This document shows, piece by piece, positions 1 to 64,000 of a DNA stretch of 64,000 bases. How positions within the stretch are numbered: position 1 is the stretch's first letter; each line of letters opens with the position of its first letter. The translations under genes were made by a program, and so were the position numbers. The DNA comes from Aurantiacibacter marinus (GTDB lineage Bacteria; Pseudomonadota; Alphaproteobacteria; Sphingomonadales; Sphingomonadaceae), in contig NZ_LDCP01000001.1 of assembly GCF_001021555.1 (NCBI RefSeq), positions 930,001 through 994,000 on the forward strand, read 5' to 3'. Under the pieces are notes generated by a model, which was not told the DNA's origin, did no database searches, and saw only the letters and a program-made list of their open reading frames with translations.

Positions 1-185
1 TGGCTAGATGGGAAGCGGACCAGCACTGTGACGGGATGCGGCTCTCCCTCAAGCGCGACGCTTTCGAAATCGGCTGCGATCAATTCCCCGCCAAAGGGCG
101 CCAATGTCGGCGCTACCGCCTCGGGGTAGGGGGCGTATCCTTCGGGGTCGGTGATGGTGTAGCTGGCGACGAGATAGGCTGTCAT
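1..185 (-). CDS. DUF1330-like protein, 3' end outside window
   Basis: The reverse strand gives an open frame starting MTAYLVASYTITDPEGYAPY and running off the left edge after about 61 codons. The opening (a short strand, then D-P-x-x-Y-x-x-Y, then a P-T-L-x-P-F-G-G-E segment) fits the small ferredoxin-like DUF1330 family, whose members are about 95 residues and of uncertain function. It ends about 40 bp from the downstream face of the citryl-lyase-like gene on the same strand, so it could be the next gene of that operon. Only the N-terminal part is visible. Confidence 0.6.
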   Translation of the reverse strand, partial: MTAYLVASYTITDPEGYAPYPEAVAPTLAPFGGELIAADFESVALEGEPHPVTVLVRFPSS

Positions 186-223
186 GCGCAGGGCCTCCCT
201 TGTGGCAAATTCTGGAAAAAATC

Positions 224-1012
224 TCAGGCTGCAGGCTCTTCGAATTCGATGCGGGCGGCAGCTGCGCCGCTCATGATAAAGCCGATCGGCCGCTCGGTTT
301 CTTCTTGCAGATGAGCGATCAAGCTGGCGGTGCGGGCCAGCAAAGACACACCTTTCAATGCGGCCAGCGGAAAGCCCGCGTCCAGCATGACCACTGGTAT
401 CGCGCCATTCACATTGATCGGTAGCGTGCGCCCGATAGCTTCGGGAAGGACGCTCTCGATAGCGCGCAGCATGTCGGCGTGTTTGCTCGTGGACGTGTGC
501 TGCGCAGCGATTTCAAGCAAGCGGTGCGCGCGCGGATCGCCGCCTGCGTGTTGCGGATGGCCAAAGCCGGGAATGGCTTTTTTCTCGGCGCGCAGTTCGG
601 CAATGCCGGCCTTAGCGGCGTCTTCGTAACTGATGCCGTCCGCTTCGGCGCGGGCGATGCAATCGGCATAGAACCGTCCGGCAACTTCTGCGCTGCCAAG
701 TACTACCGATCCGCAGCCAAGCAGTCCTGCCGCGACTGCGCCCTGAAAGGCTTCCGGCGCAGCTGCATAGGTCATGCGGGTGGCGACGACACTGGGTACA
801 AGGCCGTGTTCGGCAATCGCGCACAGTACCGCATCGGCCAGAATTTTCTGGCTTTGATCCGGCATCGCGCCGGTAACAAGCAGCCAGAAATAACTTGTGA
901 AATCGACCTTCCCGATCACTTCATCGCACAGGTCCATTCCGCGTACCGTTATGCTGGTTGCGTCTGAATCGCAGATGGACGTGACTGCGTTGTCTTGTTT
1001 CCCGATACGCAT
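224..1012 (-). CDS. Citrate synthase / citryl-CoA lyase-like enzyme
   Basis: A 262-residue protein of the short citrate-synthase fold used by citryl-CoA lyases and related C-C lyases/synthases. Visible signatures are an N-terminal D-A-T-S-I-T-V-R-G-M-D-L segment, the small-residue helix A-F-Q-G-A-V-A-A-G-L-L-G-C-G, and the active-site stretch I-P-G-F-G-H-P ending in D-P-R-A-H near residue 160. It is much shorter than a housekeeping citrate synthase (about 430 residues), which argues for cleavage or formation of a small CoA thioester such as a citryl- or malyl-type CoA. It diverges from a CoA-transferase gene that could supply its CoA ester. The shared promoter region contains two putative IclR dyads. 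The true substrate is unknown. Confidence 0.75.
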   Translation of the reverse strand: MRIGKQDNAVTSICDSDATSITVRGMDLCDEVIGKVDFTSYFWLLVTGAMPDQSQKILADAVLCAIAEHGLVPSVVATRMTYAAAPEAFQGAVAAGLLGCGSVVLGSAEVAGRFYADCIARAEADGISYEDAAKAGIAELRAEKKAIPGFGHPQHAGGDPRAHRLLEIAAQHTSTSKHADMLRAIESVLPEAIGRTLPINVNGAIPVVMLDAGFPLAALKGVSLLARTASLIAHLQEETERPIGFIMSGAAAARIEFEEPAA

Positions 1013-1025
1013 GGCTGGCCTCTTT

Positions 1026-1057
1026 TTCGTATGTCGAAGTTGATTTCGCTATCCGAA
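1026..1057. promoter_or_regulatory. Putative tandem IclR operator, divergent promoter
   Basis: Two 13-bp dyads, TTCGTATGTCGAA (1026-1038) and TTCGCTATCCGAA (1045-1057), have centres 19 bp apart. The same TTCG-N5-CGAA pair with identical 19-bp spacing recurs at 3057-3088 in front of the TBDR operon. Position between divergent catabolic genes, with an IclR gene in the cluster, makes IclR the likely ligand (inference). Confidence 0.65.
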
Positions 1058-1106
1058 GAATATAGAGCCATGTCAAGTTTGTGCTGCACAACACAGGAAC
1101 ACTACG

Positions 1107-2243
1107 ATGACGGCGAAGCCATTGCAGAACGTCACCGTGCTCGAAATGGGCACCTTCATAACCGGACCAGCTGCAGGGATGCTGCTGGCTGATCTGGGGG
1201 CAGACGTTATCAAGATCGAGCGACCAGGTACAGGCGACCCGTTCCGTTCCTTCAAGGGTGGCCTCTACAGTCCGCATTTCCAGACCTACAATCGCAACAA
1301 GCGCAGCCTGACGCTCGACACACGAGATCCGGAAGATCTGGCAGTGTTCGATGCGCTGGTGGCTAAGGCGGATGTCTTTATCCAGAACTTCCGGCCCGGC
1401 GTCGCAGACCGGCTGAGCGTCGATGCAGAGCGCCTTCAGGCAATCAATCCCAAGCTGGTCTATGCCTCGATTTCCGGCTTCGGCACCGAAGGGCCAGACC
1501 GCGATCGCCCGGCCTTCGATACCGTTGCGCAGGCCGCCAGCGGATTCTTGCGGCTGCTTGTGAATCCGGAACATCCGCGCGTCGTTGGTCCGGCGATTGC
1601 CGATGCCATGACAGGATTCTACACGGCGCTGGGCATTCTGGCGGCGCTGAACGAACGGCAGGGCAGCGACAAGGGAAGGGTGGTGGAAACCTCCATGTTT
1701 GAGGCCATGTGCCACTTCAATCTGGACGATTTCACCCACCTGCTTTCAGTCGATGAGGTGATGGGGCCGTACAGCCGGCCGCATGTTTCCCAAAGCTATG
1801 TGTTCGAATGTGCCGACGGCAAATGGCTGGCGCTGCACATGTCATCCCCGCCCAAGTTCTGGGAAAACCTTGCCACCGCAGTTGGCCAGCCTGATATGCT
1901 GCAACTGCCCGCGTTCGAAAGCCGCAATGCCCGCATCAGCCATTATGATGATGTGATCGCTTTCCTCGCCCCGATATTCGCCATGAAAGACCGCGCGCAC
2001 TGGGTAGGGGAGCTGACGCGTCTGGAAGTCCCCAATTCCGAAGTGCGTAGTTCCACCGAAGTGCTTGCATCTGAACAGGCGAAGGTATTGGGCATCGAAG
2101 TATCTGATCCTGCGGGGCCGCATGGAGAGTTCCGCACGATCCGGTCCCCGCTCAGCTTCGACGGGGAGCGCATGACCAGCGTGACTGCGCCGCCGGTGCT
2201 GGGGCAGGATGATGAGGCGATACGTGCTTCTTTGAAAGGCTAA
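1107..2243 (+). CDS. CaiB/BaiF family (class III) CoA-transferase
   Basis: A 378-residue protein with the class III CoA-transferase pattern. It has N-terminal V-L-E-M-G-T-F-I-T-G-P followed by L-A-D-L-G-A-D-V-I-K-I-E, the R-S-L-T-L-D motif near residue 67, and A-I-A-D-A-M-T-G, in which D166 aligns with the catalytic Asp of formyl-CoA transferase. These soluble enzymes move CoA between a donor thioester and a carboxylic acid. AGGAAC precedes the ATG by about 8 nt. The IclR gene begins 3 nt after its stop. With the divergent lyase-like gene it could activate and then cleave a carboxylic-acid intermediate; the acid itself cannot be read from sequence. Confidence 0.85.
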   Translation: MTAKPLQNVTVLEMGTFITGPAAGMLLADLGADVIKIERPGTGDPFRSFKGGLYSPHFQTYNRNKRSLTLDTRDPEDLAVFDALVAKADVFIQNFRPGVADRLSVDAERLQAINPKLVYASISGFGTEGPDRDRPAFDTVAQAASGFLRLLVNPEHPRVVGPAIADAMTGFYTALGILAALNERQGSDKGRVVETSMFEAMCHFNLDDFTHLLSVDEVMGPYSRPHVSQSYVFECADGKWLALHMSSPPKFWENLATAVGQPDMLQLPAFESRNARISHYDDVIAFLAPIFAMKDRAHWVGELTRLEVPNSEVRSSTEVLASEQAKVLGIEVSDPAGPHGEFRTIRSPLSFDGERMTSVTAPPVLGQDDEAIRASLKG

Positions 2244-2246
2244 TGG

Positions 2247-3050
2247 ATGAAAACAGAAGGCAAGGACCCGGAATTCCTGTCAACGCTGGAACGCGGCCTG
2301 CGTGTGCTCCAGTCGTTCGATGAAGATCATTCCGAAATGACCTTGAGCGAAGTGGCGGCGAAAACCTCACTCAGCCCGGCAGTCGCCCGGCGGTGCCTCA
2401 ACACGTTGCTGGAATTGGGTTATGTCGGCAAGCGGGAGCGCAAATTCCTGCTGCGCCCGCAGGTCCTCACAATCGGCTCGGCATTCTTGTCTTCGATGCA
2501 TGTGGAGCACGTGTGTTTGCCCGGCTTGCAGAACCTGCGCGACCAGACCGGGGACAGCGCTTCGCTTTCTGTCCTTCAAGGCAGCGACATCCTGTATATT
2601 TCGCATGTCTCGACCGATCGCCGTTTCCGTCTGCAAACCAATGTCGGTACCCGGTATCCGTTTCACGCCACGTCGATGGGCAAGGTACTTGCCGCCTTTT
2701 TGGACGATGATGCGCGGGCAAGCCTGTTGGCCAATTCTGCATTGGAGCGTTTTACGGAACGCACATTGACCGACCCGGCAGTGCTGGAACAACGGTTCGC
2801 CCTGATCCGCGAACGCGGATACGATTCCGCGCTGGACGAGCTTGATTATGGCATCGTTTCGCTCGCCATCCCGCTGTTCGACAAAAAGCGGCAAGTCATC
2901 GCGGCGATCAACTGTTCTACCTCCACCACGCGCATTTCGCAGGATGAACTGGTGCGGACCCGTCTGCCATTGCTGCGGGCCGCAGCGAGTGAAATTCAGG
3001 CTGCACTGCAGCAATGGCCGGCGCTCGCAGCATCGCTCGGAAGTGGATGA
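2247..3050 (+). CDS. IclR family transcriptional regulator
   Basis: A 267-residue regulator. Residues about 10-75 form the IclR winged helix (F-L-S-T-L-E-R-G-L-R-V-L then M-T-L-S-E-V-A-A-K-T-S-L-S-P-A-V-A-R-R-C-L-N-T-L). Residues about 85-255 form the effector domain, with G-T-R-Y-P-F-H-A-T-S-M-G-K-V-L and a final C-S-T-S-T-T-R. The R-C-L-N-T-L wording resembles the PcaR/PobR branch, which senses aromatic-pathway metabolites. Its start lies 3 nt after the CoA-transferase stop, suggesting coupled translation. Two dyad pairs (1026-1057 and 3057-3088) flank its own transcription unit and the TBDR operon, so it probably controls the whole locus including itself. Confidence 0.9.
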   Translation: MKTEGKDPEFLSTLERGLRVLQSFDEDHSEMTLSEVAAKTSLSPAVARRCLNTLLELGYVGKRERKFLLRPQVLTIGSAFLSSMHVEHVCLPGLQNLRDQTGDSASLSVLQGSDILYISHVSTDRRFRLQTNVGTRYPFHATSMGKVLAAFLDDDARASLLANSALERFTERTLTDPAVLEQRFALIRERGYDSALDELDYGIVSLAIPLFDKKRQVIAAINCSTSTTRISQDELVRTRLPLLRAAASEIQAALQQWPALAASLGSG

Positions 3051-3056
3051 TAGTTT

Positions 3057-3088
3057 TTCGCATATCGAATTTGACTTCGCATGGCGAA
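3057..3088. promoter_or_regulatory. Putative tandem IclR operator before TBDR operon
   Basis: TTCGCATATCGAA (3057-3069) and TTCGCATGGCGAA (3076-3088) are near-perfect dyads with centres 19 bp apart, matching the pair at 1026-1057 in sequence and spacing. They end 53 bp before the receptor start codon, a position suited to promoter control. Confidence 0.65.
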
Positions 3089-3141
3089 GTGATTAGGGGC
3101 AGTTCATAAGGCGCGGAATAACGCGTTCCATCGGGAGAGAA

Positions 3142-5361
3142 GTGATGAGAGCTCTTGGAATTTCCTTGGCGAGTACGATCGCAATTGCCGCAGCAATGAG
3201 CGCGGCGCCGGTTCAGGCGCAGGACAATCAGGCAGAGGACGACGCTCAGGAAGAAGTTCAGGCGCAGGGCAACGATATTGTTGTCACCGCGCTGAGGCGC
3301 GACGAAAGCCTGCAGGATACGCCGGCCGCGATTACCGCTTTCAATGCTGAAGCTATCGCGAACGCCGGCATTGAACGCCCAGGCGATTTTATCGCGCTCA
3401 CGTCCAACGTGAATTTGGTCGAGACGCAGAATGCGGGCAACGCATTCATCATTATTCGCGGGATAACCCAGGCCCGCAATTCAGAGCCTTCGGTCGCAGT
3501 GGTTGTGGACGGGGTGCAACAAGTAAACCCCGCGCAATTCAACCAGGATCTGTTTGATATTGAGCAGATCGAAGTGTTGAAGGGGCCGCAGGGCGGTCTT
3601 TACGGCCGCAATGCCATTGGCGGCGCGATTATCATTACCACCCGTCAGCCATCCGATGTTCTGGAAGGCAATATTCGCCTTGGTGTGGACAATGGCTTTG
3701 GATATTATGCCCGTGGCGGCCTCAGCGGCCCGCTGGCAGACGGCGTCGCCTTCCGCGTTGCCGGTTCATATTACGACACAGAAGGGTTCATCCCGAACAC
3801 CTTCCTTGGTGAAGATGCGGATCCCGTTGAAGATTACAGTTTGCGCGGCAATTTGTTGATCGATGCAACCGACGAACTGTCCTTCGACCTGCGCGCTTCC
3901 ATGAACCGGTTGCGCACGCAGGCCTTGTATTTCAATATCGTCAACGACGTAAACGATACGAGCCTTCCGGTCCGCGTCAACAATCGCGGCCAGAACGACC
4001 GCGACATCAACAATGTCTCTCTGAAAACCACGTTCGAGGGGGACAACGCCGTTTTTACCTCGGTCACGTCTTACGACACGCTTGAAGAAGTGCTGACGGG
4101 CGATGCCTTCGACTTCCTGCCGATCCAGGACTCCTTCTTCTTCAACCTTTTCGAAGATATTTTTGGCGCTGGTAACGGGTTCGATCTCAACCAGAGCCAG
4201 TTCCTTGATGTTGAAGCCTTCAGCCAGGAAGTCCGGATTGAATCGCCGCGCAATGCCGGGCCGTTCAACTGGATGGTCGGTGGATATCTGATCGATACCC
4301 AGCGGTTCATCTCGACTGGTAACATGATTGATACAGGCGCCGGGGCCTTCCCGGTATTTCGTGAACCATCGACCAATCCGCTCAACCCGCAATTCAGTTT
4401 CCTCGCAGACGGGCAGGATAACTTCGCCTGGGCACTTTTCGTGAATGCCGGTTATGAATTCAGCGAACAGTTCCGGATCGACGGTTCGCTTCGGTATGAC
4501 CGAGACCGCCGCCGCAACACCACGCTGACGCCGACTGCTTTCCTGCCCAATGTCCCGGGCTTCCCGCAGGGCGCGACGGGCGAAGTGCGCACACGCACTT
4601 TCGATGACTGGCAGCCGCGCCTGACTGTCACCTATGAACCGAATGACGATCTGACGATTTACGGCGGTTACGGCCGCGGCTTCCGTTCGGGCGGTTTCAA
4701 CCAGACCGGCGTGGGCGGTGTTGCGGCAAATGCCGGTATTGTTGGCGTGTCCGATATTTTCGAAGCGGAAACCGCCGATACGTTCGAAGTAGGCTTCAAG
4801 GCGGATGTCGGTTTTGCCGATATCAATGGTGCGGTTTACACCACGCAATCTCGCAACAGCTATTTCTTCGTCTTCCTCGCTGAAAACTCCACGCAGAATC
4901 TCGGCAATATCCCCGAAGTCCAGCTTCAGGGGTTCGAGCTTGAAGCGACTGCTGAATTGTTTCCATACTTTGACGTGAGCGCCGCACTGGGCGTGACTTA
5001 CAGCGACATTCAGGATTTCCCCGATCCTTCCGTCATCGGCAATGAAGCGCCGCTGATCTCGCGCTATACATTCAATCTTGGCGCACAATATGATGGCCCG
5101 CTGAATGATAATGTCGATGCGCTTTTCCGCATTGATTACCGCCGCACCGGCAAAACCTGGTGGGAGCCATTCAACACCACTGTCCGTGATCCGGTAGACA
5201 TCGTCGATATGCGTGTGGGGCTGCGGATGGACGGATGGTCTGTTACCGCGTTCACGCAAAACTGGTTTGACGAAGAATATAACGCCGAGTTTTCGCCCGG
5301 CGGCTTTGTCTACAAGGCCAAGCCTTTGCGTTATGGTCTCGAAATCGGATATGAATTCTAA
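3142..5361 (+). CDS. TonB-dependent outer-membrane receptor (IclR locus)
   Basis: A 739-residue receptor. A signal peptide ends near V-Q-A-Q (residues 1-28), then come a TonB-box-like D-I-V-V-T-A (about 49), a plug domain with V-V-V-D-G-V-Q and L-K-G-P-Q-G-G-L-Y-G-R-N-A-I-G-G-A-I (about 120-175), and a beta-barrel ending in the aromatic terminus G-L-E-I-G-Y-E-F. It would take up a substrate too large or too dilute for porins using TonB/ExbBD energy. GGGAGAGAAG lies before the ATG. It heads a co-directional string with wrbA-like, VOC and hydrolase genes, so its ligand is probably the compound degraded by this locus. Confidence 0.92.
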   Translation: MMRALGISLASTIAIAAAMSAAPVQAQDNQAEDDAQEEVQAQGNDIVVTALRRDESLQDTPAAITAFNAEAIANAGIERPGDFIALTSNVNLVETQNAGNAFIIIRGITQARNSEPSVAVVVDGVQQVNPAQFNQDLFDIEQIEVLKGPQGGLYGRNAIGGAIIITTRQPSDVLEGNIRLGVDNGFGYYARGGLSGPLADGVAFRVAGSYYDTEGFIPNTFLGEDADPVEDYSLRGNLLIDATDELSFDLRASMNRLRTQALYFNIVNDVNDTSLPVRVNNRGQNDRDINNVSLKTTFEGDNAVFTSVTSYDTLEEVLTGDAFDFLPIQDSFFFNLFEDIFGAGNGFDLNQSQFLDVEAFSQEVRIESPRNAGPFNWMVGGYLIDTQRFISTGNMIDTGAGAFPVFREPSTNPLNPQFSFLADGQDNFAWALFVNAGYEFSEQFRIDGSLRYDRDRRRNTTLTPTAFLPNVPGFPQGATGEVRTRTFDDWQPRLTVTYEPNDDLTIYGGYGRGFRSGGFNQTGVGGVAANAGIVGVSDIFEAETADTFEVGFKADVGFADINGAVYTTQSRNSYFFVFLAENSTQNLGNIPEVQLQGFELEATAELFPYFDVSAALGVTYSDIQDFPDPSVIGNEAPLISRYTFNLGAQYDGPLNDNVDALFRIDYRRTGKTWWEPFNTTVRDPVDIVDMRVGLRMDGWSVTAFTQNWFDEEYNAEFSPGGFVYKAKPLRYGLEIGYEF

Positions 5362-5373
5362 GGAGCAAGAATA

Positions 5374-5976
5374 ATGGCAAAGGTGCTGGTCCTCTACTAC
5401 TCGAGCTACGGCCACATAGAGACAATGGCGCGTGCCGTGGCCGAAGGTGCCGCAGGCGTGGGGGGCACCGAAGTTACGGTAAAGCGTGTGCCAGAGATCA
5501 TGCCGGAAGATGTCGCGCGGTCCGCAGGTGTCAAGCTGGACCAGGATGCTGAGATCGCCACCCCGGGCGAGCTTGCCGATTATGACGCGATCATCTTCGG
5601 CACACCAACGCGGTTTGGCAACATGGCAGCGCAGATGCGCAACTTCCTCGATCAGACAGGGCCTTTGTGGTTCGAAAACAAGCTGGTCGGCAAGGTCGGC
5701 AGCGTGTTTTGTTCCACAGCCAGCCAGCATGGCGGGCAGGAAACCACGATCACTTCGTTCCACATTACTTTGCTGCATCACGGTATGGTAATCGCGGGCC
5801 TTCCCTATACCTTTGCCGGTAATAACGAGATGGGTGAAATCAGCGGCGGAACGCCGTATGGTGCGACCACGCTGGCAGGCTCAGATGGCAGCCGTATGCC
5901 GAGCGAAAACGAGCTGGCGGGCGCCCGTTTCCAGGGCGGTCACGTCGCCAAACTTGCAGCAAAGCTGGCCGCCTGA
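5374..5976 (+). CDS. wrbA: NAD(P)H:quinone oxidoreductase, WrbA type
   Basis: A 200-residue flavodoxin-fold enzyme. The FMN-phosphate loop is [13 protein letters not shown] at residues 5-17. The WrbA-specific [18 protein letters not shown] and [13 protein letters not shown] segments follow, with the typical full length. WrbA enzymes reduce quinones to hydroquinones by two electrons in the cytoplasm. The gene starts 12 nt after the receptor stop with AAGGAG just upstream, so it is in the receptor operon. With a VOC protein next to it, reduction of a quinone before ring opening is a reasonable guess rather than something shown. Confidence 0.9.
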
Positions 5977-6008
5977 ACGCCGCACTGCTGAGAAAAGAGA
6001 GGAAAGTC

Positions 6009-6557
6009 ATGACGCAGAAAATCCTGGCCAAGCGGCTGCATCATACAGCCTATGTTACCAAAGATCTGGAAGCGACCCGCGCGTTTTACGAAGACGTGCT
6101 CGGCTTCCCGCTGATGGCAACGTATTGCGAGAAGGACGAACTGTTCGGCAAGGAACGCACCTACTGCCATTGCTTCTTTGAAATGGCCGATGGCAGCGCG
6201 CTGGCGTTCTTCCAGTTTGCCGATCCTGACGATCAGGCAGAATTCGGCCCGGACATGCCCGAATCCCCGTTCATCCATATCGCGCTTCAGGTCGATGTTG
6301 AAGGACAGGCGGAATTGGGACGCCGGATTGAAGCCGCGGGGATCACGCCGCCCAATACCTATGTCCTCGAACACGGATACTGCCGCTCATTGTATGTGAA
6401 GGATCCCAACGGCATGATCCTGGAATTCACATACGATGATCCGCGCGCTGAACCGCTTGATGCGCAGCGCCGCGAGAATGCGCATGGTGAACTGAAACGC
6501 TGGCTGGCGGGTGATCATCACAACAACAATCCGTTCCGCGCAGAAGAAGCGGCCTGA
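6009..6557 (+). CDS. VOC (glyoxalase/extradiol-dioxygenase fold) protein
   Basis: A 182-residue vicinal-oxygen-chelate protein with the pattern L-H-H-T-A-Y-V-T-K-D-L-E-A-T-R-A-F-Y-E-D-V-L-G-F at the start, a second module with H-I-A-L-Q-V-D, and a closing Y-V-K-D-P-N-G-M-I-L-E-F. The two histidines and the final Glu are the expected metal ligands. The C-terminus carries an unusual H-H-N-N-N-P-F tail. The family includes glyoxalases, isomerases and ring-cleaving dioxygenases, and sequence alone does not pick among them. An RBS (AGAGAGGAAA) and the 32-nt gap from wrbA place it in the operon. Confidence 0.85.
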   Translation: MTQKILAKRLHHTAYVTKDLEATRAFYEDVLGFPLMATYCEKDELFGKERTYCHCFFEMADGSALAFFQFADPDDQAEFGPDMPESPFIHIALQVDVEGQAELGRRIEAAGITPPNTYVLEHGYCRSLYVKDPNGMILEFTYDDPRAEPLDAQRRENAHGELKRWLAGDHHNNNPFRAEEAA

Positions 6558-6565
6558 TATCGGTT

Positions 6566-7405
6566 ATGGGGGCATCAGGTATGACCGATGCCCCGATGCC
6601 GCCTGTCGCAAGAGCGATCTGGCATGGTGAAGTCGATGTCGGCGATGGCATCGTCCCGGTTGCTCTGGCCGGCGACGGCCCGCCGCTGATCATGCTCCAC
6701 GGCTGGACGCTGGATTGGCGCATGTGGCAGCCGCAGATCGATGCGCTGGCACAGCATTTCCAACTGGTGATGCCCGACAGGCGCGGCTTTGGCATGTCCA
6801 CCGCACCGCCTGACCTATCGCGCGAAGCTGACGATGTGGAGCGGATCGCCGATTTCCTCGGGCTGGAACGATATGCGCTGCTCGGCCTTTCACAAGGCGC
6901 CGCAGTGGCGCTCGACTGCGCGCACAAACATGGCTGGCGAATCAATTGCCTCATCGCTTCCGGTGCGCCGCTACCGGCTCTGGTCGAACGTGACGAAGTG
7001 ATCGACATTGCCCGGTATGAGGCTTGGGCGCGGGATGGGGATCTGGCCGCGATGCGCACAGACTGGTCGCACCACGAGCTGATGCGGCACGATAATCCCG
7101 CCACAAGTGCGCTGGTCGAGCAAATTCTCGGCGATTACGCCGGACGTGATCTGCTTTCTCCATCGGCATTGCCTGGTGTTCCGCGCGATGCGCTTGCGCA
7201 TTTGCCAATGCCGCTGCTGGCCATGACAGGTGCCAGCGATAGCGTCTGGAGGCGCGATTGCGCGCGGGCGCTCGGTGATCTGGTCCCGCGTGGGCGCAGC
7301 GCATTGATCGAAGGGGCGGGCCACATGGCCAATCTGGACAATCCGGCAGGCTTCAACGAGGTGGTCGGCGAATTTCTGCACAAATGCATTAGGCCGAAGA
7401 CTTAA
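6566..7405 (+). CDS. Alpha/beta hydrolase
   Basis: A 279-residue alpha/beta-hydrolase-fold enzyme with H-G-W-T-L-D as oxyanion loop, D-R-R-G-F-G-M-S after strand 4, nucleophile elbow G-L-S-Q-G, acid in G-A-S-D-S-V-W, and catalytic His in G-A-G-H-M-A-N-L-D-N-P. This resembles C-C hydrolases and esterases of aromatic or lactone catabolism. It begins 8 nt after the VOC stop. A second ATG at 6581 has GGGGG about 7 nt ahead of it and may be the real start, removing five residues. No signal peptide; cytoplasmic. Confidence 0.88.
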   Translation: MGASGMTDAPMPPVARAIWHGEVDVGDGIVPVALAGDGPPLIMLHGWTLDWRMWQPQIDALAQHFQLVMPDRRGFGMSTAPPDLSREADDVERIADFLGLERYALLGLSQGAAVALDCAHKHGWRINCLIASGAPLPALVERDEVIDIARYEAWARDGDLAAMRTDWSHHELMRHDNPATSALVEQILGDYAGRDLLSPSALPGVPRDALAHLPMPLLAMTGASDSVWRRDCARALGDLVPRGRSALIEGAGHMANLDNPAGFNEVVGEFLHKCIRPKT

Positions 7406-7461
7406 TCTCCCGGGAACCTGCTGGGTACCCGTGTCGCAACGCCAAACATAAGGCCCTTTTC

Positions 7462-8592
7462 ATGACTTCAGGACGTTTCCTTACCACCCATGTCGGTAGT
7501 CTCCCACGCCCGGAATATCTGCTCGATATGATGTTCGCGCGTGAGGAAGGTGCCACCATAACGGCGGCGGCATTCAACGAAGCGGTTGAAAGCGCCACTG
7601 CCGAGGTGGTTGCGCGGCAAAGGCAGGCTGGCATAGATTTCGTGAACGATGGGGAGATGTCAAAGCCCAGCTATGCCACTTACATCAAGCATCGCCTGTC
7701 GGGTTTTGGAGGTGAAGCCGGGCAATATGAGTTTCAGGATCTGGAAGAATTTCCGGATGCGAAGGCCCAGGTGTTCGGCAATAAAGGAAGGGCCAAGCGC
7801 TCCGCACCAGCCTGCACCGCGCCGATCGAAGTGATCGATATGGACGCCCCGCGCATTGATGCAGAGCGATTGTCCCGCCTTGCTGACGGACACGCCACCT
7901 TTATGTCCGCCGCTTCTCCCGGTGTGACCGCGCTGTTTTTTCCCAACCAGTTTTATTCAACTGACGAGGAGTACGTATTCGCGTTGGCAGAGGGATTGCG
8001 CCACGAATACGAGACCATTGCCGCTGCGGGGATCAAGCTGCAGGTCGATTGTCCCGATCTGGCGATGGGCCGGCACGTGCAATTCACCGATCTGTCGCTG
8101 GAGGATTTCCGCAAACGTATCGGCATGAATGTCGCGGCACTCAACCATGCCTTGCAGAACATTCCCGCCGAACAATGCCGGATGCATCTATGCTGGGGCA
8201 ATTATCCCGGGCCGCATCACTGCGATGTAGCGCTGGCCGAAATCGCCGACATCGTTTGGCAGGCGAAGCCGCAAACCGTATTGTTGGAAGGGGCAAACCC
8301 GCGCCATGCGCACGAGTTCAGCCTGTTTGAGGAGCATCCGCTACCGGACGGAAAAATCCTGTGCCCCGGCATGGTCGAACCGCAAAGCACCTATATCGAA
8401 CATCCCGAACTGATTGCGCAACGCATCGGCCGCTATGCCGATCTGGTTGGCCGCGAACGCGTGATGGCCGGTGTCGATTGCGGCTTTTCCGTTCACGCAG
8501 GCAGCAATACTCTGGTCCCGGAGATCGTGTGGGCCAAGCTTGCCGCGCTGGCCCAGGGCGCAGAAATCGCGAACGAAAAATACTGGCATTGA
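7462..8592 (+). CDS. MetE C-terminal-like (cobalamin-independent methionine synthase family) protein
   Basis: A 376-residue protein matching only the catalytic half of MetE. It starts with T-T-H-V-G-S-L-P-R-P, contains H-L-C-W-G-N-Y-P-G-P-H (metal-ligand H-x-C) near residue 236, and later G-V-D-C-G-F with the second Cys. Full MetE is about 750 residues, so this is the standalone form, often annotated as an epoxyalkane:CoM transferase-like or methyl-transfer protein in catabolic clusters. The zinc site H-x-C ... C is intact, so thiol-dependent alkyl/methyl transfer is likely. It sits 56 nt after the hydrolase and probably belongs to the same transcription unit. The substrate is unknown. Confidence 0.82.
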   Translation: MTSGRFLTTHVGSLPRPEYLLDMMFAREEGATITAAAFNEAVESATAEVVARQRQAGIDFVNDGEMSKPSYATYIKHRLSGFGGEAGQYEFQDLEEFPDAKAQVFGNKGRAKRSAPACTAPIEVIDMDAPRIDAERLSRLADGHATFMSAASPGVTALFFPNQFYSTDEEYVFALAEGLRHEYETIAAAGIKLQVDCPDLAMGRHVQFTDLSLEDFRKRIGMNVAALNHALQNIPAEQCRMHLCWGNYPGPHHCDVALAEIADIVWQAKPQTVLLEGANPRHAHEFSLFEEHPLPDGKILCPGMVEPQSTYIEHPELIAQRIGRYADLVGRERVMAGVDCGFSVHAGSNTLVPEIVWAKLAALAQGAEIANEKYWH

Positions 8593-8898
8593 GCGGCGCA
8601 TGATTGGCCTCTGCTACCGGGGCCGATAGAAGCATCGTCTGCCGCCTCGGACTCCGGAAAAATTGTGCCGGATTGAGCGGGTGATTCGTGCTGATTCGCG
8701 CGAGCTATCTGACCCATTTTGCGATTCTGGAAGGGTTGCGCAACTGCGCCAGGTTGATTGATTGTTGTTATATGTGGCCAAAATCTGCCCTTTTCTGACA
8801 AAGTAACATCAAAAACAATCATCAGAACGACAAATTATATTGACCATGTGATCACTTGGTATCAATTCCTATGCCAATAAAAGGTCTGGGAGAGTCTC
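8593..8898. other. Intergenic region upstream of second receptor
   Basis: About 300 bp without a convincing gene. It contains an ATTGGCC...GGCCGAT inverted repeat just after the MetE-like stop (possible terminator, no U run) and turns AT-rich from about 8755 towards the receptor promoter, with an imperfect palindrome at 8843-8860. Confidence 0.6.
8843..8860. promoter_or_regulatory. Candidate operator palindrome
   Basis: ACCATGTGATCACTTGGT is an 18-bp inverted repeat with 16 of 18 positions symmetric, centred on TGATCA in the AT-rich leader 39 bp before the receptor start. No regulator gene is adjacent, so the binder is unknown. Confidence 0.4.
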
Positions 8899-11800
8899 AT
8901 GAAATATAATTACGCGCGTTCCTTTTCTTCATTGCTCATGGCCGGTGTCGCGGCCTCTACTTTGTGCATGCCTTTGCACGCGCTGGCGCAAGACCAGCAG
9001 AATGCCGAAGAAGCGTCACGCCAGCCGCAGGCTGCCGGCCAGCAGACTGCTCCGCCGGTCACTGTCGCATCGCCCCCGGCCGCAGAAGATCAGATCGTGG
9101 TGACCGGGATACGCGCAAGTCTGGAGGATGCTCTTGATATCCGCCGCAATGCCGATGTGATCCTCGATGGTATTTCCAGCGATGATATCGGTTCCACTCC
9201 CGATCTTAACCTGGGTGAAGCGCTTGCGCGAATTCCCGGCGTGCAGATCAACCGTGAAGCTGGCCGCCGCGACGCCACCATCTCGGTACGCGGCCTGCCA
9301 GGGCGCTTCACAAAGACCACGATCATGGGGCAGACAATTGCTTCTACCACCCGTGGCAACAATACCGGCAATCCTTTTGGCATTTTCGAAAGCGCGATCT
9401 TCAATGGCGCGAATGTCATCAAGTCTTTCACCGCTGACACGCCATCTGGCGGTCTGGCGGCGCAGGTGGATCTTCGCCTGACCGGCGCGCTGGACCGGCG
9501 CGATGGCTTCGTTGCCCGCGCGGAATTGGGCTATGAGGAGACCACGCAGGACTGGAATCCGGCATTCTTCGTTTCCGGCGCGGAGCACCTTTCCGATCGT
9601 TTCGCATTATACGGCGCAGTAGCCTATTCCGCGCAGAGCTTCCGCCGCGATACCTTTCGGGTGAACGCCTACAACGCATTCGGCCAAGCTCAGATTGACG
9701 GGATTGCTGCAGGTACTTCACCGTCTGGCATCGGGGAAACAGTCGGCCTTGTTGCCAACCCGGCTTTCGATATTTCCGCAGTCGGCGCAAACGGCCTGGA
9801 TAATGCGGTTATTTTCCCGCGCGAAATACGTCAATTTGTGGAAACCAGCGATGGCTCCCGCGTATCTGCCTCTGCGGGAATGGGCTATGAAGTTTCGGAC
9901 AATCTGAGCCTGCGCGTGGACGGGATTTTCACCCGCCGCGATTTCAACGCTGCAAATCAGGACATCTTCCTTGTCAACCCGAACCCGGCCAATGCGATCA
10001 TTTCGCCATTGTCCAACCCGCTTTCAGTCGGTGTCGTTGATTATAATGACGACGGCATCGAGGAGAACGTGTTTCTCGTATCGCGCATCTTGGCCAGTGA
10101 CCAGACGACGGCTATCGGTAATCGCAACTTCCCATCGTTCGATCAGTCATGGGCAATCTACCCGCAGCTCAATTTCGAAAACGATCAATGGCGGATCGAT
10201 GTTATCGGTACCTATTCGGAAGCCGAAAGCTTTGCCCGCCTGAACCAGTATGACGTACGCGTGCGTGAACGCGGCGGACGGCGTGACAACAATTTTGACG
10301 GGATCGACGATCTTGGGACCGGCCAGACGGCGATCTTTGATACCGGCGCAGGCAATCTTGATCAGATATTCATCCGTAATTTCGTCCCCGCTTCGCTCCT
10401 GACGGTTACTCCGGGGACCGGGCAGAACTGGTCGCTCGAAAGCAGCACCATCGGTGCCCGCTTCAACGTCCCCACGGTTTCTCCCAGTGGTTCTACGTTC
10501 AATTCGCCGGTGTCTTTCCTGATTGCCGGTTTCACCGACGAAGTAGCCCGCGATGTCACTTCGATTGATTTCGATGTCGCGCGCAAATTCGAAGGCAGTG
10601 TGATCACAGAAGTGGCAGTCGGCGGCTTCTACTCTCGGGAAAACGCGCTGCGTACGCGAGTGGAAAACGGCGTCCTTGGGGCCGATTTCACTGCTCTGAC
10701 TGATGATGTTTTCCGCTTGAATGATGGCGTATCGCGCGGCGGAGAATATCTGGGCGGCTCTATTCCGGGCGCCGAACTGGAGAATTTCCTCTCTCTGGAT
10801 ATTCCGCTGGTGGAAGGGGCCTTGCTGCCTATCACCAACACGCCGATTACCGGCATCACGGCCAATTTCAACGCCGCCAACTTGCGCAGCTTCTTCCCCG
10901 AATTGACAAATGCCAGCGCCCAATCGGTCACTTACGAGGAAATGTTGGCCGCGCTTCCCGCCAATCCGGGCACGGGATATTCCCAGCGTCTTCCGCAACG
11001 CCGCGTGATCGACGACAATTACGCCACCGCACGCGAGACGGTGGAAGCCTATGCGATGCTGAAGTTCGACGTTTCGGAAGTTTCCGATTTCGGTCTGCGC
11101 GGCAATATCGGCGGACGTTACGTACGTACTGATCTGTCCGGTAGTCTCGAGCCTATCTCGACCGAGTTCTACGATAATCTGGCGGCCATCCGGGCTGCCA
11201 ATGGCGGCGCTCCGCTGGAATTCCGCTCCGGTGCGTTCACCCAGTTTCCCCTGGAAAACAATACTTTCGAACGTTTCCTGCCATCGGTGAACCTGATTTA
11301 CGAAATCACCCCGAACCTTGTTCTGCGGGCGGCCTACTATCAGACATTCGAAGCATTCGATCTTGCAGAATTTTCGCCTTCGCCGACAATCATTGTCGAT
11401 AACGAGCCTGGCGGTGATCCCGATGATCCGGCAGCGCCGATTAACCTTGGCAGTGATGGCAATCCGATCCCTTCGACCGTGGTCGATGTCAGCGGGCTGG
11501 ACATCAGCCCCCGCCGCTCCAACGCGTTCGATCTGGGCCTAAGCTGGTACAACCGCCCCGGTAGCGTGGTCTCGGTCGGCTTCTTCCGCAAATCGCTGAT
11601 CAATGACATCACCCGCTTCCGCGGCTTCTGTCCGAATGGTGAAACGCTGTCTTTCGAAGGCCGCACTTTCACCGATCTGCGCACGTCGCTGTCCGGCCCC
11701 AATGCCAACCAGTGTGTCTTCACCAATGATCTGGGTGACGAACAGCGGGTGCGGATCAATGTCAGCCAGAACAACCCGGATACGATCAATGTGACCGGCT

Positions 11801-12234
11801 TCGAGGCACAGATCCAGCAACGGCTGGATTTCCTGCCGGGACCGTTGGAGAACACTGGCTTTGTGGTCAACTATACCCGCGTGCGTTCAGGCGGGGCCAA
11901 CGATGTGCAGCTGTTCAACGTGGCCGAGGATACCTTCAACATCATCGGTTACTACGAGGACGATCTGTTCCAGGCGCGTCTTGCCTATAACAACCAATCT
12001 GAAATCCAGCGCGAAGGCAGCGGTTCTTTCACCGGTGGTTCGACCTTGATTGCCCCGCGCGATCAGCTCGATTTCAGTGGTGCGATCAAGCCTGCGCGCA
12101 ATTTCGAACTGCGGTTTGAGGTGTTCAACATCACCAATTCGTCGCGCCGCGAATATGTCGGCTTTGAAGAGCTGCTGCGCGTTTATGAATATGATGGCCG
12201 GACCTATTCGATGTCCGCCACCTATCGCTTCTAA
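8899..12234 (+). CDS. Large TonB-dependent receptor (Caulobacter/sphingomonad type)
   Basis: An 1111-residue receptor, longer than the usual 700-900. A signal peptide (residues 1-31) ends at H-A-L-A-Q. A Q/A/P-rich linker, TonB box Q-I-V-V-T-G-I-R-A-S-L, and a plug with R-I-P-G-V-Q-I-N-R-E-A-G-R-R and S-V-R-G-L follow. The barrel ends Y-S-M-S-A-T-Y-R-F. The G-I-R-A-S-L-x-x-A-x-x-x-R opening is the class seen in Caulobacter and sphingomonads for plant-polymer oligosaccharides and other bulky nutrients. It appears monocistronic, with a terminator right after the stop. Nothing adjacent names the ligand. Confidence 0.92.
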   Translation: MKYNYARSFSSLLMAGVAASTLCMPLHALAQDQQNAEEASRQPQAAGQQTAPPVTVASPPAAEDQIVVTGIRASLEDALDIRRNADVILDGISSDDIGSTPDLNLGEALARIPGVQINREAGRRDATISVRGLPGRFTKTTIMGQTIASTTRGNNTGNPFGIFESAIFNGANVIKSFTADTPSGGLAAQVDLRLTGALDRRDGFVARAELGYEETTQDWNPAFFVSGAEHLSDRFALYGAVAYSAQSFRRDTFRVNAYNAFGQAQIDGIAAGTSPSGIGETVGLVANPAFDISAVGANGLDNAVIFPREIRQFVETSDGSRVSASAGMGYEVSDNLSLRVDGIFTRRDFNAANQDIFLVNPNPANAIISPLSNPLSVGVVDYNDDGIEENVFLVSRILASDQTTAIGNRNFPSFDQSWAIYPQLNFENDQWRIDVIGTYSEAESFARLNQYDVRVRERGGRRDNNFDGIDDLGTGQTAIFDTGAGNLDQIFIRNFVPASLLTVTPGTGQNWSLESSTIGARFNVPTVSPSGSTFNSPVSFLIAGFTDEVARDVTSIDFDVARKFEGSVITEVAVGGFYSRENALRTRVENGVLGADFTALTDDVFRLNDGVSRGGEYLGGSIPGAELENFLSLDIPLVEGALLPITNTPITGITANFNAANLRSFFPELTNASAQSVTYEEMLAALPANPGTGYSQRLPQRRVIDDNYATARETVEAYAMLKFDVSEVSDFGLRGNIGGRYVRTDLSGSLEPISTEFYDNLAAIRAANGGAPLEFRSGAFTQFPLENNTFERFLPSVNLIYEITPNLVLRAAYYQTFEAFDLAEFSPSPTIIVDNEPGGDPDDPAAPINLGSDGNPIPSTVVDVSGLDISPRRSNAFDLGLSWYNRPGSVVSVGFFRKSLINDITRFRGFCPNGETLSFEGRTFTDLRTSLSGPNANQCVFTNDLGDEQRVRINVSQNNPDTINVTGFEAQIQQRLDFLPGPLENTGFVVNYTRVRSGGANDVQLFNVAEDTFNIIGYYEDDLFQARLAYNNQSEIQREGSGSFTGGSTLIAPRDQLDFSGAIKPARNFELRFEVFNITNSSRREYVGFEELLRVYEYDGRTYSMSATYRF

Positions 12235-12256
12235 TATACCGTAAATCTCCCCTGGG

Positions 12257-12291
12257 GGCTGGCTCGCCTTGCGCGCGTCAGCCTCTTTTTT
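12257..12291 (+). terminator. Rho-independent terminator after large receptor gene
   Basis: A GC-rich imperfect hairpin, GGCTGGCTCGC paired with GCGCGTCAGCC, is followed directly by a T6 run at 12286-12291, 22 nt after the receptor stop codon. Confidence 0.7.
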
Positions 12292-12388
12292 CACGTTGCA
12301 GGCCGGAAAATGTCGGCCGCGGGAAAGGGATCAGAACCGCTTTGGCAGAGCCGTTGGTTGCGCCCGCTTCGATGATACGGAGATAAGT

Positions 12389-13615
12389 CTACAGGCCTTC
12401 GCCCAGCTTTCTATCAAGGGGCGATGGAACCGGCGTGGTCCGGGGAAAGCTACGGAAGGTCTGCTGTTCGGCACTTGGGACAGGTTTGCTGGTGGCCATC
12501 CTCCAAATTCCGAATATCGCGCCTGCAAGCGCCACTACAGCAATGGAAGCAAACAGCCCTGAAGGCCCGAAGATCGACATTGCGGCAGAACCGATTTGCG
12601 GCCCGGCGACTGCACCGGCGGAATAGACAAGAACCAGACCGCTACTGGCGCCCACTCGCTCGCTCTCGTTCAGGTGATCGTTGGAATGGGCCACGCAAAG
12701 CGGGTAAAGCGCGAACACGAAGCCGCCGAAAAGTGCGCCACATACAAAGATTGCTGCGGGCACCGCCAACACAGAAAGCACAAGACTGAGCGCCGCGGAT
12801 ACCGCCATGCAAATGATGATGATGCGGCGCCGGTCAAATCGATCGGAAAGGCGACCAAGCGGATATTGCAGGATCACGCCGCCCGAAATCACACAGGAAG
12901 TGAACAAGGCAATTTGCGATAGCGGCAAACCAATCCGCTGAACAAAAACTGCGCCAAGCCCGTAGAACGCGCCGAGCATTATTCCCGTCACCAGCGTTCC
13001 GATGATACCAAGCGGAGACGCGGTATAGAGGCGCCCAAGAGAGAATGGTTCCACCTTTTCGAGAATTGGCTGCTCGATTTGTGTCAGCACTACCGGCAAG
13101 ACCGCAAGCGACAGCAGAATGGAGGACAGCATAAACGGCAATGCCGGAGCATTATCGCCCAGATTGAGCAGAAATTGTCCGACTGCCTGGCCCGCATATA
13201 ACGCGATCATATAGGCAGCAAGAATTGTGCTTCTGTTGGCGGGCTTTGCCAGCCTGTTCAGCCAGCTTTCAAGACATACAAAAACCCCGCTCATCGCAAA
13301 TCCGTCAATGAAACGCAGCCCCGTCCAAACGGCGGGCACGTCAACAATGGCATAGGTCAGGCTTGTTGCTGAATAGATCGACACAAATGCAGCGAAAGCG
13401 CGGATATGGCCGATGCGGGCGATCAGTGGTGTAACCCGCATTGCTCCGAGAGCCAGACCGCCGAAATAGGCGGTGGCGGCAAGCCCGATGACAAGGGAGC
13501 CTGCGCCATCCTGTTCCAGCCGAACGGCGATCAGTGTCGATAGGAACCCGCTTCCGGCCATCAAGACGAATATGGCGAGCAGCAAAGTCCGCACGGAATT
13601 AAGAGAGCCGATCAT
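12389..13615 (-). CDS. MFS transporter (YcaD/CynX-like)
   Basis: A 408-residue membrane protein with about twelve hydrophobic segments and the MFS loop-8-9 motif G-R-L-S-D-R-F-D-R-R near residue 255. It has no signal peptide. The opening S-V-R-T-L-L-L-A-I-F-V-L-M-A-G-S-G resembles the YcaD-like branch, whose substrates are mostly undefined. It lies 33 nt downstream of the TPR-sulfotransferase gene on the same strand, giving a likely receptor/sulfotransferase/MFS operon. Import of the receptor's ligand across the inner membrane is the simplest role. Confidence 0.82.
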   Translation of the reverse strand: MIGSLNSVRTLLLAIFVLMAGSGFLSTLIAVRLEQDGAGSLVIGLAATAYFGGLALGAMRVTPLIARIGHIRAFAAFVSIYSATSLTYAIVDVPAVWTGLRFIDGFAMSGVFVCLESWLNRLAKPANRSTILAAYMIALYAGQAVGQFLLNLGDNAPALPFMLSSILLSLAVLPVVLTQIEQPILEKVEPFSLGRLYTASPLGIIGTLVTGIMLGAFYGLGAVFVQRIGLPLSQIALFTSCVISGGVILQYPLGRLSDRFDRRRIIIICMAVSAALSLVLSVLAVPAAIFVCGALFGGFVFALYPLCVAHSNDHLNESERVGASSGLVLVYSAGAVAGPQIGSAAMSIFGPSGLFASIAVVALAGAIFGIWRMATSKPVPSAEQQTFRSFPRTTPVPSPLDRKLGEGL

Positions 13616-13647
13616 CTAGCGGCCATAATCCGGGTTTCGACCCGAAG

Positions 13648-15600
13648 CTAGGACAACTCGTCCAGCGCTTCATGCAAGTCACCAAGCCATGGATCGAATG
13701 GCTTCCACGCACCTTGGCCGCTGCGATTGATGGGTTTGCGGACTTGCTCGCTGCTGGCAGTGCGTACTGCGCGATCTGTCTGATGGAAATTCACGCAGGC
13801 TTCTTCGAACGGCAAGCCGCAATGGTCCAGCAGACGGCGGATCTGGCCTTCGGGATCATCCAGCACATCTTCGTGCTGAACACGCAATATCTTGCCCGGC
13901 AGCACCGCGTCCCAATGGTCCATAAGCTTGACATAATCAGCATAGTACCGGCCCACTTCGTGGAGGCCGTAGGTAAATTCCTGCCCTTCCGCGAACAGCT
14001 GTTTGAAGCCGGAGAAGCAGCAGTCCATCGGCGCGCGGCGCGCATCGATGATGGTGGCATTCGGCAAGATCAGATGGATCAGGCCGATATGGCGGAAATT
14101 GTTCGGCATCTTGTCGATAAAAAACGCACCGCCCTGCCGATGGACCTGTGTGTTCGCGATATAGTGGTGGCCGAAGCCGGTCAGCTGCTCGCCCGTCAGA
14201 TCATGCAGCACCTGCGGGTAAAGCGATTGCCCTGCCTTACGGCCGCGAAGGCGATGGGCCAGCGCCAGGATATCGGGCAGCTCCATCGTGCCATCGACCT
14301 GGCTATGACTGGCAAGGATTTGCTCCAGCAAAGTTGATCCGGCACGCGGCAGGCCAAGGATGAAGATCGGATCCCGCGCGCCGTGACCAGCGCTTTCATG
14401 CTTGGCGAAAAGATCAGGCGTGCAGACCTCGCGCTGCTTCGCCAGCTCCTCGCTCATGCGGCCTGCATCATAGCGGGTCTGCGCGCGTTTCAGCGCATTG
14501 CCGGCGTCGTAATAGCCAAAGCTCGCTTCATATTGCTGGCGGTCTTCGTGCGCCTTGCCGAGCGCAAAAGAGATGTGAACGCGGTCCATAAACGCCAGTT
14601 CGGGACGCGCAGCCTGCGCTTCCATCGCGGCGATCTCTTCATCCGAAAAACGATAGGTCTTGAGGTTCGCCAGCGCATACCATGCATCGCCGTGATCGGG
14701 CTTTGCAGCAAAGGCTGCGCGGTAGCTTGCTACCGCATCATCGCTGCGGCCAGTTGTCTTCAGCGCATGACCCCGGCTGGTGAGCGTGGCCGGATCAGAA
14801 GGGAGCTTTTCCAGCACCTGATCGAACAACGCAAAGGCGCGATCAAAATCGCCGGTTTGCATGCTTTCGATGGCGAGGTGAGACTGGAACAGCGGGCTGT
14901 CCGGGTCTGCCTGATACAGCGCTTCCGCCTCTTCGCGGGCCTTGGCGAATTTTTGCCGCCGCCGCAGCGCGTCCATGTAATCGAGCCGGACTTGAATGTT
15001 ATCCGGTTCAAACACGGCCGCGCTTTCAAGCAGGAATTCGGCATCATCCAGAATGCCCAGCTTGATGCCGATCTGCGCCAGCAGCCGCATGCCTTCAACC
15101 GACTTCGGGTTGGTGCGCAGGAAGTGGCGGCAGATTTCCTCGGCCCGCAGCAGGCGGCCTTCGTGCAGATGGTTGGTAACAGCGACCAATTCGCGTGGCA
15201 GAGCGGCAATCCGGTCCGCCTGAGCCTTTGCGGCAATTGCCGCTGGCCCGGATTGCAATTCCGCCAAAGCGGTCCAGCTGGCGAGCAAGGCAGGGTTGAA
15301 CCGCGTTGCCCGCTGAAATGCTGCAATGGCAATTGGCGCATCGCCCCTTGCGCTGGCGAGATGCCCTGCCTCCTGCCACGCACGGCCATATTCGGGCATG
15401 GCTGCATGCAGCCGCGCCAATGCGCCTTCCGCCTTGGCAAACTGGCCGAGATAACGCTGCGCGACCGCTGCCATATACAGCGCTTCACCATCATCCGGGG
15501 CATCCGCCAGAATCGCATCGACCTGCGCCAGGCCGCCAGCAAAATCGCCCGCCTGAAGCGCTATTTGCGCCGCCGCCAATTGGTCGTCCCGTGTCGCCAT
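13648..15600 (-). CDS. TPR-repeat sulfotransferase
   Basis: A 650-residue protein. Residues about 1-370 are degenerate tetratricopeptide repeats (for example A-L-Y-M-A-A-V-A-Q-R-Y-L-G-Q-F-A-K-A-E-G and D-A-W-Y-A-L-A-N-L-K-T-Y). Residues about 410-640 are a sulfotransferase domain whose PAPS 5'-phosphosulfate loop reads F-I-L-G-L-P-R-A-G-S-T-L-L-E-Q-I-L. Members transfer sulfate from PAPS, but most bacterial TPR-sulfotransferases have no known acceptor. It follows a TBDR gene by 82 bp on the same strand, a recurring pairing in sphingomonads and Caulobacter. It may modify the receptor or its ligand; this is a guess. Confidence 0.88.
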   Translation of the reverse strand: MATRDDQLAAAQIALQAGDFAGGLAQVDAILADAPDDGEALYMAAVAQRYLGQFAKAEGALARLHAAMPEYGRAWQEAGHLASARGDAPIAIAAFQRATRFNPALLASWTALAELQSGPAAIAAKAQADRIAALPRELVAVTNHLHEGRLLRAEEICRHFLRTNPKSVEGMRLLAQIGIKLGILDDAEFLLESAAVFEPDNIQVRLDYMDALRRRQKFAKAREEAEALYQADPDSPLFQSHLAIESMQTGDFDRAFALFDQVLEKLPSDPATLTSRGHALKTTGRSDDAVASYRAAFAAKPDHGDAWYALANLKTYRFSDEEIAAMEAQAARPELAFMDRVHISFALGKAHEDRQQYEASFGYYDAGNALKRAQTRYDAGRMSEELAKQREVCTPDLFAKHESAGHGARDPIFILGLPRAGSTLLEQILASHSQVDGTMELPDILALAHRLRGRKAGQSLYPQVLHDLTGEQLTGFGHHYIANTQVHRQGGAFFIDKMPNNFRHIGLIHLILPNATIIDARRAPMDCCFSGFKQLFAEGQEFTYGLHEVGRYYADYVKLMDHWDAVLPGKILRVQHEDVLDDPEGQIRRLLDHCGLPFEEACVNFHQTDRAVRTASSEQVRKPINRSGQGAWKPFDPWLGDLHEALDELS

Positions 15601-15682
15601 CGTCTGCCTTTACCAATAGAAAACGGCGGAAGCGAACATATGGTTCACTCCCGCCGCCTGCTGTTTCACATCTGCCTGCGAC

Positions 15683-18337
15683 TTAGTAGTCGTAGGATAC
15701 CCGGAAGCCCACGGTCATCGGACGGTTCACGGAAATCCGTGGACGGTCGTTGACGTAGTTGCCGGAAATCTGCGCGCGCTCGTTGAACAGGTTTTCGCCG
15801 AACACTTCGAAACGCCATTCGTTGGCCACCACACCGGCGGACAGATCGACTACGGTATAGCTGTCGAGTTCAAGCTTGTTGATCTCGATAATGTCGGTGA
15901 ACTTCGATGCCGAGTAGGTGAACTGCGGCATGATGAACGCTTCGAGGTCGTTCGACAGGTCCCATTCGTAACGCGCCCGGATGTTGCCCTGGAATTCCGG
16001 AGCAAAGGCCAGCGGCTCGCCAACCAGCACATCCGTTGTCGGGGTCAGAACCTCTGTGATTTTCGTGTCGAGGATCGACACGGCACCGGCAATGGTCAGG
16101 CCCGGAACGGCATAAGGCGCGATGGTGAAGTCAGCTTCCAAACCGTAAATCTCTGCATTGGCCGCATTGTCCGAGAAGAACAGATTGGTGATGCTGGGAT
16201 CGAAGATGGTGGTCTGCAAACGGCTGATGTCCACGTAGAACGCACTGCCGTTGAAACGCAGCTGGCCGTCAACCAGATCAAGCTTCCAACCGAATTCGTA
16301 ATTCTGCACTTCATCGGTATCGAGCTCGAACGGAACGGTGAAGCCCGCGCCATTGGTTGAGCCACCCGGACGGTTCAGCAAGCCAGGGCGGAAGCCTTCC
16401 GAATAAGTCGCGTAGAACAGCGTATCAGGCGTTGGAGTCAGCGTGACCGTCCCCTTGAAGATCGTGCCCGAAGCTGCGGCCACATCAGGTGCGCGCACAG
16501 CGTTGAAAACCTGCTGTGCCTGCGTTGCGGAAAGGCCCGCGTTCTGAATGTCCTGCAGACTGTCGTTCAGATCAAACGTCTGACGCAGGGCCGCATTGCA
16601 TGATCCGATGAAGGTGTACACGCCGTCTCCATCATACAAATCGTTGATATCGGTGCCGAAGGCGTTGGCATCCTGCGCCGCGCCGGAGTTACAGAAAGAG
16701 CCGTTGGCGCTGCCTTCAAAATCCACTTCGATATCGTAATACCGCGCGCCGCCGGTAATGGTCAGCAGCTCCGGAATGATATCAAAGCTGACTTCACCGA
16801 AGAAACCAAGCTGCTGATCGGTCCGGCGAATATCGTTGCGGAAGATCGTTTCAGCCGGGAAGGGGCCGGGCTGCGTGGTGAAGCCGTCCTGCGGGAAGTT
16901 CGGGGCAAAAGCACCGAATGGCTGCGCGAGGACATTACCTGGATAGGCAAAGTCATTGCGCTCTTCCAATTGAAGGTCGGAATAAAAGCCGCCGGCCTGT
17001 GCACGCACCCGCCAGTCTGCCGGTGTGGCGAAACGCAGTTCCTGCGTGAACACGGTCGTGTCCGAAGCAGACGTAACATACAGGTTTGGCGCCTGGCACG
17101 TGCCGCTGGGATCATTGCCTGCACCCGGATAGCTGACGCTGCCGTCACAGATGTAATATGGCAGATACTGGCCGACGAAGAGATAGTCGGTGTAATCGAC
17201 CCGCTGGTTTGTCTCGCGGTCGGTATAGGCACCGGTATAGACCACATCGAGCATCGCAAGGCGGCCTTCAACCGTCCAGCTGGTGTTCGAAAAATTGTCT
17301 TCCAGACGATCTTCTTCAAAACGCTGCACGTCCAACGCATCAAGGCCGCCGGGCAGTTCTGGATCAGCGAAGAATACGCCGTCTGCTTCAACACTCTGGC
17401 GAGTGTGGGCGACGGTGAAAGTCCAATCCGGAGTGATTTCCCAAAGCGCCGAGGCGCGGAAACCCGAATACTGCGTATCGTTGAAGTTTTCCTGCACGAT
17501 GCCGGCATTGTCGGCATCGAGGAATGTCACATTGCTTAGATCGGCGCCGGCCTGAAAGCCGCCGCGCAGCGGACTGACAGCCACGCCGTTGGAACGCACG
17601 GTTCCGGCGGAGCGGAAGCGCGCGCTTTCCGAAGCGTTGCGGGTTCCAGCCACGTTGTCGATATAGCCGCCCTGATGGTCAAGATACACCACGCCGCGCA
17701 CAGCCAAGCTGTCCGTCACCGGCAGGTTCAGCATCATTTCGGCATTGTAGCTCGTCTCGCCGCCCTTGGTGAAGGAGACGCCAGCAGACGCGCCAGCATC
17801 GAAACCGGCAAGGCTTGGCTTGTTGGTGATAAGGCGCACGACGCCTGCCTGCGAACTGGCACCGAACAGCGTGCCTTGCGGGCCCGACAGAACTTCGATG
17901 CGCGACAGATCGGCGGCGTACACGTCAAGATTACGGCCCGGCTGCGCCAACGGCTGTTCGTCAAGATACAGCGCCACGTTGGGAGCGAGACCGGCGACGC
18001 CAGCCGTTGTCAGGTTCGGCGTGGTGGAGGCAAGACCGCGAATGTAGATCGTGGACTGGCCGGGGCCGCTGCCGCCCGCGGTAACGCTGGGAAGCTGATC
18101 GAGGTAATCGTCAAAAGTGGCAATCGCGAGTTCTTGCAGACCTTCTTCGCCAAGCGCCTGCACGCTGATCGGCACATCCTGCAAATCTTCTTCGCGTTTC
18201 TGCGCGGTAACAACGATAGTTCCAACGCCGCCAGTACGTTCCTGCGCGGCCGGAACTTCGGCGTCTTGCGCCAAGGCCGGCGAAGCGATTGCGATGGCCA
18301 ACGCGCCGAATGACGCGCCGCTGGTAAATTTCAACAT
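15683..18337 (-). CDS. TonB-dependent receptor (sulfotransferase operon)
   Basis: An 884-residue receptor with a signal peptide ending A-L-A-Q-D, TonB box T-I-V-V-T-A-Q-K-R-E-E, a plug with V-P-I-S-V-Q-A-L and L-S-G-P-Q-G-T-L-F-G-A-S-S, and a barrel ending F-R-V-S-Y-D-Y. The A-Q-K-R-E-E-x-L-Q-D-V-P opening is typical of the largest sphingomonad receptor group (siderophores, aromatics, other small ligands). AAGGGA lies 9 nt before the ATG. It is first in a probable operon with the TPR-sulfotransferase and MFS genes, and its promoter lies in the AT-rich gap upstream. Confidence 0.92.
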   Translation of the reverse strand: MLKFTSGASFGALAIAIASPALAQDAEVPAAQERTGGVGTIVVTAQKREEDLQDVPISVQALGEEGLQELAIATFDDYLDQLPSVTAGGSGPGQSTIYIRGLASTTPNLTTAGVAGLAPNVALYLDEQPLAQPGRNLDVYAADLSRIEVLSGPQGTLFGASSQAGVVRLITNKPSLAGFDAGASAGVSFTKGGETSYNAEMMLNLPVTDSLAVRGVVYLDHQGGYIDNVAGTRNASESARFRSAGTVRSNGVAVSPLRGGFQAGADLSNVTFLDADNAGIVQENFNDTQYSGFRASALWEITPDWTFTVAHTRQSVEADGVFFADPELPGGLDALDVQRFEEDRLEDNFSNTSWTVEGRLAMLDVVYTGAYTDRETNQRVDYTDYLFVGQYLPYYICDGSVSYPGAGNDPSGTCQAPNLYVTSASDTTVFTQELRFATPADWRVRAQAGGFYSDLQLEERNDFAYPGNVLAQPFGAFAPNFPQDGFTTQPGPFPAETIFRNDIRRTDQQLGFFGEVSFDIIPELLTITGGARYYDIEVDFEGSANGSFCNSGAAQDANAFGTDINDLYDGDGVYTFIGSCNAALRQTFDLNDSLQDIQNAGLSATQAQQVFNAVRAPDVAAASGTIFKGTVTLTPTPDTLFYATYSEGFRPGLLNRPGGSTNGAGFTVPFELDTDEVQNYEFGWKLDLVDGQLRFNGSAFYVDISRLQTTIFDPSITNLFFSDNAANAEIYGLEADFTIAPYAVPGLTIAGAVSILDTKITEVLTPTTDVLVGEPLAFAPEFQGNIRARYEWDLSNDLEAFIMPQFTYSASKFTDIIEINKLELDSYTVVDLSAGVVANEWRFEVFGENLFNERAQISGNYVNDRPRISVNRPMTVGFRVSYDY

Positions 18338-18706
18338 GTAAGAAGTCCCTTGAGGTCACAATTCAGTGATCACGCCGCAAAACTGCGAAAACGAACGCGA
18401 TCTTGATCTGGAAACGGCGAAGAGAATATCCGCCCGTGACGCGTTAGATAGTGAGGACTGCGCAAGGACTCCACAGTCTGCGGCCACATTTCGAGACTGT
18501 TTTTATGTATGTTGTATAATAACAACAATGTAAATAAAAGATGAGAATATATATAATATTGATTTTTTCACTCATACTATATGAAGAAGTTAAAGATTGT
18601 ATTCTATTTTTATTCCGGTTTATTGGAGAATAAATGCAGTATAATTTAAGTGGTAAATATTCTATATTCTATTTCATTCTGATAATGAGTTTTATTACTT
18701 CTAATT
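18338..18706. other. AT-rich intergenic region between BCCT and receptor genes
   Basis: About 370 bp without a gene. From about 18490 to 18715 the sequence is strikingly AT-rich, with long runs of A/T and little GC, unlike everything around it. A loose inverted repeat, TGTTGT...ACAACA, sits near 18512-18529. It probably holds the receptor operon promoter. The AT excess could also mark acquired DNA or a nucleoid-protein binding site. Confidence 0.6.
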
Positions 18707-20392
18707 CTACTCTTCTGGCTGCCATCCCTCACAGGCAAGGGCAGTAGTCGGCACGCCGTGATGCTTTCGGATCAAATCGAATGTGATCGCCTTGATGATC
18801 GAAACGGCCATCAGCGCCACCACGACAGAGAAAGGAAGTGCGCCAATTATCATGGTGATGCGGATAGCATCTATCCCCCCGATGATCAGCATGGAGCCGA
18901 CTACAAAGGCCAGCGCCGCACCCCAAAACAGGATATGATTGCGATGCTGACCTTCATTCTCGCCCGCGCCATTGATCGTATTGACGATCAGGATGGCGCT
19001 GTCCGCACTGGTGATAAGATATGTCATCAGCAGAAGCACGACGAGGCCGGAAACAACCGATGCCAGGGCAGGATCGAGCAGCACGGCCAGTGTTGCGAAC
19101 AGTTGATCGGAGATCGGCGCCGCGACAATGCTGCCTTGCGCCGCTCCGCTCAGTTCCAGATCGATCGCCGTGCCGCCCACCAGCGACATCCACGCAAAGC
19201 ACATCAACGAAGGCACAAGCATAACGCCCAGCACATATTCGCGGACGGTGCGGCCGCGTGAAATGCGGGCAATGAACATGCCCACAAAAGGCGCGAAGGC
19301 AATCCACCATGCCCAATAAAACACCGACCAATCCAGCTGCCACTGAACCAGCGCATTGCCGGTTTCACTGCCGTCGCTTGAAAACAGGGTCAGCGCGGTC
19401 TGGGGAAGGGTGCGCAAATAGTCGTAGATCCCGGTGCCGAGCAGCTTCAGGCCGAACATGCCGGAACCCACCACGGCAAACAGCGCCAGCAGCGCGAAGG
19501 ACAGGCCCATGTTCAGATTGGAAAGCCATTTGATCCCGCGGCCTACGCCGGACAATGCGCTCAGTGTCGATGCGCCGACCAGTAACACAAGCGAGATGAT
19601 GATGGCGGCAGGAGTAGAGCTGCCCTCCGCATCCAGCAGCCAGTCTCCGACCCCCAGCCGGTAAAGACCGGCCACGAATTGCTCCACGCCGAGGCCCATC
19701 GTTACGGCCACACCAAGGATTGTTGCCACAACTGCGACAATGTCCACGACATGCCCGGCATTGCCGGACATTACCTTGCCGAATAGCGGTGCCAGCGCAG
19801 AACGGATGGTCAGCGGCAAGTTGCGGCGATAGGCGACATAGCCGATGGCAAGGCCAACAAGTCCGTATGTTCCCCAGGCCGCGAGGCCCCAGTGAAGGAA
19901 GGTGTAAACATATGCCGGACGGACAGCTTCCTGCGTAAGCGGATCAATCGTGCCGCGTATGATGTCCGGGTTGTTGGCGAAATGTGCCATCGGCTCTCCG
20001 ACTGAATACGTCAGCATTCCGATCCCGATTCCAGCCCCGAACAGCATGGAGAACCAGCTGAAGCGGCCAAATTCTGCCTTCTCGCCAGGATTGCCGATGC
20101 GCAGGCTGCCTGTCTGCGGAACAATCGCCAGCACCAGAGCAACCAGCATGACCGCAGCGACAAGATAGACATACCAGCCGGAAAAGGTGGAGATGATGCT
20201 CGTATTGGCAGCGGCCAGTGTTGCGCCTGCGCTGACCGGAAAGAAAATCGCCCACATGATGATCAGCGCAACGATAATCTTCGCCGGAATTGTTACAGAC
20301 CGGCTGAACCCGTCGTAAAATCCGCTGTCATGCGTCTTGATCAGAAGTTTGATAAGTGGAGGGGCGATCTGGTTTCGGGTTTTTTCCGACAT
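18707..20392 (-). CDS. BCCT family betaine/choline/carnitine transporter
   Basis: A 561-residue inner-membrane transporter with about twelve membrane segments. Diagnostic stretches are the glycine-rich F-G-A-G-I-G-I-G-M-L near residue 117 and W-S-V-F-Y-W-A-W-W-I-A-F-A-P-F-V-G-M-F-I-A-R-I-S-R-G-R-T-V-R-E, the BCCT signature around residues 352-382. The family imports quaternary ammonium compounds with Na+ or H+. The N-terminal extension is short and the C-terminus brief, so it lacks the long osmosensory tail of BetP. It stands alone between the sulfotransferase operon and a small secreted-protein gene, so nutrition or osmoprotection cannot be told apart. Confidence 0.9.
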   Translation of the reverse strand: MSEKTRNQIAPPLIKLLIKTHDSGFYDGFSRSVTIPAKIIVALIIMWAIFFPVSAGATLAAANTSIISTFSGWYVYLVAAVMLVALVLAIVPQTGSLRIGNPGEKAEFGRFSWFSMLFGAGIGIGMLTYSVGEPMAHFANNPDIIRGTIDPLTQEAVRPAYVYTFLHWGLAAWGTYGLVGLAIGYVAYRRNLPLTIRSALAPLFGKVMSGNAGHVVDIVAVVATILGVAVTMGLGVEQFVAGLYRLGVGDWLLDAEGSSTPAAIIISLVLLVGASTLSALSGVGRGIKWLSNLNMGLSFALLALFAVVGSGMFGLKLLGTGIYDYLRTLPQTALTLFSSDGSETGNALVQWQLDWSVFYWAWWIAFAPFVGMFIARISRGRTVREYVLGVMLVPSLMCFAWMSLVGGTAIDLELSGAAQGSIVAAPISDQLFATLAVLLDPALASVVSGLVVLLLMTYLITSADSAILIVNTINGAGENEGQHRNHILFWGAALAFVVGSMLIIGGIDAIRITMIIGALPFSVVVALMAVSIIKAITFDLIRKHHGVPTTALACEGWQPEE

Positions 20393-20754
20393 TTTTTCTC
20401 AGTTTAGGGGTAAGATTTTCCGTGCAGCTTCGCACGAGAGGCAACCAACTTTGCGTTTCTTGCCAGGGGACGCAGAGCATAGGGATGCGCTCTGCGAAAG
20501 CAAACCTCCCGAAGGTATATCCAGATCGCTTGCCTGGAATTCGTCCAGATGCGCACCCCGCAGAGCAGGGCGAGCCAGCTCCTGATGGCAACAACGCAAA
20601 GTGATGCAGCCTCCGATAAATCGAACGCTCTGCCGCCAATGTTCGGAAGGTTAGCCCGGCGGATGAAGGGTCGCTAATTCATCCGCCGGACTAGGTTGTG
20701 GCTTGCCTGGATGGCGCAAAACTGCGCTCCTTCCGGCAAGGCCAAGCTGTCAAA
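20393..20754. other. Intergenic region with a strong inverted repeat
   Basis: No gene is supported here. It holds the BCCT promoter side and, at 20656-20689, a perfect 12-bp inverted repeat. The remainder shows no clear structure. Confidence 0.55.
20656..20689. terminator. Perfect 12-bp hairpin downstream of small secreted-protein gene
   Basis: CCGGCGGATGAA (20656-20667) pairs perfectly with TTCATCCGCCGG (20678-20689) across a 10-nt loop. It lies 66 nt beyond the stop of the minus-strand gene. There is no U run, so it may terminate poorly or protect the 3' end. Confidence 0.5.
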
Positions 20755-21210
20755 TCAGCGAATTGTGTATTCCTGCAACACCATCGTGCCACGCACGGTG
20801 CGGTATTCGGCGCGGTCGCCTGCTGCCGCTTCCATCTGGGCATCTGTCATCTCACGCCATGCCCGATATTCATTTCCGCGGCGTTCGCTTTCCGCCGCAT
20901 CAGGCACGGAAGGATATGTCACCATCAGGTACAGGTCGGGTTCGCCGTCGCGTGCATCGACATTGGAGTAAATCCTGTAGTCGCTGATCCAGCCGTTCGA
21001 TTTGGCAAATTCCTGATTTCGGGCCCACTCGCTGGCCAGGTAATTCGCATATGCCAGACCGCCACCGTCTTCGATCGTGATGCCCGTCATGCTGGTGTAT
21101 TCGCCCCCCACCAGCGGGAAGTCCTGTGCTGCTGCGACGCCGGGCAGAACCGCCGGGGCTGCGACCAGAGCTGCGCTGGCAGCCATCAACAGATGCTTCA
21201 TCAATTTCAC
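20755..21210 (-). CDS. Small exported protein, paralogue of gene at 55210
   Basis: About 151 residues with a signal peptide ending near G-V-A-A-A-Q-D. The mature part has short motifs shared with the window's other copy: D-G-G-G-L-A-Y-A-N-Y-L-A, G-W-I-S-D-Y-R-I-Y-S-N-V-D-A-R-D-G-E-P-D-L-Y-L and D-R-A-E-Y-R-T-V-R-G. The compact fold with an N-terminal ligand-like region resembles small dimeric alpha/beta-barrel (NIPSNAP/ABM-like) proteins, but I do not recognise a named family. A GTG at 21210 is chosen because AGGAGA precedes it by 7 nt; an ATG lies nine bases inside. Function unknown; probably periplasmic. Confidence 0.75.
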   Translation of the reverse strand: MKLMKHLLMAASAALVAAPAVLPGVAAAQDFPLVGGEYTSMTGITIEDGGGLAYANYLASEWARNQEFAKSNGWISDYRIYSNVDARDGEPDLYLMVTYPSVPDAAESERRGNEYRAWREMTDAQMEAAAGDRAEYRTVRGTMVLQEYTIR

Positions 21211-21446
21211 TGGGTATTCTCCTGTCATCAACCCACGGTGTTGAGGGTATTGCTAAAAAGCCTTCGAATTTGCTGGGAGTTAGGGTGGCCCGTAGACCGG
21301 CTTCCCCCAGGTTCTGGCGCATTGCTTCAGGCAGTCTCCGATCATGATGGTCCGATCGGCCCATTGGTCGGCGTACGATTGGGTTCTGACCAGCAATCGA
21401 GAGACTGCGGCGCCTGCCGGAACCGCGCAACGCAATGCGGCCCCTC

Positions 21447-21600
21447 GAAAAATCGGCAGCACAGGAATTTCTGCCTGTGCTGCCGAAGGTTCGCAATTCC
21501 AGCTTGTTACCAAGAACCTAAGCTCTCCGTAGAGCAGGCGACGGCGGCTTTGACTGCGCCTGCCGCCAGTCGTCTGGTACCTGCTCTTTCTGATCATGAT
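21447..21600 (-). ncRNA. Candidate structured small RNA with intrinsic terminator
   Basis: Read on the minus strand there are three successive stems. The first (21587 to 21531) has 18 bp: an outer AGAGCAGG/CCTGCTCT helix and inner CGAC/GTCG and GGCGGC/GCCGCC helices broken by an internal loop and one bulge. The second (21519 to 21487) is a 6-bp AGGTTC/GAACCT stem. The third (21486 to 21453) is a perfect 13-bp hairpin followed by TTTTTC, a textbook intrinsic terminator. No protein-coding gene ends here, which suggests an independent transcript of roughly 150-220 nt. The 5' end is not defined and no known RNA family is recognised. Confidence 0.4.
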
Positions 21601-21711
21601 TACGCCCCCCGACATCAGATCCGGTGCGCGCTTGGTAATCGGGATTCTCGGTTGAGGTCCTGATCTTCCGGTTAGATTATTCTTATGAATTTCTTAGGTC
21701 TTGTATTTATT

Positions 21712-21725
21712 CAACAAATTTGTTG
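21712..21725. promoter_or_regulatory. Perfect 14-bp palindrome before CadC-like gene
   Basis: CAACAAATTTGTTG is fully symmetric and lies in AT-rich DNA about 95 bp before the regulator start and upstream of the ncRNA candidate on the other strand. It may be an operator, possibly for autoregulation. Confidence 0.4.
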
Positions 21726-21820
21726 TTCTCATACAATTACTAATGCGTTAGATGTCCGCCTGCGCAACTATCGGAGCGTGCCCGCGATTATTTGATACCG
21801 GGTTTTTGGGGGATGTCTTC

Positions 21821-23584
21821 ATGAATGACACAGCGTCATCGACGTTCGCGCTTGAAGCGTTCGTTATCGATGGCGTGCTTGTGGAGCCATCGGCTCTTCG
21901 TCTTTCCAGTTCTATGGGCCAAACTACTCTAGAGCCAAAAGTAATGGCGCTGCTGGTCGCGCTTTCCCAAAAGCCGGGAGAGCTGTGGCAAAGAAATGAA
22001 TTACTCGGAGCAATCTGGGCCAACGGTTCTGGTAGCGATGAAGGCCTCAGCAGGCTTGTTTCGCTCCTCCGAAAAACCCTGGCGAGCGATCACGGCCTCG
22101 AAAACACCGTCAAGACAATACCCAAATTGGGATACAGGCTGGACGCCTCAGTGGAATTGCCTGACCCGGAGGGGACCGCGAAACAAGCGGCGGCGAGCCC
22201 GGCAATCGAAGCAATCGGACCGGGCAATGCCGTAGCGGCACAGAGCAGATTGAGCAGGATACATGTGTTCATCGTGGCTGCCTTGGTGCTGGCCGGCATC
22301 GCATTTATCTGGTTTCCGCAAGACAATCGGAATTCGGTCAACGCTGCATCGCAAATTGCAAACAATCAGGCGCGTATTTCGCTGGCGGTTCTGCCGATTG
22401 AGTTGATGAAGGGGGTCGAGGATCGGCCATTTCTGGCAGAGGGCATGACACGTGATCTGACCGCAGCCCTGTCACAGGTGTCCAATGCATGGGTCGCGCC
22501 ATACAGTTCCACCAGGCTACTGTCGGGCAACATGGTTGATGCGGTCGCTGCGGCAGAAGATCTGGACGTCCAGTATGTCATCACCGGCGCAATGGGGGTG
22601 CAGGGTGACCTGCTGATCCTGCGAATTGATTTGGCTGACATGATCGACAACCGGCAAATATGGTCGAAACGCTTCGCGAGGCCGCTGGACAGTTTTTATG
22701 AACTGGAAGATGAAATCGTTCGCGAAATTTCCACGTCGATTTTCTCCGAAATTCAGGCATCCGAAATCGCCAGCGTAAGCAGCCGGGACGAATTTGACCT
22801 CTCTGTGTACGAACTGCTTCAGAAAGCAGAATCGGAACGGTACGCCTATGGACGGGAGCCAGCCATGCGGATCGTATCCTACCTGCGCCGTGCCCTGGCA
22901 ATTGATCCGGACAATTATTCATCCCGTGCAGCAATGGCCATCCAATTGGCGCAAAATGTCATCAGCGGTTTTTCGGATGATCCCGCTCGCGATGCCCCGC
23001 TTGCGCTAAGGTATCTGGATGAAATGAGGGCGATTGCGCCCAACGATCCGAAAGTCCTTACATCATCTGCGATGGTCCAATATTATATCAATGGTGACAT
23101 GCAGCAAGCGCGCGGATTGTTGGAACAATCACTCGCCATTGATCCGAACGAACCGCACGCCGCCGTGGTGCTTGGTCTGATCCGGTGTTATTCGGGCCAG
23201 GCCGACGCAGGCCTGACGCTTATTCGCAACGCGGAAGTCCGGGCACCTCGTGACCCCCGCTATGGAATCTGGGCGTGGTTCAGAGGTGCCTGCCAATCGG
23301 TACAGGGCGATCTGGAAAGTGCCGAACGGGCCGCTGACGAAGCTATCTTGCGCAATCCAAACTATCCTGCGTTCTATTTTGCTTCAGCCAGTTTCAAATG
23401 CCTTCTGGGGAAAAACAAACAGGCACAGGATACGGTCCGGCTTGCTGCAAGGCTCGACAGCGCGTTCGGCCAGCAGGACTATGAGAGACTGCTTTCCACC
23501 GCCGGTTTTCCTGGCACCCCCGGCAAGTCCCGTAACGAGGTCTTCAGGCAAATGCGCACATGTCTGGCGAGCGACATAGAGTGA
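21821..23584 (+). CDS. CadC/ToxR-like membrane-bound winged-helix regulator with TPRs
   Basis: About 587 residues. Residues about 10-110 are an OmpR/PhoB-type winged helix without a receiver domain (L-E-P-K-V-M-A-L-L-V-A-L-S-Q-K-P-G-E-L-W-Q-R-N-E-L-L ... K-T-I-P-K-L-G-Y-R-L). One membrane segment (H-V-F-I-V-A-A-L-V-L-A-G-I-A-F-I-W-F) lies near residue 150. The periplasmic part starts with a V-L-P-I-E-L...F-L-A-E-G-M-T-R-D-L-T-A-A-L domain and ends in TPR-like repeats. Such proteins sense envelope or external signals and bind DNA directly. The ATG at 21821 has GGGGGATG upstream; an in-frame ATG at 21752 is less likely. Targets unknown; it points away from the sucrose locus. Confidence 0.85.
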   Translation: MNDTASSTFALEAFVIDGVLVEPSALRLSSSMGQTTLEPKVMALLVALSQKPGELWQRNELLGAIWANGSGSDEGLSRLVSLLRKTLASDHGLENTVKTIPKLGYRLDASVELPDPEGTAKQAAASPAIEAIGPGNAVAAQSRLSRIHVFIVAALVLAGIAFIWFPQDNRNSVNAASQIANNQARISLAVLPIELMKGVEDRPFLAEGMTRDLTAALSQVSNAWVAPYSSTRLLSGNMVDAVAAAEDLDVQYVITGAMGVQGDLLILRIDLADMIDNRQIWSKRFARPLDSFYELEDEIVREISTSIFSEIQASEIASVSSRDEFDLSVYELLQKAESERYAYGREPAMRIVSYLRRALAIDPDNYSSRAAMAIQLAQNVISGFSDDPARDAPLALRYLDEMRAIAPNDPKVLTSSAMVQYYINGDMQQARGLLEQSLAIDPNEPHAAVVLGLIRCYSGQADAGLTLIRNAEVRAPRDPRYGIWAWFRGACQSVQGDLESAERAADEAILRNPNYPAFYFASASFKCLLGKNKQAQDTVRLAARLDSAFGQQDYERLLSTAGFPGTPGKSRNEVFRQMRTCLASDIE

Positions 23585-23632
23585 GCCCGCGGCTCGCGTG
23601 AGGCAGGGCCTACACGATTTGCCTGCCGATCA

Positions 23633-24682
23633 TCATGCCGTTCCCCGCACAACGAGTTTGGGCGGCAGGACGAGGCTTTCGGTTTCCTCGCCTTGCAAAC
23701 GGCGCAGCAGCAAATCCACCAGTCCATGGGCACCTGCCTGGATATCCTGGCGGATGGTCGTCAACGCCGGCAAAGTCTGTTCCGCGATGGGCAAGTCATC
23801 GAAGCCAACGATCTTGATCTGGTCAGGTACAGCGATGCCGAGCTTTCGAAGTTCCTGAAGGCAGGTAAAAGCGATCGTGTCGCTGGCCGCGAACACGCCG
23901 TCGATCTCGCCGTGGTGTTCGGCAAGGAACCTGGAAAGTTCCTGGGCAGTTTGCGCGGGTGAAAGATGGGTGGACACAGCTGTAATGGTCGCACCCATGC
24001 TGTTCGCAATATCACACGCCCCGGCATATCGTGCGGCAAATTCAAACGGGGCGGTATCGCCGAAAAACGCGAGGCGCGTCGCGCCTGCGGCGATCAATCT
24101 CTCCGCCGCGAGCCGTCCGCCCAACCGGTTGTCTGCCCCTACCACGCAGTGCCGTTGCCCTTCCTGGTGGTTGCCCCAGACGACCATGGGCAAATAGCCA
24201 TCAGCCACTTCTTCGATACGGGCGAACTGGTTCGACTGACCGATTACGATAACCCCGTCGATCATACCTGATCCGATAAATCGATCGAGCCAATCCTCAT
24301 CACGGTCCGGGATAACCCGGCGAAGCATGATGTCGTAGCCCTTCTCTGTCAGCTCGTCCGCCAGATGGCCCAGGAGAGTCATGAAAAAGCTGTCCGAAAC
24401 CTGCTGTTCGCGATCATGGCCCAGCGGGATAACAACGCCGATTACGCCGGTCTTCTGGCGGCGCAACTTGCTCGCCATTTGATTAGGCTGAAATCCATGC
24501 TCGCGCGCGAGCGCCTGAATGCGCTCCCGTGTTTTTGTGTTCACCAGGCTCTTGCCCGCCAGCGCGCGGGACACCGTGCCTGGCGACACGCCTGCGACCC
24601 GAGCAAGATCGGTAATTGTTCGGATCGGGCGCACTTTTGCTTCCGGATCGATGCTGCCTTCCAACTCGCTCTTTCTGTTCAT
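23633..24682 (-). CDS. LacI family repressor of sucrose/fructan locus
   Basis: A 349-residue LacI/GalR regulator. The HTH is T-I-T-D-L-A-R-V-A-G-V-S-P-G-T-V-S-R-A-L-A-G near residues 22-43, followed by the hinge N-Q-M-A-S-K-L-R-R-Q-K-T-G-V-I-G-V-V-I-P. The periplasmic-binding-like effector domain runs to L-P-P-K-L-V-V-R-G-T-A. The ATG at 24682 is preferred since GAGGGG precedes it by 8 nt; it starts 10 nt after the symporter stop, so both are one transcript. The symmetric AAACGTTT operators at 26098-26138 are the type LacI members bind, giving autoregulated control of transport, receptor and catabolic genes. The inducer is probably sucrose or a fructose derivative. Confidence 0.9.
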   Translation of the reverse strand: MNRKSELEGSIDPEAKVRPIRTITDLARVAGVSPGTVSRALAGKSLVNTKTRERIQALAREHGFQPNQMASKLRRQKTGVIGVVIPLGHDREQQVSDSFFMTLLGHLADELTEKGYDIMLRRVIPDRDEDWLDRFIGSGMIDGVIVIGQSNQFARIEEVADGYLPMVVWGNHQEGQRHCVVGADNRLGGRLAAERLIAAGATRLAFFGDTAPFEFAARYAGACDIANSMGATITAVSTHLSPAQTAQELSRFLAEHHGEIDGVFAASDTIAFTCLQELRKLGIAVPDQIKIVGFDDLPIAEQTLPALTTIRQDIQAGAHGLVDLLLRRLQGEETESLVLPPKLVVRGTA

Positions 24683-24692
24683 CCAAAGCCCC

Positions 24693-26030
24693 TCAAACCG
24701 CTGTAACCGGCTTCTGTTCGCGTGGCACACGGTGGCCAGCATCGACAAACATAGTCGCCAATGCACCCAGCAGCATCAATCCGCCACCCAAAAGCAGGAC
24801 ATTGCGAGGATCGCCGCCCAATACCGGCTCGTAAATCAGAGGCATCGTCAAGGTCTGGAATAGCATGGGCAGAACGATGAACATGTTGAAGATGCCCATA
24901 TAAATGCCATTGCGATCAGCAGGAATGGAATCCGCCAGCATGACATATGTGTTGCCCATCATCCCGGCCCAACCGATACCGATGCCAATCATCAGCACGA
25001 AAAGCGCGGCCGGAGTCTGGACACCGGGGATCATCAACATCGCGATACCGGATGCTGTAAGGCAAACGGCGTGAACTGCCCGTGCGCCCAGTCTAGCGAC
25101 AATCGGGATCAAAAGCAGGGCGCCCAGGAATGCAATGAAATTGTACAGCGCTCCGGCTTGCTGGGTTGTCAGTGTTGCCTCACGGAAGGCCGCAGTCGAC
25201 GGATCGGACGTGTCATACAGCGACCGGCCAACTGCAAAGGTAATATACTGCCAATAGGCGAACATGGCATACCACTGGCATAACATGGCAAGCGCAAGCT
25301 GGCGCATGGGTTTGGGCATATCCCTGATGGCATCCACGATTTCACGGGCAGTATCGCGCACGGTCATCGGCTTGGCATCGATAGCGGCCTGTTCTTCTGC
25401 ATCCAGCGGCAATTCGGGCACGCGCCATACCGACCACACTATGGTGCTGATCGACAATATCGCACCGATGATAAACGCAATCCGCACAATGACCGGGATG
25501 CCATTGTCATCCAGCACATCCTGCGCAACGAAAGCTGTCAGCAAGGTCGGGGCAAGGTAGGACAAGGTTTGTGCCAATCCGGTAAATGCACTTTGTGTCA
25601 GGAAACCGACTGATCGCTGACCGGGCTCGAGCCTGTCCGCCACATAGGCGCGGTAAGGTTCCATGGTGATATTGTTGCCCGCATCGAGAATCCAGAGCAG
25701 GCTGGCAGCCATCCATAACGTGCTGGAATAGGGCATCAGAAACAGGCTGATGGTGCAGATTATCGCGCCGATCAGGAAGTACGGTGTGCGCCGGCCCATG
25801 CGGCTGCTGGTGCGGTCGCTCATCGCCCCGACGATTGGCTGGATAATGAGCCCGGTCATTGGGCCGGCAAGCCATAACAGCGGCATTGTCGCTTCGTCTG
25901 CGCCAAGGAAGCCGTAGATCGGCCCCATGTTGGCCTGCTGCAATCCAAAACTGAACTGCAGACCGAAAAAGCCGATATTCATTTCGATGATTCGCAGCAG
26001 CGAAAGCCGCGGTTTTCCGGCGCTTGCCAT
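24693..26030 (-). CDS. Sucrose-type MFS/GPH symporter (SLC45/SUT-like)
   Basis: About 445 residues with twelve predicted membrane segments. The start M-N-I-G-F-F-G-L-Q-F-S-F-G-L-Q-Q-A-N-M and the loop G-A-M-S-D-R-T-S-S-R-M-G-R-R-T-P-Y-F are characteristic of plant-like sucrose/maltose:H+ symporters found in Caulobacter and Xanthomonas sugar loci. The ATG at 26030 has GAGAGGACAGG just upstream; an in-frame start 114 bp earlier has no RBS and would lie in the operator region. It precedes the repressor gene and diverges from the receptor gene, so receptor and symporter give a two-membrane path for a disaccharide. Confidence 0.87.
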   Translation of the reverse strand: MASAGKPRLSLLRIIEMNIGFFGLQFSFGLQQANMGPIYGFLGADEATMPLLWLAGPMTGLIIQPIVGAMSDRTSSRMGRRTPYFLIGAIICTISLFLMPYSSTLWMAASLLWILDAGNNITMEPYRAYVADRLEPGQRSVGFLTQSAFTGLAQTLSYLAPTLLTAFVAQDVLDDNGIPVIVRIAFIIGAILSISTIVWSVWRVPELPLDAEEQAAIDAKPMTVRDTAREIVDAIRDMPKPMRQLALAMLCQWYAMFAYWQYITFAVGRSLYDTSDPSTAAFREATLTTQQAGALYNFIAFLGALLLIPIVARLGARAVHAVCLTASGIAMLMIPGVQTPAALFVLMIGIGIGWAGMMGNTYVMLADSIPADRNGIYMGIFNMFIVLPMLFQTLTMPLIYEPVLGGDPRNVLLLGGGLMLLGALATMFVDAGHRVPREQKPVTAV

Positions 26031-26097
26031 CAATCCTGTCCTCTCAAACCGGAACGCTCTTTTGGCGATCCCTGTCCCTGCGTACACAAAAATGTGA

Positions 26098-26138
26098 TTT
26101 ATGCAAACGTTTGCATAAATGTGTTGCAAACGTTTGCA
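26098..26138. promoter_or_regulatory. Paired LacI-type operators between symporter and receptor genes
   Basis: A perfect 22-bp palindrome (26098-26119) and a perfect 14-bp TGCAAACGTTTGCA (26125-26138) share the core TGCAAACGTTTGCA, with centres 23 bp apart, about two helix turns. They sit in the divergent promoter region, 67 bp before symporter and 62 bp before receptor starts. The central CG symmetry is typical of LacI/GalR sites. Confidence 0.88.
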
Positions 26139-26200
26139 TTGCATTTATGTCTAGATGGCGAATCGCGTTCAAAGCGCGAGCGATTGAGGAGAGATAAGCA

Positions 26201-28669
26201 ATGAAATTCCGCCACGTCCTGGCCTATAGTGTCGCATTGTCGGCATTTTCCGTTCCCGCCTTTGCGCAAGATAACGATCCCGCCGAAGAAGGAGCCGAAA
26301 CCGAGGTAAACACCATCTTCGTCACGGCTGTTGCTCGCGGCGGTAACGAGCTTGAGACATCGGTTTCCTTGAGCTTCATCGATTCCGATACAATCACACA
26401 GCTCAACCCGCAGTCTTCTGCTGATCTGGTCCGCCAGATCCCCGGAATCCGGGCCGAGGCATCGGGCGGTGAAGGCAATGCCAACATCGCCGTCCGCGGA
26501 ATACCGGTCTCTACCGGAGGCGCGCGCTATATCCAGTTGCAGGAAGATGGTCTGCCAATCCTGGAATTTGGTGACATCGTGTTCGGCAATGCAGATAATT
26601 TCCTGCGCGCCGATCGCAATGTCGGCCGCGTTGAAGCGGTTCGCGGTGGTTCAGCGTCGACATTTGCCTCGAACTCTCCGGGCGGCGTGATAAACTTCAT
26701 CTCCAAGACCGGCCAACAGGAAGGCGGCGCGGTCGCGGGGACTATCGGCCTTGATCATGAAACCTACCGGCTTGATTTCGATTATGGCGCCAGCCTGACC
26801 GACGACAGCTATTTCCATATCGGCGGCTTCTATCGCACCGGTGAAGGCCCCCGTGATATTGGCTACAACGGCAGCAATGGCGGCCAGATCCGCGCAAATT
26901 TCACGCAAGAATTCGATGGCGGCTATATTCGCATTTACGGCAAGTACCTGGACGACACCACGCCAACGATCCTGCCGCAGCCAGTGTTCGTTGGCGGGAC
27001 CGCGTCTGATCCTGACTATCAGGCGGTCAGCAATTTCGACCCGCGTACAGATTCGCTCTACAGCCGGTATATCACCACGTCCGCTACGCTGGATGGTAAC
27101 AACAACCAGACTACATTCGACATTCATGATGGTCTGTCGGTTCAGTCAGCTTCGCTTGGCCTCGAAGCGGAAGTGGAATTCGCTGACGGCTGGGTTTTGA
27201 CAGAGCGTTTCCGGTTTGCCGATAATTCTGGCAGTTTTGTCTCGCCGTTCCCGGCCAGTGCGGGCTCTGCCCAGTCCATTGCCGATGGTATTGGCGGTGC
27301 AGGTTCGACACTTGAATTCGCGTCCGGCCCGAACATGGGCATGGCAGCCGATCCGGCGTCCATTGGCGGCAACGGCCTGCTGACGAATATCGTTCTGTTC
27401 AACGTGCGCCTCAACAGCCTCGACAACATTTCGAACGACCTGCGTATCTCGCGGGAATTCGATCTTGGCGGCGCATCGGCCCTGTTTACCACAGGCTTCT
27501 ATGCCTCGCGTCAGGAAGTGGACACGGATTGGCTCTGGACCTCTTTTGTGCAGACAATCGAAGGTAATGGTGAATCTGTGCTGGTCGATGTCCGCGATGC
27601 GGGCGGCGATCTCGTCACGCAAAACGGAGTTGTCGGCTTTGGAGCAAGCTTCTTCGGCAATTGCTGCCGCCGCAATTACGATGTCAGCTATGATACCTAT
27701 GCACCGTTCGCATCTATATCGGTCGAAACCGGCGATCTGACGCTGGATGCCAGCGTGCGTTATGACTTCGGCTCCGCAAACGGCACGATCACGGGTGCAG
27801 ACAGCGGATTCGGCACCGGCACGACATCATTTGATTTCAATAATGATGGCAGCATCGATCCAGCCGAAGCACAGACGAGCATTTTGCCACTGACCAATGC
27901 GAGGCCGGTAAATTACGATTACGATTTCTTCTCGTTTTCGTTGGGTGCAAACTATCTTCTGACGGACGATCTTTCGATCTTCGCTCGTTACAGTCAGGGT
28001 GGCCGCCATACTGCTGACCGCAGCCTGTTCTCGCCAGCCATCAGCGCCGTTGATGGCAGCCTGCCAGGCGGTGACAGCGGTGTGATTGCGGAAGTCGATC
28101 AGATTGAGGCCGGCCTGAAATACCAGGGCAGCGGTTTGCGCCTTTACGCAACGGCCTTCTACGCAGAAACGGCTGAGACAAATGTCGAGATCGCGCCTCT
28201 GCTACTTACTGACAACACATACGAAGCCTTTGGCCTCGAGCTGGAAGGCAGCTACGCCTTCGGGCCGTTCTCGCTTTCCGCAGGTGGCACATGGACCGAT
28301 TCTGAAATCGTCGATGCCAACAATGCTGCCATCATCGGCAACACGCCCCGCCGTCAGGCAGACTTCGTGTATCAAGCTACGGCCCAGTATGAAGATGACT
28401 TCTTCACCACTGGCTTGAACCTGATCGGCACAACCGAAAGCTTCACCCAGGACAACAACGATCTGGTGCTGCCTGCATATACTCAGGTGAATGCCTTCCT
28501 TGCAGTTCGCCCGCTCGACCGGCTGGAACTTTCGCTGAATGCAAATAACCTCTTCAATGCATTCGGTTATACCGAGGCTGAAGAAGGTTCGATCCCGGGC
28601 AACGGGCTTATTCGGGCGCGTTCGATTGCAGGCCGTACGGTCTCGGCATCGGTCCGGATCGACTTCTGA
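26201..28669 (+). CDS. TonB-dependent receptor of the sucrose/fructan locus
   Basis: An 822-residue receptor. The signal peptide ends at V-P-A-F-A-Q-D; TonB box T-I-F-V-T-A-V-A-R; plug motifs I-P-G-I-R-A-E-A-S-G-G-E-G-N-A-N-I-A-V-R-G and V-E-A-V-R-G-G-S-A-S-T-F-A-S-N-S-P-G-G-V-I-N-F; barrel ends S-A-S-V-R-I-D-F. GGAGAG precedes the ATG. Its place between LacI operators and the GH68 gene makes it the likely outer-membrane importer of sucrose or fructo-oligosaccharides, comparable in role to Xanthomonas SuxA. A strong hairpin follows its stop codon. Confidence 0.92.
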   Translation: MKFRHVLAYSVALSAFSVPAFAQDNDPAEEGAETEVNTIFVTAVARGGNELETSVSLSFIDSDTITQLNPQSSADLVRQIPGIRAEASGGEGNANIAVRGIPVSTGGARYIQLQEDGLPILEFGDIVFGNADNFLRADRNVGRVEAVRGGSASTFASNSPGGVINFISKTGQQEGGAVAGTIGLDHETYRLDFDYGASLTDDSYFHIGGFYRTGEGPRDIGYNGSNGGQIRANFTQEFDGGYIRIYGKYLDDTTPTILPQPVFVGGTASDPDYQAVSNFDPRTDSLYSRYITTSATLDGNNNQTTFDIHDGLSVQSASLGLEAEVEFADGWVLTERFRFADNSGSFVSPFPASAGSAQSIADGIGGAGSTLEFASGPNMGMAADPASIGGNGLLTNIVLFNVRLNSLDNISNDLRISREFDLGGASALFTTGFYASRQEVDTDWLWTSFVQTIEGNGESVLVDVRDAGGDLVTQNGVVGFGASFFGNCCRRNYDVSYDTYAPFASISVETGDLTLDASVRYDFGSANGTITGADSGFGTGTTSFDFNNDGSIDPAEAQTSILPLTNARPVNYDYDFFSFSLGANYLLTDDLSIFARYSQGGRHTADRSLFSPAISAVDGSLPGGDSGVIAEVDQIEAGLKYQGSGLRLYATAFYAETAETNVEIAPLLLTDNTYEAFGLELEGSYAFGPFSLSAGGTWTDSEIVDANNAAIIGNTPRRQADFVYQATAQYEDDFFTTGLNLIGTTESFTQDNNDLVLPAYTQVNAFLAVRPLDRLELSLNANNLFNAFGYTEAEEGSIPGNGLIRARSIAGRTVSASVRIDF

Positions 28670-28686
28670 TCCACTAGCGGATTACT

Positions 28687-28723
28687 TTGGCCGGCGGACA
28701 TTTCTCCCTTGTCCGCCGGCCAA
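28687..28723 (+). terminator. Perfect 14-bp hairpin between receptor and GH68 genes
   Basis: TTGGCCGGCGGACA (28687-28700) pairs perfectly with TGTCCGCCGGCCAA (28710-28723) across a 9-nt loop, 18 nt after the receptor stop. No U tract follows, so partial termination or 3'-end stabilisation of the receptor mRNA is more likely than a full stop. Confidence 0.65.
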
Positions 28724-28798
28724 TCAATAGAGCAAACGTACAGCTTCACCCGTTTGGGTCCGACGCAGCAGTGCGCTTGATAGATGAAGGTGAGAGGC

Positions 28799-29947
28799 AT
28801 GAATGCGAGCGCGATCGATTTGAGCAACCCAAGGCCCGTGACCAAATCCTGGACAGCTCAAATGCTTGACGGACTGCAACTTGGCAGCACGAACCAGGCC
28901 CCTGTTCTGGATGCGGACCAAGCCCGTCCGATGTCTCCTGAGCTTGACGTTTGGGACGCGTGGCCACTTGCCGATGCAGGCGGTCAGCCTGTGGCATGGA
29001 AAGGCGGAGAGCTTTGGTTTGCGCTCTCGGTGCCACGGTCAGAAGACCCGGAACAACGCCATCATCTGGCGCGCATTCATCACTTTCACCGGATCGGTGA
29101 CACATTCCAGCATGTTGGATCCACTTTTCCCGATGGCTTCACTCCGGGCGCGAGGGAATGGTCAGGTTCTGCGCGGCTAGTCGAGGGGAACGTCACCATG
29201 TTCTTCACCGCGGCCGGAGAGAGGGGCGACACGCAGCTTTCCTACAAGCAGCGACTGTTTTCGTCGTCGACTACCTGGCTGGATGGAGACGCCCCATTTT
29301 CCCAGTGGTCCATTCCCGAAGAGATATTCACAGCGGACGGAGAAGTCTATCGTCCGGCGGACCAAAACGAAGGAGAGCCCGGCAAAATCAAGGCTTTTCG
29401 CGATCCCGCACATTACCGTGACGCGGGGGGCAATGACTTCGTTTTGTTTACCGGATCATCGGCCAGCAAGCCGGGCGCTCACGACGGTGTGATCGGTCTT
29501 GCCGCAGCGATTGAGGGCGGCGGTTACCGACTATCAGCGCCGCTGATTGATGCCTCTGGCGTGAATAACGAACTCGAACGCCCGCATATCGTCGAGCATG
29601 CGGGACGGCTCTACCTGTTCTGGTCAACCCAGCGCGGTGTTTTTGCGCCGGGTGTCGAAGCGCCAACGGGTCTTTACGGAGCCACCGCTGAAACACTCGC
29701 CGGTCCGTGGGACTTGCTGAACGGTAGCGGCCTTGTCGTTGCCAATCCCGCCGAATGTCCGACACAGGCTTACAGTTGGTGGGTCCTGCCTGATCTTACT
29801 GTTGCCAGCTTTATAGATTACTGGGGCCCGGAAGATCGGTCTTCCTCCGAATTGCATACGCGGCGTGCCCGTTTCGGCGGCACGTTTGCGCCGTTTCTCC
29901 AGATCGCTCTGGAGGGCAACCGATCACAGCTGGTACATGGCGGATGA
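28799..29947 (+). CDS. GH68 levansucrase/sucrose hydrolase-type enzyme
   Basis: About 382 residues of glycoside hydrolase family 68. Seen are V-W-D-A-W-P-L with nucleophile D53, E-W-S-G-S-A near 120, F-R-D-P-A-H-Y-R-D-A-G-G with the stabilising Asp, and E-L-E-R-P-H-I with the acid/base Glu. The ATG at 28799 has AAGGTGAG upstream; one at 28784 has none. There is no signal peptide, as in Zymomonas GH68 enzymes, but those are exported by an unclear route. With an inner-membrane symporter and fructokinase beside it, cytoplasmic sucrose cleavage is the simplest role; levan synthesis cannot be excluded. The fructokinase start overlaps the stop. Confidence 0.9.
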   Translation: MNASAIDLSNPRPVTKSWTAQMLDGLQLGSTNQAPVLDADQARPMSPELDVWDAWPLADAGGQPVAWKGGELWFALSVPRSEDPEQRHHLARIHHFHRIGDTFQHVGSTFPDGFTPGAREWSGSARLVEGNVTMFFTAAGERGDTQLSYKQRLFSSSTTWLDGDAPFSQWSIPEEIFTADGEVYRPADQNEGEPGKIKAFRDPAHYRDAGGNDFVLFTGSSASKPGAHDGVIGLAAAIEGGGYRLSAPLIDASGVNNELERPHIVEHAGRLYLFWSTQRGVFAPGVEAPTGLYGATAETLAGPWDLLNGSGLVVANPAECPTQAYSWWVLPDLTVASFIDYWGPEDRSSSELHTRRARFGGTFAPFLQIALEGNRSQLVHGG

Positions 29948-30834
29948 CGCAAGAGAGTAGGCCTATGTTGGCAGCTATCGAAGCTGGGGGAACCAAATTT
30001 GTTCTGGCAGTCGGTCATGCATCTGGTGCGATCGCGGCCAGACATGAAATTCCCACGCGCACGCCGGAAGAAACGTTGGCGGAGGCCGCCAGCTGGATCC
30101 AGTCGCAGGGCCCGGTTGCCGCCATTGGTATCGCCGCATTCGGTCCGGCGCAGCTTGATCGGAACGCTGCTGACTGGGGGCATATTCTCGGCACGCCAAA
30201 GCCTGGTTGGACGCACTGTGACATCGCCGGATACTTTGCCAACCGGTTTGAAATTCCCGTTGGATTTGATACCGATGTCAACGGTGCCGCGCTTGGCGAA
30301 TATCGTCTTGGTGCGGGGCGCATGACGGGCGGCATGGCCTATATCACGGTGGGGACCGGTATTGGCGGAGGCATCATCGTTAATGGCGAAATCGTGCATG
30401 GCGTAAGCCATCCGGAAATGGGCCACTTCTACCCACGCCGCGAAGCATCTGACCGCGCGTTTGCCGGTGTGTGTCCGTATCACGGCGATTGTCTGGAGGG
30501 GTTGGCCAGCGGACCAGCGATTCTTGCCCGGTGGGGCCGCAATTTGTCGGACTTGCCAGATGATCATGAGGCCCATGGATTGGTCGCCGGGTATCTTGCC
30601 CAGCTATGCCATACGCTGTTCGCTTTCTGTGCGGTTGAGTGCATTGTCATGGGGGGCGGAGTGATGAAGACGCCCGGGCTTCTGGAACGTGTCCATGCGT
30701 CAGCGCAGTCACTGGACAATCGCTATCTTCCGGGGGGCGCCCGACATCAAATCGTGTCTCCGAAACTTGGAAATGATGCCGGGATCGTCGGAGCCCTGCG
30801 GCTTGCAAACGCAAGCCGCAACTTGTCTCCTTAA
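29944..30834 (+). CDS. ROK family fructokinase
   Basis: A 296-residue sugar kinase. The ROK phosphate loop is I-E-A-G-G-T-K-F-V-L-A-V near residue 11, D-x-N-G-A-A-L-G-E appears near 115, and I-T-V-G-T-G-I-G-G-G-I near 133. The zinc-type segment H-P-E-M-G-H-F...C-P-Y-H-G-D-C-L-E-G-L-A-S-G near 157-190 is the fructokinase variant. It phosphorylates fructose released by the GH68 enzyme to fructose-6-phosphate. Its ATG overlaps the GH68 stop (ATGA). An internal ATG at 29965 is a less likely start. Confidence 0.92.
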   Translation: MTQESRPMLAAIEAGGTKFVLAVGHASGAIAARHEIPTRTPEETLAEAASWIQSQGPVAAIGIAAFGPAQLDRNAADWGHILGTPKPGWTHCDIAGYFANRFEIPVGFDTDVNGAALGEYRLGAGRMTGGMAYITVGTGIGGGIIVNGEIVHGVSHPEMGHFYPRREASDRAFAGVCPYHGDCLEGLASGPAILARWGRNLSDLPDDHEAHGLVAGYLAQLCHTLFAFCAVECIVMGGGVMKTPGLLERVHASAQSLDNRYLPGGARHQIVSPKLGNDAGIVGALRLANASRNLSP

Positions 30835-31039
30835 CACTCTATTTCCAAAGGAAAGACGGAGTAAAGGCCGTGGCCTATTGCGGTAGATGCGATACTGGCT
30901 GGTCGGCGGCCACAGACTCTCAATCTCTTATTCTCTCAGTCTCAACACCCCAGAAGCGTCAAACCGGCCACTACTTTCCAGGCATCTTTTCCTCGTCAGT
31001 TCCTAAGAGCGAGATGCAGCCATCACCGAGCTTACCCAG

Positions 31040-32236
31040 TCACGCTGGCTGAGCACTTTTGCGCAGCGGCACGTTCCAGTCGTTCAGGGTCGCCGCACGC
31101 CAGGTCCACTCCAGCGGCCCATAGCGATATCGCGCATACCACCAATGTGCGAACAGGATCTGCAATCCAAAAAAGGCGATTGCGAGCAAGATTCTCGTTT
31201 GCGTGTCCCACACCTCAGCCATTCCGAGCCCGAATTGATACAGTATGGGAACGGCGACAAATGAATGCGCGACATAGAGCGTGAGTGTCATCCGCCCGGG
31301 ACCCTTGAACAGGCCAACGAGCCGTTGCATTGGCGAATTCCACAGGAGCGCCAAAAGTCCGATTTGCGCTGCTATTGCGCTGATCCCTATCCACTGGAAC
31401 AGGATCGCGCGTTCGGTAAAGGGTCCGATCGCAAACTCTGCGCCCGATGGTGATCCGGGGACTATTGGCTTCACGATGAATTCGAGGATCGCGAAGATGG
31501 TGCCGGCAATAAGCACCAGTGCCAATGCAATCCCGCGATCTTTCGCGATGCGGGCGAAGAAACCTGTGCGCTGGATGACAACGCCAACGGCAAACAGTCC
31601 GGCAATCTCGCTTACCCTGCCGAACGACCAGTTTATTGACCACTTGACGAGGTTGCCCTCGATCATATTGGCCCTGATGAGTTCCCCCAAGCTACCGTTT
31701 CTGAAGACATCCCAAAGGCCGGACCTGGCATAATAGGGCTCTGAAGCCGCAAAGGCATTGCCTGATTGAGCCAAAGCCCACTGGATGAGCAGCGGGATCT
31801 GAAGGAAAAACAGGCCCGCAATTGCCAGCAGTGCGTAATTGCTTCGAACTCTGTCCAGCGGGATGAGCAGAAGGCCCAAAAACGCGAGCAACCGGAGAAT
31901 TTCAGGGGAATACAGCAGGGAGTGGACAAACCCGATCGCCAAAAGCAGCAATAGTCGCCACGCGAAACGGCCCGTGAAGTCAACGCCGCGTCCGCGCTGG
32001 TTGGCCATGATTGTTGCGAAACTGAAACCGAAAAGCAGTGCGAATATCGCGAAAGCCTTGCTCCCGAAGAGGAAGAAAATGGCCTGCCCCCACGGATCGT
32101 CAGTCCCTCGCGACAGACCGACACCAAATGCTTCAGCCGCATGCACCATGAGCAGGCCGAATAAAGCGAAGCCTCGAAGGGCATCGACAAATTCAATGCG
32201 TTCAGGCCGAACCTGTACATTGCTTATGCCATTCAT
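31040..32236 (-). CDS. DUF418 membrane protein
   Basis: A 398-residue integral membrane protein with about ten hydrophobic segments. The N-terminus R-I-E-F-V-D-A-L-R-G-F-A-L-F-G-L-L and the C-terminal F-K-G-P-G-R-M-T-L-T-L-Y-V-A-H-S and Y-R-Y-G-P-L-E-W-T-W-R motifs are those of the DUF418 (YeiB-like) family, of unknown biochemical role. The nearest annotated gene on the same strand is far away, so it is probably monocistronic. Genes on both sides run the other way. Confidence 0.88.
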   Translation of the reverse strand: MNGISNVQVRPERIEFVDALRGFALFGLLMVHAAEAFGVGLSRGTDDPWGQAIFFLFGSKAFAIFALLFGFSFATIMANQRGRGVDFTGRFAWRLLLLLAIGFVHSLLYSPEILRLLAFLGLLLIPLDRVRSNYALLAIAGLFFLQIPLLIQWALAQSGNAFAASEPYYARSGLWDVFRNGSLGELIRANMIEGNLVKWSINWSFGRVSEIAGLFAVGVVIQRTGFFARIAKDRGIALALVLIAGTIFAILEFIVKPIVPGSPSGAEFAIGPFTERAILFQWIGISAIAAQIGLLALLWNSPMQRLVGLFKGPGRMTLTLYVAHSFVAVPILYQFGLGMAEVWDTQTRILLAIAFFGLQILFAHWWYARYRYGPLEWTWRAATLNDWNVPLRKSAQPA

Positions 32237-32470
32237 CGAATTTACCCCGCCCTGTACTTCCGGCGCGACCCAATGGGCATAGTCGCTGAATGGTTTCGTT
32301 TGTCAACGTAGCGCCCAGAATAAACCGATCTCGATTTGATTTATCGTTGCACCAATGCCGCCAGCCAAACGATTAACCGCCGATTGGATGCAAAATACAA
32401 CGCTTGATACCACTCTCGCTCCAACGATAGCTTCATAGACAATTCCCATCGGAAACACGGGAATTGAACA

Positions 32471-32755
32471 ATGACTATCAAACTGGACAAATTGGTGTCC
32501 GCTCTTGCTGCGCTGATGATCAGCACTGCCTCATTTGTGGCGGTTACAGATGCACAGGCCAGAGAGAGTGACGATCTCAACTCAAGCGAAGAACCTCGAT
32601 GCGAGGGCCGTACCTATGGCCCATCGCACCATCCCGCGCGCAAGCGGCGCGGCATGAGATGTGATCGAGACGAGGTCTCCGAGGAGGGCGCAAACATGCA
32701 AGGCAGGCCCTGTACGGCCTTTGCCCCGACGTTGAAGAATCCAACAGGAGAATGA
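32471..32755 (+). CDS. Small exported cysteine-containing protein
   Basis: A 94-residue ORF. Residues 1-29 look like a signal peptide (L-V-S-A-L-A-A-L-M-I-S-T-A-S-F-V-A-V-T-D-A-Q-A). The mature part is short, polar and has three cysteines (C-E-G-R, R-C-D-R, R-P-C-T), which could be oxidised in the periplasm. ACGGGA lies about 9 nt before the ATG. No family is recognised. It sits 104 bp before the glutaminase gene. Codon content looks ordinary, but short length makes the call moderate. Confidence 0.5.
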   Translation: MTIKLDKLVSALAALMISTASFVAVTDAQARESDDLNSSEEPRCEGRTYGPSHHPARKRRGMRCDRDEVSEEGANMQGRPCTAFAPTLKNPTGE

Positions 32756-32858
32756 GTATGGCCTCATCTCCGGCCCCCTAGAATTCACAAACAAGGCAAA
32801 TTCGCGACCGGATGTGCACCTTCCCGCATGTCCGGCCGCACTTTTAGAGAGTAAATAT

Positions 32859-34451
32859 ATGGTCACGCTCAAAAGCATTGCGGCAGATTCAAAGGGGTTT
32901 GCGGCGAAAAACCTCATAAACTCATTGAAAAGCGAACATACCCAGGCGGTTTCCAATGCAATGCTGATCCGCGCACTGGAGGAAATGGGACTCCAGCGCG
33001 ACGACCCGCGTCTCTCTTCGCTTTTCGAGAAACTCGACAAGATGCCGGGTAGTGGGACGCTCGACGAAGATGGGCTGCGCTCGCTGCTGGGAGAAGTCGA
33101 GGCATCGCTGGTGGGGAGAGCGCTGTCGGGTTCGCTCATCATTCCTGCATTCGAAGAATTCAGAGACCAACTGAATTCAATTTTCGAAACCTGTCGCGGC
33201 GAATCCAGCGGATCTGTCGCAAGCTATATCCCCCAGCTCGCAAGGGTCGACCCCGAGAAATTTGCAATGGCTGTGTGCACGATTGACGGGCAACGCCACT
33301 CAATCGGGGATGATCAGGACCGGTTTTGCGTACAGTCGACCTGCAAGCCGGTGAACTATGCCATCGCACATGGGCTCTCTAACGCCGACTCCATCCACAA
33401 TCATGTGGGCCGCGAACCATCCGGACGGTCTTTCAACGAACTGACCTTAAACCCCGCCGGATTGCCTCACAATCCGATGATCAATGCAGGGGCCATTATG
33501 GCGAGTTCGCTCATCAAGCCGCGCGAAAGTCTGGCCGATCGTTTCGATTTCGTGATGTCAACATGGCGAGACCTTGGTGGAGGAGTTGAGCCGGGCTTCG
33601 ACAATACGGTTTTTCTTTCGGAAAAAGCGACTGCAGACCGGAACTTTGCTCTGGCCTATTTCATGCGCGAAAACGGCGCATTCCCGCCCAATACCGATCT
33701 GATGGAAACACTCGATTTTTATTTCCAGTGCTGTTCGATCAGCATCGACGTCAGGCATATGGCAACAATCGCTGCCACGCTGGCAAATGGCGGCGTGTGT
33801 CCAACGACGAACCAGCGCGTGCTCGATGCGGAGGCAGTGCGTAACTGCCTTTCGCTGATGTATTCCTGCGGTATGTACGACTACTCTGGTGAATTCGCAT
33901 TCACCGTCGGCATTCCTGCAAAGTCTGGCGTTTCGGGCGCACTTATGCTGGTGATACCCGGCGTATGCGGCATTGCGATCTGGAGCCCGCGACTGGACCG
34001 GTGCGGCAACAGCGTGCGCGGCGTTCGGTTCGCCCAGGAACTGTCGAAGAGATACTCCTTTCACAGTTATGCGACGATGGTTCCGGGACAGGAACTGATC
34101 GATCCGACCAAGTCTCAAGCCGAGCGCGTGGCGGAGGTGGCAAGCTCTCTTTGTTCGGCCGCTTCGGTTGGAGACCTTGGTGAACTGCGGCGATTGGTTG
34201 CCAGCGGTGCGGACATCCTGCAAGCTGACTACGACGGACGAACAGCCTTGCATCTTGCGGCATCTGAAGGTCGTGTCGGCGTGGTGCGTTTTCTCTTGTC
34301 GATCGGTGCCGATGCAGAGCAGAAAGATCGCTGGGGCAATACAGCTCTCGCCGATGCCGAGCGTGAGGGTATGGGGGACGCAGTGCAGCTTCTCTCCAAC
34401 CTAAAGACAGCAGAACCGATGAAATCCAGGCCGCGCCGCAAAGCGGCATAA
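32859..34451 (+). CDS. Glutaminase with EF-hand-like N-terminus and ankyrin repeats
   Basis: About 530 residues in three parts. Residues 1-110 are helical and resemble the N-terminal domain of eukaryotic-type glutaminases. Residues about 112-425 are a serine-dependent beta-lactamase-like glutaminase with S160-T-C-K163, G-R-E-P-S-G-R-S-F-N, P-H-N-P-M-I-N-A-G-A-I and G-I-P-A-K-S-G-V-S-G. Residues about 440-520 hold two ankyrin repeats (D-G-R-T-A-L-H-L-A-A-S-E-G). It would hydrolyse glutamine to glutamate. This layout matches animal GLS more than the short bacterial GlsA (about 310 residues). GAGAG precedes the chosen ATG; one at 32814 is alternative. The SARP-hydrolase gene starts 20 nt downstream. 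Confidence 0.9.
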   Translation: MVTLKSIAADSKGFAAKNLINSLKSEHTQAVSNAMLIRALEEMGLQRDDPRLSSLFEKLDKMPGSGTLDEDGLRSLLGEVEASLVGRALSGSLIIPAFEEFRDQLNSIFETCRGESSGSVASYIPQLARVDPEKFAMAVCTIDGQRHSIGDDQDRFCVQSTCKPVNYAIAHGLSNADSIHNHVGREPSGRSFNELTLNPAGLPHNPMINAGAIMASSLIKPRESLADRFDFVMSTWRDLGGGVEPGFDNTVFLSEKATADRNFALAYFMRENGAFPPNTDLMETLDFYFQCCSISIDVRHMATIAATLANGGVCPTTNQRVLDAEAVRNCLSLMYSCGMYDYSGEFAFTVGIPAKSGVSGALMLVIPGVCGIAIWSPRLDRCGNSVRGVRFAQELSKRYSFHSYATMVPGQELIDPTKSQAERVAEVASSLCSAASVGDLGELRRLVASGADILQADYDGRTALHLAASEGRVGVVRFLLSIGADAEQKDRWGNTALADAEREGMGDAVQLLSNLKTAEPMKSRPRRKAA

Positions 34452-34471
34452 GATTTAAATGAGGGGGCGAC

Positions 34472-36058
34472 GTGCTTCAGATCAATATCCTGGGTTCCGT
34501 ATCTGTGCGCAAAGATGGACAGACTGTGGCGCTTCCCGCTTCGCGCAAATCGCGAGCTCTTATCGCATATCTGGCTATTGAACCGGGTTCACACACGAGG
34601 TCTGCGTTATGCGATATGTTCTGGGAACTTCCGGATGATCCGCGCGCATCGCTTCGCTGGTCGCTCAGCAAGTTGCGTACGGTCTTGAATTCCGAAGATA
34701 CCGAGAGGCTATTGGCTGATCGGCAAGGCGTGAGGCTCGAACTTCAAGGCATCCAAGTGGACTATTTGGCAGTTCGGGAAACCGTTCGAGACCCGGCTGC
34801 CGCTCCCGATGATCTGGCGAAAGCATGGGAAATGTCTGACAGTGAGATGCTGGAAGATTGCGAACTTTCGAACCAGCCTGAATTCATGATTTGGCTTGGC
34901 CAGCAGCGGAACGAACTTTCTAGATTGCGCTTCGAAATCGCGAAGCGCGCAGCCTTGGCGAACCAGTTTTCGACCATCGATAGTGACAGGTGGGCCGAGC
35001 GATGGCTGACCGAAGCTCCTTTCGACCACGAAGCGGCGGAGAACGCTGTCGCTTCGAAACGCGCGATTGGAATGGAAGCCCAGGCTGATCAGTTGCAGGC
35101 AGACCTGCAGCGGAGTTTTCGCGAAGCAGGACTAACTCCGCCGGAGTTTTCCAAGGAGGGGCACACTGCTGCCGGTCCGGTGCCGAATGTCGGCTTGGCA
35201 ATGAAGGCCGCCGCACCCCGGCAGTCAATCCGCTTTGTCCAGGCGAAGGACAAGGCATCCATTGCCTGGGCACGTGTCGGCGACAAGAATAACCCTCCGC
35301 TTATCAAAGCTGCGAATTGGCTCAATCATCTGGAACTGGACTGGGAAGCGCCAATCTGGAGCCCTCTTTTTCGGCAGCTAGCCGAAACCTTTCATCTGGT
35401 GCGTTACGATGAGCGTGGTTGTGGCCTTTCTGATTGGGATGTCCCTGACATCGATTTCGAAAGCTTTGTCGACGATCTGAAGCTGGTTGCCGATGCCTCG
35501 GGTCTCGACAGATTTCCTTTGCTCGGAATCAGTCAGGGTGCTGCGGTGTCCATCGAATTTGCAGCGCGTTATCCGGAGCGAGTAAGCAAGCTTGTACTTT
35601 TTGGAGGCTATCCCTGCGGTTGGCGGCATACGGCGAACGAAGAAGAGGTCCGGGAACGCGAAGCCGTGATGGTGCTTACCGAAACGGGTTGGGGCCGGGA
35701 CAATCCCGTGTATCGCAATATGTTCTCTCAAAGTTTCATGCCGGATGCGACGGTAGAGGAACTGTCATGGTTCGACGAGTTCCAGCGGCTCACGACATCG
35801 CCTGGCAATGCGGTACGGTTCCTCGAGGCCTTTTCGACACTCGATGTCAGACACAGCCTGGCAAAGGTTAAATGCCCGACGCTGGTAGTGCATTCACAGC
35901 GAGATCAGCGAATTCCCCTTGGTGTCGGTGTTAACATGGCCTCGCAGATACCGGATGCGCGATTTTGTAGCGTCAACAGCAGCAATCACCTGCTCTTGGG
36001 TAGGGAGCCTGCCTCGGCGCAATTCGTTCAGGCAGTCAGGGACTTCCTGTTGGATTAG
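34472..36058 (+). CDS. SARP/BTAD regulator fused to alpha/beta hydrolase
   Basis: A 528-residue fusion. Residues about 1-95 are a SARP-like winged helix (I-N-I-L-G-S-V-S-V ... L-P-A-S-R-K-S-R-A-L-I-A-Y-L-A and S-L-R-W-S-L-S-K-L-R). Residues about 96-245 are a helical BTAD-like domain. Residues about 265-528 are an alpha/beta hydrolase with D-E-R-G-C-G-L-S-D, nucleophile G-I-S-Q-G and His in S-S-N-H-L-L-L. The GTG start has GAGGGGG in front, 20 nt after the glutaminase stop. The hydrolase may act as a ligand sensor or as an enzyme under self-control; the elbow Ser is intact. Confidence 0.85.
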   Translation: MLQINILGSVSVRKDGQTVALPASRKSRALIAYLAIEPGSHTRSALCDMFWELPDDPRASLRWSLSKLRTVLNSEDTERLLADRQGVRLELQGIQVDYLAVRETVRDPAAAPDDLAKAWEMSDSEMLEDCELSNQPEFMIWLGQQRNELSRLRFEIAKRAALANQFSTIDSDRWAERWLTEAPFDHEAAENAVASKRAIGMEAQADQLQADLQRSFREAGLTPPEFSKEGHTAAGPVPNVGLAMKAAAPRQSIRFVQAKDKASIAWARVGDKNNPPLIKAANWLNHLELDWEAPIWSPLFRQLAETFHLVRYDERGCGLSDWDVPDIDFESFVDDLKLVADASGLDRFPLLGISQGAAVSIEFAARYPERVSKLVLFGGYPCGWRHTANEEEVREREAVMVLTETGWGRDNPVYRNMFSQSFMPDATVEELSWFDEFQRLTTSPGNAVRFLEAFSTLDVRHSLAKVKCPTLVVHSQRDQRIPLGVGVNMASQIPDARFCSVNSSNHLLLGREPASAQFVQAVRDFLLD

Positions 36059-36223
36059 CCGAGTGGCGGATTTGCGGCTTTGACCTTCTTGAAGCGGATG
36101 GTCTGCCAACGATCCGTTTGCCGTCAATGACTGGGTGCCTGGCGCTCGGCCAATGGAACCAAGATTAGCAACGATGGGAGCGGGAACACAAAGCAGGTTG
36201 GCCCCATTGGCGTCTGCGTACGC

Positions 36224-37504
36224 TTATTCCGGCGGGACACCTGAATATTCTGCGCCATAGACAGCATCGCGAAAATCGTGATGCATTGCATTGTCGAACG
36301 GGACTTTTTGCGTTGCAAAAACGACTGCCATGTCCTGTCTAGGGTCCACCCAGAACAGCATCGACGGCAAGCCATCCCAAAAAAATTCGTCGACCGTTCC
36401 CCTGTTTTCTTCCGCCGACATGGGCGGCGAATTGCGCACGAAAACGTTTAATCCGAAGCCTCCTGCCCCCTTACTCGGCAGCCACATGCGATCTTCCATG
36501 GATATGCGTGGGTCGAGCATGTCTGTGGCCATAAGCAGGATCGTCGCCGGTTGCAGAATCCGGCGTCCATCCAGTTCGCCTTCATTCAAGAGCATGCGGG
36601 CGAAACGCATGTAATCGTCCACCGTGGTAACGATGCCAGCGCCGCCCATTGTCATCGGCTTCCCGTAGAAATTCGGCGTGAGCCATTCTTCGCGCGGCAT
36701 CGGGTTCAAGGAGCCGTGCTCGTCGGCGATGTAAATGCGAGCCAGCCGGTCAATATCCGCACGGTCGCGTTCCCAGGCGCTGTCGGTCATGCGTAGCGGC
36801 GTAAAAATGTTTTCGGCCACGTAGTCGTCAAACGCCATGCCGGATAAGACTTCGACGAGCCGTGCCTGAACATCAACGCCGGCCGAATAGATCCAGCGGG
36901 TACCAGGATCTGCAAGAAGCGGCACTTGCGCCATCCTCTCGGAAAATTCGGCGAGGGTATTGTCTGCTGACAGCGGTTCCAGCCGATTCCAGACGTTGTC
37001 TGCCGGCTCACCTGAATCACCATAGGTGAAGCCAGCCGTATGGCGCATGACGTCACGGACAGTTGGCGGGCGCAATGGATCGCGCAGCACAAGATTGCCA
37101 TCGCTTCCGATTGCGGTTGCTACCTGCAGATATTCATATTCGGGAAGATGCCAATAGAGTGGATCGTCGAGCCCGAATTTACCCTGCTCCCACAACTGCA
37201 ACAGCGCGACGCCGGTTACAGGCTTGGTCATGGAAAAAATCTGTACGAGCGTATCGCGCGCAAATGGACGGTTATCTTCGCGCGACGACAAACCCGCGTT
37301 CTCGAAACAAACCTCGCGTCCGTCCTGCCAGACCAAGGCAGATGCCCCGACCACCCGGCCTTCGCCGACCGCACTTGAGAGAAAGCTGCCAATCGCCTGG
37401 CAATCCGGCGCGAACCTCGGAGCGAGCGTCGCATTCGAAGTCGGCATCGTTGCACAGGCGGTGAGCCCGAACGCACTTGCCAGTAAAAGCCAATGTCTTG
37501 CCAT
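36224..37504 (-). CDS. Lipoprotein class-C beta-lactamase-like serine hydrolase
   Basis: About 426 residues. The signal M-A-R-H-W-L-L-L-A-S-A-F-G-L-T-A-C has an L-T-A-C lipobox, so it is lipid-anchored. The S-x-x-K motif is S-M-T-K in V-Q-I-F-S-M-T-K-P-V-T-G; the tyrosine motif is W-I-Y-S-A-G. Family members hydrolyse esters, peptides or beta-lactams; true resistance is unlikely without further evidence. The upstream frame continues about 90 nt, but the lipobox decides the start. A paralogous hydrolase without a signal lies at 57518. Confidence 0.85.
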   Translation of the reverse strand: MARHWLLLASAFGLTACATMPTSNATLAPRFAPDCQAIGSFLSSAVGEGRVVGASALVWQDGREVCFENAGLSSREDNRPFARDTLVQIFSMTKPVTGVALLQLWEQGKFGLDDPLYWHLPEYEYLQVATAIGSDGNLVLRDPLRPPTVRDVMRHTAGFTYGDSGEPADNVWNRLEPLSADNTLAEFSERMAQVPLLADPGTRWIYSAGVDVQARLVEVLSGMAFDDYVAENIFTPLRMTDSAWERDRADIDRLARIYIADEHGSLNPMPREEWLTPNFYGKPMTMGGAGIVTTVDDYMRFARMLLNEGELDGRRILQPATILLMATDMLDPRISMEDRMWLPSKGAGGFGLNVFVRNSPPMSAEENRGTVDEFFWDGLPSMLFWVDPRQDMAVVFATQKVPFDNAMHHDFRDAVYGAEYSGVPPE

Positions 37505-38281
37505 TCCCAGACCGTTCTCCACCTCTTGGCCGACGCTATTGTCCTCCATGTGCACCAGCCGGAACGGTAATGTCGAAGGAAAATGTGCTCCCACTGCCGA
37601 ATCTGCAGGCCCGAACTTTCGAATTGGTTTCCACGGGTGGCCGTTCCCGACGGCTTCGATTTGCCATCAGGCAAGTGTTGAAGGCCGTCAGTGAGAACAG
37701 AAGCCTTTCCGCCTTGCATACGACCGATCGCCATGATCGATTTCCATTCAACTCAGCGAAACCTGTTTTATGTGCAGGCGGAAGACGAGGCAAACGAAGC
37801 ACGGGAGCGGTTTTTGTCGTAATCGTTCGGCGGGCAAGGGCAAGCAATCCCTGGCTATCCGTTCACAATAGAGCGGCGCAACGCCAACCCTGGATCGGGC
37901 ACGGCCAAGAACTGGTTTTTCGAACGATACAACATACCGGCGTACACATATGCGGTCGGTGACGAGACAGATCGCGCGGCGATCAGGCGCGCGGCGGAAC
38001 TTCTCGCTCTGCGGTTTATCGCTGCTGCAGAGGAATTATAGCGTAACGACTTCTGCGCTTCCTGGCGCAAGCTGTAGAAGAAATGTACCTCTTCTATTCC
38101 GCTCCATGCTCCTTCCCAGGAGTAAGGTAGTTTTGCCCAAATCGACCAAACAGGACCAAAACCGGCGGCTATCCTGACGGCTTTTCAGCCGAAAGCTTGG
38201 TTTGTCTCTGGTGAAAGGGACGGTGCCGCCTACAGGACTAAAACCTGTGACCGCCTGCATCTGGGAAGCGTTCCTATTGGA
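37505..38281. other. Long intergenic region with tRNA-Thr scar
   Basis: 777 bp with no convincing gene; short open frames lack family resemblance and RBSs. Its last part (38145-38262) is a degenerate copy of the tRNA-Thr-containing repeat. It abuts the haloperoxidase-like stop codon. Confidence 0.6.
38145..38262. repeat. tRNA-Thr 3'-end scar, copy A (degenerate)
   Basis: The left flank CAAACAGGACCAAAAC...CAGCCGAAAGCTTGG and the tRNA-like part GGTGCCGCCTACAGGACT (from 38222) followed by AAAACCTGTGACC match copies D and E with substitutions (for example CTAAAAC for CTCGAAC). It shows the T-arm and acceptor end of tRNA-Thr on the minus strand. Confidence 0.7.
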
Positions 38282-39499
38282 CTATTGCCGCGGCGGCATC
38301 AGCTTCAATGTTTCTGCCGCAACCGTCCTCCCGATATCTTCGGCGGCATCGTTGGAAAAACGATAATGAACGCCGCCAACAATCCGTGAAAATGAGACTT
38401 CCTCCACCCACTGGTCAAAAGTAGGCAGCACCTGCACAACCGCATAGTCGAGAGACCGCGAGCCAACTTGCACTCCACCAGGAGGTGCGTCACCGACTTC
38501 CGCCTTCAATACCTCTGCAGCCGCCGAAGCCCAGCTGCAGTGCGCGCAAGGATACTCAGGATGGTTGGGTGTACGAATATAGGGCTCCCAGTTGGGGTCC
38601 ATTTCCGTTTCCGGATTTCCGTCCATGTCCGCGTTCCGGATGGCAGTAATCGGCCGCCAAAAGTTATTCCGCAGCTTTGCCAGACCGGTAATTACACCAG
38701 TATCGTCTGTTGCCATGTAAAGCAGCGCAACCATTCGCGCATTCGCCGTAGTGCTTCGACCGGGCATGTCCGCGATCGCTTCAAGTGTAGGCATGATGAT
38801 CGGTGTGATCCGGTACCTGGCGATGCGGCTTTGAATGGATGTCCTTTCCGTGCTCTCTCTTCCGCCAAGCCGTCTGACTTCATCAAAATCGCGCGCCCAG
38901 ACTTCGCTGCTCAATTCGGGCGGCGGAGGCGGCATGTAGGATTCCGGATCTTCAAGCGACCAGAACGGCAAATTCGCATACCAATCGGGGAACACAGGCA
39001 ATTGAACAGGGACCCAGGTGCCAGGAGCCGTGAATGGCCGATAAGGGCTCGCAACGCGTTCAGGATCGACAGCTCCGGCCATTAACGCCGCAGCAGCTGC
39101 TCGTGTGCCCACCGCAATTCCCCGCTCTGTTTCATCGCCCTGAGGAAGCGTGGCCAAGGCAAGTTCATAGCTGCGCTCAATATCTTCCGTTCTCGACCTG
39201 AAATGAGCCAGCAAGACGTCTTTCGCCGCAGTCATGACCGCCGCTTCTACGGACGCCGCGGCCTCCTCTGGAGGAACCGCTAGATGGCTCTCGTATTCCT
39301 GCTCAATTGCGTTTGCTGCTTCAAACATTGCTAACGCAAGCTGCGTTTGAGCAAAGAAATGCTCGGGCGAGCTAGGCGAATCGTCCCCGCCTGCGATTGT
39401 GCGTCCGAACTGAGCCCAATCCGTAACAATGTCAGCTTGCGCTGCCGTGCCGGTACACAGTGCTCCGAGCATGGCCGCAACGGCCACCAACTTCTTCAT
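38282..39499 (-). CDS. Vanadium haloperoxidase/PAP2-like exported protein
   Basis: About 405 residues with a signal peptide (residues 1-22, ending T-A-A-Q-A-D). The vanadate/phosphate pocket pattern is K275-x6-R282-P, then P-C-A-H320, then S-R372-x5-H378. All five charged or His ligands are present. The usual S-G-H is C-A-H here, and substituting Ser with Cys at a position that hydrogen-bonds vanadate may alter activity towards phosphatase or none. The ATG at 39499 follows GGGGGGA. The gene stands alone between two tRNA-Thr scars, so it may be cargo. Halogenation is unproven. Confidence 0.8.
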   Translation of the reverse strand: MKKLVAVAAMLGALCTGTAAQADIVTDWAQFGRTIAGGDDSPSSPEHFFAQTQLALAMFEAANAIEQEYESHLAVPPEEAAASVEAAVMTAAKDVLLAHFRSRTEDIERSYELALATLPQGDETERGIAVGTRAAAAALMAGAVDPERVASPYRPFTAPGTWVPVQLPVFPDWYANLPFWSLEDPESYMPPPPPELSSEVWARDFDEVRRLGGRESTERTSIQSRIARYRITPIIMPTLEAIADMPGRSTTANARMVALLYMATDDTGVITGLAKLRNNFWRPITAIRNADMDGNPETEMDPNWEPYIRTPNHPEYPCAHCSWASAAAEVLKAEVGDAPPGGVQVGSRSLDYAVVQVLPTFDQWVEEVSFSRIVGGVHYRFSNDAAEDIGRTVAAETLKLMPPRQ

Positions 39500-39818
39500 C
39501 ATCAGTCCCCCCAATGTAAGCATGAAGACTATCACCGCGCGGCACACTTGCAATTGGTTTGTTGGGCGACACCTGGCTCGCAAAACTCGATGTGCCATCC
39601 GGGTCGTCAGTAGGGTCGTGGGCAGAATGGCAGCTCGCGCAAAGCACTTCTGAAAGGCATGATTCCGTTTACAGGAATGCAACCTGTGAGCCCCGCAATA
39701 CAAGGCCTGTTTCCTTAGGGAACAGCGTGTTACCGTATTCCGGGTTTTGCGACCATGATCGGCGAATTGGTTAGCCTAAATTCAGCAAAAACCTGAAGTC
39801 CACCCTTCAAAGGTCAAT
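39500..39818. other. Intergenic region with tRNA-Thr scar before EPS locus
   Basis: About 320 bp between the haloperoxidase start and the activator stop, both on the minus strand. It contains scar copy B (39649-39710). No other gene is supported. Confidence 0.6.
39649..39710. repeat. tRNA-Thr 3'-end scar, copy B (highly degenerate)
   Basis: TTCTGAAAGGCATGATTCCG, then TTTACAGGAATGCAACCTGT and GAGCCCCGCAATACAAGG align with the tRNA-containing core of copies D and E. It marks the left border of the EPS locus. Confidence 0.6.
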
Positions 39819-41252
39819 CTACGAATTCCACCGGCCGCGCATCCGGTAAATTGTTGATGGGCTTACATCGAGCTCTACTGCAGCCTTCGGAATGCTGCCG
39901 CCTGCTCTTTCGATTGCGGCTTCTACAATCTGTCGCTCTGCGTCCGCCAGAGTCATCGGAACGTTGCCGTTCGCGATTGCAGGAGCACTGGCGTAGTCCG
40001 TGATTTGGACGTGTTGAACACGTGATTGTGAATTATGAGGCGCCAAGCCTGCAACTGGTGCGGGGGGCGGGGCTGGGATATCTCTGGCGAAGGTTTCCAG
40101 TTCCAGAACAGGTCCGGGATTCATGACAACGATACGGCGAATTGTATTCTGCAGCTCACGAACATTGCCGGGCCACCGCCGGCTTTGGAGCGACGCGAGG
40201 ATATCTGGTGCCAATTGATCGAACGCTTTGCCTTCCTCGGCTGCGAAGCGATCTAGAAACGTCTGCGCTATCAGCCCGATATCGCCTTCTCTTTCACGCA
40301 AGGGCGGCAGCTCCAAAGGGATGACTGCCAGCCGGTAGAACAAATCCTCGCGGAAGCGTCCCTCTGCGACTTCGAGAGCGGGATTGCGATTTGTGGCGCA
40401 TAGCACACGCACATCGACAGCTTCAGGCCGGTTCGAGCCGACCGGCTGCACCATCCCCGTTTGCAGAAAGCGCAGCAGTTTAACTTGCAGAGCCAGATCC
40501 ATCTCGCAGATTTCATCGAGAAACAGGGTTCCTCCATGTGCTTCCCGCGCGGCGCCCTTCCGGTCGGCAACCGCGCCTGTGAAAGAGCCTTTGACGTGGC
40601 CGAAAATCTCGGATTCGAGCAGGTTTTCCGGAATTGCGCCGCAGTTGATGGCCACAAAACGCTTTCTGGCGCGCTGGCCGGAATTGTGGATTGCTTCGGC
40701 GGCGACTTCCTTGCCCGTACCGCTTTCGCCGGTGATGAAAACTGTGGCGGCTGATCGTGCGACATTTTCGATTGCGCGGTAAACGACCTGCATGCTGGGT
40801 GACTTGCCGATAAAGCCCTGAAACGTGTCACGCCCCACCAGTTTCTGCGCGGTTTCGACCTTCTCCACCAAATCCTGCCGCTCGAATGCATTGCGAACGG
40901 TGGTGAGCAAACGTGGCGGTGCGACCGGTTTGACCAGAAAATCATAGGCGCCCAGCCGCATGGCAGTGATGGCGCGGTTGATCGAGCCATCAGCTGTCAC
41001 AACGATGATAGTGCTCTTCTCGACCAGCCCCGGTCTATCCTCAAGCCACTCCAGCCCGTCATAGTCGGGAAGCTGCAAATCCAGCAGAATGATGTCGAAA
41101 GGTTGATCGGCCCCGGCAATTGCGTCATCCGCAGCGCCGCCCGTTTCGACCATTTGCACATGATGGCCGGCCCCTTCCAGGATACCGGCAAAGGTGTGCG
41201 CGATGGAAATTGCGTCTTCAACAATCAGAATGTTGGCGCCAGCTTTGCTCAT
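39819..41252 (-). CDS. Sigma-54-dependent response regulator (NtrC/LuxO type)
   Basis: About 477 residues. The receiver (1-120) has I-V-E-D13 and phosphoacceptor D58 in L-L-D-L-Q-L-P-D. The AAA+ domain (about 145-380) has Walker A G-E-S-G-T-G-K-E and the sigma-54 contact loop G-S-F-T-G-A (canonical G-A-F-T-G-A). A Fis-type HTH ends the protein (A-G-G-S-I-P-K-A-A-V-E-L-D-V-S-P-S-T-I-Y-R). It is expected to open sigma-54 promoters when phosphorylated. Its ATG overlaps the H-NOX stop by ATGA. A -24/-12 promoter lies before that operon, so it likely autoregulates and controls the EPS operons. No kinase is adjacent; the hybrid kinase at 52107 is the candidate partner. Confidence 0.92.
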   Translation of the reverse strand: MSKAGANILIVEDAISIAHTFAGILEGAGHHVQMVETGGAADDAIAGADQPFDIILLDLQLPDYDGLEWLEDRPGLVEKSTIIVVTADGSINRAITAMRLGAYDFLVKPVAPPRLLTTVRNAFERQDLVEKVETAQKLVGRDTFQGFIGKSPSMQVVYRAIENVARSAATVFITGESGTGKEVAAEAIHNSGQRARKRFVAINCGAIPENLLESEIFGHVKGSFTGAVADRKGAAREAHGGTLFLDEICEMDLALQVKLLRFLQTGMVQPVGSNRPEAVDVRVLCATNRNPALEVAEGRFREDLFYRLAVIPLELPPLREREGDIGLIAQTFLDRFAAEEGKAFDQLAPDILASLQSRRWPGNVRELQNTIRRIVVMNPGPVLELETFARDIPAPPPAPVAGLAPHNSQSRVQHVQITDYASAPAIANGNVPMTLADAERQIVEAAIERAGGSIPKAAVELDVSPSTIYRMRGRWNS

Positions 41253-41785
41253 GCCGGAGGCGCCAGTTTGAAGACTGCCCGGTTGCCGCTTGCATTGGCT
41301 TCCCACGTCAGAATGCGCGGATCTTCGTAATGTTTTATGCTCTGCGCGATCAGGCCATAGGCGATATGGGCCAGGGGACGATGCGATTCATAGGTGACGA
41401 CAAGGTCATCACCGTCGCGTGTTGTGACAACGCTGGGCGGCTGTGCGCCGGGATACAGAATGCGCACTTCTTCATGAATATGCGGCCCGACATGATCGAG
41501 CAGCGCATCGACAGTGGCGTAGAGCTTCATGATATCGGGAAACAGCACCTGAAATCGACCGAACAGAAATGAGCCATATTTGCGGCACAGTTCGTCTCCG
41601 GGAATACCGGACATTTCCGACGCAATATCGACCATCTTCAATGCGTGAGCAGAGGGGTAGGAACCGACGGCGGTGAATGCACCGCCGTTTGGCAGATCGG
41701 CTTTTGTGAGCACTTCATCGGCAAAAACGACGCCCACGGCATCTTCCATGAAATTGACCAACTCGGTAAAAATGACACCCTTCAT
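41249..41785 (-). CDS. H-NOX heme nitric-oxide sensor
   Basis: A 178-residue single-domain H-NOX protein: start M-K-G-V-I-F-T-E-L-V-N-F-M-E, proximal heme ligand H104 in P-H-I-H-E-E-V, conserved Pro117, and the heme-propionate clamp Y132-x-S134-x-R136. Position 141, aligned to the distal tyrosine of O2-binding H-NOX, is Ile, which suggests an NO sensor. Length is normal. GGAG precedes the ATG at 41785 by about 7 nt; an upstream in-frame extension would run through the promoter. Known H-NOX proteins regulate histidine kinases or diguanylate cyclases. Here it is coupled to a sigma-54 activator gene next to an EPS locus. Confidence 0.92.
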   Translation of the reverse strand: MKGVIFTELVNFMEDAVGVVFADEVLTKADLPNGGAFTAVGSYPSAHALKMVDIASEMSGIPGDELCRKYGSFLFGRFQVLFPDIMKLYATVDALLDHVGPHIHEEVRILYPGAQPPSVVTTRDGDDLVVTYESHRPLAHIAYGLIAQSIKHYEDPRILTWEANASGNRAVFKLAPPA

Positions 41786-41820
41786 CAGACACTCCGGCAG
41801 TTTGACTACCTTATTAAGCA

Positions 41821-41837
41821 AGCACGAGACGTGCCAA
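41821..41837 (-). promoter_or_regulatory. Sigma-54 promoter of H-NOX/activator operon
   Basis: On the minus strand TTGGCACGTCTCGTGCT has the invariant GG and GC separated by 10 nt. The predicted start is near 41810, giving a 25-nt leader to the H-NOX ATG at 41785. Confidence 0.82.
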
Positions 41838-41890
41838 ATGCAAAAAGCTTGGCAATCTGCCATTCCGCACATTTGCATAGCGCTAAACTG

Positions 41891-41946
41891 TTGCAAAATG
41901 CAAAACAGCCTTCGCAAATTGCAACATTTTTCGTCGCAAAATGCAC
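41891..41946. promoter_or_regulatory. Three phased dyads, putative activator binding sites
   Basis: TTGCAAAATGCAA (41891-41903), TCGCAAATTGCAA (41912-41924) and TCGCAAAATGCAC (41934-41946) are variants of TTGCA-N3-TGCAA. Centres are 21 and 22 bp apart, so all lie on one DNA face. The middle site is 107-108 bp from both divergent predicted start sites, the usual enhancer distance for a sigma-54 activator. Confidence 0.75.
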
Positions 41947-41997
41947 AGAATGGCAATCTGAGAACGCGATTTGTCCGAAAACTGTCGGAAAACCCAG

Positions 41998-42014
41998 TTG
42001 GCACGATGATTGAA
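41998..42014 (+). promoter_or_regulatory. Sigma-54-like promoter of EPS export operon
   Basis: TTGGCACGATGATTGAA matches the -24 box perfectly with GG in register; the -12 element reads GA rather than GC. The predicted start near 42025 gives a 25-nt leader to the ATG at 42050. The same GA variant recurs at 50425-50441. Confidence 0.7.
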
Positions 42015-42049
42015 AAGCAGCGGACAAATCCCACTCGGAGAATTGTCCC

Positions 42050-43231
42050 ATGCGTGCCACATCATTGACCCTCGCCATTGCCGCGGCCCTGCTTGGGGGG
42101 TGCGTTGCGGGCCATGCTCCTGCCAATTACGAAGGTGCCGCATGGATGCCCCAGCAGCGCGCGCAGCCTGCAACCTATGGCTGCTCCCACACACCCACAG
42201 CACTGCCTGCCATTCCTACAGCGAACATGGCCAACCCCGTCGGACTATTGCTTGCACCGGGGGACAGGCTTCGTCTGGACGTTCTTGGCGATACAGACCG
42301 GGTCAGCGGCGTTTATGTTATCGGTGACGATGGCCATCTGAGCATCAACGGCCTTGGTCGGATCAGTGCCATCGGATTATCGCAGACCGATCTTGAAAGC
42401 CGTCTGCGCACGCAATTGATGGCGCAGGAAATTGTCCGCCCGCTGCGCAATGCCGTGCGCATCAATCTGCTGGAAAGCGCGGGCGTTTCCATCGCTGTAA
42501 GCGGCGCGGTATTTAATCCCGGCAGCGTGCGGGCCGGCGAGCGTACTCCTGAAAACCGCGTCGGCCAGAGCGAAGGCGCTGCATATGGTGATACGAATGT
42601 CGGCCGCACCGTATCCACTGCCCTGCGTGCTGCAGGCGGGGTGCGTCCGGATGCCGATATCCGCCAGATCGGGCTGGTCCGCCATGACCGGATGATGGTG
42701 CTTGATCTGCGCGCCAGCCATGATGGCACCAGCGTGGGTGATGTTCTGCTGGCACCCGGTGACCGGCTGATAGTTCCGTCGACCGGCTGCTTCGATCCCA
42801 ACCTTGTGCGACCATCGGTCGTTACCCAGCCAGGCATACGCGTTCACATGTCCAACTTGTCTCGCCCAGCCAACAACAATGCAGGCGCCGGAATCAGCGA
42901 ACGGACCGGCAGCCTGCCGTATGGCACCCGGTTCCTGCAGGGTTTGGTAGCGATGAATTGTATTGGCGGCTCTGCCATGAATGCAGGGCGCCGCGCCGTT
43001 CTGATCAGCCGCAACCCGATGACTGGTCAATCCGTGGTGGTCGAGCGCGAAGTGGAGGAGCTGGTCCGTCACGCAAATCGTGATGACTTTGATCCCTATC
43101 TCATGCCGGGTGATGCGCTTGCCTGTTACGACAGCCGCTGGATGAATTTGCGTGACGCGGTCAGTCTTGTGTCCAACGCCGCCAGTACTCTGACACCGGC
43201 TATCCTTCTTGAACAGACGGTCACGAACTGA
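42050..43231 (+). CDS. Polysaccharide export lipoprotein (Wza/GumB-like OPX)
   Basis: A 393-residue outer-membrane lipoprotein with lipobox L-G-G-C at Cys18. The polysaccharide-export domain has L-L-A-P-G-D-R-L-R-L-D-V and G-D-D-G-H-L-S-I-N-G-L-G-R-I near 65-105. SLBB-like domains follow (V-S-I-A-V-S-G-A-V-F-N-P-G-S-V-R-A-G and D-V-L-L-A-P-G-D-R-L-I-V). Members form the outer-membrane channel for the polymer. GGAG precedes the ATG. Its stop overlaps the next start by one base. It is the first gene of an operon under a sigma-54-like promoter. Confidence 0.9.
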   Translation: MRATSLTLAIAAALLGGCVAGHAPANYEGAAWMPQQRAQPATYGCSHTPTALPAIPTANMANPVGLLLAPGDRLRLDVLGDTDRVSGVYVIGDDGHLSINGLGRISAIGLSQTDLESRLRTQLMAQEIVRPLRNAVRINLLESAGVSIAVSGAVFNPGSVRAGERTPENRVGQSEGAAYGDTNVGRTVSTALRAAGGVRPDADIRQIGLVRHDRMMVLDLRASHDGTSVGDVLLAPGDRLIVPSTGCFDPNLVRPSVVTQPGIRVHMSNLSRPANNNAGAGISERTGSLPYGTRFLQGLVAMNCIGGSAMNAGRRAVLISRNPMTGQSVVVEREVEELVRHANRDDFDPYLMPGDALACYDSRWMNLRDAVSLVSNAASTLTPAILLEQTVTN

Positions 43232-44655
43232 TGTTGCAACAAGCAACTACCCAGGCTGAGCACCAGCCGCGCCGCCTGGTTCGCCTGTGGCACATCGTGC
43301 GCGATGGCCTGCCATCTTTTGGCCGCTACCGCCGCTACATCATGGCAATTGCTCCGGCTTTGCTGCTGGTATGGGGCATAACCGCTGCATATCTGGTTTT
43401 CGCACCGGCTAAATACTCCAGCGCGACCACGCTGATTCTGCCCGGTTCAGGCGTTGGCGGCTCGCTTAATCTCAATGATGTCGGCCAGGCGACCACGGTA
43501 ACGTCTTCCGCGTTTGCCAGCACGTCGCTCAGTCCCACCGAGAACTACAAGCGTCTATTGATGTCGGATACTACGCGCACACGCACAGCGGAAAGCCTTG
43601 GGGAAGATCCGGCATCGTTTCCGGAACCCAGCATCAAACTGGTGGACCAGACCAATCTGATCGAAATCCGCATCACCGGCGCGACACCGGAACTCGCCCA
43701 AGCGCGCGGCGAAGCGCTGCGTTCGACATTCCTGACAATCCTGGCAGAACTGCGGCGCGATGAAGCCGCGGGACGCGAAGATGCGGACCTCGACTATATC
43801 GCAGAGCTTGAAGGGCAGGTGCAGGAAACGCAGCGGGCCTTGCTGGAATTTCAGGGCCGCACTGGGCTCGTGAGCCTTGAACAATTCGATACACGCGTTG
43901 GTGCGGTTGATAATTTGCGGGCACGCGAGCGGGAAGCGCGTGCTGGACGGGCACAGCAAAGCGCGGTGCGCTCACGCCTGGCCTCTGTGCTCGATATTTC
44001 GCCTGCCAACGTTCGCCGCGCACTGCGTTTGAAAGCTGACCCGGTGTTCCGGTCGCTGCTTGATCGTTATGCCGATATCAACACCGAAGCGACCGAAGCG
44101 AGCGGCACTCTGGGGACGGCTCATGCCGTACGCGAAGAGCTGGAAGCAGAGCGTGATGCCTTGCGCAGCGAGATCGTATCGCGTGGCGGCGCGGTTAGCG
44201 GCCTTTCCAGCCAGGCCTTGCTCGGTTTCGCAGACATTTCAGTCAGCGATGGCCGGGAACGCATGTTCGAAGCATTGATCGGCGCCGAAGGCATGGCCGC
44301 TGGCGCGAATGCAATCGTTTCGGAAATCCGGAACCAGATCGGCGAACAGAACGCGCAAAATCCGCAATTGGTTGTGCAGGCAAGCGAACTTGCAGATCTG
44401 CTGCGCGAACATCGCGTAGCAGAGGCAACGTTTTCCTCCGCGCTGGCACGGCTCGACACCAATAAGGCTGACCCGTTTGCTTCCTATCCGTTGGTCCAGA
44501 CTTTTGAAGTGCCTTCCTTGCCAGCGGATCAGTCCTCTCCTTCGCTTCTGATTGCCTTGCTGGGCGCAATCGCTGCATCCATTTTCATTATCATGGGATT
44601 TGCTCTCGCATGGCTTCGTCAACCGATCCTTGCCAAATTGCTGCCGAGCGCCTGA
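43231..44655 (+). CDS. Polysaccharide co-polymerase/chain-length protein (Wzz-like), kinase-less
   Basis: A 474-residue inner-membrane protein with N-terminal membrane segment (I-M-A-I-A-P-A-L-L-L-V-W-G-I-T-A-A-Y-L, about 38-57), a long periplasmic region including coiled-coil stretches (Y-I-A-E-L-E-G-Q-V-Q-E-T-Q-R-A-L-L-E), and a second membrane segment near 440-463. No C-terminal tyrosine-kinase domain exists, so this is a PCP without its kinase, and no separate kinase lies in the locus. It should couple polymerase and exporter and set chain length. Start overlaps the previous stop (TGATG). Confidence 0.85.
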   Translation: MLQQATTQAEHQPRRLVRLWHIVRDGLPSFGRYRRYIMAIAPALLLVWGITAAYLVFAPAKYSSATTLILPGSGVGGSLNLNDVGQATTVTSSAFASTSLSPTENYKRLLMSDTTRTRTAESLGEDPASFPEPSIKLVDQTNLIEIRITGATPELAQARGEALRSTFLTILAELRRDEAAGREDADLDYIAELEGQVQETQRALLEFQGRTGLVSLEQFDTRVGAVDNLRAREREARAGRAQQSAVRSRLASVLDISPANVRRALRLKADPVFRSLLDRYADINTEATEASGTLGTAHAVREELEAERDALRSEIVSRGGAVSGLSSQALLGFADISVSDGRERMFEALIGAEGMAAGANAIVSEIRNQIGEQNAQNPQLVVQASELADLLREHRVAEATFSSALARLDTNKADPFASYPLVQTFEVPSLPADQSSPSLLIALLGAIAASIFIIMGFALAWLRQPILAKLLPSA

Positions 44656-45887
44656 TCGCTGGCACCATCGGCGCTACGTGGCTGCTATGGCTGGTGGGCG
44701 GGCTCTATATCGCGGGGCCCTCCCTCGGCTGGGTTCTGGCCATGATCGCAGGATGGAAATTGTTTGCAGCGCCAGCACTGCCAGCCGCGCAACGGCCCTT
44801 GCAGCTTGGTGCATTAATATGGTCGCTGTTGATCGGGATGGCCGCGATGGAGGTCATTTTGTTGACCGGTCATGCCACCAATGGTTTTGGCTTCGGGCAA
44901 ACCATCAAATCGTCAATTGGGTGGGCCAAGGGCTGGGCGCTGATCGCGCTGTTCCCGTTTGCCGCAGCTGTTTTGAACGTGCGCGCAGAAGTTATTTACC
45001 GCGCCGTGTGCAAATTGGGCCGCCAGACACTGGTTGTGCTGCCGATCTTCGTGATCGCACCTTATGCGGGATTGCCGGAAATGCTTTGGGTTTCGCCCTT
45101 GCAGATCTTCGGCGGATCTGGGCCTGAGTACTTCGCGACAATCCTCTACACGATCGAACCTGGCGCGGGGACACCGCGCTGGCAGTTTTTCGCGCCTTGG
45201 TCGCCAGCAGCCGGGATGGTCGCTGTGATACATGCACTTTGCGCCGCCGAGGAGAAAAACATCCGTTGGAAACTTGTCGGCATTGCTGCGGCTTTGCTGA
45301 TGGCTATCCTGTCCCAGTCGCGCCTTGCTCTGGTAGCCCTCGTGCTAATCTGGCCGGTGAGCTTTGCGATTTCTCGCCTCGGAAAATCGTGGATCTGGTG
45401 GCTCGGTGCTCCAGCTATCCTCGCGCTCGGGCTGCTCGCACCTATCCTGGTGGAAATCGCTGACCAACTCGTCAGCGATTTCAGCAGTGCCCGCGCAGAC
45501 AGTAGCCGCGTTCGCGCTGCGCTTGGCCGCATTGCAATGGAACGTTGGCAGAACGAAGCGCCGTGGTTCGGGCATGGTATCGTTGAAAGCGGTCCGCATC
45601 TGGTCGAATACATGCCCATCGGCAGCCATCACAGCTGGTACGGACTGCTGTTCGTAAAAGGTGTGACCGGCTTGCTCGCACTTGCCATTCCGCTTTTGAT
45701 CGCTGCGCTGGTCATGGCGAAGCTGGCCATATCCCATCCGCTTGGCCGCATCGGTCTGTCTATGGTGCTGGTATTGGTATTCTACAGCTTCGGAGAGAAC
45801 CTCGAGATACTGGCGTATCTGTATTGGCCTGGTCTGGCTCTTCTGGGCGTCGCCGCCCGGCAATCGGTAGCTGCAAACCTGCATTGA
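44610..45887 (+). CDS. O-antigen ligase/polymerase family (Wzy-like)
   Basis: A 425-residue protein with about ten membrane segments and a periplasmic loop containing S-R-V-R-A-A-L-G-R-I-A-M-E-R-W and G-H-G-I-V-E-S-G, as in the Wzy_C/WaaL group. It would polymerise lipid-linked repeat units at the periplasmic face. Its start overlaps the 3' end of the co-polymerase gene by 46 nt, implying strict coupling. I favour polymerase over ligase from the EPS context. Confidence 0.8.
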   Translation: MASSTDPCQIAAERLIAGTIGATWLLWLVGGLYIAGPSLGWVLAMIAGWKLFAAPALPAAQRPLQLGALIWSLLIGMAAMEVILLTGHATNGFGFGQTIKSSIGWAKGWALIALFPFAAAVLNVRAEVIYRAVCKLGRQTLVVLPIFVIAPYAGLPEMLWVSPLQIFGGSGPEYFATILYTIEPGAGTPRWQFFAPWSPAAGMVAVIHALCAAEEKNIRWKLVGIAAALLMAILSQSRLALVALVLIWPVSFAISRLGKSWIWWLGAPAILALGLLAPILVEIADQLVSDFSSARADSSRVRAALGRIAMERWQNEAPWFGHGIVESGPHLVEYMPIGSHHSWYGLLFVKGVTGLLALAIPLLIAALVMAKLAISHPLGRIGLSMVLVLVFYSFGENLEILAYLYWPGLALLGVAARQSVAANLH

Positions 45888-46001
45888 TTACCGTCATGGT
45901 CTGGCACCGCTTGTAAGCGCTTGCCTTCAGCCCGTGCAATTGACATGCGGCGCGCACCGCAGGCCTGACGCCAGATCCACTACACGCTATTTGCAAAACG
46001 G

Positions 46002-46032
46002 AAAAAACCCCGGTTGCATCGCGCAACCGAGG
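46002..46032 (-). terminator. Terminator of the glycosyltransferase operon
   Basis: CGGTTGC (46011-46017) pairs with GCAACCG (46023-46029); on the minus strand the stem is followed by GGGG and then T6. It lies 45 nt after the stop of the last glycosyltransferase gene. Confidence 0.75.
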
Positions 46033-46076
46033 TCCCTGTGAGCCGTCACTCGATAGCGACACGAAGAGCAAACGGC

Positions 46077-47132
46077 TTAGCAATCGGCAGCCAGAAGAGT
46101 TTCGCCGGTGTCCAGGTCCGGCTGGCATTCGCCCAGTGCGCGCCGAGCCTGCACGAACAGGGCAAGCCAGGCTGACACACGGCTGGTTTCTGCACCTGCC
46201 ATGGAAAGCTGTGCCTTGCGTCCCATCCTGGCCAGATCGGCCCGTGCAGCTTCTTCTATTGCGCGCGCAAGGCTTCCCGGGCGGCTGCAATCGTCCACGA
46301 TGCCGCAACCCAAGACCTGTTCAGGCAGGCCATCGCAATCACTGACGAGCACTGCGCGCCCAGCCATGCGCGCCTCTGCGGCGACCAGGCCGAAGGCTTC
46401 CCTGCGCGACGGAACAACGATCAGATCGCATTGCTCATAGAACCGGGCGACGTCATCCACCTTGCCAGCGAAGCGGACATTCGGAACGCCCCTGGCCAAG
46501 GCGCGGAAAAGGTCTTCATCCGGTCCGGCGCCAGCTAGGGTAAGTTCGAATTTGCTTCGTGGCAACAGGCCCATCGACCGGATCAGCGTATCAAATCCCT
46601 TGGCCTCGTCGAAACGACCGATAGCGCCGATTTTAAGAGGCTGGGTGGGATCAATTTCCAGCGGAGAAACCTTATCAAGTCCGCGCGTACCGCTCCATGG
46701 ATGGATGACGCGGATCTTCGCGGCCGGTACAACACCAGTCGATAACAGCCATTCACGCTGCGCTTTGGATACCGCAACAATTTGATCGAAATTGGCGTAC
46801 ATCAACTTCAGCATCGCCCGAAAACGGCCCGTGTCAGGCACATGTGCAGCTTCCCAAGAAGCTGTGTAAGTATGTTCGATATGCACCAGATACGATCGGC
46901 GATGACGTAGGCGGAGCATGAAATAGAACGGCAAGCTCGCCCAGTTCGGAGTGGCGTGGTTTATCACAATTTCAGCATCGAGGCGCGGCGCAGTCACTCT
47001 GCGCGGATCGATAGGGATGACCCGGCTGCGGGCAAACTCACGCAGATCGGGGTGATCGAACAGACTCAGCGCTTTGGTGACGCCGCCCATGGCGAAATCC
47101 GTATTCAAGTGAATGCAGCTCATGAAAGTCAT
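46077..47132 (-). CDS. GT4-type glycosyltransferase
   Basis: A 351-residue GT-B enzyme. N-terminal H-L-N-T-D-F-A-M-G-G-V-T-K, middle R-F-D-E-A-K-G-F-D-T-L-I-R, and the nucleotide-sugar motif E-A-F-G-L-V-A-A-E-A-R (E-x7-E) near residue 255-265. Retaining transfer of a sugar to the growing lipid-linked unit on the cytoplasmic face. The start overlaps the preceding GT2 stop by ATGA (47129-47132). It is the last gene before a terminator. Confidence 0.88.
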   Translation of the reverse strand: MTFMSCIHLNTDFAMGGVTKALSLFDHPDLREFARSRVIPIDPRRVTAPRLDAEIVINHATPNWASLPFYFMLRLRHRRSYLVHIEHTYTASWEAAHVPDTGRFRAMLKLMYANFDQIVAVSKAQREWLLSTGVVPAAKIRVIHPWSGTRGLDKVSPLEIDPTQPLKIGAIGRFDEAKGFDTLIRSMGLLPRSKFELTLAGAGPDEDLFRALARGVPNVRFAGKVDDVARFYEQCDLIVVPSRREAFGLVAAEARMAGRAVLVSDCDGLPEQVLGCGIVDDCSRPGSLARAIEEAARADLARMGRKAQLSMAGAETSRVSAWLALFVQARRALGECQPDLDTGETLLAADC

Positions 47133-48124
47133 GCCGCACCTGCCTGGCCGAGCGTGCGTTGCGCCATGCGGGCAAGCATGGTCTGCGGCAAAACCGCACT
47201 CGCCAATGCTGCCGCGGCAGTCACAAGCGACTTCTTCGGCTCTTCAAACAGAATTCCGGGATAGCGGCGCAGCGCCTGAATCGTGAGCGACCGTGCAAAT
47301 CCGTAATCACCCAACTGCAAAGCGCGCCGCGCCAGATAGCGCAGCTGATAAGCTGCAGCCGCATTGCCATGATCAGCGATCAGGTCAGGAGCATAATCAC
47401 GCGCCTTATCGATGACACGCTGCCAGGATTCAAACTGCCGAACGATATTGGCCGACAGACCGCCGCCGACGATGCGATATTCCGTCAGAAGAGGGTCAAT
47501 GCCTTCGAAGCGGCAAGCGAAACCGGCTGACATGCGGATCCACAGCTCAATATCCTCGGACTGGCGAAAATTCTCATCAAACCAGCAGGGGCGGCCCGTC
47601 TCTTGAGGGTGGAGAAATCGCACCAGATCCAGCGCTGTGCGGCGGATTACCGGCGCTGAACCGTTACCGACGGGATTGCGTTTGAGGATATGTGCGGCCG
47701 ATATGCCATTCAGTCTGGGGCGCATCGCGAGAGCCAGTGGCTTGCCTTGCGCATCGATCATTTGCGAGCCGGAATAGCTTACGTCGACCATGCGGTTTGT
47801 GCGCAGGTGGATCGCATGCAGCATCAGTTTATCGCGGTGCCAGCGATCATCGGAATCGAGCAATGCAACAAACGATCCGCTGGAATTGGCGATGCCGGTA
47901 TTTCGCGCACCTGCCAGACCGCGATTGGGCTGGCTGACAATGCAGATCCGGCCATCCTGAAAGCTGCGCACAATGTCCATACTGCTGTCACTGCCGCCAT
48001 CATCAACAACGATCAGTTCGAAGTTTTCGTAGGTCTGGTCGAGCACGGACTGGATCGCTTCTGCGATATAGGCTTCCACATTGTAGACAGGCATGATGAC
48101 GGAAATTTTTTCGGGAGAATGCAT
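47129..48124 (-). CDS. GT2 glycosyltransferase
   Basis: About 331 residues of GT-A fold: I-S-V-I-M-P-V-Y-N-V-E-A-Y-I-A at residue 7, F-E-L-I-V-V-D-D-G-G-S-D-S-S near 35, and D-S-D-D-R-W-H near 95 (the D-x-D type metal site). It resembles the neighbouring gene at 48151, so they probably arose by duplication. The ATG at 48124 is the only start close to the domain and lies 26 nt after the preceding stop. An upstream frame without the motif exists and is not used. Confidence 0.88.
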   Translation of the reverse strand: MHSPEKISVIMPVYNVEAYIAEAIQSVLDQTYENFELIVVDDGGSDSSMDIVRSFQDGRICIVSQPNRGLAGARNTGIANSSGSFVALLDSDDRWHRDKLMLHAIHLRTNRMVDVSYSGSQMIDAQGKPLALAMRPRLNGISAAHILKRNPVGNGSAPVIRRTALDLVRFLHPQETGRPCWFDENFRQSEDIELWIRMSAGFACRFEGIDPLLTEYRIVGGGLSANIVRQFESWQRVIDKARDYAPDLIADHGNAAAAYQLRYLARRALQLGDYGFARSLTIQALRRYPGILFEEPKKSLVTAAAALASAVLPQTMLARMAQRTLGQAGAA

Positions 48125-48150
48125 GGAAATATACCTTGGATAAGTGTGTT

Positions 48151-49098
48151 TCAGGCGAAAAGGCGCAAGCGCATGGATGAAGGCATCGCCCCGGCAGCAA
48201 ATGCTGCAATCAGGGTCGCGCCACCGCGGCGCATGTCGGACAGAAAGGCTGAGGGGTTGAGCGAAAGGCCGCGCAAGGCGTAGCGGCGGGCATCCGCAGG
48301 AGGATTGCCGCCACGCAAGGCACGGCGCGCAAGATAGCGGCAGTAAATGGCTTCGGCAGCGGCGGTATCTTGGTCCGCACCATAGAGACCGGTCAGTTCG
48401 CGCCATCCGGCATACATCTGCTCCAGATTTACAGAGAGGCCGCCCGGCGAGAGACGGTAGCCCACCAAAAGCTCGTCAATGCCGGAGATGCTCTCCCCCT
48501 GCGTCACCGCGCGGGCCAGCCACTCCTGATCTTCGGCATAATTCATGCCTTCGGCAAATCCCCCGATGCGTTCGAATGCGGCGCGGGTCACCACAAGGTT
48601 TGATGTGGTGCAGACGGGATTCTCGCCAATGATCTGTGCGAGTGTCAGATCTCCGTCAGGCACGCTCGACAATGTGCGCTTCTGATGTGACGCGGAACAG
48701 TGCCTTTCAACAAAGGCAATCTGCGCATAGCTTCCGGAAAGTGCAGGATTCGCCAAATGGTAGGCGTGATGGGCGGCAAGCTTTTCCGCATGCCAAAGAT
48801 CATCGGAATCGCAGAATGCCAACAATCCACCTTGCGCAATTGCAGCGCCGCGGTTGCGCGCAGCGGAAACGCCGCCATTCGGCTGTGCGACCAGTCTGAC
48901 ACGCGGATCACTGCCAGCCAGACGCAGCATTTTCAGCAAGCTGTCATCGCTAGAACCATCATCGACCAAAATCAGTTCGAGATCTTCGAGCGATTGACTG
49001 CGGATTGAAGCAATTGTGTCTTCAATCGTTTCGGCAGCATTGTAGACCGGAACAATCACGGAAAAAGTTGGTCGGTTTTGGGCGGCATCATAGATCAT
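48151..49098 (-). CDS. GT2 glycosyltransferase
   Basis: About 315 residues with F-S-V-I-V-P-V-Y-N-A-A-E-T-I near the start, L-I-L-V-D-D-G-S-S-D-D-S and C-D-S-D-D-L-W-H-A-E-K-L. The C-terminal half matches the gene at 47129 in E-x-I-Y-C-R-Y-L-A-R-R-A-L-R-type patterns. ATG at 49098 overlaps the flippase stop by 4 nt, so translation is coupled. Adds a sugar to the repeat unit; donor unknown. Confidence 0.88.
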   Translation of the reverse strand: MIYDAAQNRPTFSVIVPVYNAAETIEDTIASIRSQSLEDLELILVDDGSSDDSLLKMLRLAGSDPRVRLVAQPNGGVSAARNRGAAIAQGGLLAFCDSDDLWHAEKLAAHHAYHLANPALSGSYAQIAFVERHCSASHQKRTLSSVPDGDLTLAQIIGENPVCTTSNLVVTRAAFERIGGFAEGMNYAEDQEWLARAVTQGESISGIDELLVGYRLSPGGLSVNLEQMYAGWRELTGLYGADQDTAAAEAIYCRYLARRALRGGNPPADARRYALRGLSLNPSAFLSDMRRGGATLIAAFAAGAMPSSMRLRLFA

Positions 49099-50390
49099 GA
49101 GCTTGCTCCGTTCAGGGCTTGAGGAAATGTTGGGGAAGTTCGGCCTGGCAGGCGAAACAGTATGACGAATGCGATAGGCACCTGGATCAACCAGAGCGCG
49201 GCAACATAGGCCCATGCAGCAGTGGTGAGGCCGAAGGAGGTACCGCCGCACAGGGCAAGCAAGGCGCCAGCAGAAGCGGCCAGCGCGATGGCAGCGTCAC
49301 GCTCCGGCTGGCCCGTGGCGCGCAGCCACGCGGTGCATAGCGCGCCGAAGATGGCAGGTATGCCGGCAAGGCAAAGGATCGCCACCAAAGGTGCAACAGA
49401 GGTCCATTGCGCGCCGAACAACAGCGGCACGTAAATGTCGGCCAGCAGAACCTGTGCCGCGATGATCGGCACAAACAACACAAGCGACAGGATCGTGGCC
49501 TGGATGAGCCGCTGGCGGCGCTTGGAATTATCCTTCTCCGAACACAATTGCGGAAAAAGAACAATGGAAAGTGCGGCGATAAAGCTGTTGGTGATCCCCA
49601 CTCCGGCGTTGAAGGCGAAATAGTAATAGCCGAGCGCTTCGGTGCCGAGCAGCGCACCGATCACAACCTTGTCCAGTTGCTGGCGTGCAGCGACCACAAG
49701 TTCGGTGCCCAATACGCCCGCTCCGAAGCGCATGAACTGCCTTGCAGGGGCAGGGGTGACGCCGGGCGCGGGAGACCATTTTCGCGCCCGGCGAACCAGA
49801 ATAAGCCAAACCGGAGCAGTCAGAAGTTTGGGCAAGACGATTGCCCAGGCACTTGGCCAAGCGAGCGCTAGCGCCATGGACAGAGCGTGATCGAGCATGG
49901 TCTGCGCCGCGCCGATGCGCGCTGTCGTACCGAGCCGTCCGTCACGCATCAGCAGGAATACCCGAACCAGACCGCCCGGCATCAGCGCATACACGCCGGT
50001 CAGAACAACCAGCATCAAGGCGATCTCACCCTGTGCAAACGCCAGCCAGATAATCGCAGCGACAATCAGCTGCACCAGCGCGACGCCCGTACACCATATA
50101 TAGAACAGCCGGTGCGCTGCATTGCAGATGCCTGGCAGCTCTGCATCGCTGGCCGCGATGATGCGCTGCCCGATACCGCTATTGGCAAGAACGCGGACGA
50201 TTTCGAAAACGGCAAGAGCAAGCGCTGCCACGCCGATTTGCGCAGGGGGAACTTGGCGCGCGATGACAATGATCGCGAATACGCGCAAAATGCGTGAGCC
50301 TGCTTCCGCCAGACCGTAGGCCACCAAGCCGCGCAGGATAGGCCTCAGCCCTTCCGGCAGCATGGATTCAAGGCGTTCAAGCAAAAGCAT
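49095..50390 (-). CDS. Oligosaccharide flippase (Wzx-like)
   Basis: About 431 residues with about twelve to fourteen membrane segments, MATE/MVF-like; motifs R-I-L-R-V-F-A-I-I-V-I-A-R-Q-V-P-P-A-Q-I-G-V-A-A and the tail L-L-F-G-A-Q-W-T-S-V-A-P-L-V. It moves the undecaprenyl-linked repeat unit to the periplasm. An in-frame ATG at 50441 would place the start inside the -24 box of the promoter at 50425-50441. The ATG at 50390 has AGGAAC upstream and gives a 24-nt leader, so it is preferred. Confidence 0.86.
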   Translation of the reverse strand: MLLLERLESMLPEGLRPILRGLVAYGLAEAGSRILRVFAIIVIARQVPPAQIGVAALALAVFEIVRVLANSGIGQRIIAASDAELPGICNAAHRLFYIWCTGVALVQLIVAAIIWLAFAQGEIALMLVVLTGVYALMPGGLVRVFLLMRDGRLGTTARIGAAQTMLDHALSMALALAWPSAWAIVLPKLLTAPVWLILVRRARKWSPAPGVTPAPARQFMRFGAGVLGTELVVAARQQLDKVVIGALLGTEALGYYYFAFNAGVGITNSFIAALSIVLFPQLCSEKDNSKRRQRLIQATILSLVLFVPIIAAQVLLADIYVPLLFGAQWTSVAPLVAILCLAGIPAIFGALCTAWLRATGQPERDAAIALAASAGALLALCGGTSFGLTTAAWAYVAALWLIQVPIAFVILFRLPGRTSPTFPQALNGASS

Positions 50391-50424
50391 TTCAAGGTTC
50401 CTGGCATCAATCCACCAGTCACCT

Positions 50425-50441
50425 TTCAAGAGGCGTGCCAA
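50425..50441 (-). promoter_or_regulatory. Sigma-54-like promoter of flippase/glycosyltransferase operon
   Basis: On the minus strand TTGGCACGCCTCTTGAA has a perfect -24 box and GA in place of GC at -12, as at 41998-42014. The predicted start near 50414 is 24 nt before the ATG at 50390. Confidence 0.7.
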
Positions 50442-50487
50442 TCGCTCTAACCCGCAGAATTCTGTCCTTCCTGGACTATTTCAGGTT

Positions 50488-50549
50488 TGGCAAAATGCAA
50501 AACGCCCCGGTAAATTGCGAAATGCATTGATTGGCATTGCAAAATGCGA
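50488..50549. promoter_or_regulatory. Second set of three dyads, putative activator sites
   Basis: TGGCAAAATGCAA (50488-50500), TTGCGAAATGCAT (50515-50527) and TTGCAAAATGCGA (50537-50549) match the dyads at 41891-41946. Spacings are 27 and 22 bp. The middle site is 107 bp from the minus-strand predicted start and 130 bp from the plus-strand one. Confidence 0.75.
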
Positions 50550-50623
50550 ATCCGTTTGGTCTGTCGACCATCTGGAAGCTCATGAATTATCGTAAATACC
50601 TGACTATGAACGTATTTTTCAGG

Positions 50624-50640
50624 CTGGCACGCTTCCTGCG
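50624..50640 (+). promoter_or_regulatory. Sigma-54 promoter of the WecG/PGT fusion gene
   Basis: CTGGCACGCTTCCTGCG has GG and GC 10 nt apart, an excellent -24/-12 match. The predicted start near 50651 gives a 23-nt leader to the ATG at 50674. Confidence 0.85.
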
Positions 50641-50673
50641 AATGCTCCGTCGTTACCGATGGAAGGATTTGCC

Positions 50674-52113
50674 ATGTACCAGTCGTTTGATACCTCTACC
50701 GCACACGCCGCAGCCCAGCATAACAGTTGGGCAACGCGCTCCTTGCCTTCCCGCTTTGCTAGCAAGCCGAAGACCACCAGCCTCTTTGGCCTCGATCTGC
50801 TTGACGGTGACAAGGTCGCCACGGCTCGGATGCTCGTGGAAAAGGCGATCCGCCGCGAACGGGCAACCGTTGGTTTTATCAATGCGCACTGCGTCAATGT
50901 CGCGGCCAAGGACGCGGCCTACCGGGACGCGCTTCAAAACTGCGACCATCTGCTTCCTGATGGATCAGGTGTCCGCATAGCCGCGCGGCTTGCCGGTAAG
51001 TCTTATCGCGACAATCTCAATGGGACTGATCTCTTCCCGCTCATTTGCGATGAAGCCGCGCAGCGCGGTGCCACACTGTTTCTGCTTGGTGGCGAGGACG
51101 GCGTTGCAATTGGCGCGGCGCTGGAAATGATGCGCCGTTATCCTGGTCTGCGGATCGTGGGCGCCGAGCATGGCTATTTCCGCCGGGAGGACACCGCGGG
51201 CCTGATCAGCCGCATCAATGGCAGCGGCGCAGACATGCTGCTCGTAGGTTTTGGCGTCCCGATGCAGGAACGCTGGCTGGCCGACCATGCCGGTAGCATC
51301 GCGGCATCCGTACAGATGGGTGTAGGCGGCCTTTTCGATTATTATTCCAATCGCATCCCGCGCGCTCCCCAGGCGGTTCGTGAGATGGGTTGCGAATGGG
51401 TATGGCGCCTTGCGCAGGAGCCGCGCCGGCTTGCGGAGCGATATCTTATCGGGAATGCGGCATTTCTGGCGCGGGCCTGCATTCATGCCGTCGAGGTCCG
51501 CACCGGTGTAGCGCCAACCGCGGCTATCAAGCGTGCTGGCGATTTCATGGCGACCTTTATCGGCCTGATGCTTCTTGCGCCCATCTTTGCTGTCATCGCG
51601 CTTGCCATCAAGCTGGAAGATCGTGGACCGGTTTTCTTCAGCCAGACGCGCATTGGGGAAGGCGGAAAGCCTTTCAGGGTGTGGAAGTTCCGCAGCATGA
51701 TTATCGATGCGGAACGCGTCCGCGCACAGCTAGAGGCGCATTCGGACCGTGATTCAGTGTGCTTCAAGATGCGGCGTGATCCGCGCATTACTCGGGTCGG
51801 AGCATTGCTACGTCGTACGTCGATGGATGAATTGCCGCAGCTTTTCAATGTTTTGACGGGTGATATGTCTCTGGTGGGCCCGCGTCCTGCTCTGCCGCAG
51901 GAAGTGAATGCCTACTGGGACCGCGCGCTGCACCGCTTGCATGCAAAACCGGGCATCACTTGCACGTGGCAGGTTTCCGGCCGCGCCGAGATTCCGTTTG
52001 CCGAGCAGGTGGAAATGGATATCGATTACGTCGAGCGGCATAATCCTCTGCATGACATCGTCCTTCTCCTGCGAACGGTGCCTGCTGTCATTACTGGGCG
52101 AGGCGCTTATTGA
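50674..52113 (+). CDS. WecG/TagA glycosyltransferase fused to initiating sugar-phosphate transferase
   Basis: About 479 residues in two enzymes. Residues about 30-275 are a GT26 (WecG/TagA/CpsF) domain with I-N-A-H-C-V-N-V-A, L-L-P-D-G-S-G-V, L-F-L-L-G-G-E-D-G-V and G-V-G-G-L-F-D-Y-Y-S. Residues about 285-479 are a WbaP/ExoY-type polyprenyl-phosphate sugar transferase with one membrane helix (F-I-G-L-M-L-L-A-P-I-F-A-V-I-A-L), K-F-R-S-M, T-S-M-D-E-L-P-Q and I-T-C-T-W-Q-V-S-G-R. The protein could attach sugar 1 to undecaprenyl phosphate and then sugar 2. ATG at 50674 follows GGAAGGA. Its stop overlaps the convergent kinase gene by 7 nt. Confidence 0.9.
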   Translation: MYQSFDTSTAHAAAQHNSWATRSLPSRFASKPKTTSLFGLDLLDGDKVATARMLVEKAIRRERATVGFINAHCVNVAAKDAAYRDALQNCDHLLPDGSGVRIAARLAGKSYRDNLNGTDLFPLICDEAAQRGATLFLLGGEDGVAIGAALEMMRRYPGLRIVGAEHGYFRREDTAGLISRINGSGADMLLVGFGVPMQERWLADHAGSIAASVQMGVGGLFDYYSNRIPRAPQAVREMGCEWVWRLAQEPRRLAERYLIGNAAFLARACIHAVEVRTGVAPTAAIKRAGDFMATFIGLMLLAPIFAVIALAIKLEDRGPVFFSQTRIGEGGKPFRVWKFRSMIIDAERVRAQLEAHSDRDSVCFKMRRDPRITRVGALLRRTSMDELPQLFNVLTGDMSLVGPRPALPQEVNAYWDRALHRLHAKPGITCTWQVSGRAEIPFAEQVEMDIDYVERHNPLHDIVLLLRTVPAVITGRGAY

Positions 52114-54719
52114 GCGGCGGCCTGCTCTTGCTCCAAATCGAATGCGCGGCGGATTTCCGATAAGGTTTCCGCCGCCAGCGATTGAAGCGTGCCCGCGTCT
52201 ACATCATTTTGTCCGCTTAGTGCTGCTGCCAACCGCGACGCTCCAATATTGCCCGCAACCCCTATCAGACTGTGCTTCGCGCGCCGCGTAGCATCAGCAT
52301 CACCGGCCTTTTTCGCCGCGACCAATTGCTCAGACAATTGAGAAATATCCTGCATCGATGCACACAGGATCGCCTCTCGGCGTGCTTCCGGGATGGCCTC
52401 AAGAAGCATGGACACCGCTTCCATATCCAGAATGCTGCCATGATCGCCCGCTTCCGAAGATACGGATGGGGAGAGCGTTGTGGCCGGGCCGAGCAAATCC
52501 CGCATTGCCGCGTAAAGCATTTCACGGTCGATCGGCTTGGGCACCAACGCATCCATACCTGCGGCCAACAGCTTGTCCTGCTCTTCCCGCATGACATGCG
52601 CAGTAACGCCGATAATGGGTATGCCTTGATAATCGGCCTGCGATGATCTGATTGCCCGGGTTGCTTCGATCCCGTCCATTTCAGGCATGTTGACGTCCAT
52701 CAGCACGAGCTGGAAATCTTGGTCCTGCAGCAGTTCGATTGCTTCTATACCATTGCTGGCCAAATCATATGTACACCCGATCTGCTCCAGGATCGCCTTG
52801 ATTACCTCCCGGTTCGTCTCGACGTCCTCTGCGACAAGAACGTGCGATCCCCCAAGTGAAATTGGAATTGGTGCAGGGCCCTCTAATTGCAGCGTATCGG
52901 CACCGCCGTTACCTTCCTCTGCCAACGGAATTTCGAACCAGAAGGTGCTTCCCTTACCGACCTTACTCGAAACGCCGATGCGCCCGTCCATCGCTTCGAC
53001 AAGACGCCTGCAGATTGCGAGGCCAAGTCCGGCGCTCTGGCCTCCGGTGGTCTCCATGTTCTGCAGCCGATTGAAATCCATGAACAGCCCTTTTTGCTGT
53101 TCTTCGGAAATGCCTGGACCTTCATCGACGACCTCGATGCGCAAATTGCTATCAACTGCGAAAGCCCGCAAGCGAACGCGTCCTTTGCCCGTATATTTGA
53201 GCGCGTTTGACAACAGATTGTCGATAAGCTGCCGGAACCGGACCGGGTCCAACATAGCTACGACAGGAAGATTGCCGCCAAGTTCGCAATGTAGAGATAT
53301 GGCAGGATTGGTGTTTGCTACGCCCCAGAATTCGGTGATCCCTTCAATAGTCCTTGAAAGGGTCAGCGGAACCGGTTGCAAATCCAGTTTGCCGGCTTCT
53401 GCCCTGACAATCTCGATGATATCGTTCAGCAGGACATTCAGCTGCTTGCCGGATTCCTTCGCCAACTCCAATTGGCGAGCTTGCTTGGTATCAAGCTTGC
53501 TGTCGGCCAGAGTTTCCAACATCCCAAGTATGCCGTTCATGGGTGTGCGGATGTCATGACTCATCATGGCGAGAAAGCGGGATTTGTAACGATTCGCCGT
53601 CTCAGCCTCGATCCTTGACCGGCGAAGCTCCCCGGAAAGCGTAACCAGTTGCTGAACCCGCTCGGACAGCTGCGTTCCTTTCGTCCGAAGCTCCAGCTCG
53701 ACCTGCTTGTAGCGCGTTACATCAGAATAGATCCTGATCATCGTGCCATCATCGGGGCCAACCACATTGACCTGAATGATCCTCCCATCCTTGAGATTGC
53801 GCTCGAAGGTCTTGTCGACAATCTTCCCATTGTCATCACGCTCTATCTCGTGAACGCTTACTGCATTGCTTGGTTGATCCGCCCCAAGGACCGGGGGTGC
53901 CTCGAACGGCAGACCAATCTTTAGAGACGCTGCATCGAATTCTATTATTTCGGCCAAGGGCGAATTCCACGTAACCAGTTTCAGGTCAGGGTCGAAGACT
54001 GCAATTCCTTGCGGAACCGCGTCCATAATGGCCCGTAGAAATTCCGATGTCTTTTGCTGTGACAGCTGTGCTTCTTCGAGCTCGCCAGTCAGTTTGGTTA
54101 GATTCCTGACGCGACGTTCCGCCATTAGACCTAGCGCGGCAACCCTGCGCTCAGTCCGACGCTGCTCAGTAATATCCTGGACTGTTCCAAAAACCGATTG
54201 CCACTTGTTTGCGCTGTCGATCTCACGCCGCAGCGTCCAGCGGAGCCAGCGCACCTCGCGATCGCTTTTGCGGATAATGCGGTGCTCGTATGTGTGATCC
54301 AAGGTGGACGAAACCTCGGCCAAAAACTCGATAGTTTGCCTGGCTACCCGTTTCCGATCCAGCGGATGGACTGCATCGGCCAACATTTCCGGTCCGACAG
54401 TTTCCCGTGCATCACGGCCCAATATTACCGCGAATTCTGGCGAAAACTGATATTGCCCGCCTCTGGATCGATGCATGGTCGCGATGCGGGCGGTGCGCTG
54501 CGCCGCCAGCAATTGCCTATTGCCCAGTTCAAGCCGCTCAAGAAGGATCTCTTCTCGCGTGCGCAACTCCGAGTTTATCCGGTCAAGCTCACGCGCACGC
54601 CGTTCAAGCAGCGACTCTGCATCCAGGCGAGCCTGCTCGGACCTGCCGAGCCGCCGGAGCAAGATTTCAATTTGTTTCTCTGGCGTGAGAGTCTCGAGTT
54701 GCGTCTTCAGATCATGCAT
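52107..54719 (-). CDS. Cytoplasmic PAS hybrid histidine kinase with REC and Hpt
   Basis: 870 residues and no membrane segment. Order: coiled coil (1-80), PAS (about 85-185), coiled coil, second PAS (about 225-340), HisKA with H388 in S-H-D-I-R-T-P, HATPase with N-x-x-x-N-A-L-K-Y-T and D-E-G-P-G (about 495-600), receiver with D675 in V-L-M-D-V-N-M-P, and Hpt with H816 in A-K-H-S-L. An internal relay H388-D675-H816 should end on an external receiver; the orphan sigma-54 regulator at 39819 is the obvious one here. A soluble kinase suits control by the soluble H-NOX protein, though direct pairing is inferred. Convergent 7-nt overlap with the fusion gene. Confidence 0.9.
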   Translation of the reverse strand: MHDLKTQLETLTPEKQIEILLRRLGRSEQARLDAESLLERRARELDRINSELRTREEILLERLELGNRQLLAAQRTARIATMHRSRGGQYQFSPEFAVILGRDARETVGPEMLADAVHPLDRKRVARQTIEFLAEVSSTLDHTYEHRIIRKSDREVRWLRWTLRREIDSANKWQSVFGTVQDITEQRRTERRVAALGLMAERRVRNLTKLTGELEEAQLSQQKTSEFLRAIMDAVPQGIAVFDPDLKLVTWNSPLAEIIEFDAASLKIGLPFEAPPVLGADQPSNAVSVHEIERDDNGKIVDKTFERNLKDGRIIQVNVVGPDDGTMIRIYSDVTRYKQVELELRTKGTQLSERVQQLVTLSGELRRSRIEAETANRYKSRFLAMMSHDIRTPMNGILGMLETLADSKLDTKQARQLELAKESGKQLNVLLNDIIEIVRAEAGKLDLQPVPLTLSRTIEGITEFWGVANTNPAISLHCELGGNLPVVAMLDPVRFRQLIDNLLSNALKYTGKGRVRLRAFAVDSNLRIEVVDEGPGISEEQQKGLFMDFNRLQNMETTGGQSAGLGLAICRRLVEAMDGRIGVSSKVGKGSTFWFEIPLAEEGNGGADTLQLEGPAPIPISLGGSHVLVAEDVETNREVIKAILEQIGCTYDLASNGIEAIELLQDQDFQLVLMDVNMPEMDGIEATRAIRSSQADYQGIPIIGVTAHVMREEQDKLLAAGMDALVPKPIDREMLYAAMRDLLGPATTLSPSVSSEAGDHGSILDMEAVSMLLEAIPEARREAILCASMQDISQLSEQLVAAKKAGDADATRRAKHSLIGVAGNIGASRLAAALSGQNDVDAGTLQSLAAETLSEIRRAFDLEQEQAAAQ

Positions 54720-55209
54720 ATTTGGCGCTCAGCTTCCAAGCTTGCTTTATGCATTACAGCGAGCTGTGCGAACAGGCAAAGGGCCAGACTTCGGGATGAT
54801 CCGGTTTCGAGGAGAATAAATGCCGATTCGCAAGAGCCTGTCGAAGCCCACCGTCTGAGAAAGGGCGCTCTTGGCGAAAAGGTCGGCCAAACAAGTGTTC
54901 AGCCGTTGGATGTAGTTGAAATGTGCCCGTCGGCAGGCGAGCATAAAAGCAGGCGCGTGACGGAATCTTGCCCAAACGCGCAACCAGCTGAACGGCCTGT
55001 CAGCCGCAGCTTTGCGTATTGCACCACTGGAACGGTTTGGCGTCAGATTCTACATCCATTTGCTGCGGGAGTGTATGCCGAAGACAGTGGTGGTTGCGCA
55101 GCTAATAGGAACCCATGCGGATGGAATGGGACCAATTGGGTGGCAAGCGGACTGGCGTTGCCTTTCATGGAAGCAATCGCCAGCCCACCTACCAAGGCTA
55201 CGGCAGTTG
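54720..55209. other. Intergenic region with scar copy C
   Basis: 490 bp. The first half shows no gene or recognisable promoter; the second half is the degenerate repeat at 54960-55145. No sigma-54 motif was found before the kinase gene, so the kinase may be under different control from the EPS operons. Confidence 0.55.
54960..55145. repeat. Repeat copy C, tRNA part deleted
   Basis: CCCAAACGCGCAACCAGC, GAACGGCC and CAGCCGC on the left, and ATTTGCTGCGGGAGTG, GGAACCCATGCGGATGG and GGGTGGCAAGCGGAC on the right, match the two flanks of copies D and E. The tRNA core and about 200 bp between are missing. It marks the right border of the EPS locus. Confidence 0.65.
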
Positions 55210-55659
55210 TCAGTCGTTCCAGACCAATCGGCGTAACAATGTTTCACTTCCCAAAGTCCGATACTCGGCGCGACCGGCGGATGCCTGCTGCATCTCGTCC
55301 ACGGTCATAGCCATATGAGCCCGCATGGCTTCCCCTCTGGCCCGGCCTTCTTCGGGTGTCGTCCACTCGCTGAAGCGCGTCAAAAGATAGAGATCGGGTT
55401 CATCTTCCCGAGCGTGGACATTGGCCAGGATTTCGTAGCTGTTGATCCACCCTTGCTCGACCCGGTAATCCATTGACCTGCGCCAGAAGGTTGCAAGGTG
55501 ATTGGCGTAATCGCCTTGATGGCCGTCGTCGATATGGATGGCGCTAACCTCTACATATTCGGCGGGCTGCAATGGCGGATCATCTTGCGCTGCTACGGTA
55601 GCCGGAAAAGCAGCCCCCATCAAAATGGCAGCAACGGCCGTCAAAAGTATTCTTTTCAT
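55210..55659 (-). CDS. Small exported protein, paralogue of gene at 20755
   Basis: 149 residues with a signal peptide ending V-A-A-Q-D. It shares with the 20755 gene a Y-A-N-H-L-A segment, G-W-I-N-S-Y-E-I-L-A-N-V-H-A-R-E-D-E-P-D-L-Y-L and G-R-A-E-Y-R-T-L-G. GGGGGA precedes the ATG. No known function; periplasmic location expected. It is isolated in a repeat-rich region, so the pair probably arose by duplication and transfer rather than as neighbours. Confidence 0.75.
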   Translation of the reverse strand: MKRILLTAVAAILMGAAFPATVAAQDDPPLQPAEYVEVSAIHIDDGHQGDYANHLATFWRRSMDYRVEQGWINSYEILANVHAREDEPDLYLLTRFSEWTTPEEGRARGEAMRAHMAMTVDEMQQASAGRAEYRTLGSETLLRRLVWND

Positions 55660-56026
55660 AAAGTCCCCCTATTTTGTGCACGGCGACAATCGCAGCGCTA
55701 TTGCCCAGGAGGCGGGCGTACCAATTTTAATCAACCGCCCCCCAAAGCATTTGCATTCGGCACTGCGCATACGTTCCTGTCAAGTAATGAGGCCCATTGG
55801 CGTCATCCAACAGTAAGAATGCGAGCGTTTAGCATAGGGTTGAATGACCGAAACTGGGTGGCAAGCCGCCGTTTGGGACCCGGTTTCGACATTTGGCGAT
55901 TAGTTGGTGGTGATGTCACAACCTCAGTGAAACCTGAAAAAGTCGGCAAACGAATTTAAACCGGCTTCAACCATTATTCCAATGAACCGGCGAGCAGATG
56001 GAAGGCACTGCACGTTTTCGAAACAC
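55660..56026. other. Intergenic region with short dispersed repeat
   Basis: About 370 bp without a gene. It contains a dispersed repeat copy AACTGGGTGGCAAGCCG at 55851-55867. Otherwise nothing recognisable. Confidence 0.5.
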
Positions 56027-57109
56027 TTAATCAGGCGAAGACTCTCTTCGCGAAATCAAAAAATGCAAATGTCGGCGCAGCGGTCGGTCAAAGTACCGTT
56101 CAAGCGCCCACGCCACTGCGATGATCGCGAAGAAAAGCGGAACGTAAAGCAGTCCTGCTCCATCTGCCTGTTTAACGATTGGATGATGGATCGCGTATAG
56201 CGCGTAGGAAAGTCCACCCAATTCTGTGGCAATGTATCGTTGATCGGTCTCGAAATATGCGAGAGCAATAGTGAGAGCCGGAAAAACGAAGAGAATTGAG
56301 AGAATATCTACAGCCACAGAGCCAACGGGCCACATGAAGAATGCCAGCGGCATGAGCGCGAATGGGATGCACCATCTGGATATGCGCGGCCGGACCTGAA
56401 CCAGGTATGCCGCAGCGATCCCAGAGCTGAAAGAATAGCCCACGCGAAACAAACCATGCTGGGCAGTCTCAGGACTGAAGCCAAGGTCAGCACTGCCGTA
56501 TGTCAGAATTGCGACGGATAAAACGATGCCGCTAGCAACCCAAACCACACCCCAGACCATGCGACCATAACGAAAAAGTGCTGCAAAAAGTATCGATGCG
56601 ATCAATTCATAAACGAGTGACCACAGAGGAATGTTTGCCGGGAAAAGAACTTGTTCGCCGGTTGGCACAAGGAGCAATGTCAAAAGAGAACCGCCGTTGA
56701 TCGCGAGCCCTAAGACTGCCCCTACAAACATTAATGGATAGAGCCTCACGATCCGTCGCAGCGTAAATGAGCAAAATTGTCTCAGACTGCCCAATCGTGG
56801 CGAATACGCTCGATATAGGACAAACCCGCTAAGCACGAAAAACAGATCGACAGCCAAATAGCCCCGAGGAACAAGCCGTTCGGCGTGATATGCCATGACG
56901 GCAACTGCAGCCAGACCCCGTACGAGATCGAATGAATAGAGCCGTCCCACAGCTATGAGCCTATGAGCTGCAAGCTGTGTCCGCAACTGGGCCGTTAGCG
57001 GAATGGCGGCTTGCGTGGCTAGCGCGCCAGGTCGCGGACTGTCGGCAGCCGGCCCAACTCGCGGCGTTTCGTCGGGTCTGGCGTTGGAACCCTCCCCAAA
57101 GCGCTCCAA
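56027..57109 (-). CDS. Acyltransferase 3 family (OafA/YrhL-like) membrane protein
   Basis: About 300-360 residues. From about residue 58 the pattern Y-S-F-D-L-V-R-G-L-A-A-V-A-V-M-A-Y-H-A-E-R and D-L-F-F-V-L-S-G-F-V-L is that of membrane acyltransferases that acetylate or acylate cell-surface sugars; about ten membrane segments follow. The first ~50 residues are proline/alanine-rich and fall in the repeat copy D, so the real start may be downstream (a GTG at 56950 fits the domain start). The repeat may therefore have replaced the original 5' end or supplied a new one. It could decorate the EPS, though it is outside that operon. Confidence 0.75.
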   Translation of the reverse strand: MERFGEGSNARPDETPRVGPAADSPRPGALATQAAIPLTAQLRTQLAAHRLIAVGRLYSFDLVRGLAAVAVMAYHAERLVPRGYLAVDLFFVLSGFVLYRAYSPRLGSLRQFCSFTLRRIVRLYPLMFVGAVLGLAINGGSLLTLLLVPTGEQVLFPANIPLWSLVYELIASILFAALFRYGRMVWGVVWVASGIVLSVAILTYGSADLGFSPETAQHGLFRVGYSFSSGIAAAYLVQVRPRISRWCIPFALMPLAFFMWPVGSVAVDILSILFVFPALTIALAYFETDQRYIATELGGLSYALYAIHHPIVKQADGAGLLYVPLFFAIIAVAWALERYFDRPLRRHLHFLISRRESSPD

Positions 57110-57502
57110 ACAGGACCCAAACGCGCAACCAGCCGAACGGCCTTCCAGCTGTAAGCTTCGAATTATGTATTGAAAGGGATGGTGCCGCCTACAGGACTCG
57201 AACCTGTGACCTCCGCATTACGAAGTCGGTTCAATATGAGGGTGAATTGCTATTGTTTTCAGGGGCCTTGCGGCAGACCTTGGTGTGAGAATTGAGTAAA
57301 CCCAAGTAATATCCAAAGTGCTTTAGCCTGTGTTTCAACCCGTATCCTATTCAAAGAGCATAACTTCAATTTGGAGTCGATTGGCGACCCCTTTCATACC
57401 CATTTGCTCCGGGGGGCGGATGTTGCAAACAATGGCGGATGGGCAGATTTCAGGGACCCATGCGGATGGCATGAATGTCAACAACTGGGGTGGGAAGCAG
57501 AC
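57092..57502. repeat. tRNA-Thr scar repeat, copy D (~400 bp)
   Basis: A ~400-bp sequence, about 80% identical by eye to copy E at 59721-60101. The core 57181-57224 (GGTGCCGCCTACAGGACTCG through ACGAA) is the 3' part of tRNA-Thr (CGT anticodon loop to discriminator) on the minus strand. The 5' half of the tRNA is absent. Confidence 0.8.
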
Positions 57503-57517
57503 CAAGGCCACTCTTAG
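57110..57517. other. Non-coding region occupied by repeat copy D
   Basis: About 400 bp between the acyltransferase and hydrolase genes, almost entirely repeat copy D. A dispersed-repeat-like end, CTGGGGTGGGAAGCAGACC, closes it at 57484-57502. Confidence 0.7.
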
Positions 57518-58681
57518 TCATGCGGAGTGATAGACAGCCGATTCAAGCCCATTCAAAAGATCCAATGCGGCCCTGTCCGCGAACGGCAGGAATTGCATCA
57601 GAACAAGCCCCGCAACATCGTTCACCGGATCAATCCAAAAATAGCAATTTGCCAGTCCGGCCCACGACAGACTGCCCGGAGCGCGCCCATGAGGACCAGC
57701 GTTTTGATTTATCAGAAAGCCGAGCCCCCAGTCAGTTTTCATGCCTGGGAAACTGTCGAAATCTTCTGAAAGCAATGGAACTGTGCTTTGAAACGCTCCG
57801 GCCCGGATCGAACCAACCTGATTACGCGACATCAGAGCGACAGAATCCTCACCCACTATTTGGGCTCCCTCTCCCATTCCTTGGTTCAGCAACATCCGCA
57901 TAAAACGCATGTAATCCGCCGCGGTGGAGTAAAGCCCGCCCCCGCCCGAATGAAATTCGGCAGCTTCTCCACCACCGATTTCTAGTGGAAACGGCTCAAA
58001 GCCATCCGACGTTCTGGAAAGAAGGGCCACTCTGCGTCCCTCGTCGTGCGGTGCGACGGCAAAACCTGTGTCATGCATCGCCAAGGGACCAAGAATGTGC
58101 TCATCCATGTAGCTGCCAAGGCTCTGCCCGCTGACCATCTCAACAGCACGCCCCACCCAATCGGTGCTCACTCCATAAAGCCAATCTGTGCCCGGCTCGA
58201 ATACAAGCGGGGAGGTTATGCTGGCAATGCTAGCAGCGGCCACCTCGCCTTGCGCATTCGCCATTTCGGCGCTGGTAAATGCGTATCCCAAGCCAGATGT
58301 GTGCGTCAGTAGATGTTTGAGAGTTATCGCAGACTGCGCTGGCTTCAACTGGACACGGCCGTCTTCGTCGATTCCGGCAATGACGTTTGGATTGGCAAGT
58401 TCAGGGAGAATTTCGTCGATTGGTTCATCCAAAGACAAGAGATCGCGTTCGACGAGTTGCATTGCCGCGACTGACGTTACGATTTTGGTCATCGACGCGA
58501 TTTGGAAGATGTTGTCCAAGGACATCGCCCGGTTCGTGCAGGGATCAGAAAGTCCTGATGCTGCAGAGGCAATTACGCCTTGCCTGTTCCCAATCATTGC
58601 CACCGCGCCTGGAAGAGAGTGTCGCTGTAACGCTTGGTCTAAGAATGTTTGTAATTCGATCATGCCACTGGTTCTGGGCAT
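57518..58681 (-). CDS. Beta-lactamase-like serine hydrolase
   Basis: 387 residues of the class-C beta-lactamase/esterase fold without an evident signal peptide. S-x-x-K is S-M-T-K in I-A-S-M-T-K-I-V-T-S near residue 65; the second motif is W-L-Y-G-V-S in place of Y-S-N; a G-x-x-x-G-A loop lies near the C-terminus. It is a distant paralogue of the lipoprotein at 36224. Substrate unknown; cytoplasmic esterase possible. Neither ATG (58681 or 58663) has a clear RBS. Its stop adjoins repeat copy D and it lies between copies D and E. Confidence 0.82.
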   Translation of the reverse strand: MPRTSGMIELQTFLDQALQRHSLPGAVAMIGNRQGVIASAASGLSDPCTNRAMSLDNIFQIASMTKIVTSVAAMQLVERDLLSLDEPIDEILPELANPNVIAGIDEDGRVQLKPAQSAITLKHLLTHTSGLGYAFTSAEMANAQGEVAAASIASITSPLVFEPGTDWLYGVSTDWVGRAVEMVSGQSLGSYMDEHILGPLAMHDTGFAVAPHDEGRRVALLSRTSDGFEPFPLEIGGGEAAEFHSGGGGLYSTAADYMRFMRMLLNQGMGEGAQIVGEDSVALMSRNQVGSIRAGAFQSTVPLLSEDFDSFPGMKTDWGLGFLINQNAGPHGRAPGSLSWAGLANCYFWIDPVNDVAGLVLMQFLPFADRAALDLLNGLESAVYHSA

Positions 58682-59020
58682 CTGCGTTGAATGTCAATGA
58701 AGCAGCATCCGCCATTGGGTCGTTTGCCGACCGGCTGCTTTTGCCTGATGCGCTGGATTAGTTGCCAGTCAGGTTTCAGAAGGCAGCGAGCGCATCTCCA
58801 ATGTCAGCCAACGGGTTAGACAGCGGACACACCGAGTTAGGCAATTACGATGAAGGCATCCAAAATTGCGCCATGATAGCTGCGTAAACTGGCGGAGCAC
58901 CGGCCTCGTCTGGTTGGTTGATCTTAGGCGACAGGCAGCTCGGGCGAGTCCATCCACTAGCAAGGCGTGCGCATTCTGCAGAAACCCTGCCGCACGCTTT
59001 CTTCTGTCTGATGCTTACCA
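58682..59020. other. Intergenic region with dispersed repeat
   Basis: About 340 bp, no supported gene. Near 58706 CCGCCATTGGGTCGTTTGCC is a member of the dispersed short repeat family. Confidence 0.5.
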
Positions 59021-59407
59021 TCAGATCTCATCGATGGCCTTCGCCAGAAGGTCCCGCACCAGACCTGCTACAGCCGTCAATTCAGCGTTCTCAATCACCT
59101 GCATCGACGCTACCGGGTCGATGGCGCTGACCTCTACACCGCCTTCTATTTCCCGGAGGATTACGTTGCAGGGCAGCATAGCGCCCACCCGCGGTTCGAT
59201 ACCGATCGCCTGGTGCGCCATCTTCGGATTGCAGGCGCCAAGAATGCGGTAGGCAGGCATTTCGACATCCAGCTTCTTTTTCATCGTCGCCTTGACGTCG
59301 ATCTCCGTCAAAACGCCGAATCCCTGGTCCGCAAGCGCCTTACGGGTGCGGTCGTCAACGTCATCGATCGCTGCTCCGGAGATCATTCGATTTATTGTGT
59401 AAGCCAC
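59021..59407 (-). CDS. DUF302 protein
   Basis: 128 residues with the DUF302 pattern: an N-terminal amphipathic helix followed by G-F-G-V-L-T-E-I-D-V-K-A-T-M-K-K-K-L, the Y-R-I-L-G-A-C-N-P motif, and G-A-M-L-P-C-N-V-I-L-R-E. Two cysteines (in A-C-N-P and L-P-C-N) are conserved in the family. Soluble, likely cytoplasmic, function unknown. It lies between repeat copies D and E, so it may be part of an inserted segment. Confidence 0.85.
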   Translation of the reverse strand: MAYTINRMISGAAIDDVDDRTRKALADQGFGVLTEIDVKATMKKKLDVEMPAYRILGACNPKMAHQAIGIEPRVGAMLPCNVILREIEGGVEVSAIDPVASMQVIENAELTAVAGLVRDLLAKAIDEI

Positions 59408-60209
59408 AGAGAAGTCCTTTCATCTAACCTAAAAGATTCTTGATCATGGCGGCTACTGCCAGAACCGAGTGTGCAACAGCCAGGATGATGGAATCCATCC
59501 AGAACTTATTGAAGAAACTACTCTAGGTGCCACGTCGTTCCAAGTAGTGAGGCTACCGCGCTCACTGGCTGGTTGTGAAACTCTGCTCATTGCTGATGAT
59601 AGAAACATGGCCAGCCGCAAGTCGGAACAAAAAAGATACAAGACGAGAGCCCGGCACCCGCAAAGGAACCGGGTTCATTGATGGTTTTGCGGGGCTAGGA
59701 GATGGGAGCCTGCCCAATGCGCCCCAAGCAGGACCCAAGCACGCAATCAGCCGAACGGCCTTCCAGCCGCTACCTGCGCAATACACTACTGAAAGGGATG
59801 GTGCCGCCTACAGGACTCGAACCTGTGACCCCCGCATTACGAAGTCGGTTCAATAAGAGGGTGAATTGTTATTGTTTTCAAATGCCTTGCGGCAGACTTT
59901 GGGGTGAGAATTGGGTAAGCCCAAGCAAGACCCAAAGTGCGTTAGTCTGTGTTTCAGCTCGCTTCCTACCCAAAGCGCATAACTTCAATTGAGAGTCGAT
60001 TGGCGACCCGTTCCATACCCATTCGATCCGAGGGCGGATGGGCAGCTTTCAGGGACCCATTCGGATGGCATGAATGGCAACAAATAGGGTGGAAAGCTGA
60101 CATTCTAACCAGCTAGGGTTTACGTTTACGATCGGTCTGGAAGCTAACGGTCCGGTTGACATGTGCTATTAGCCTTGAAGCAATGCGCGAGTCAGGCATA
60201 CAGCCCGCC
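59408..60209. other. Non-coding region with repeat copy E
   Basis: About 800 bp. The first 310 bp show no gene. From 59721 it is repeat copy E. The last 110 bp are the leader of the flavin reductase gene; no distinct promoter is visible. Confidence 0.6.
59721..60101. repeat. tRNA-Thr scar repeat, copy E (~380 bp)
   Basis: Direct repeat of copy D. The tRNA-Thr part 59800-59843 differs from copy D's at one base in 44. Copies D and E bracket the serine hydrolase and DUF302 genes (57.5-59.4 kb), as expected of attachment-site-like duplications. Confidence 0.82.
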
Positions 60210-60827
60210 ATGACCGAATATCACTATTACAAGCCAACAGAGGGCCACGGACTGCCACATGACCCTCTCAACGCCATCGTCGCGCCGCGGCCCATCGGGT
60301 GGGTGTCGACGGTTAGCGCGAAAGGTGTGCGCAACCTCGCGCCCTACAGCTTCTTCAGCCTGATCAACTATCGCCCACCGCTTGTCGCTTTTTCTTCGAC
60401 GGGCTGGAAGGATTCGGTTGCCAATGTGGAGGCCACAGGCGAATTCGTCTGGAACCTTACGACGATGGCGCAGGCACAGCAGATGAACCTAAGTTCGGCA
60501 AGCGTGGGTGGCGACGTCGACGAGTTTGCGCTTGCCGGGCTGGACGCGTTGCCGGCTTCACTCGTCAAACCGGATCGCGTGGCGGGCAGCCCGGTGCATT
60601 TCGAATGTCGCCTGACCCAGCTTATCCAGCTCGAAAACAAGGAAGGCCACAAGCTCGATCAGTGGCTCGTGATCGGGGAGGCCATCGGCATTCATATCGA
60701 CACGGCTATGCTGGAAGATGGCGTGTATCAAACCGCACGCCCGCGTCCGATCACACGCGGCGGCGGCCCGGAAGACTATTTCGAAATCACCGAAGACCAG
60801 CTGTTCAAGATGGGGCGGCCTGAATAA
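60210..60827 (+). CDS. Flavin reductase-like flavoprotein
   Basis: About 205 residues of the FMN-binding split-barrel flavin reductase family: Y-K-P-T-E-G-H-G-L-P-H-D-P-L-N-A-I-V-A-P-R-P-I-G-W-V-S-T then N-L-A-P-Y-S-F-F-S-L-I near residue 50 and a closing R-P-I-T-R-G-G-G-P-E-D-Y-F. It could supply reduced FMN to a monooxygenase or reduce a substrate directly; no partner is next to it. The ATG at 60210 is chosen from family start; ATGs at 60156 and 60183 are possible. Confidence 0.85.
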   Translation: MTEYHYYKPTEGHGLPHDPLNAIVAPRPIGWVSTVSAKGVRNLAPYSFFSLINYRPPLVAFSSTGWKDSVANVEATGEFVWNLTTMAQAQQMNLSSASVGGDVDEFALAGLDALPASLVKPDRVAGSPVHFECRLTQLIQLENKEGHKLDQWLVIGEAIGIHIDTAMLEDGVYQTARPRPITRGGGPEDYFEITEDQLFKMGRPE

Positions 60828-61195
60828 CCGAAAGGGGTCTTGCTCGCACCGCGGTGTTATTTTCAGCTGAGGCCTCACGTGCTACAATTTTCGCAGGATA
60901 AGAACCTTTGAATTAGGCCCTCAAACGGTGCTGTCAGTCGTCGAACGAACGGCCCAGATCAAGAGAGCCAACTTCGGTGATGGGGGTTTACCTAGCTTAC
61001 ATCGATCACTTTATCGTCCTGCCATCCTGACGTCTGCAATTGGGTCGTTTACTAACAGTCTGCTTTGCCGCGTCAGTAGAGCAAAGCCTGAAGTTGCGCT
61101 CTCGGCCCAACAATTACCTTTTTACAGGCGCGCTAAGGTCGCTCAGCTGGCTTAGGCCCAGCCAATCGCTAGGTTTTATGAAACCGTGTGATTGC
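60828..61195. other. Intergenic region with dispersed repeat
   Basis: About 370 bp without a gene; contains a dispersed repeat near 61034, CTGCAATTGGGTCGTTTACT. No clear promoter or terminator. Confidence 0.5.
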
Positions 61196-61708
61196 TCAAT
61201 CGACTTTGATCTCGTGGACTTCACCTGCAGAATCAATTGCGAAAACTGTCCCGTAGTCCTCTTCGGTTAGTTGAGGTGCCGAATTCCCGCCAAAGCGGAC
61301 AATCAGGTCGGGAACCGTGTTGCTGTGGCCGACAACTAGCACTGCTCCTTCGTTTTCTGCGACGGGGGTTGCCAAGGCTTCGGGGTTCTGAGGATCATAC
61401 GCTGTGATCGCGATGTCGGTCATATTTGCAAGTGGAGCGGCGGTTTCCATCGCCCGGCGGGTTCGAGTGGCATAAATCGCAGAGATGTCTTCGTCTGCTA
61501 GCAAATGCGCAAGGCGTTCTGCGGCTGCTGCACCCTCGGAAGTGAGTGAAGGATCGTCACCTTGCTCTTTCTGCAAATGTCTTATGACGAATATCGTCTT
61601 CTCATTATGAGAAGTAGACTTGTTCGATCCATTGTCGAGTGTTGCTGGAGCTGAGCATGCTGCCAGAGCAAATGTCGCAAATGGCGCTATTCCCCACAAG
61701 CTTTTCAT
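61196..61708 (-). CDS. Lipoprotein histidine phosphatase-like protein
   Basis: 170 residues. A signal peptide with L-A-A-C lipobox (M-K-S-L-W-G-I-A-P-F-A-T-F-A-L-A-A-C) precedes a phosphoglycerate-mutase-like domain: V-I-R-H-L-Q-K (the family's R-H-G with L for G), R-T-R-R-A-M-E-T-A, and V-V-G-H-S-N-T-V with the second His. These residues keep the phospho-His chemistry possible. Envelope location; substrate unknown. The ATG at 61708 fits the lipobox. The gene lies between two dispersed repeats. Confidence 0.82.
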   Translation of the reverse strand: MKSLWGIAPFATFALAACSAPATLDNGSNKSTSHNEKTIFVIRHLQKEQGDDPSLTSEGAAAAERLAHLLADEDISAIYATRTRRAMETAAPLANMTDIAITAYDPQNPEALATPVAENEGAVLVVGHSNTVPDLIVRFGGNSAPQLTEEDYGTVFAIDSAGEVHEIKVD

Positions 61709-61938
61709 AGTCTCATCCCGTTTCTTAGGCCGCAATTGCACTTGGCAAATCCTGCTCAGCGCCGGAGTTGTCTGCATGGAAGACGAAACCTCCGCAACCC
61801 TGGCGGACCATCATTCGGTAGCTTGCCTTGGAAGCGACAGCGAGAGATTGCGGTCGTGAGCTATTGGCGGCTGGTCCGCTTTAGGACAGCGCGCCACTCG
61901 GCAGGTTGGTCAGGTGCTGGGTGGGAAGCGGACGTTAG

Positions 61939-62247
61939 TTAGTCTCTCATGAGCTGGTATTCGAGGACATGACTTGTCTCATCGAACCGAATGACAAGCC
62001 ATTCAGAATCCAGCGAGAGAAATCCACTTTCTCTCCGAAGCCAATAGACTGCATCCCAATCGGAAAAACACCCACTATTGGATGGCGGGCTGAAGGTCAG
62101 CCAGGCACGACGCCAGCGATAGTAGCTCTGCTCCGAGATCCCGAGTGATCGGCTGATCTCCCCGATCCTCTCTCCCTGCGACAGCCGAACCTCGGCCTCA
62201 CGCAGCATCCCGATAATCTGTTCTGGCGTGTATCTCTTCCGTGCCAT
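61939..62247 (-). pseudogene. IS3-family OrfA remnant fused to another gene's 3' end
   Basis: Residues 1-50 are an IS3-type transposase HTH (R-K-R-Y-T-P-E-Q-I-I-G-M-L-R-E-A-E-V and I-S-E-Q-S-Y-Y-R-W-R-R). After W-R-R-A-W-L the sequence switches to an unrelated stretch ending L-E-Y-Q-L-M-R-D that resembles the C-terminus of a different protein. The switch lies near 62097. The transposase is thus truncated and there is no OrfB. Confidence 0.78.
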
Positions 62248-62322
62248 TCTCCAGCTCTATTCAAGCCGTAAATAGCCGAAATCCTAACTCTCAAAACGGA
62301 CCACTTCTCAGGGGGCAGGTCA
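62098..62322 (-). mobile_element. Truncated IS3-family element
   Basis: The left end, reading TGACCTGCCCCCTGAGAAGT from 62322 on the minus strand, resembles IS3-group terminal repeats, followed by the OrfA start. The right part and OrfB are gone; the break is near 62097. Confidence 0.65.
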
Positions 62323-62397
62323 CGGACGCGCTTGAGCGCAGCCCGGTCTTGCTGTCTTCCTTGTCATTCGATGCCTTGTCTGATGCCTGACCGGACT

Positions 62398-63579
62398 TTA
62401 TCCACCCTGAAGTACTGGACGCGGCCCATCGACAAGTATTCTTGCCCTGGACTGAGCGGTGAGCACCAGTTCGGCGGCAAGCAGTGCCTGGGCCTGATTT
62501 TGAGCGACCTCTGTCCGCTCCATCACATCCGAAACGAACTGCGGGCCGAACGGGAGTGGCACATTGCTGCAATTGATGTAGCTCGTGCCCTCGCGGTCAG
62601 CCAGGAAGAGGTGATCTCCACCCGGGCGGCCCTGAATGTCGACGTACTTGCGCAGTTCAATGTAGCCTTCGGTTCCCAGGATGAACACACGCCCGTCGCC
62701 CCACGTCGGCAGACCGTCAGGCGTGAACCAGTCGACCCTGACATAGCCGGTCCCACCATTGCCGCTCAGTGTCATATCCCCGAAATCCTGGAATTTCGGA
62801 TGGCCGGGAGTGTCCAGATTGCCGACCTGAGACGCCACGACGTGCGCTTCGGTGGAGCCGGTGTAAAACAGGAACTGATCGGCCTGATGGCTGCCGATGT
62901 CGGTCAGGATGCCACCATAGTTCTTCACATCCCAGAACCATTCGGGCCGGTTGGGCGCGCCCATGCGGTGTGGGGCGATGTTGATCGTCTGAATCACCCG
63001 CCCGATCGCACCGGCACGAACGAGTTCCCCCGCCTTGACCGCAGCGCGCACTTCAAGCCGTTCCGAATACATGATGGCGAACTTGCGCCTGGTCGCAGCG
63101 ATCGTGCGGCGCACTTCGGCCAGCTGGGCAAGGCTGGTGATCCCCGGTTTGTCCGAAAGAAAGTCCTTTCCGGCGCGCATCACACGAATGCCAAGCGGCG
63201 CGCGAAGATGGGGAATAGAAGCGCTGGCCACGACCTGCACGCTCTCGTCTTCGAGAATCTCGGCTTCGGTGCGTGCAACTTTCACGTCGCCATAGCGGGC
63301 GAGATAGGGCGCCAGTTGCCGCGGGTCGCTCGCATGCACCGCGACAAGCGTGCCGCCGCCGCGGATCAGCGCGTCTGTCATCGCGTAGATATGCGAATGG
63401 TCGAACCCGATAACAGCGAACCGCAGCCGGTGTCTGGCGCTGGGGTCGGGGGCCGTTGGCGCGGCATTGGCGGAAACCCCGTTGCCCTGCCCAGTCGATT
63501 GTGCGCGTACCGCACCTGCCAGACCTGCTCCGACCATGCCCAGACCGCCCAGCATCAGTCGGCGATTGATCTTGTCCAT
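62398..63579 (-). CDS. Tat-exported Gfo/Idh/MocA oxidoreductase
   Basis: About 393 residues. The N-terminus M-D-K-I-N-R-R-L-M-L-G-G-L-G is a twin-arginine signal, cleaved near V-R-A-Q-S. Then comes the NAD(P) fold, L-R-F-A-V-I-G-F-D-H-S-H, K-D-F-L-S-D-K-P-G-I (the E-K-P position has D-K-P), and G-G-I-L-T-D-I-G-S-H-Q-A-D with the catalytic His. Typical enzymes oxidise sugars or inositols; Tat export indicates it folds with NADP before export. AAGGAG precedes the ATG at 63579; an upstream ATG lacks an RBS. Confidence 0.88.
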   Translation of the reverse strand: MDKINRRLMLGGLGMVGAGLAGAVRAQSTGQGNGVSANAAPTAPDPSARHRLRFAVIGFDHSHIYAMTDALIRGGGTLVAVHASDPRQLAPYLARYGDVKVARTEAEILEDESVQVVASASIPHLRAPLGIRVMRAGKDFLSDKPGITSLAQLAEVRRTIAATRRKFAIMYSERLEVRAAVKAGELVRAGAIGRVIQTINIAPHRMGAPNRPEWFWDVKNYGGILTDIGSHQADQFLFYTGSTEAHVVASQVGNLDTPGHPKFQDFGDMTLSGNGGTGYVRVDWFTPDGLPTWGDGRVFILGTEGYIELRKYVDIQGRPGGDHLFLADREGTSYINCSNVPLPFGPQFVSDVMERTEVAQNQAQALLAAELVLTAQSRARILVDGPRPVLQGG

Positions 63580-63652
63580 ACGATTGCTCCTTGGGGGGCA
63601 GATCAAGATATCTCCGCCATGAGTTAAATCTCGCACAATTGATGACTGTCAG

Positions 63653-63672
63653 CAATTGGGTCGAAAGCGGTT
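63653..63672. repeat. Dispersed short repeat example
   Basis: AATTGGGTCGAAAGCGGTTA is one member of a family also seen at 55133, 55851, 57484, 58711, 60084, 61037 and 61917. The core is A(A/C)T(G/T)GGGT(G/C)G(A/G)AAGCGGAC with variations. Confidence 0.6.
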
Positions 63673-63711
63673 AGTCGGCTTGTTCGGGTCAAGGGGCAGA
63701 CGAGTGAGAGA

Positions 63712-64000
63712 TCACTCTGTTGGTAGGATGCTCTCATTCTCCAGTTTGATTCGTAATCCGTCTCCTTCACCGACCAATAGGCCCGTGTAAGAATACAGCG
63801 CAATTCCGTCCGAGCTCTCCCAGTTGAAGGTTCCAACGACAAGGACGACACCACTGCTGACCTCATCAATCGTCAGCTCGTTCCAAGAAAAGCTAATCGG
63901 CCCCTGCCACTCTTCGAGGTATCGGCTCTCAAGGTCGGACTTGCTTGCATATCGGCTTGCTCCATTGAAGACGATGTAAGCTCCACTCGAAGCATACCGC
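63712..64000 (-). CDS. SnoaL/NTF2-like (DUF4440) protein, 5' end outside window
   Basis: The last 96 codons are visible: R-Y-A-S-S-G-A-Y-I-V-F-N-G-A-S-R-Y and E-W-Q-G-P-I-S-F-S-W-N-E-L-T-I-D-E-V-S-S-G, then V-V-L-V-V-G-T-F-N-W-E-S-S-D-G, ending I-L-P-T-E. The beta-rich cone with the W-Q-G-P motif resembles small NTF2-like proteins with no fixed function. No start is visible because the gene runs off the right edge. It may pair with the Tat oxidoreductase, 130 bp downstream on the same strand. Confidence 0.65.
   Translation of the reverse strand, partial: RYASSGAYIVFNGASRYASKSDLESRYLEEWQGPISFSWNELTIDEVSSGVVLVVGTFNWESSDGIALYSYTGLLVGEGDGLRIKLENESILPTE

Follow-up and report, generated by a model that had tools for sequence, protein, structure and literature searches.

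In Vibrio fischeri, an NO sensor is connected to a polysaccharide by the HnoX-HahK-SypF-SypG-syp circuit (PMC12369376), whose regulator SypG is a sigma-54 activator (PMC10162802), and in V. harveyi and V. parahaemolyticus H-NOX acts in an H-NOX-HqsK-LuxU-LuxO pathway (PMC6759604). The published LuxO operator is TTGCAWWWTGCAA (PMC10162802, PMC10328515). For Caulobacter, inhibition of the kinase was reported with cysteine oxidation and not with NO-bound H-NOX (PMC12329717). The window analyzed here, a stretch of 64,000 nucleotides from the alphaproteobacterium Aurantiacibacter marinus, carries in one 15-kb block genes for an H-NOX protein, an NtrC-type activator, a Wzx/Wzy-type exopolysaccharide (EPS) and a soluble kinase with Hpt domain, together with four -24/-12 sites. 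A first-pass annotation knew of no described case in which H-NOX is coupled directly to a sigma-54 activator and EPS promoters, but the Vibrio systems (PMC12369376, PMC6759604) are precedents for such coupling. We consider it likely that the block is a self-contained regulon in which H-NOX, a hybrid kinase and a LuxO-like sigma-54 activator control one EPS. Its features are the following.

39819..41252, minus strand: LuxO-like NtrC-type response regulator/sigma-54 activator, 477 aa (Pfam, NCBIfam; best PDB sequence match LuxO, 5ep0)
41249..41785, minus strand: H-NOX, 178 aa (PF07700, alignments to PDB H-NOX, family alignment, Cys count)
41821..41836, minus strand: candidate promoter P1, hnox-activator operon, TGGCAC-N5-GTGCT, one mismatch
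41891..41946, no strand assigned: three LuxO-type operators at 41891 (perfect), 41912 (one mismatch) and 41934 (two), 21 and 22 bp apart
41999..42014, plus strand: candidate promoter P2, wza operon, TGGCAC-N5-TTGAA, one mismatch
42050..45887, plus strand: genes for EPS export protein, chain-length protein and Wzy polymerase (profile matches)
46077..50390, minus strand: genes for Wzx flippase, two GT2 and one GT4 glycosyltransferases (profile matches)
50425..50440, minus strand: candidate promoter P3, wzx operon, TGGCAC-N5-TTGAA, one mismatch
50488..50549, no strand assigned: three LuxO-type operators at 50488 (one mismatch), 50515 (two) and 50537 (one), from a motif scan
50625..50640, plus strand: candidate promoter P4, PGT gene, two mismatches
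50674..52113, plus strand: WecG/TagA-type glycosyltransferase fused to polyprenyl sugar-phosphate transferase (PGT; PF03808 and PF02397)
52107..54719, minus strand: soluble hybrid kinase, PAS-PAS-HisKA-HATPase-REC-Hpt (profile matches, residues, hydrophobicity)
54561..54674, minus strand: N-terminal segment of the kinase, residues 16-53, putative H-NOX docking helix, common to H-NOX-neighbouring effectors elsewhere

Most of the gene content that the first-pass annotation had read from the letters is confirmed by profile searches. The H-NOX and activator genes overlap by 4 nt (ATGA, 41249-41252), and the H-NOX protein matches PF07700 with 97 bits at a curated cut-off of 25.5. Alignment to PDB H-NOX and relatives identifies His104 as the predicted proximal heme ligand and YESHR as the YxSxR motif. 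By spacing from this motif, Ile141 stands at the place of the distal tyrosine, Tyr140 of Tt H-NOX, as would suit a heme protein selective for NO. The only cysteine is Cys67. Among the H-NOX proteins of relatives that are linked to the activator, the proximal histidine is kept in 23 of 24 (L049 aligns Asn), YxSxR in all 24, and Ile or Val occupies the Tyr140-equivalent position.

A full Wzx/Wzy-type EPS set had also been claimed, and flippase, polymerase, initiating transferase, export and chain-length proteins are indeed encoded. The export protein matches PF02563 and SLBB_2 and the polymerase Wzy_C; the chain-length protein has only a weak EpsF match (TIGR03017, 36 bits) and no Pfam match, and the second GT2 (48151-49251) was assigned from its translation alone. 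The start of Wzx was taken as ATG 50390 rather than TTG 50441, and the start of the PGT at 50674 was deduced from the position of P4. No sugar-precursor genes were recognized among the proteins scanned.

The kinase, annotated earlier as soluble and hybrid with an Hpt, is just that: no strongly hydrophobic stretch was found, and it contains H388 in HisKA, D675 in REC and a C-terminal Hpt motif AKHSL with H816, although the Pfam Hpt match is weak (22.9 bits at a cut-off of 24.6). A kinase gene adjoins that of the PGT in all 18 testable EPS loci, the window counted. In the window the kinase gene lies about 10 kb from hnox rather than adjoining it, as a gene of HqsK/HnoK type would; kinases adjoin H-NOX in G014, G020 and family f5. 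Its 38-residue N-terminal segment is the sole match of its kind at E<=0.01 in this genome (E 1.3e-5), and the majority consensus is LxRxxxRExxARxEAExLLEEKSxALYxANxxL. At the same threshold, 17 of 33 family genomes with H-NOX have a match (16 have none), compared to 0 of 166 without H-NOX, and 17 of the 18 matches lie within about 14 kb of H-NOX, the exception, far from H-NOX, being G175:C23.

The activator has D58 in its receiver and a GSFTGA loop, and its NtrC-type character, claimed before, is borne out by Response_reg, Sigma54_activat and HTH_8 domains. Its best NCBIfam match is the LuxO equivalog NF041946 at 520.7 bits, below the cut-off of 800, and the next match reaches 376; from these scores it is LuxO-like rather than LuxO proper. 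Assignment as PrsR (TIGR02915, 376.4 bits, cut-off 502.6) is disfavoured, as is NtrC by its scores, and a different activator from this genome (L002), taken as a control, reaches 554 with NtrC and 342 with LuxO.

The operators fit this assignment. The site at 41891 is the only perfect copy of TTGCAWWWTGCAA in the genome and is identical to the qrr1 site in Table 1 of PMC10328515, and the predicted operators lie upstream of the sigma-54 promoters, as expected for a LuxO-type regulon. Copies with at most one mismatch number 18 genome-wide, four of them in the two intergenic regions against 0.0035 expected. The other 14, all with a single mismatch, comprise nine genic copies, four of which have a sigma-54-like match (<=2 mismatches) within 300 nt, and five intergenic ones, near which no sigma-54-like site was found. 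Among 24 genomes with the activator, 14 of 19 perfect operators are at the H-NOX/EPS locus, whereas in 24 genomes lacking it (nine with H-NOX) none of 14 is at H-NOX; an operator with <=1 mismatch upstream of H-NOX is absent from 6 of the 24 activator-positive genomes. Operators are conserved in most relatives, and promoters are conserved. Of the five off-locus perfect operators, one is likely real: it precedes a PEP-CTERM gene in G003, where the EPS locus is missing. By ORF position, the two in G146 and G198 fall at the beginning of one and the same gene and those in G153 and G180 inside reading frames; these four are probably chance. The SypG motif shows no excess in the window as a whole (94 matches at <=2 mismatches vs 117 expected), but one-mismatch SypG matches overlap two of the operators; the LuxO reading fits best, with a SypG-like reading as a less likely alternative.

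Four -24/-12 promoters with leaders of 25, 25, 24 and 23 nt (P1 to P4) had been proposed, and these lengths hold if Wzx starts at 50390 and the PGT at 50674. In the whole window, sites with <=2 mismatches are about as frequent as chance predicts (45 vs 43 expected) and this genome alone is therefore weak evidence for promoters; in P2 and P3, moreover, an A replaces the usual -12 C. The sites become convincing because their positions are conserved in relatives and controls are near zero. A P1-type site (<=2 mismatches, at -41 to -64) precedes H-NOX in 24/24 activator-positive genomes, all with GC at -12, and a P2-type site (<=1 mismatch) precedes Wza in 20/20, one being the decayed L051, with the -12 C kept in only four. 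P3-type sites occur upstream of Wzx in 17/18 genomes, measured from an aligned residue because automatic ORF starts lie upstream of the site, and P4-type sites upstream of the PGT in 16/18. Control scans gave hits in 1/19 rows upstream of Wzc, 2/19 rows upstream of GT2a and 0/23 upstream of the activator inside its operon. An rpoN gene is present in the genome. Seven of nine loci with H-NOX and without the activator were assessed in this promoter and operator scan; L054 and L056 have no H-NOX row.

A search of relatives, as the first-pass annotation had suggested, covered 199 family genomes. H-NOX is encoded in 33 of them, the activator in 24, always with H-NOX, and the EPS polymerase Wzy in 19, always with both; the Fisher values of this comparison ignore kinship. 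In 22 of the 24, hnox immediately precedes the activator gene; in the other two, H-NOX is beside a hybrid kinase. A search of named genomes with the H-NOX yielded two relatives. Outside the home family, H-NOX, kinase and activator occur together in 10 of 17 loci examined, all in family f5; in seven of these, all from genus g100, the three genes follow one another on the same strand, and operators precede both H-NOX (7/7) and a sugar-transferase gene (7/7). This second family has a different polysaccharide gene set with the same operators beside the cluster, and two of its loci that were scanned carry exosortase and EPS genes. At order level, an activator homologue stands without H-NOX in 20 of 44 genomes tested (79 have a homologue), and in G437, a member of the home family, the EPS genes and the activator occur without H-NOX. 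These patterns support the view that H-NOX, Hpt kinase, activator and EPS operons behave as one unit. Among the open-access titles and abstract openings listed, none describes this arrangement in Sphingomonadales, which is a weak absence.

In the mechanism that we favour, H-NOX, probably through NO binding, would contact the N-terminal helix of the kinase and shift its kinase/phosphatase balance. Phosphate would pass from His388 to Asp675, to His816 of the Hpt and to Asp58 of the activator, which, once phosphorylated, would bind the spaced operators in the two divergent intergenic regions and drive the sigma-54 promoters of its own hnox-activator operon, the wza-wzc-wzy operon, the wzx-glycosyltransferase operon and the PGT gene. 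That the activator turns on all four operons, its own included, had been proposed in the first-pass annotation and can be kept as probable, because the protein is LuxO-like and LuxO-type operators, mostly conserved, occupy both intergenic regions. By analogy with Vibrio, NO should lower EPS.

It is also conceivable, if unlikely, that kinase and activator are the true pair controlling the EPS and that H-NOX is a modulator with another role, in redox or heme-free signalling or by acting directly on the activator, with which it shares an operon. The position of hnox before the activator gene rather than the kinase gene, the persistence of EPS genes and activator in G437 and the cysteine oxidation mechanism of Caulobacter H-NOX (PMC12329717) would fit such a role, but the conserved proximal histidine, YxSxR and Ile/Val of activator-linked H-NOX, the single cysteine of the window's protein and the H-NOX-linked segment of the kinase argue against it.

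We give clearly less credit to synteny by descent, in which the EPS island would be kept or lost as a whole, with other inputs, e.g., cell density, feeding the kinase and the activator: promoter sites keep sequence and position in relatives whose proteins are only 36-66% identical to those of the window, and the second family combines other polysaccharide genes with the same operators, even though the sampled genomes are kin and Vibrio LuxO integrates quorum signals (PMC6759604). Chance resemblance of the promoter-like sites, with EPS genes using ordinary promoters, is very improbable; the window-wide count and the -12 A of P2 and P3 would agree with it, but positions conserved in 16 to 24 genomes, near-empty controls and the operators upstream do not.

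Returning to the favoured regulon, with one kinase, one activator and four promoters in a single block it is compact enough that the control of a polysaccharide by NO could be reconstituted end to end; in the Vibrio circuits several kinases converge. It also ties a regulator and an operator of LuxO type to an H-NOX from outside Vibrio. As for how stand-alone H-NOX proteins find their partners, the shared N-terminal segment suggests an answer that can be tested, and it could guide sequence searches for distant partners. A tentative extension, to which we lean slightly less than to its opposite, is that this helix of about 38 residues is a general, output-independent docking module by which stand-alone H-NOX controls kinases (Sphingomonadales, Paracoccaceae, Vibrio, Bacteroidota) and an EAL protein (Comamonadaceae); here it would wire NO to a LuxO-type activator positioned at the EPS promoters themselves, and the operator code of LuxO would then extend over two classes of Proteobacteria and different outputs. 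No shared docking segment appeared among the open-access titles and abstract openings listed; this absence is weak, since PMC8738867 cites work on the H-NOX/kinase interface in V. cholerae and Shewanella that lies outside that scope.

Among known systems, those of PrsK/PrsR type (PMC9850573) likewise have EPS and PEP-CTERM genes linked to sigma-54 and a regulator of NtrC type. The window's activator stays below the PrsR cut-off. PrsK/PrsR systems are not known to include H-NOX. Caulobacter H-NOX/HnoK (PMC12329717) likewise is an alphaproteobacterial H-NOX with a hybrid HqsK-like kinase beside it; that paper identifies no direct phosphorylation target, and the system responds to oxidation of zinc-ligand cysteines, whereas the window's H-NOX has one cysteine. 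With V. harveyi and V. parahaemolyticus the locus shares H-NOX, hybrid kinase, Hpt, a LuxO or LuxO-like activator and the operator (PMC6759604, PMC10162802, PMC10328515); there, H-NOX controls the hybrid kinase, and LuxO drives Qrr small RNAs with inputs from autoinducers, whereas the window's activator scores below the LuxO equivalog cut-off and its operators stand directly before EPS genes. The V. fischeri circuit (PMC12369376) has the same chain from H-NOX through hybrid kinase, Hpt relay and sigma-54 activator to polysaccharide, but hnoX-hahK form their own operon, the Hpt belongs to SypF or LuxU and several kinases converge, whereas in the window hnox belongs to the activator's operon, one kinase carries the Hpt and all genes share one block. 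The proposed wiring from H-NOX through kinase and Hpt to a sigma-54 activator resembles one already described in Vibrio, and the packaging differs here: judged from its genes and sites, the system is apparently a compact, autoregulated alphaproteobacterial version of it.

The block at 39819..54719 carries everything that the first-pass annotation had listed as an H-NOX/sigma-54 exopolysaccharide (EPS) locus: an H-NOX gene sharing the tetranucleotide ATGA with an activator gene, a Wzx/Wzy-type EPS set and an Hpt-containing soluble hybrid kinase, together with four -24/-12 sites whose leaders, given inferred start codons, measure 25, 25, 24 and 23 nt. PGT denotes a WecG/TagA-type glycosyltransferase fused to a polyprenyl sugar-phosphate transferase.

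39819..41252, minus strand, activator gene
41249..41785, minus strand, H-NOX gene
41821..41836, minus strand, sigma-54 site of the hnox-activator operon
41891-41946, operators between hnox and wza
41999..42014, plus strand, sigma-54 site of wza
50425..50440, minus strand, sigma-54 site of wzx
50488-50549, operators between wzx and the PGT gene
50625..50640, plus strand, sigma-54 site of the PGT gene
50674..52113, plus strand, PGT gene
52107..54719, minus strand, hybrid kinase gene
54561..54674, minus strand, kinase segment (residues 16-53)

Two named relatives of the H-NOX protein, at 76% in Erythrobacter sp. EC-HK427 and at 74% in Alteraurantiacibacter aestuarii, make it very likely that the genome belongs to Erythrobacteraceae. 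The H-NOX protein retains the proximal His and YxSxR, contains a single Cys, and has a nonpolar residue at the position of Tyr140 in oxygen-binding H-NOX. His388, Asp675 and Hpt His816 are retained in the kinase, as are Asp58 and the GSFTGA loop in the activator, and rpoN is found in the 2.84-Mb genome. Translations of the flanking frames (36224-37594, 38282-39703 and 57518-58681) read as two beta-lactamase/transpeptidase-like serine hydrolases and one vanadium haloperoxidase/PAP2-like protein.

Among NCBIfam families, LuxO is the top match of the activator, at 520.7 bits across almost the full length (runner-up 376; equivalog cut-off 800, which is not reached), and the nearest solved structure by sequence is a LuxO. 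Two among the genome's other activators served as controls, one scoring 554 bits with NtrC and 342 with LuxO (L002), the other giving no LuxO match at E<=1e-80 (L007). The LuxO binding site is TTGCAWWWTGCAA according to PMC10162802 and PMC10328515 (Table 1), and its sole perfect copy in the genome lies at 41891 between hnox and wza, identical to the Vibrio cholerae qrr1 site as given in PMC10328515. Of 18 operators with at most one mismatch genome-wide, 4 fall inside the two promoter intergenic regions, versus 0.0035 expected; at up to two mismatches, each region holds three consecutive operators 21-27 bp apart (19-23 bp recurs in relatives), and the window holds 15 versus 7.3 expected. The remaining 14 single-mismatch operators comprise 9 within reading frames, 4 of them with a sigma-54-like site (up to two mismatches) within 300 nt, and 5 intergenic ones, none of which has such a site at that distance; this favours, among operators with at most one mismatch, a regulon that would be confined to the block. 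The SypG motif is not enriched in the window (94 versus 117 expected); the operators at 41912 and 50537 each overlap a one-mismatch SypG match, and a further one lies at 41951.

In 199 family genomes, evenly drawn from a larger group, H-NOX is present in 33 and the activator in 24, all H-NOX-positive and the same set at E<=1e-120 and E<=1e-95; Wzy occurs in 19, each with both. H-NOX immediately precedes the activator in 22 of the 24, the genes mainly touching or overlapping. In the exceptions, G014 and G020, H-NOX adjoins a hybrid kinase, and the activator of G020, which stands apart, carries a sigma-54 site and an operator of its own. Sigma-54 sites recur upstream of H-NOX (24/24), Wza (20/20, one being the decayed locus L051), Wzx (17/18) and PGT (16/18); the control regions carry them in 1/19 rows (Wzc), 2/19 rows (GT2a) and 0/23 (activator inside the operon). 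A single-mismatch operator precedes H-NOX in 18/24, being missing in L040, L044, L047, L063, L066 and L049, and in none of the seven scannable H-NOX loci of activator-negative genomes, one of which (L050) shows a correctly placed sigma-54-like site. Perfect operators lie at the H-NOX/EPS locus in 14 of 19 cases in activator-positive genomes and at H-NOX in 0 of 14 in 24 activator-negative genomes (9 with H-NOX).

The promoters show a conserved two-tier design: the -12 element of wza and wzx is usually TTGA without the usual C (present in 4/20 and 1/17 sites), whereas GC at -12 is retained in hnox (24/24) and PGT (16/16) sites. The decayed copy L051 (genome G130) consists of a truncated H-NOX and fragments of Wza and kinase and lacks an activator match; two operator-like sites beside the truncated H-NOX and a wza-type promoter site persist. 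In G003, which has hnox-activator and no Wzy match, a perfect operator (L092:6567) lies about 150 bp ahead of a PEP-CTERM protein gene, likely a further regulon target.

According to a review (PMC8738867), H-NOX mainly adjoins kinases and c-di-GMP enzymes. Here the kinase gene lies 10 kb from hnox, so that their partnership needed testing. A kinase adjoins the PGT gene in all 18 EPS loci with flank available (window counted, G082 left out). Tandem hybrid kinases stand beside hnox or PGT in L041, L048, L070 and many EPS loci; the window has one kinase. An N-terminal segment is common to H-NOX-adjacent effectors of a Vibrio, two Paracoccaceae, Persicobacter, a Comamonadaceae EAL protein and a second family, f5. 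A search of 32,125 reading frames (1.79 Mb, overlapping loci included) with a profile of seven such segments found H-NOX neighbours and EPS-locus kinases only, as read from coordinates, and the window kinase weakly (E 0.016). When the 199 genomes were searched at E<=0.01 with a 16-row alignment that excluded the home family, 17/33 H-NOX-positive and 0/166 H-NOX-negative genomes gave a match (Fisher 7e-16, inflated by kinship); the sensitivity is modest, since 16 H-NOX-positive genomes gave no match. All but one (G175:C23) of the 18 matches are no further than about 14 kb from H-NOX, and in the genome of the window only the hybrid kinase matches (E 1.3e-5). In L049 of G020, the H-NOX adjoining the kinase has Asn aligned at the proximal His.

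We propose that H-NOX would dock onto the kinase helix, that a phosphorelay would run from kinase to activator, and that the activator may act from spaced operators on sigma-54 promoters, both that of the operon encoding it and those of the EPS operons. Findings in Caulobacter (PMC12329717) caution that the effective H-NOX state need not be the NO-bound one.

Of 346 genomes sampled across the order, 79 have an activator homologue (E<=1e-100). The 17 loci fetched outside the family come from 16 genomes and were picked from the stronger matches. In 10 of them, all belonging to f5, H-NOX and a kinase accompany the activator. Seven of these 10, all from its genus g100, carry the three genes in succession on the same strand, with operators ahead of H-NOX (7/7) and ahead of a sugar-transferase gene (7/7). 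In two g100 loci analyzed by ORFs and Pfam (L131, L138), the three genes touch or overlap, and the genes nearby code for an exosortase, a polysaccharide pyruvyl transferase and a fusion of sugar transferase and export protein; a similar regulatory unit is thus found on a different polysaccharide system. Twenty of the 44 activator-positive genomes that were searched for H-NOX lack it, as does G437 of the home family, which has EPS genes and activator, and this speaks against a strict activator-H-NOX rule.

The coupling of H-NOX to a sigma-54 activator and EPS promoters had been put forward as undescribed; this claim fails, because Vibrio fischeri and V. harveyi/parahaemolyticus are already known to use the same logic. 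The boldest new element is the putative H-NOX docking segment. In contrast to the Vibrio circuits, the system described here belongs to a different clade and is packaged as a single block, with the Hpt inside the one kinase, hnox within the activator's operon, and LuxO-type operators directly on the EPS promoters.
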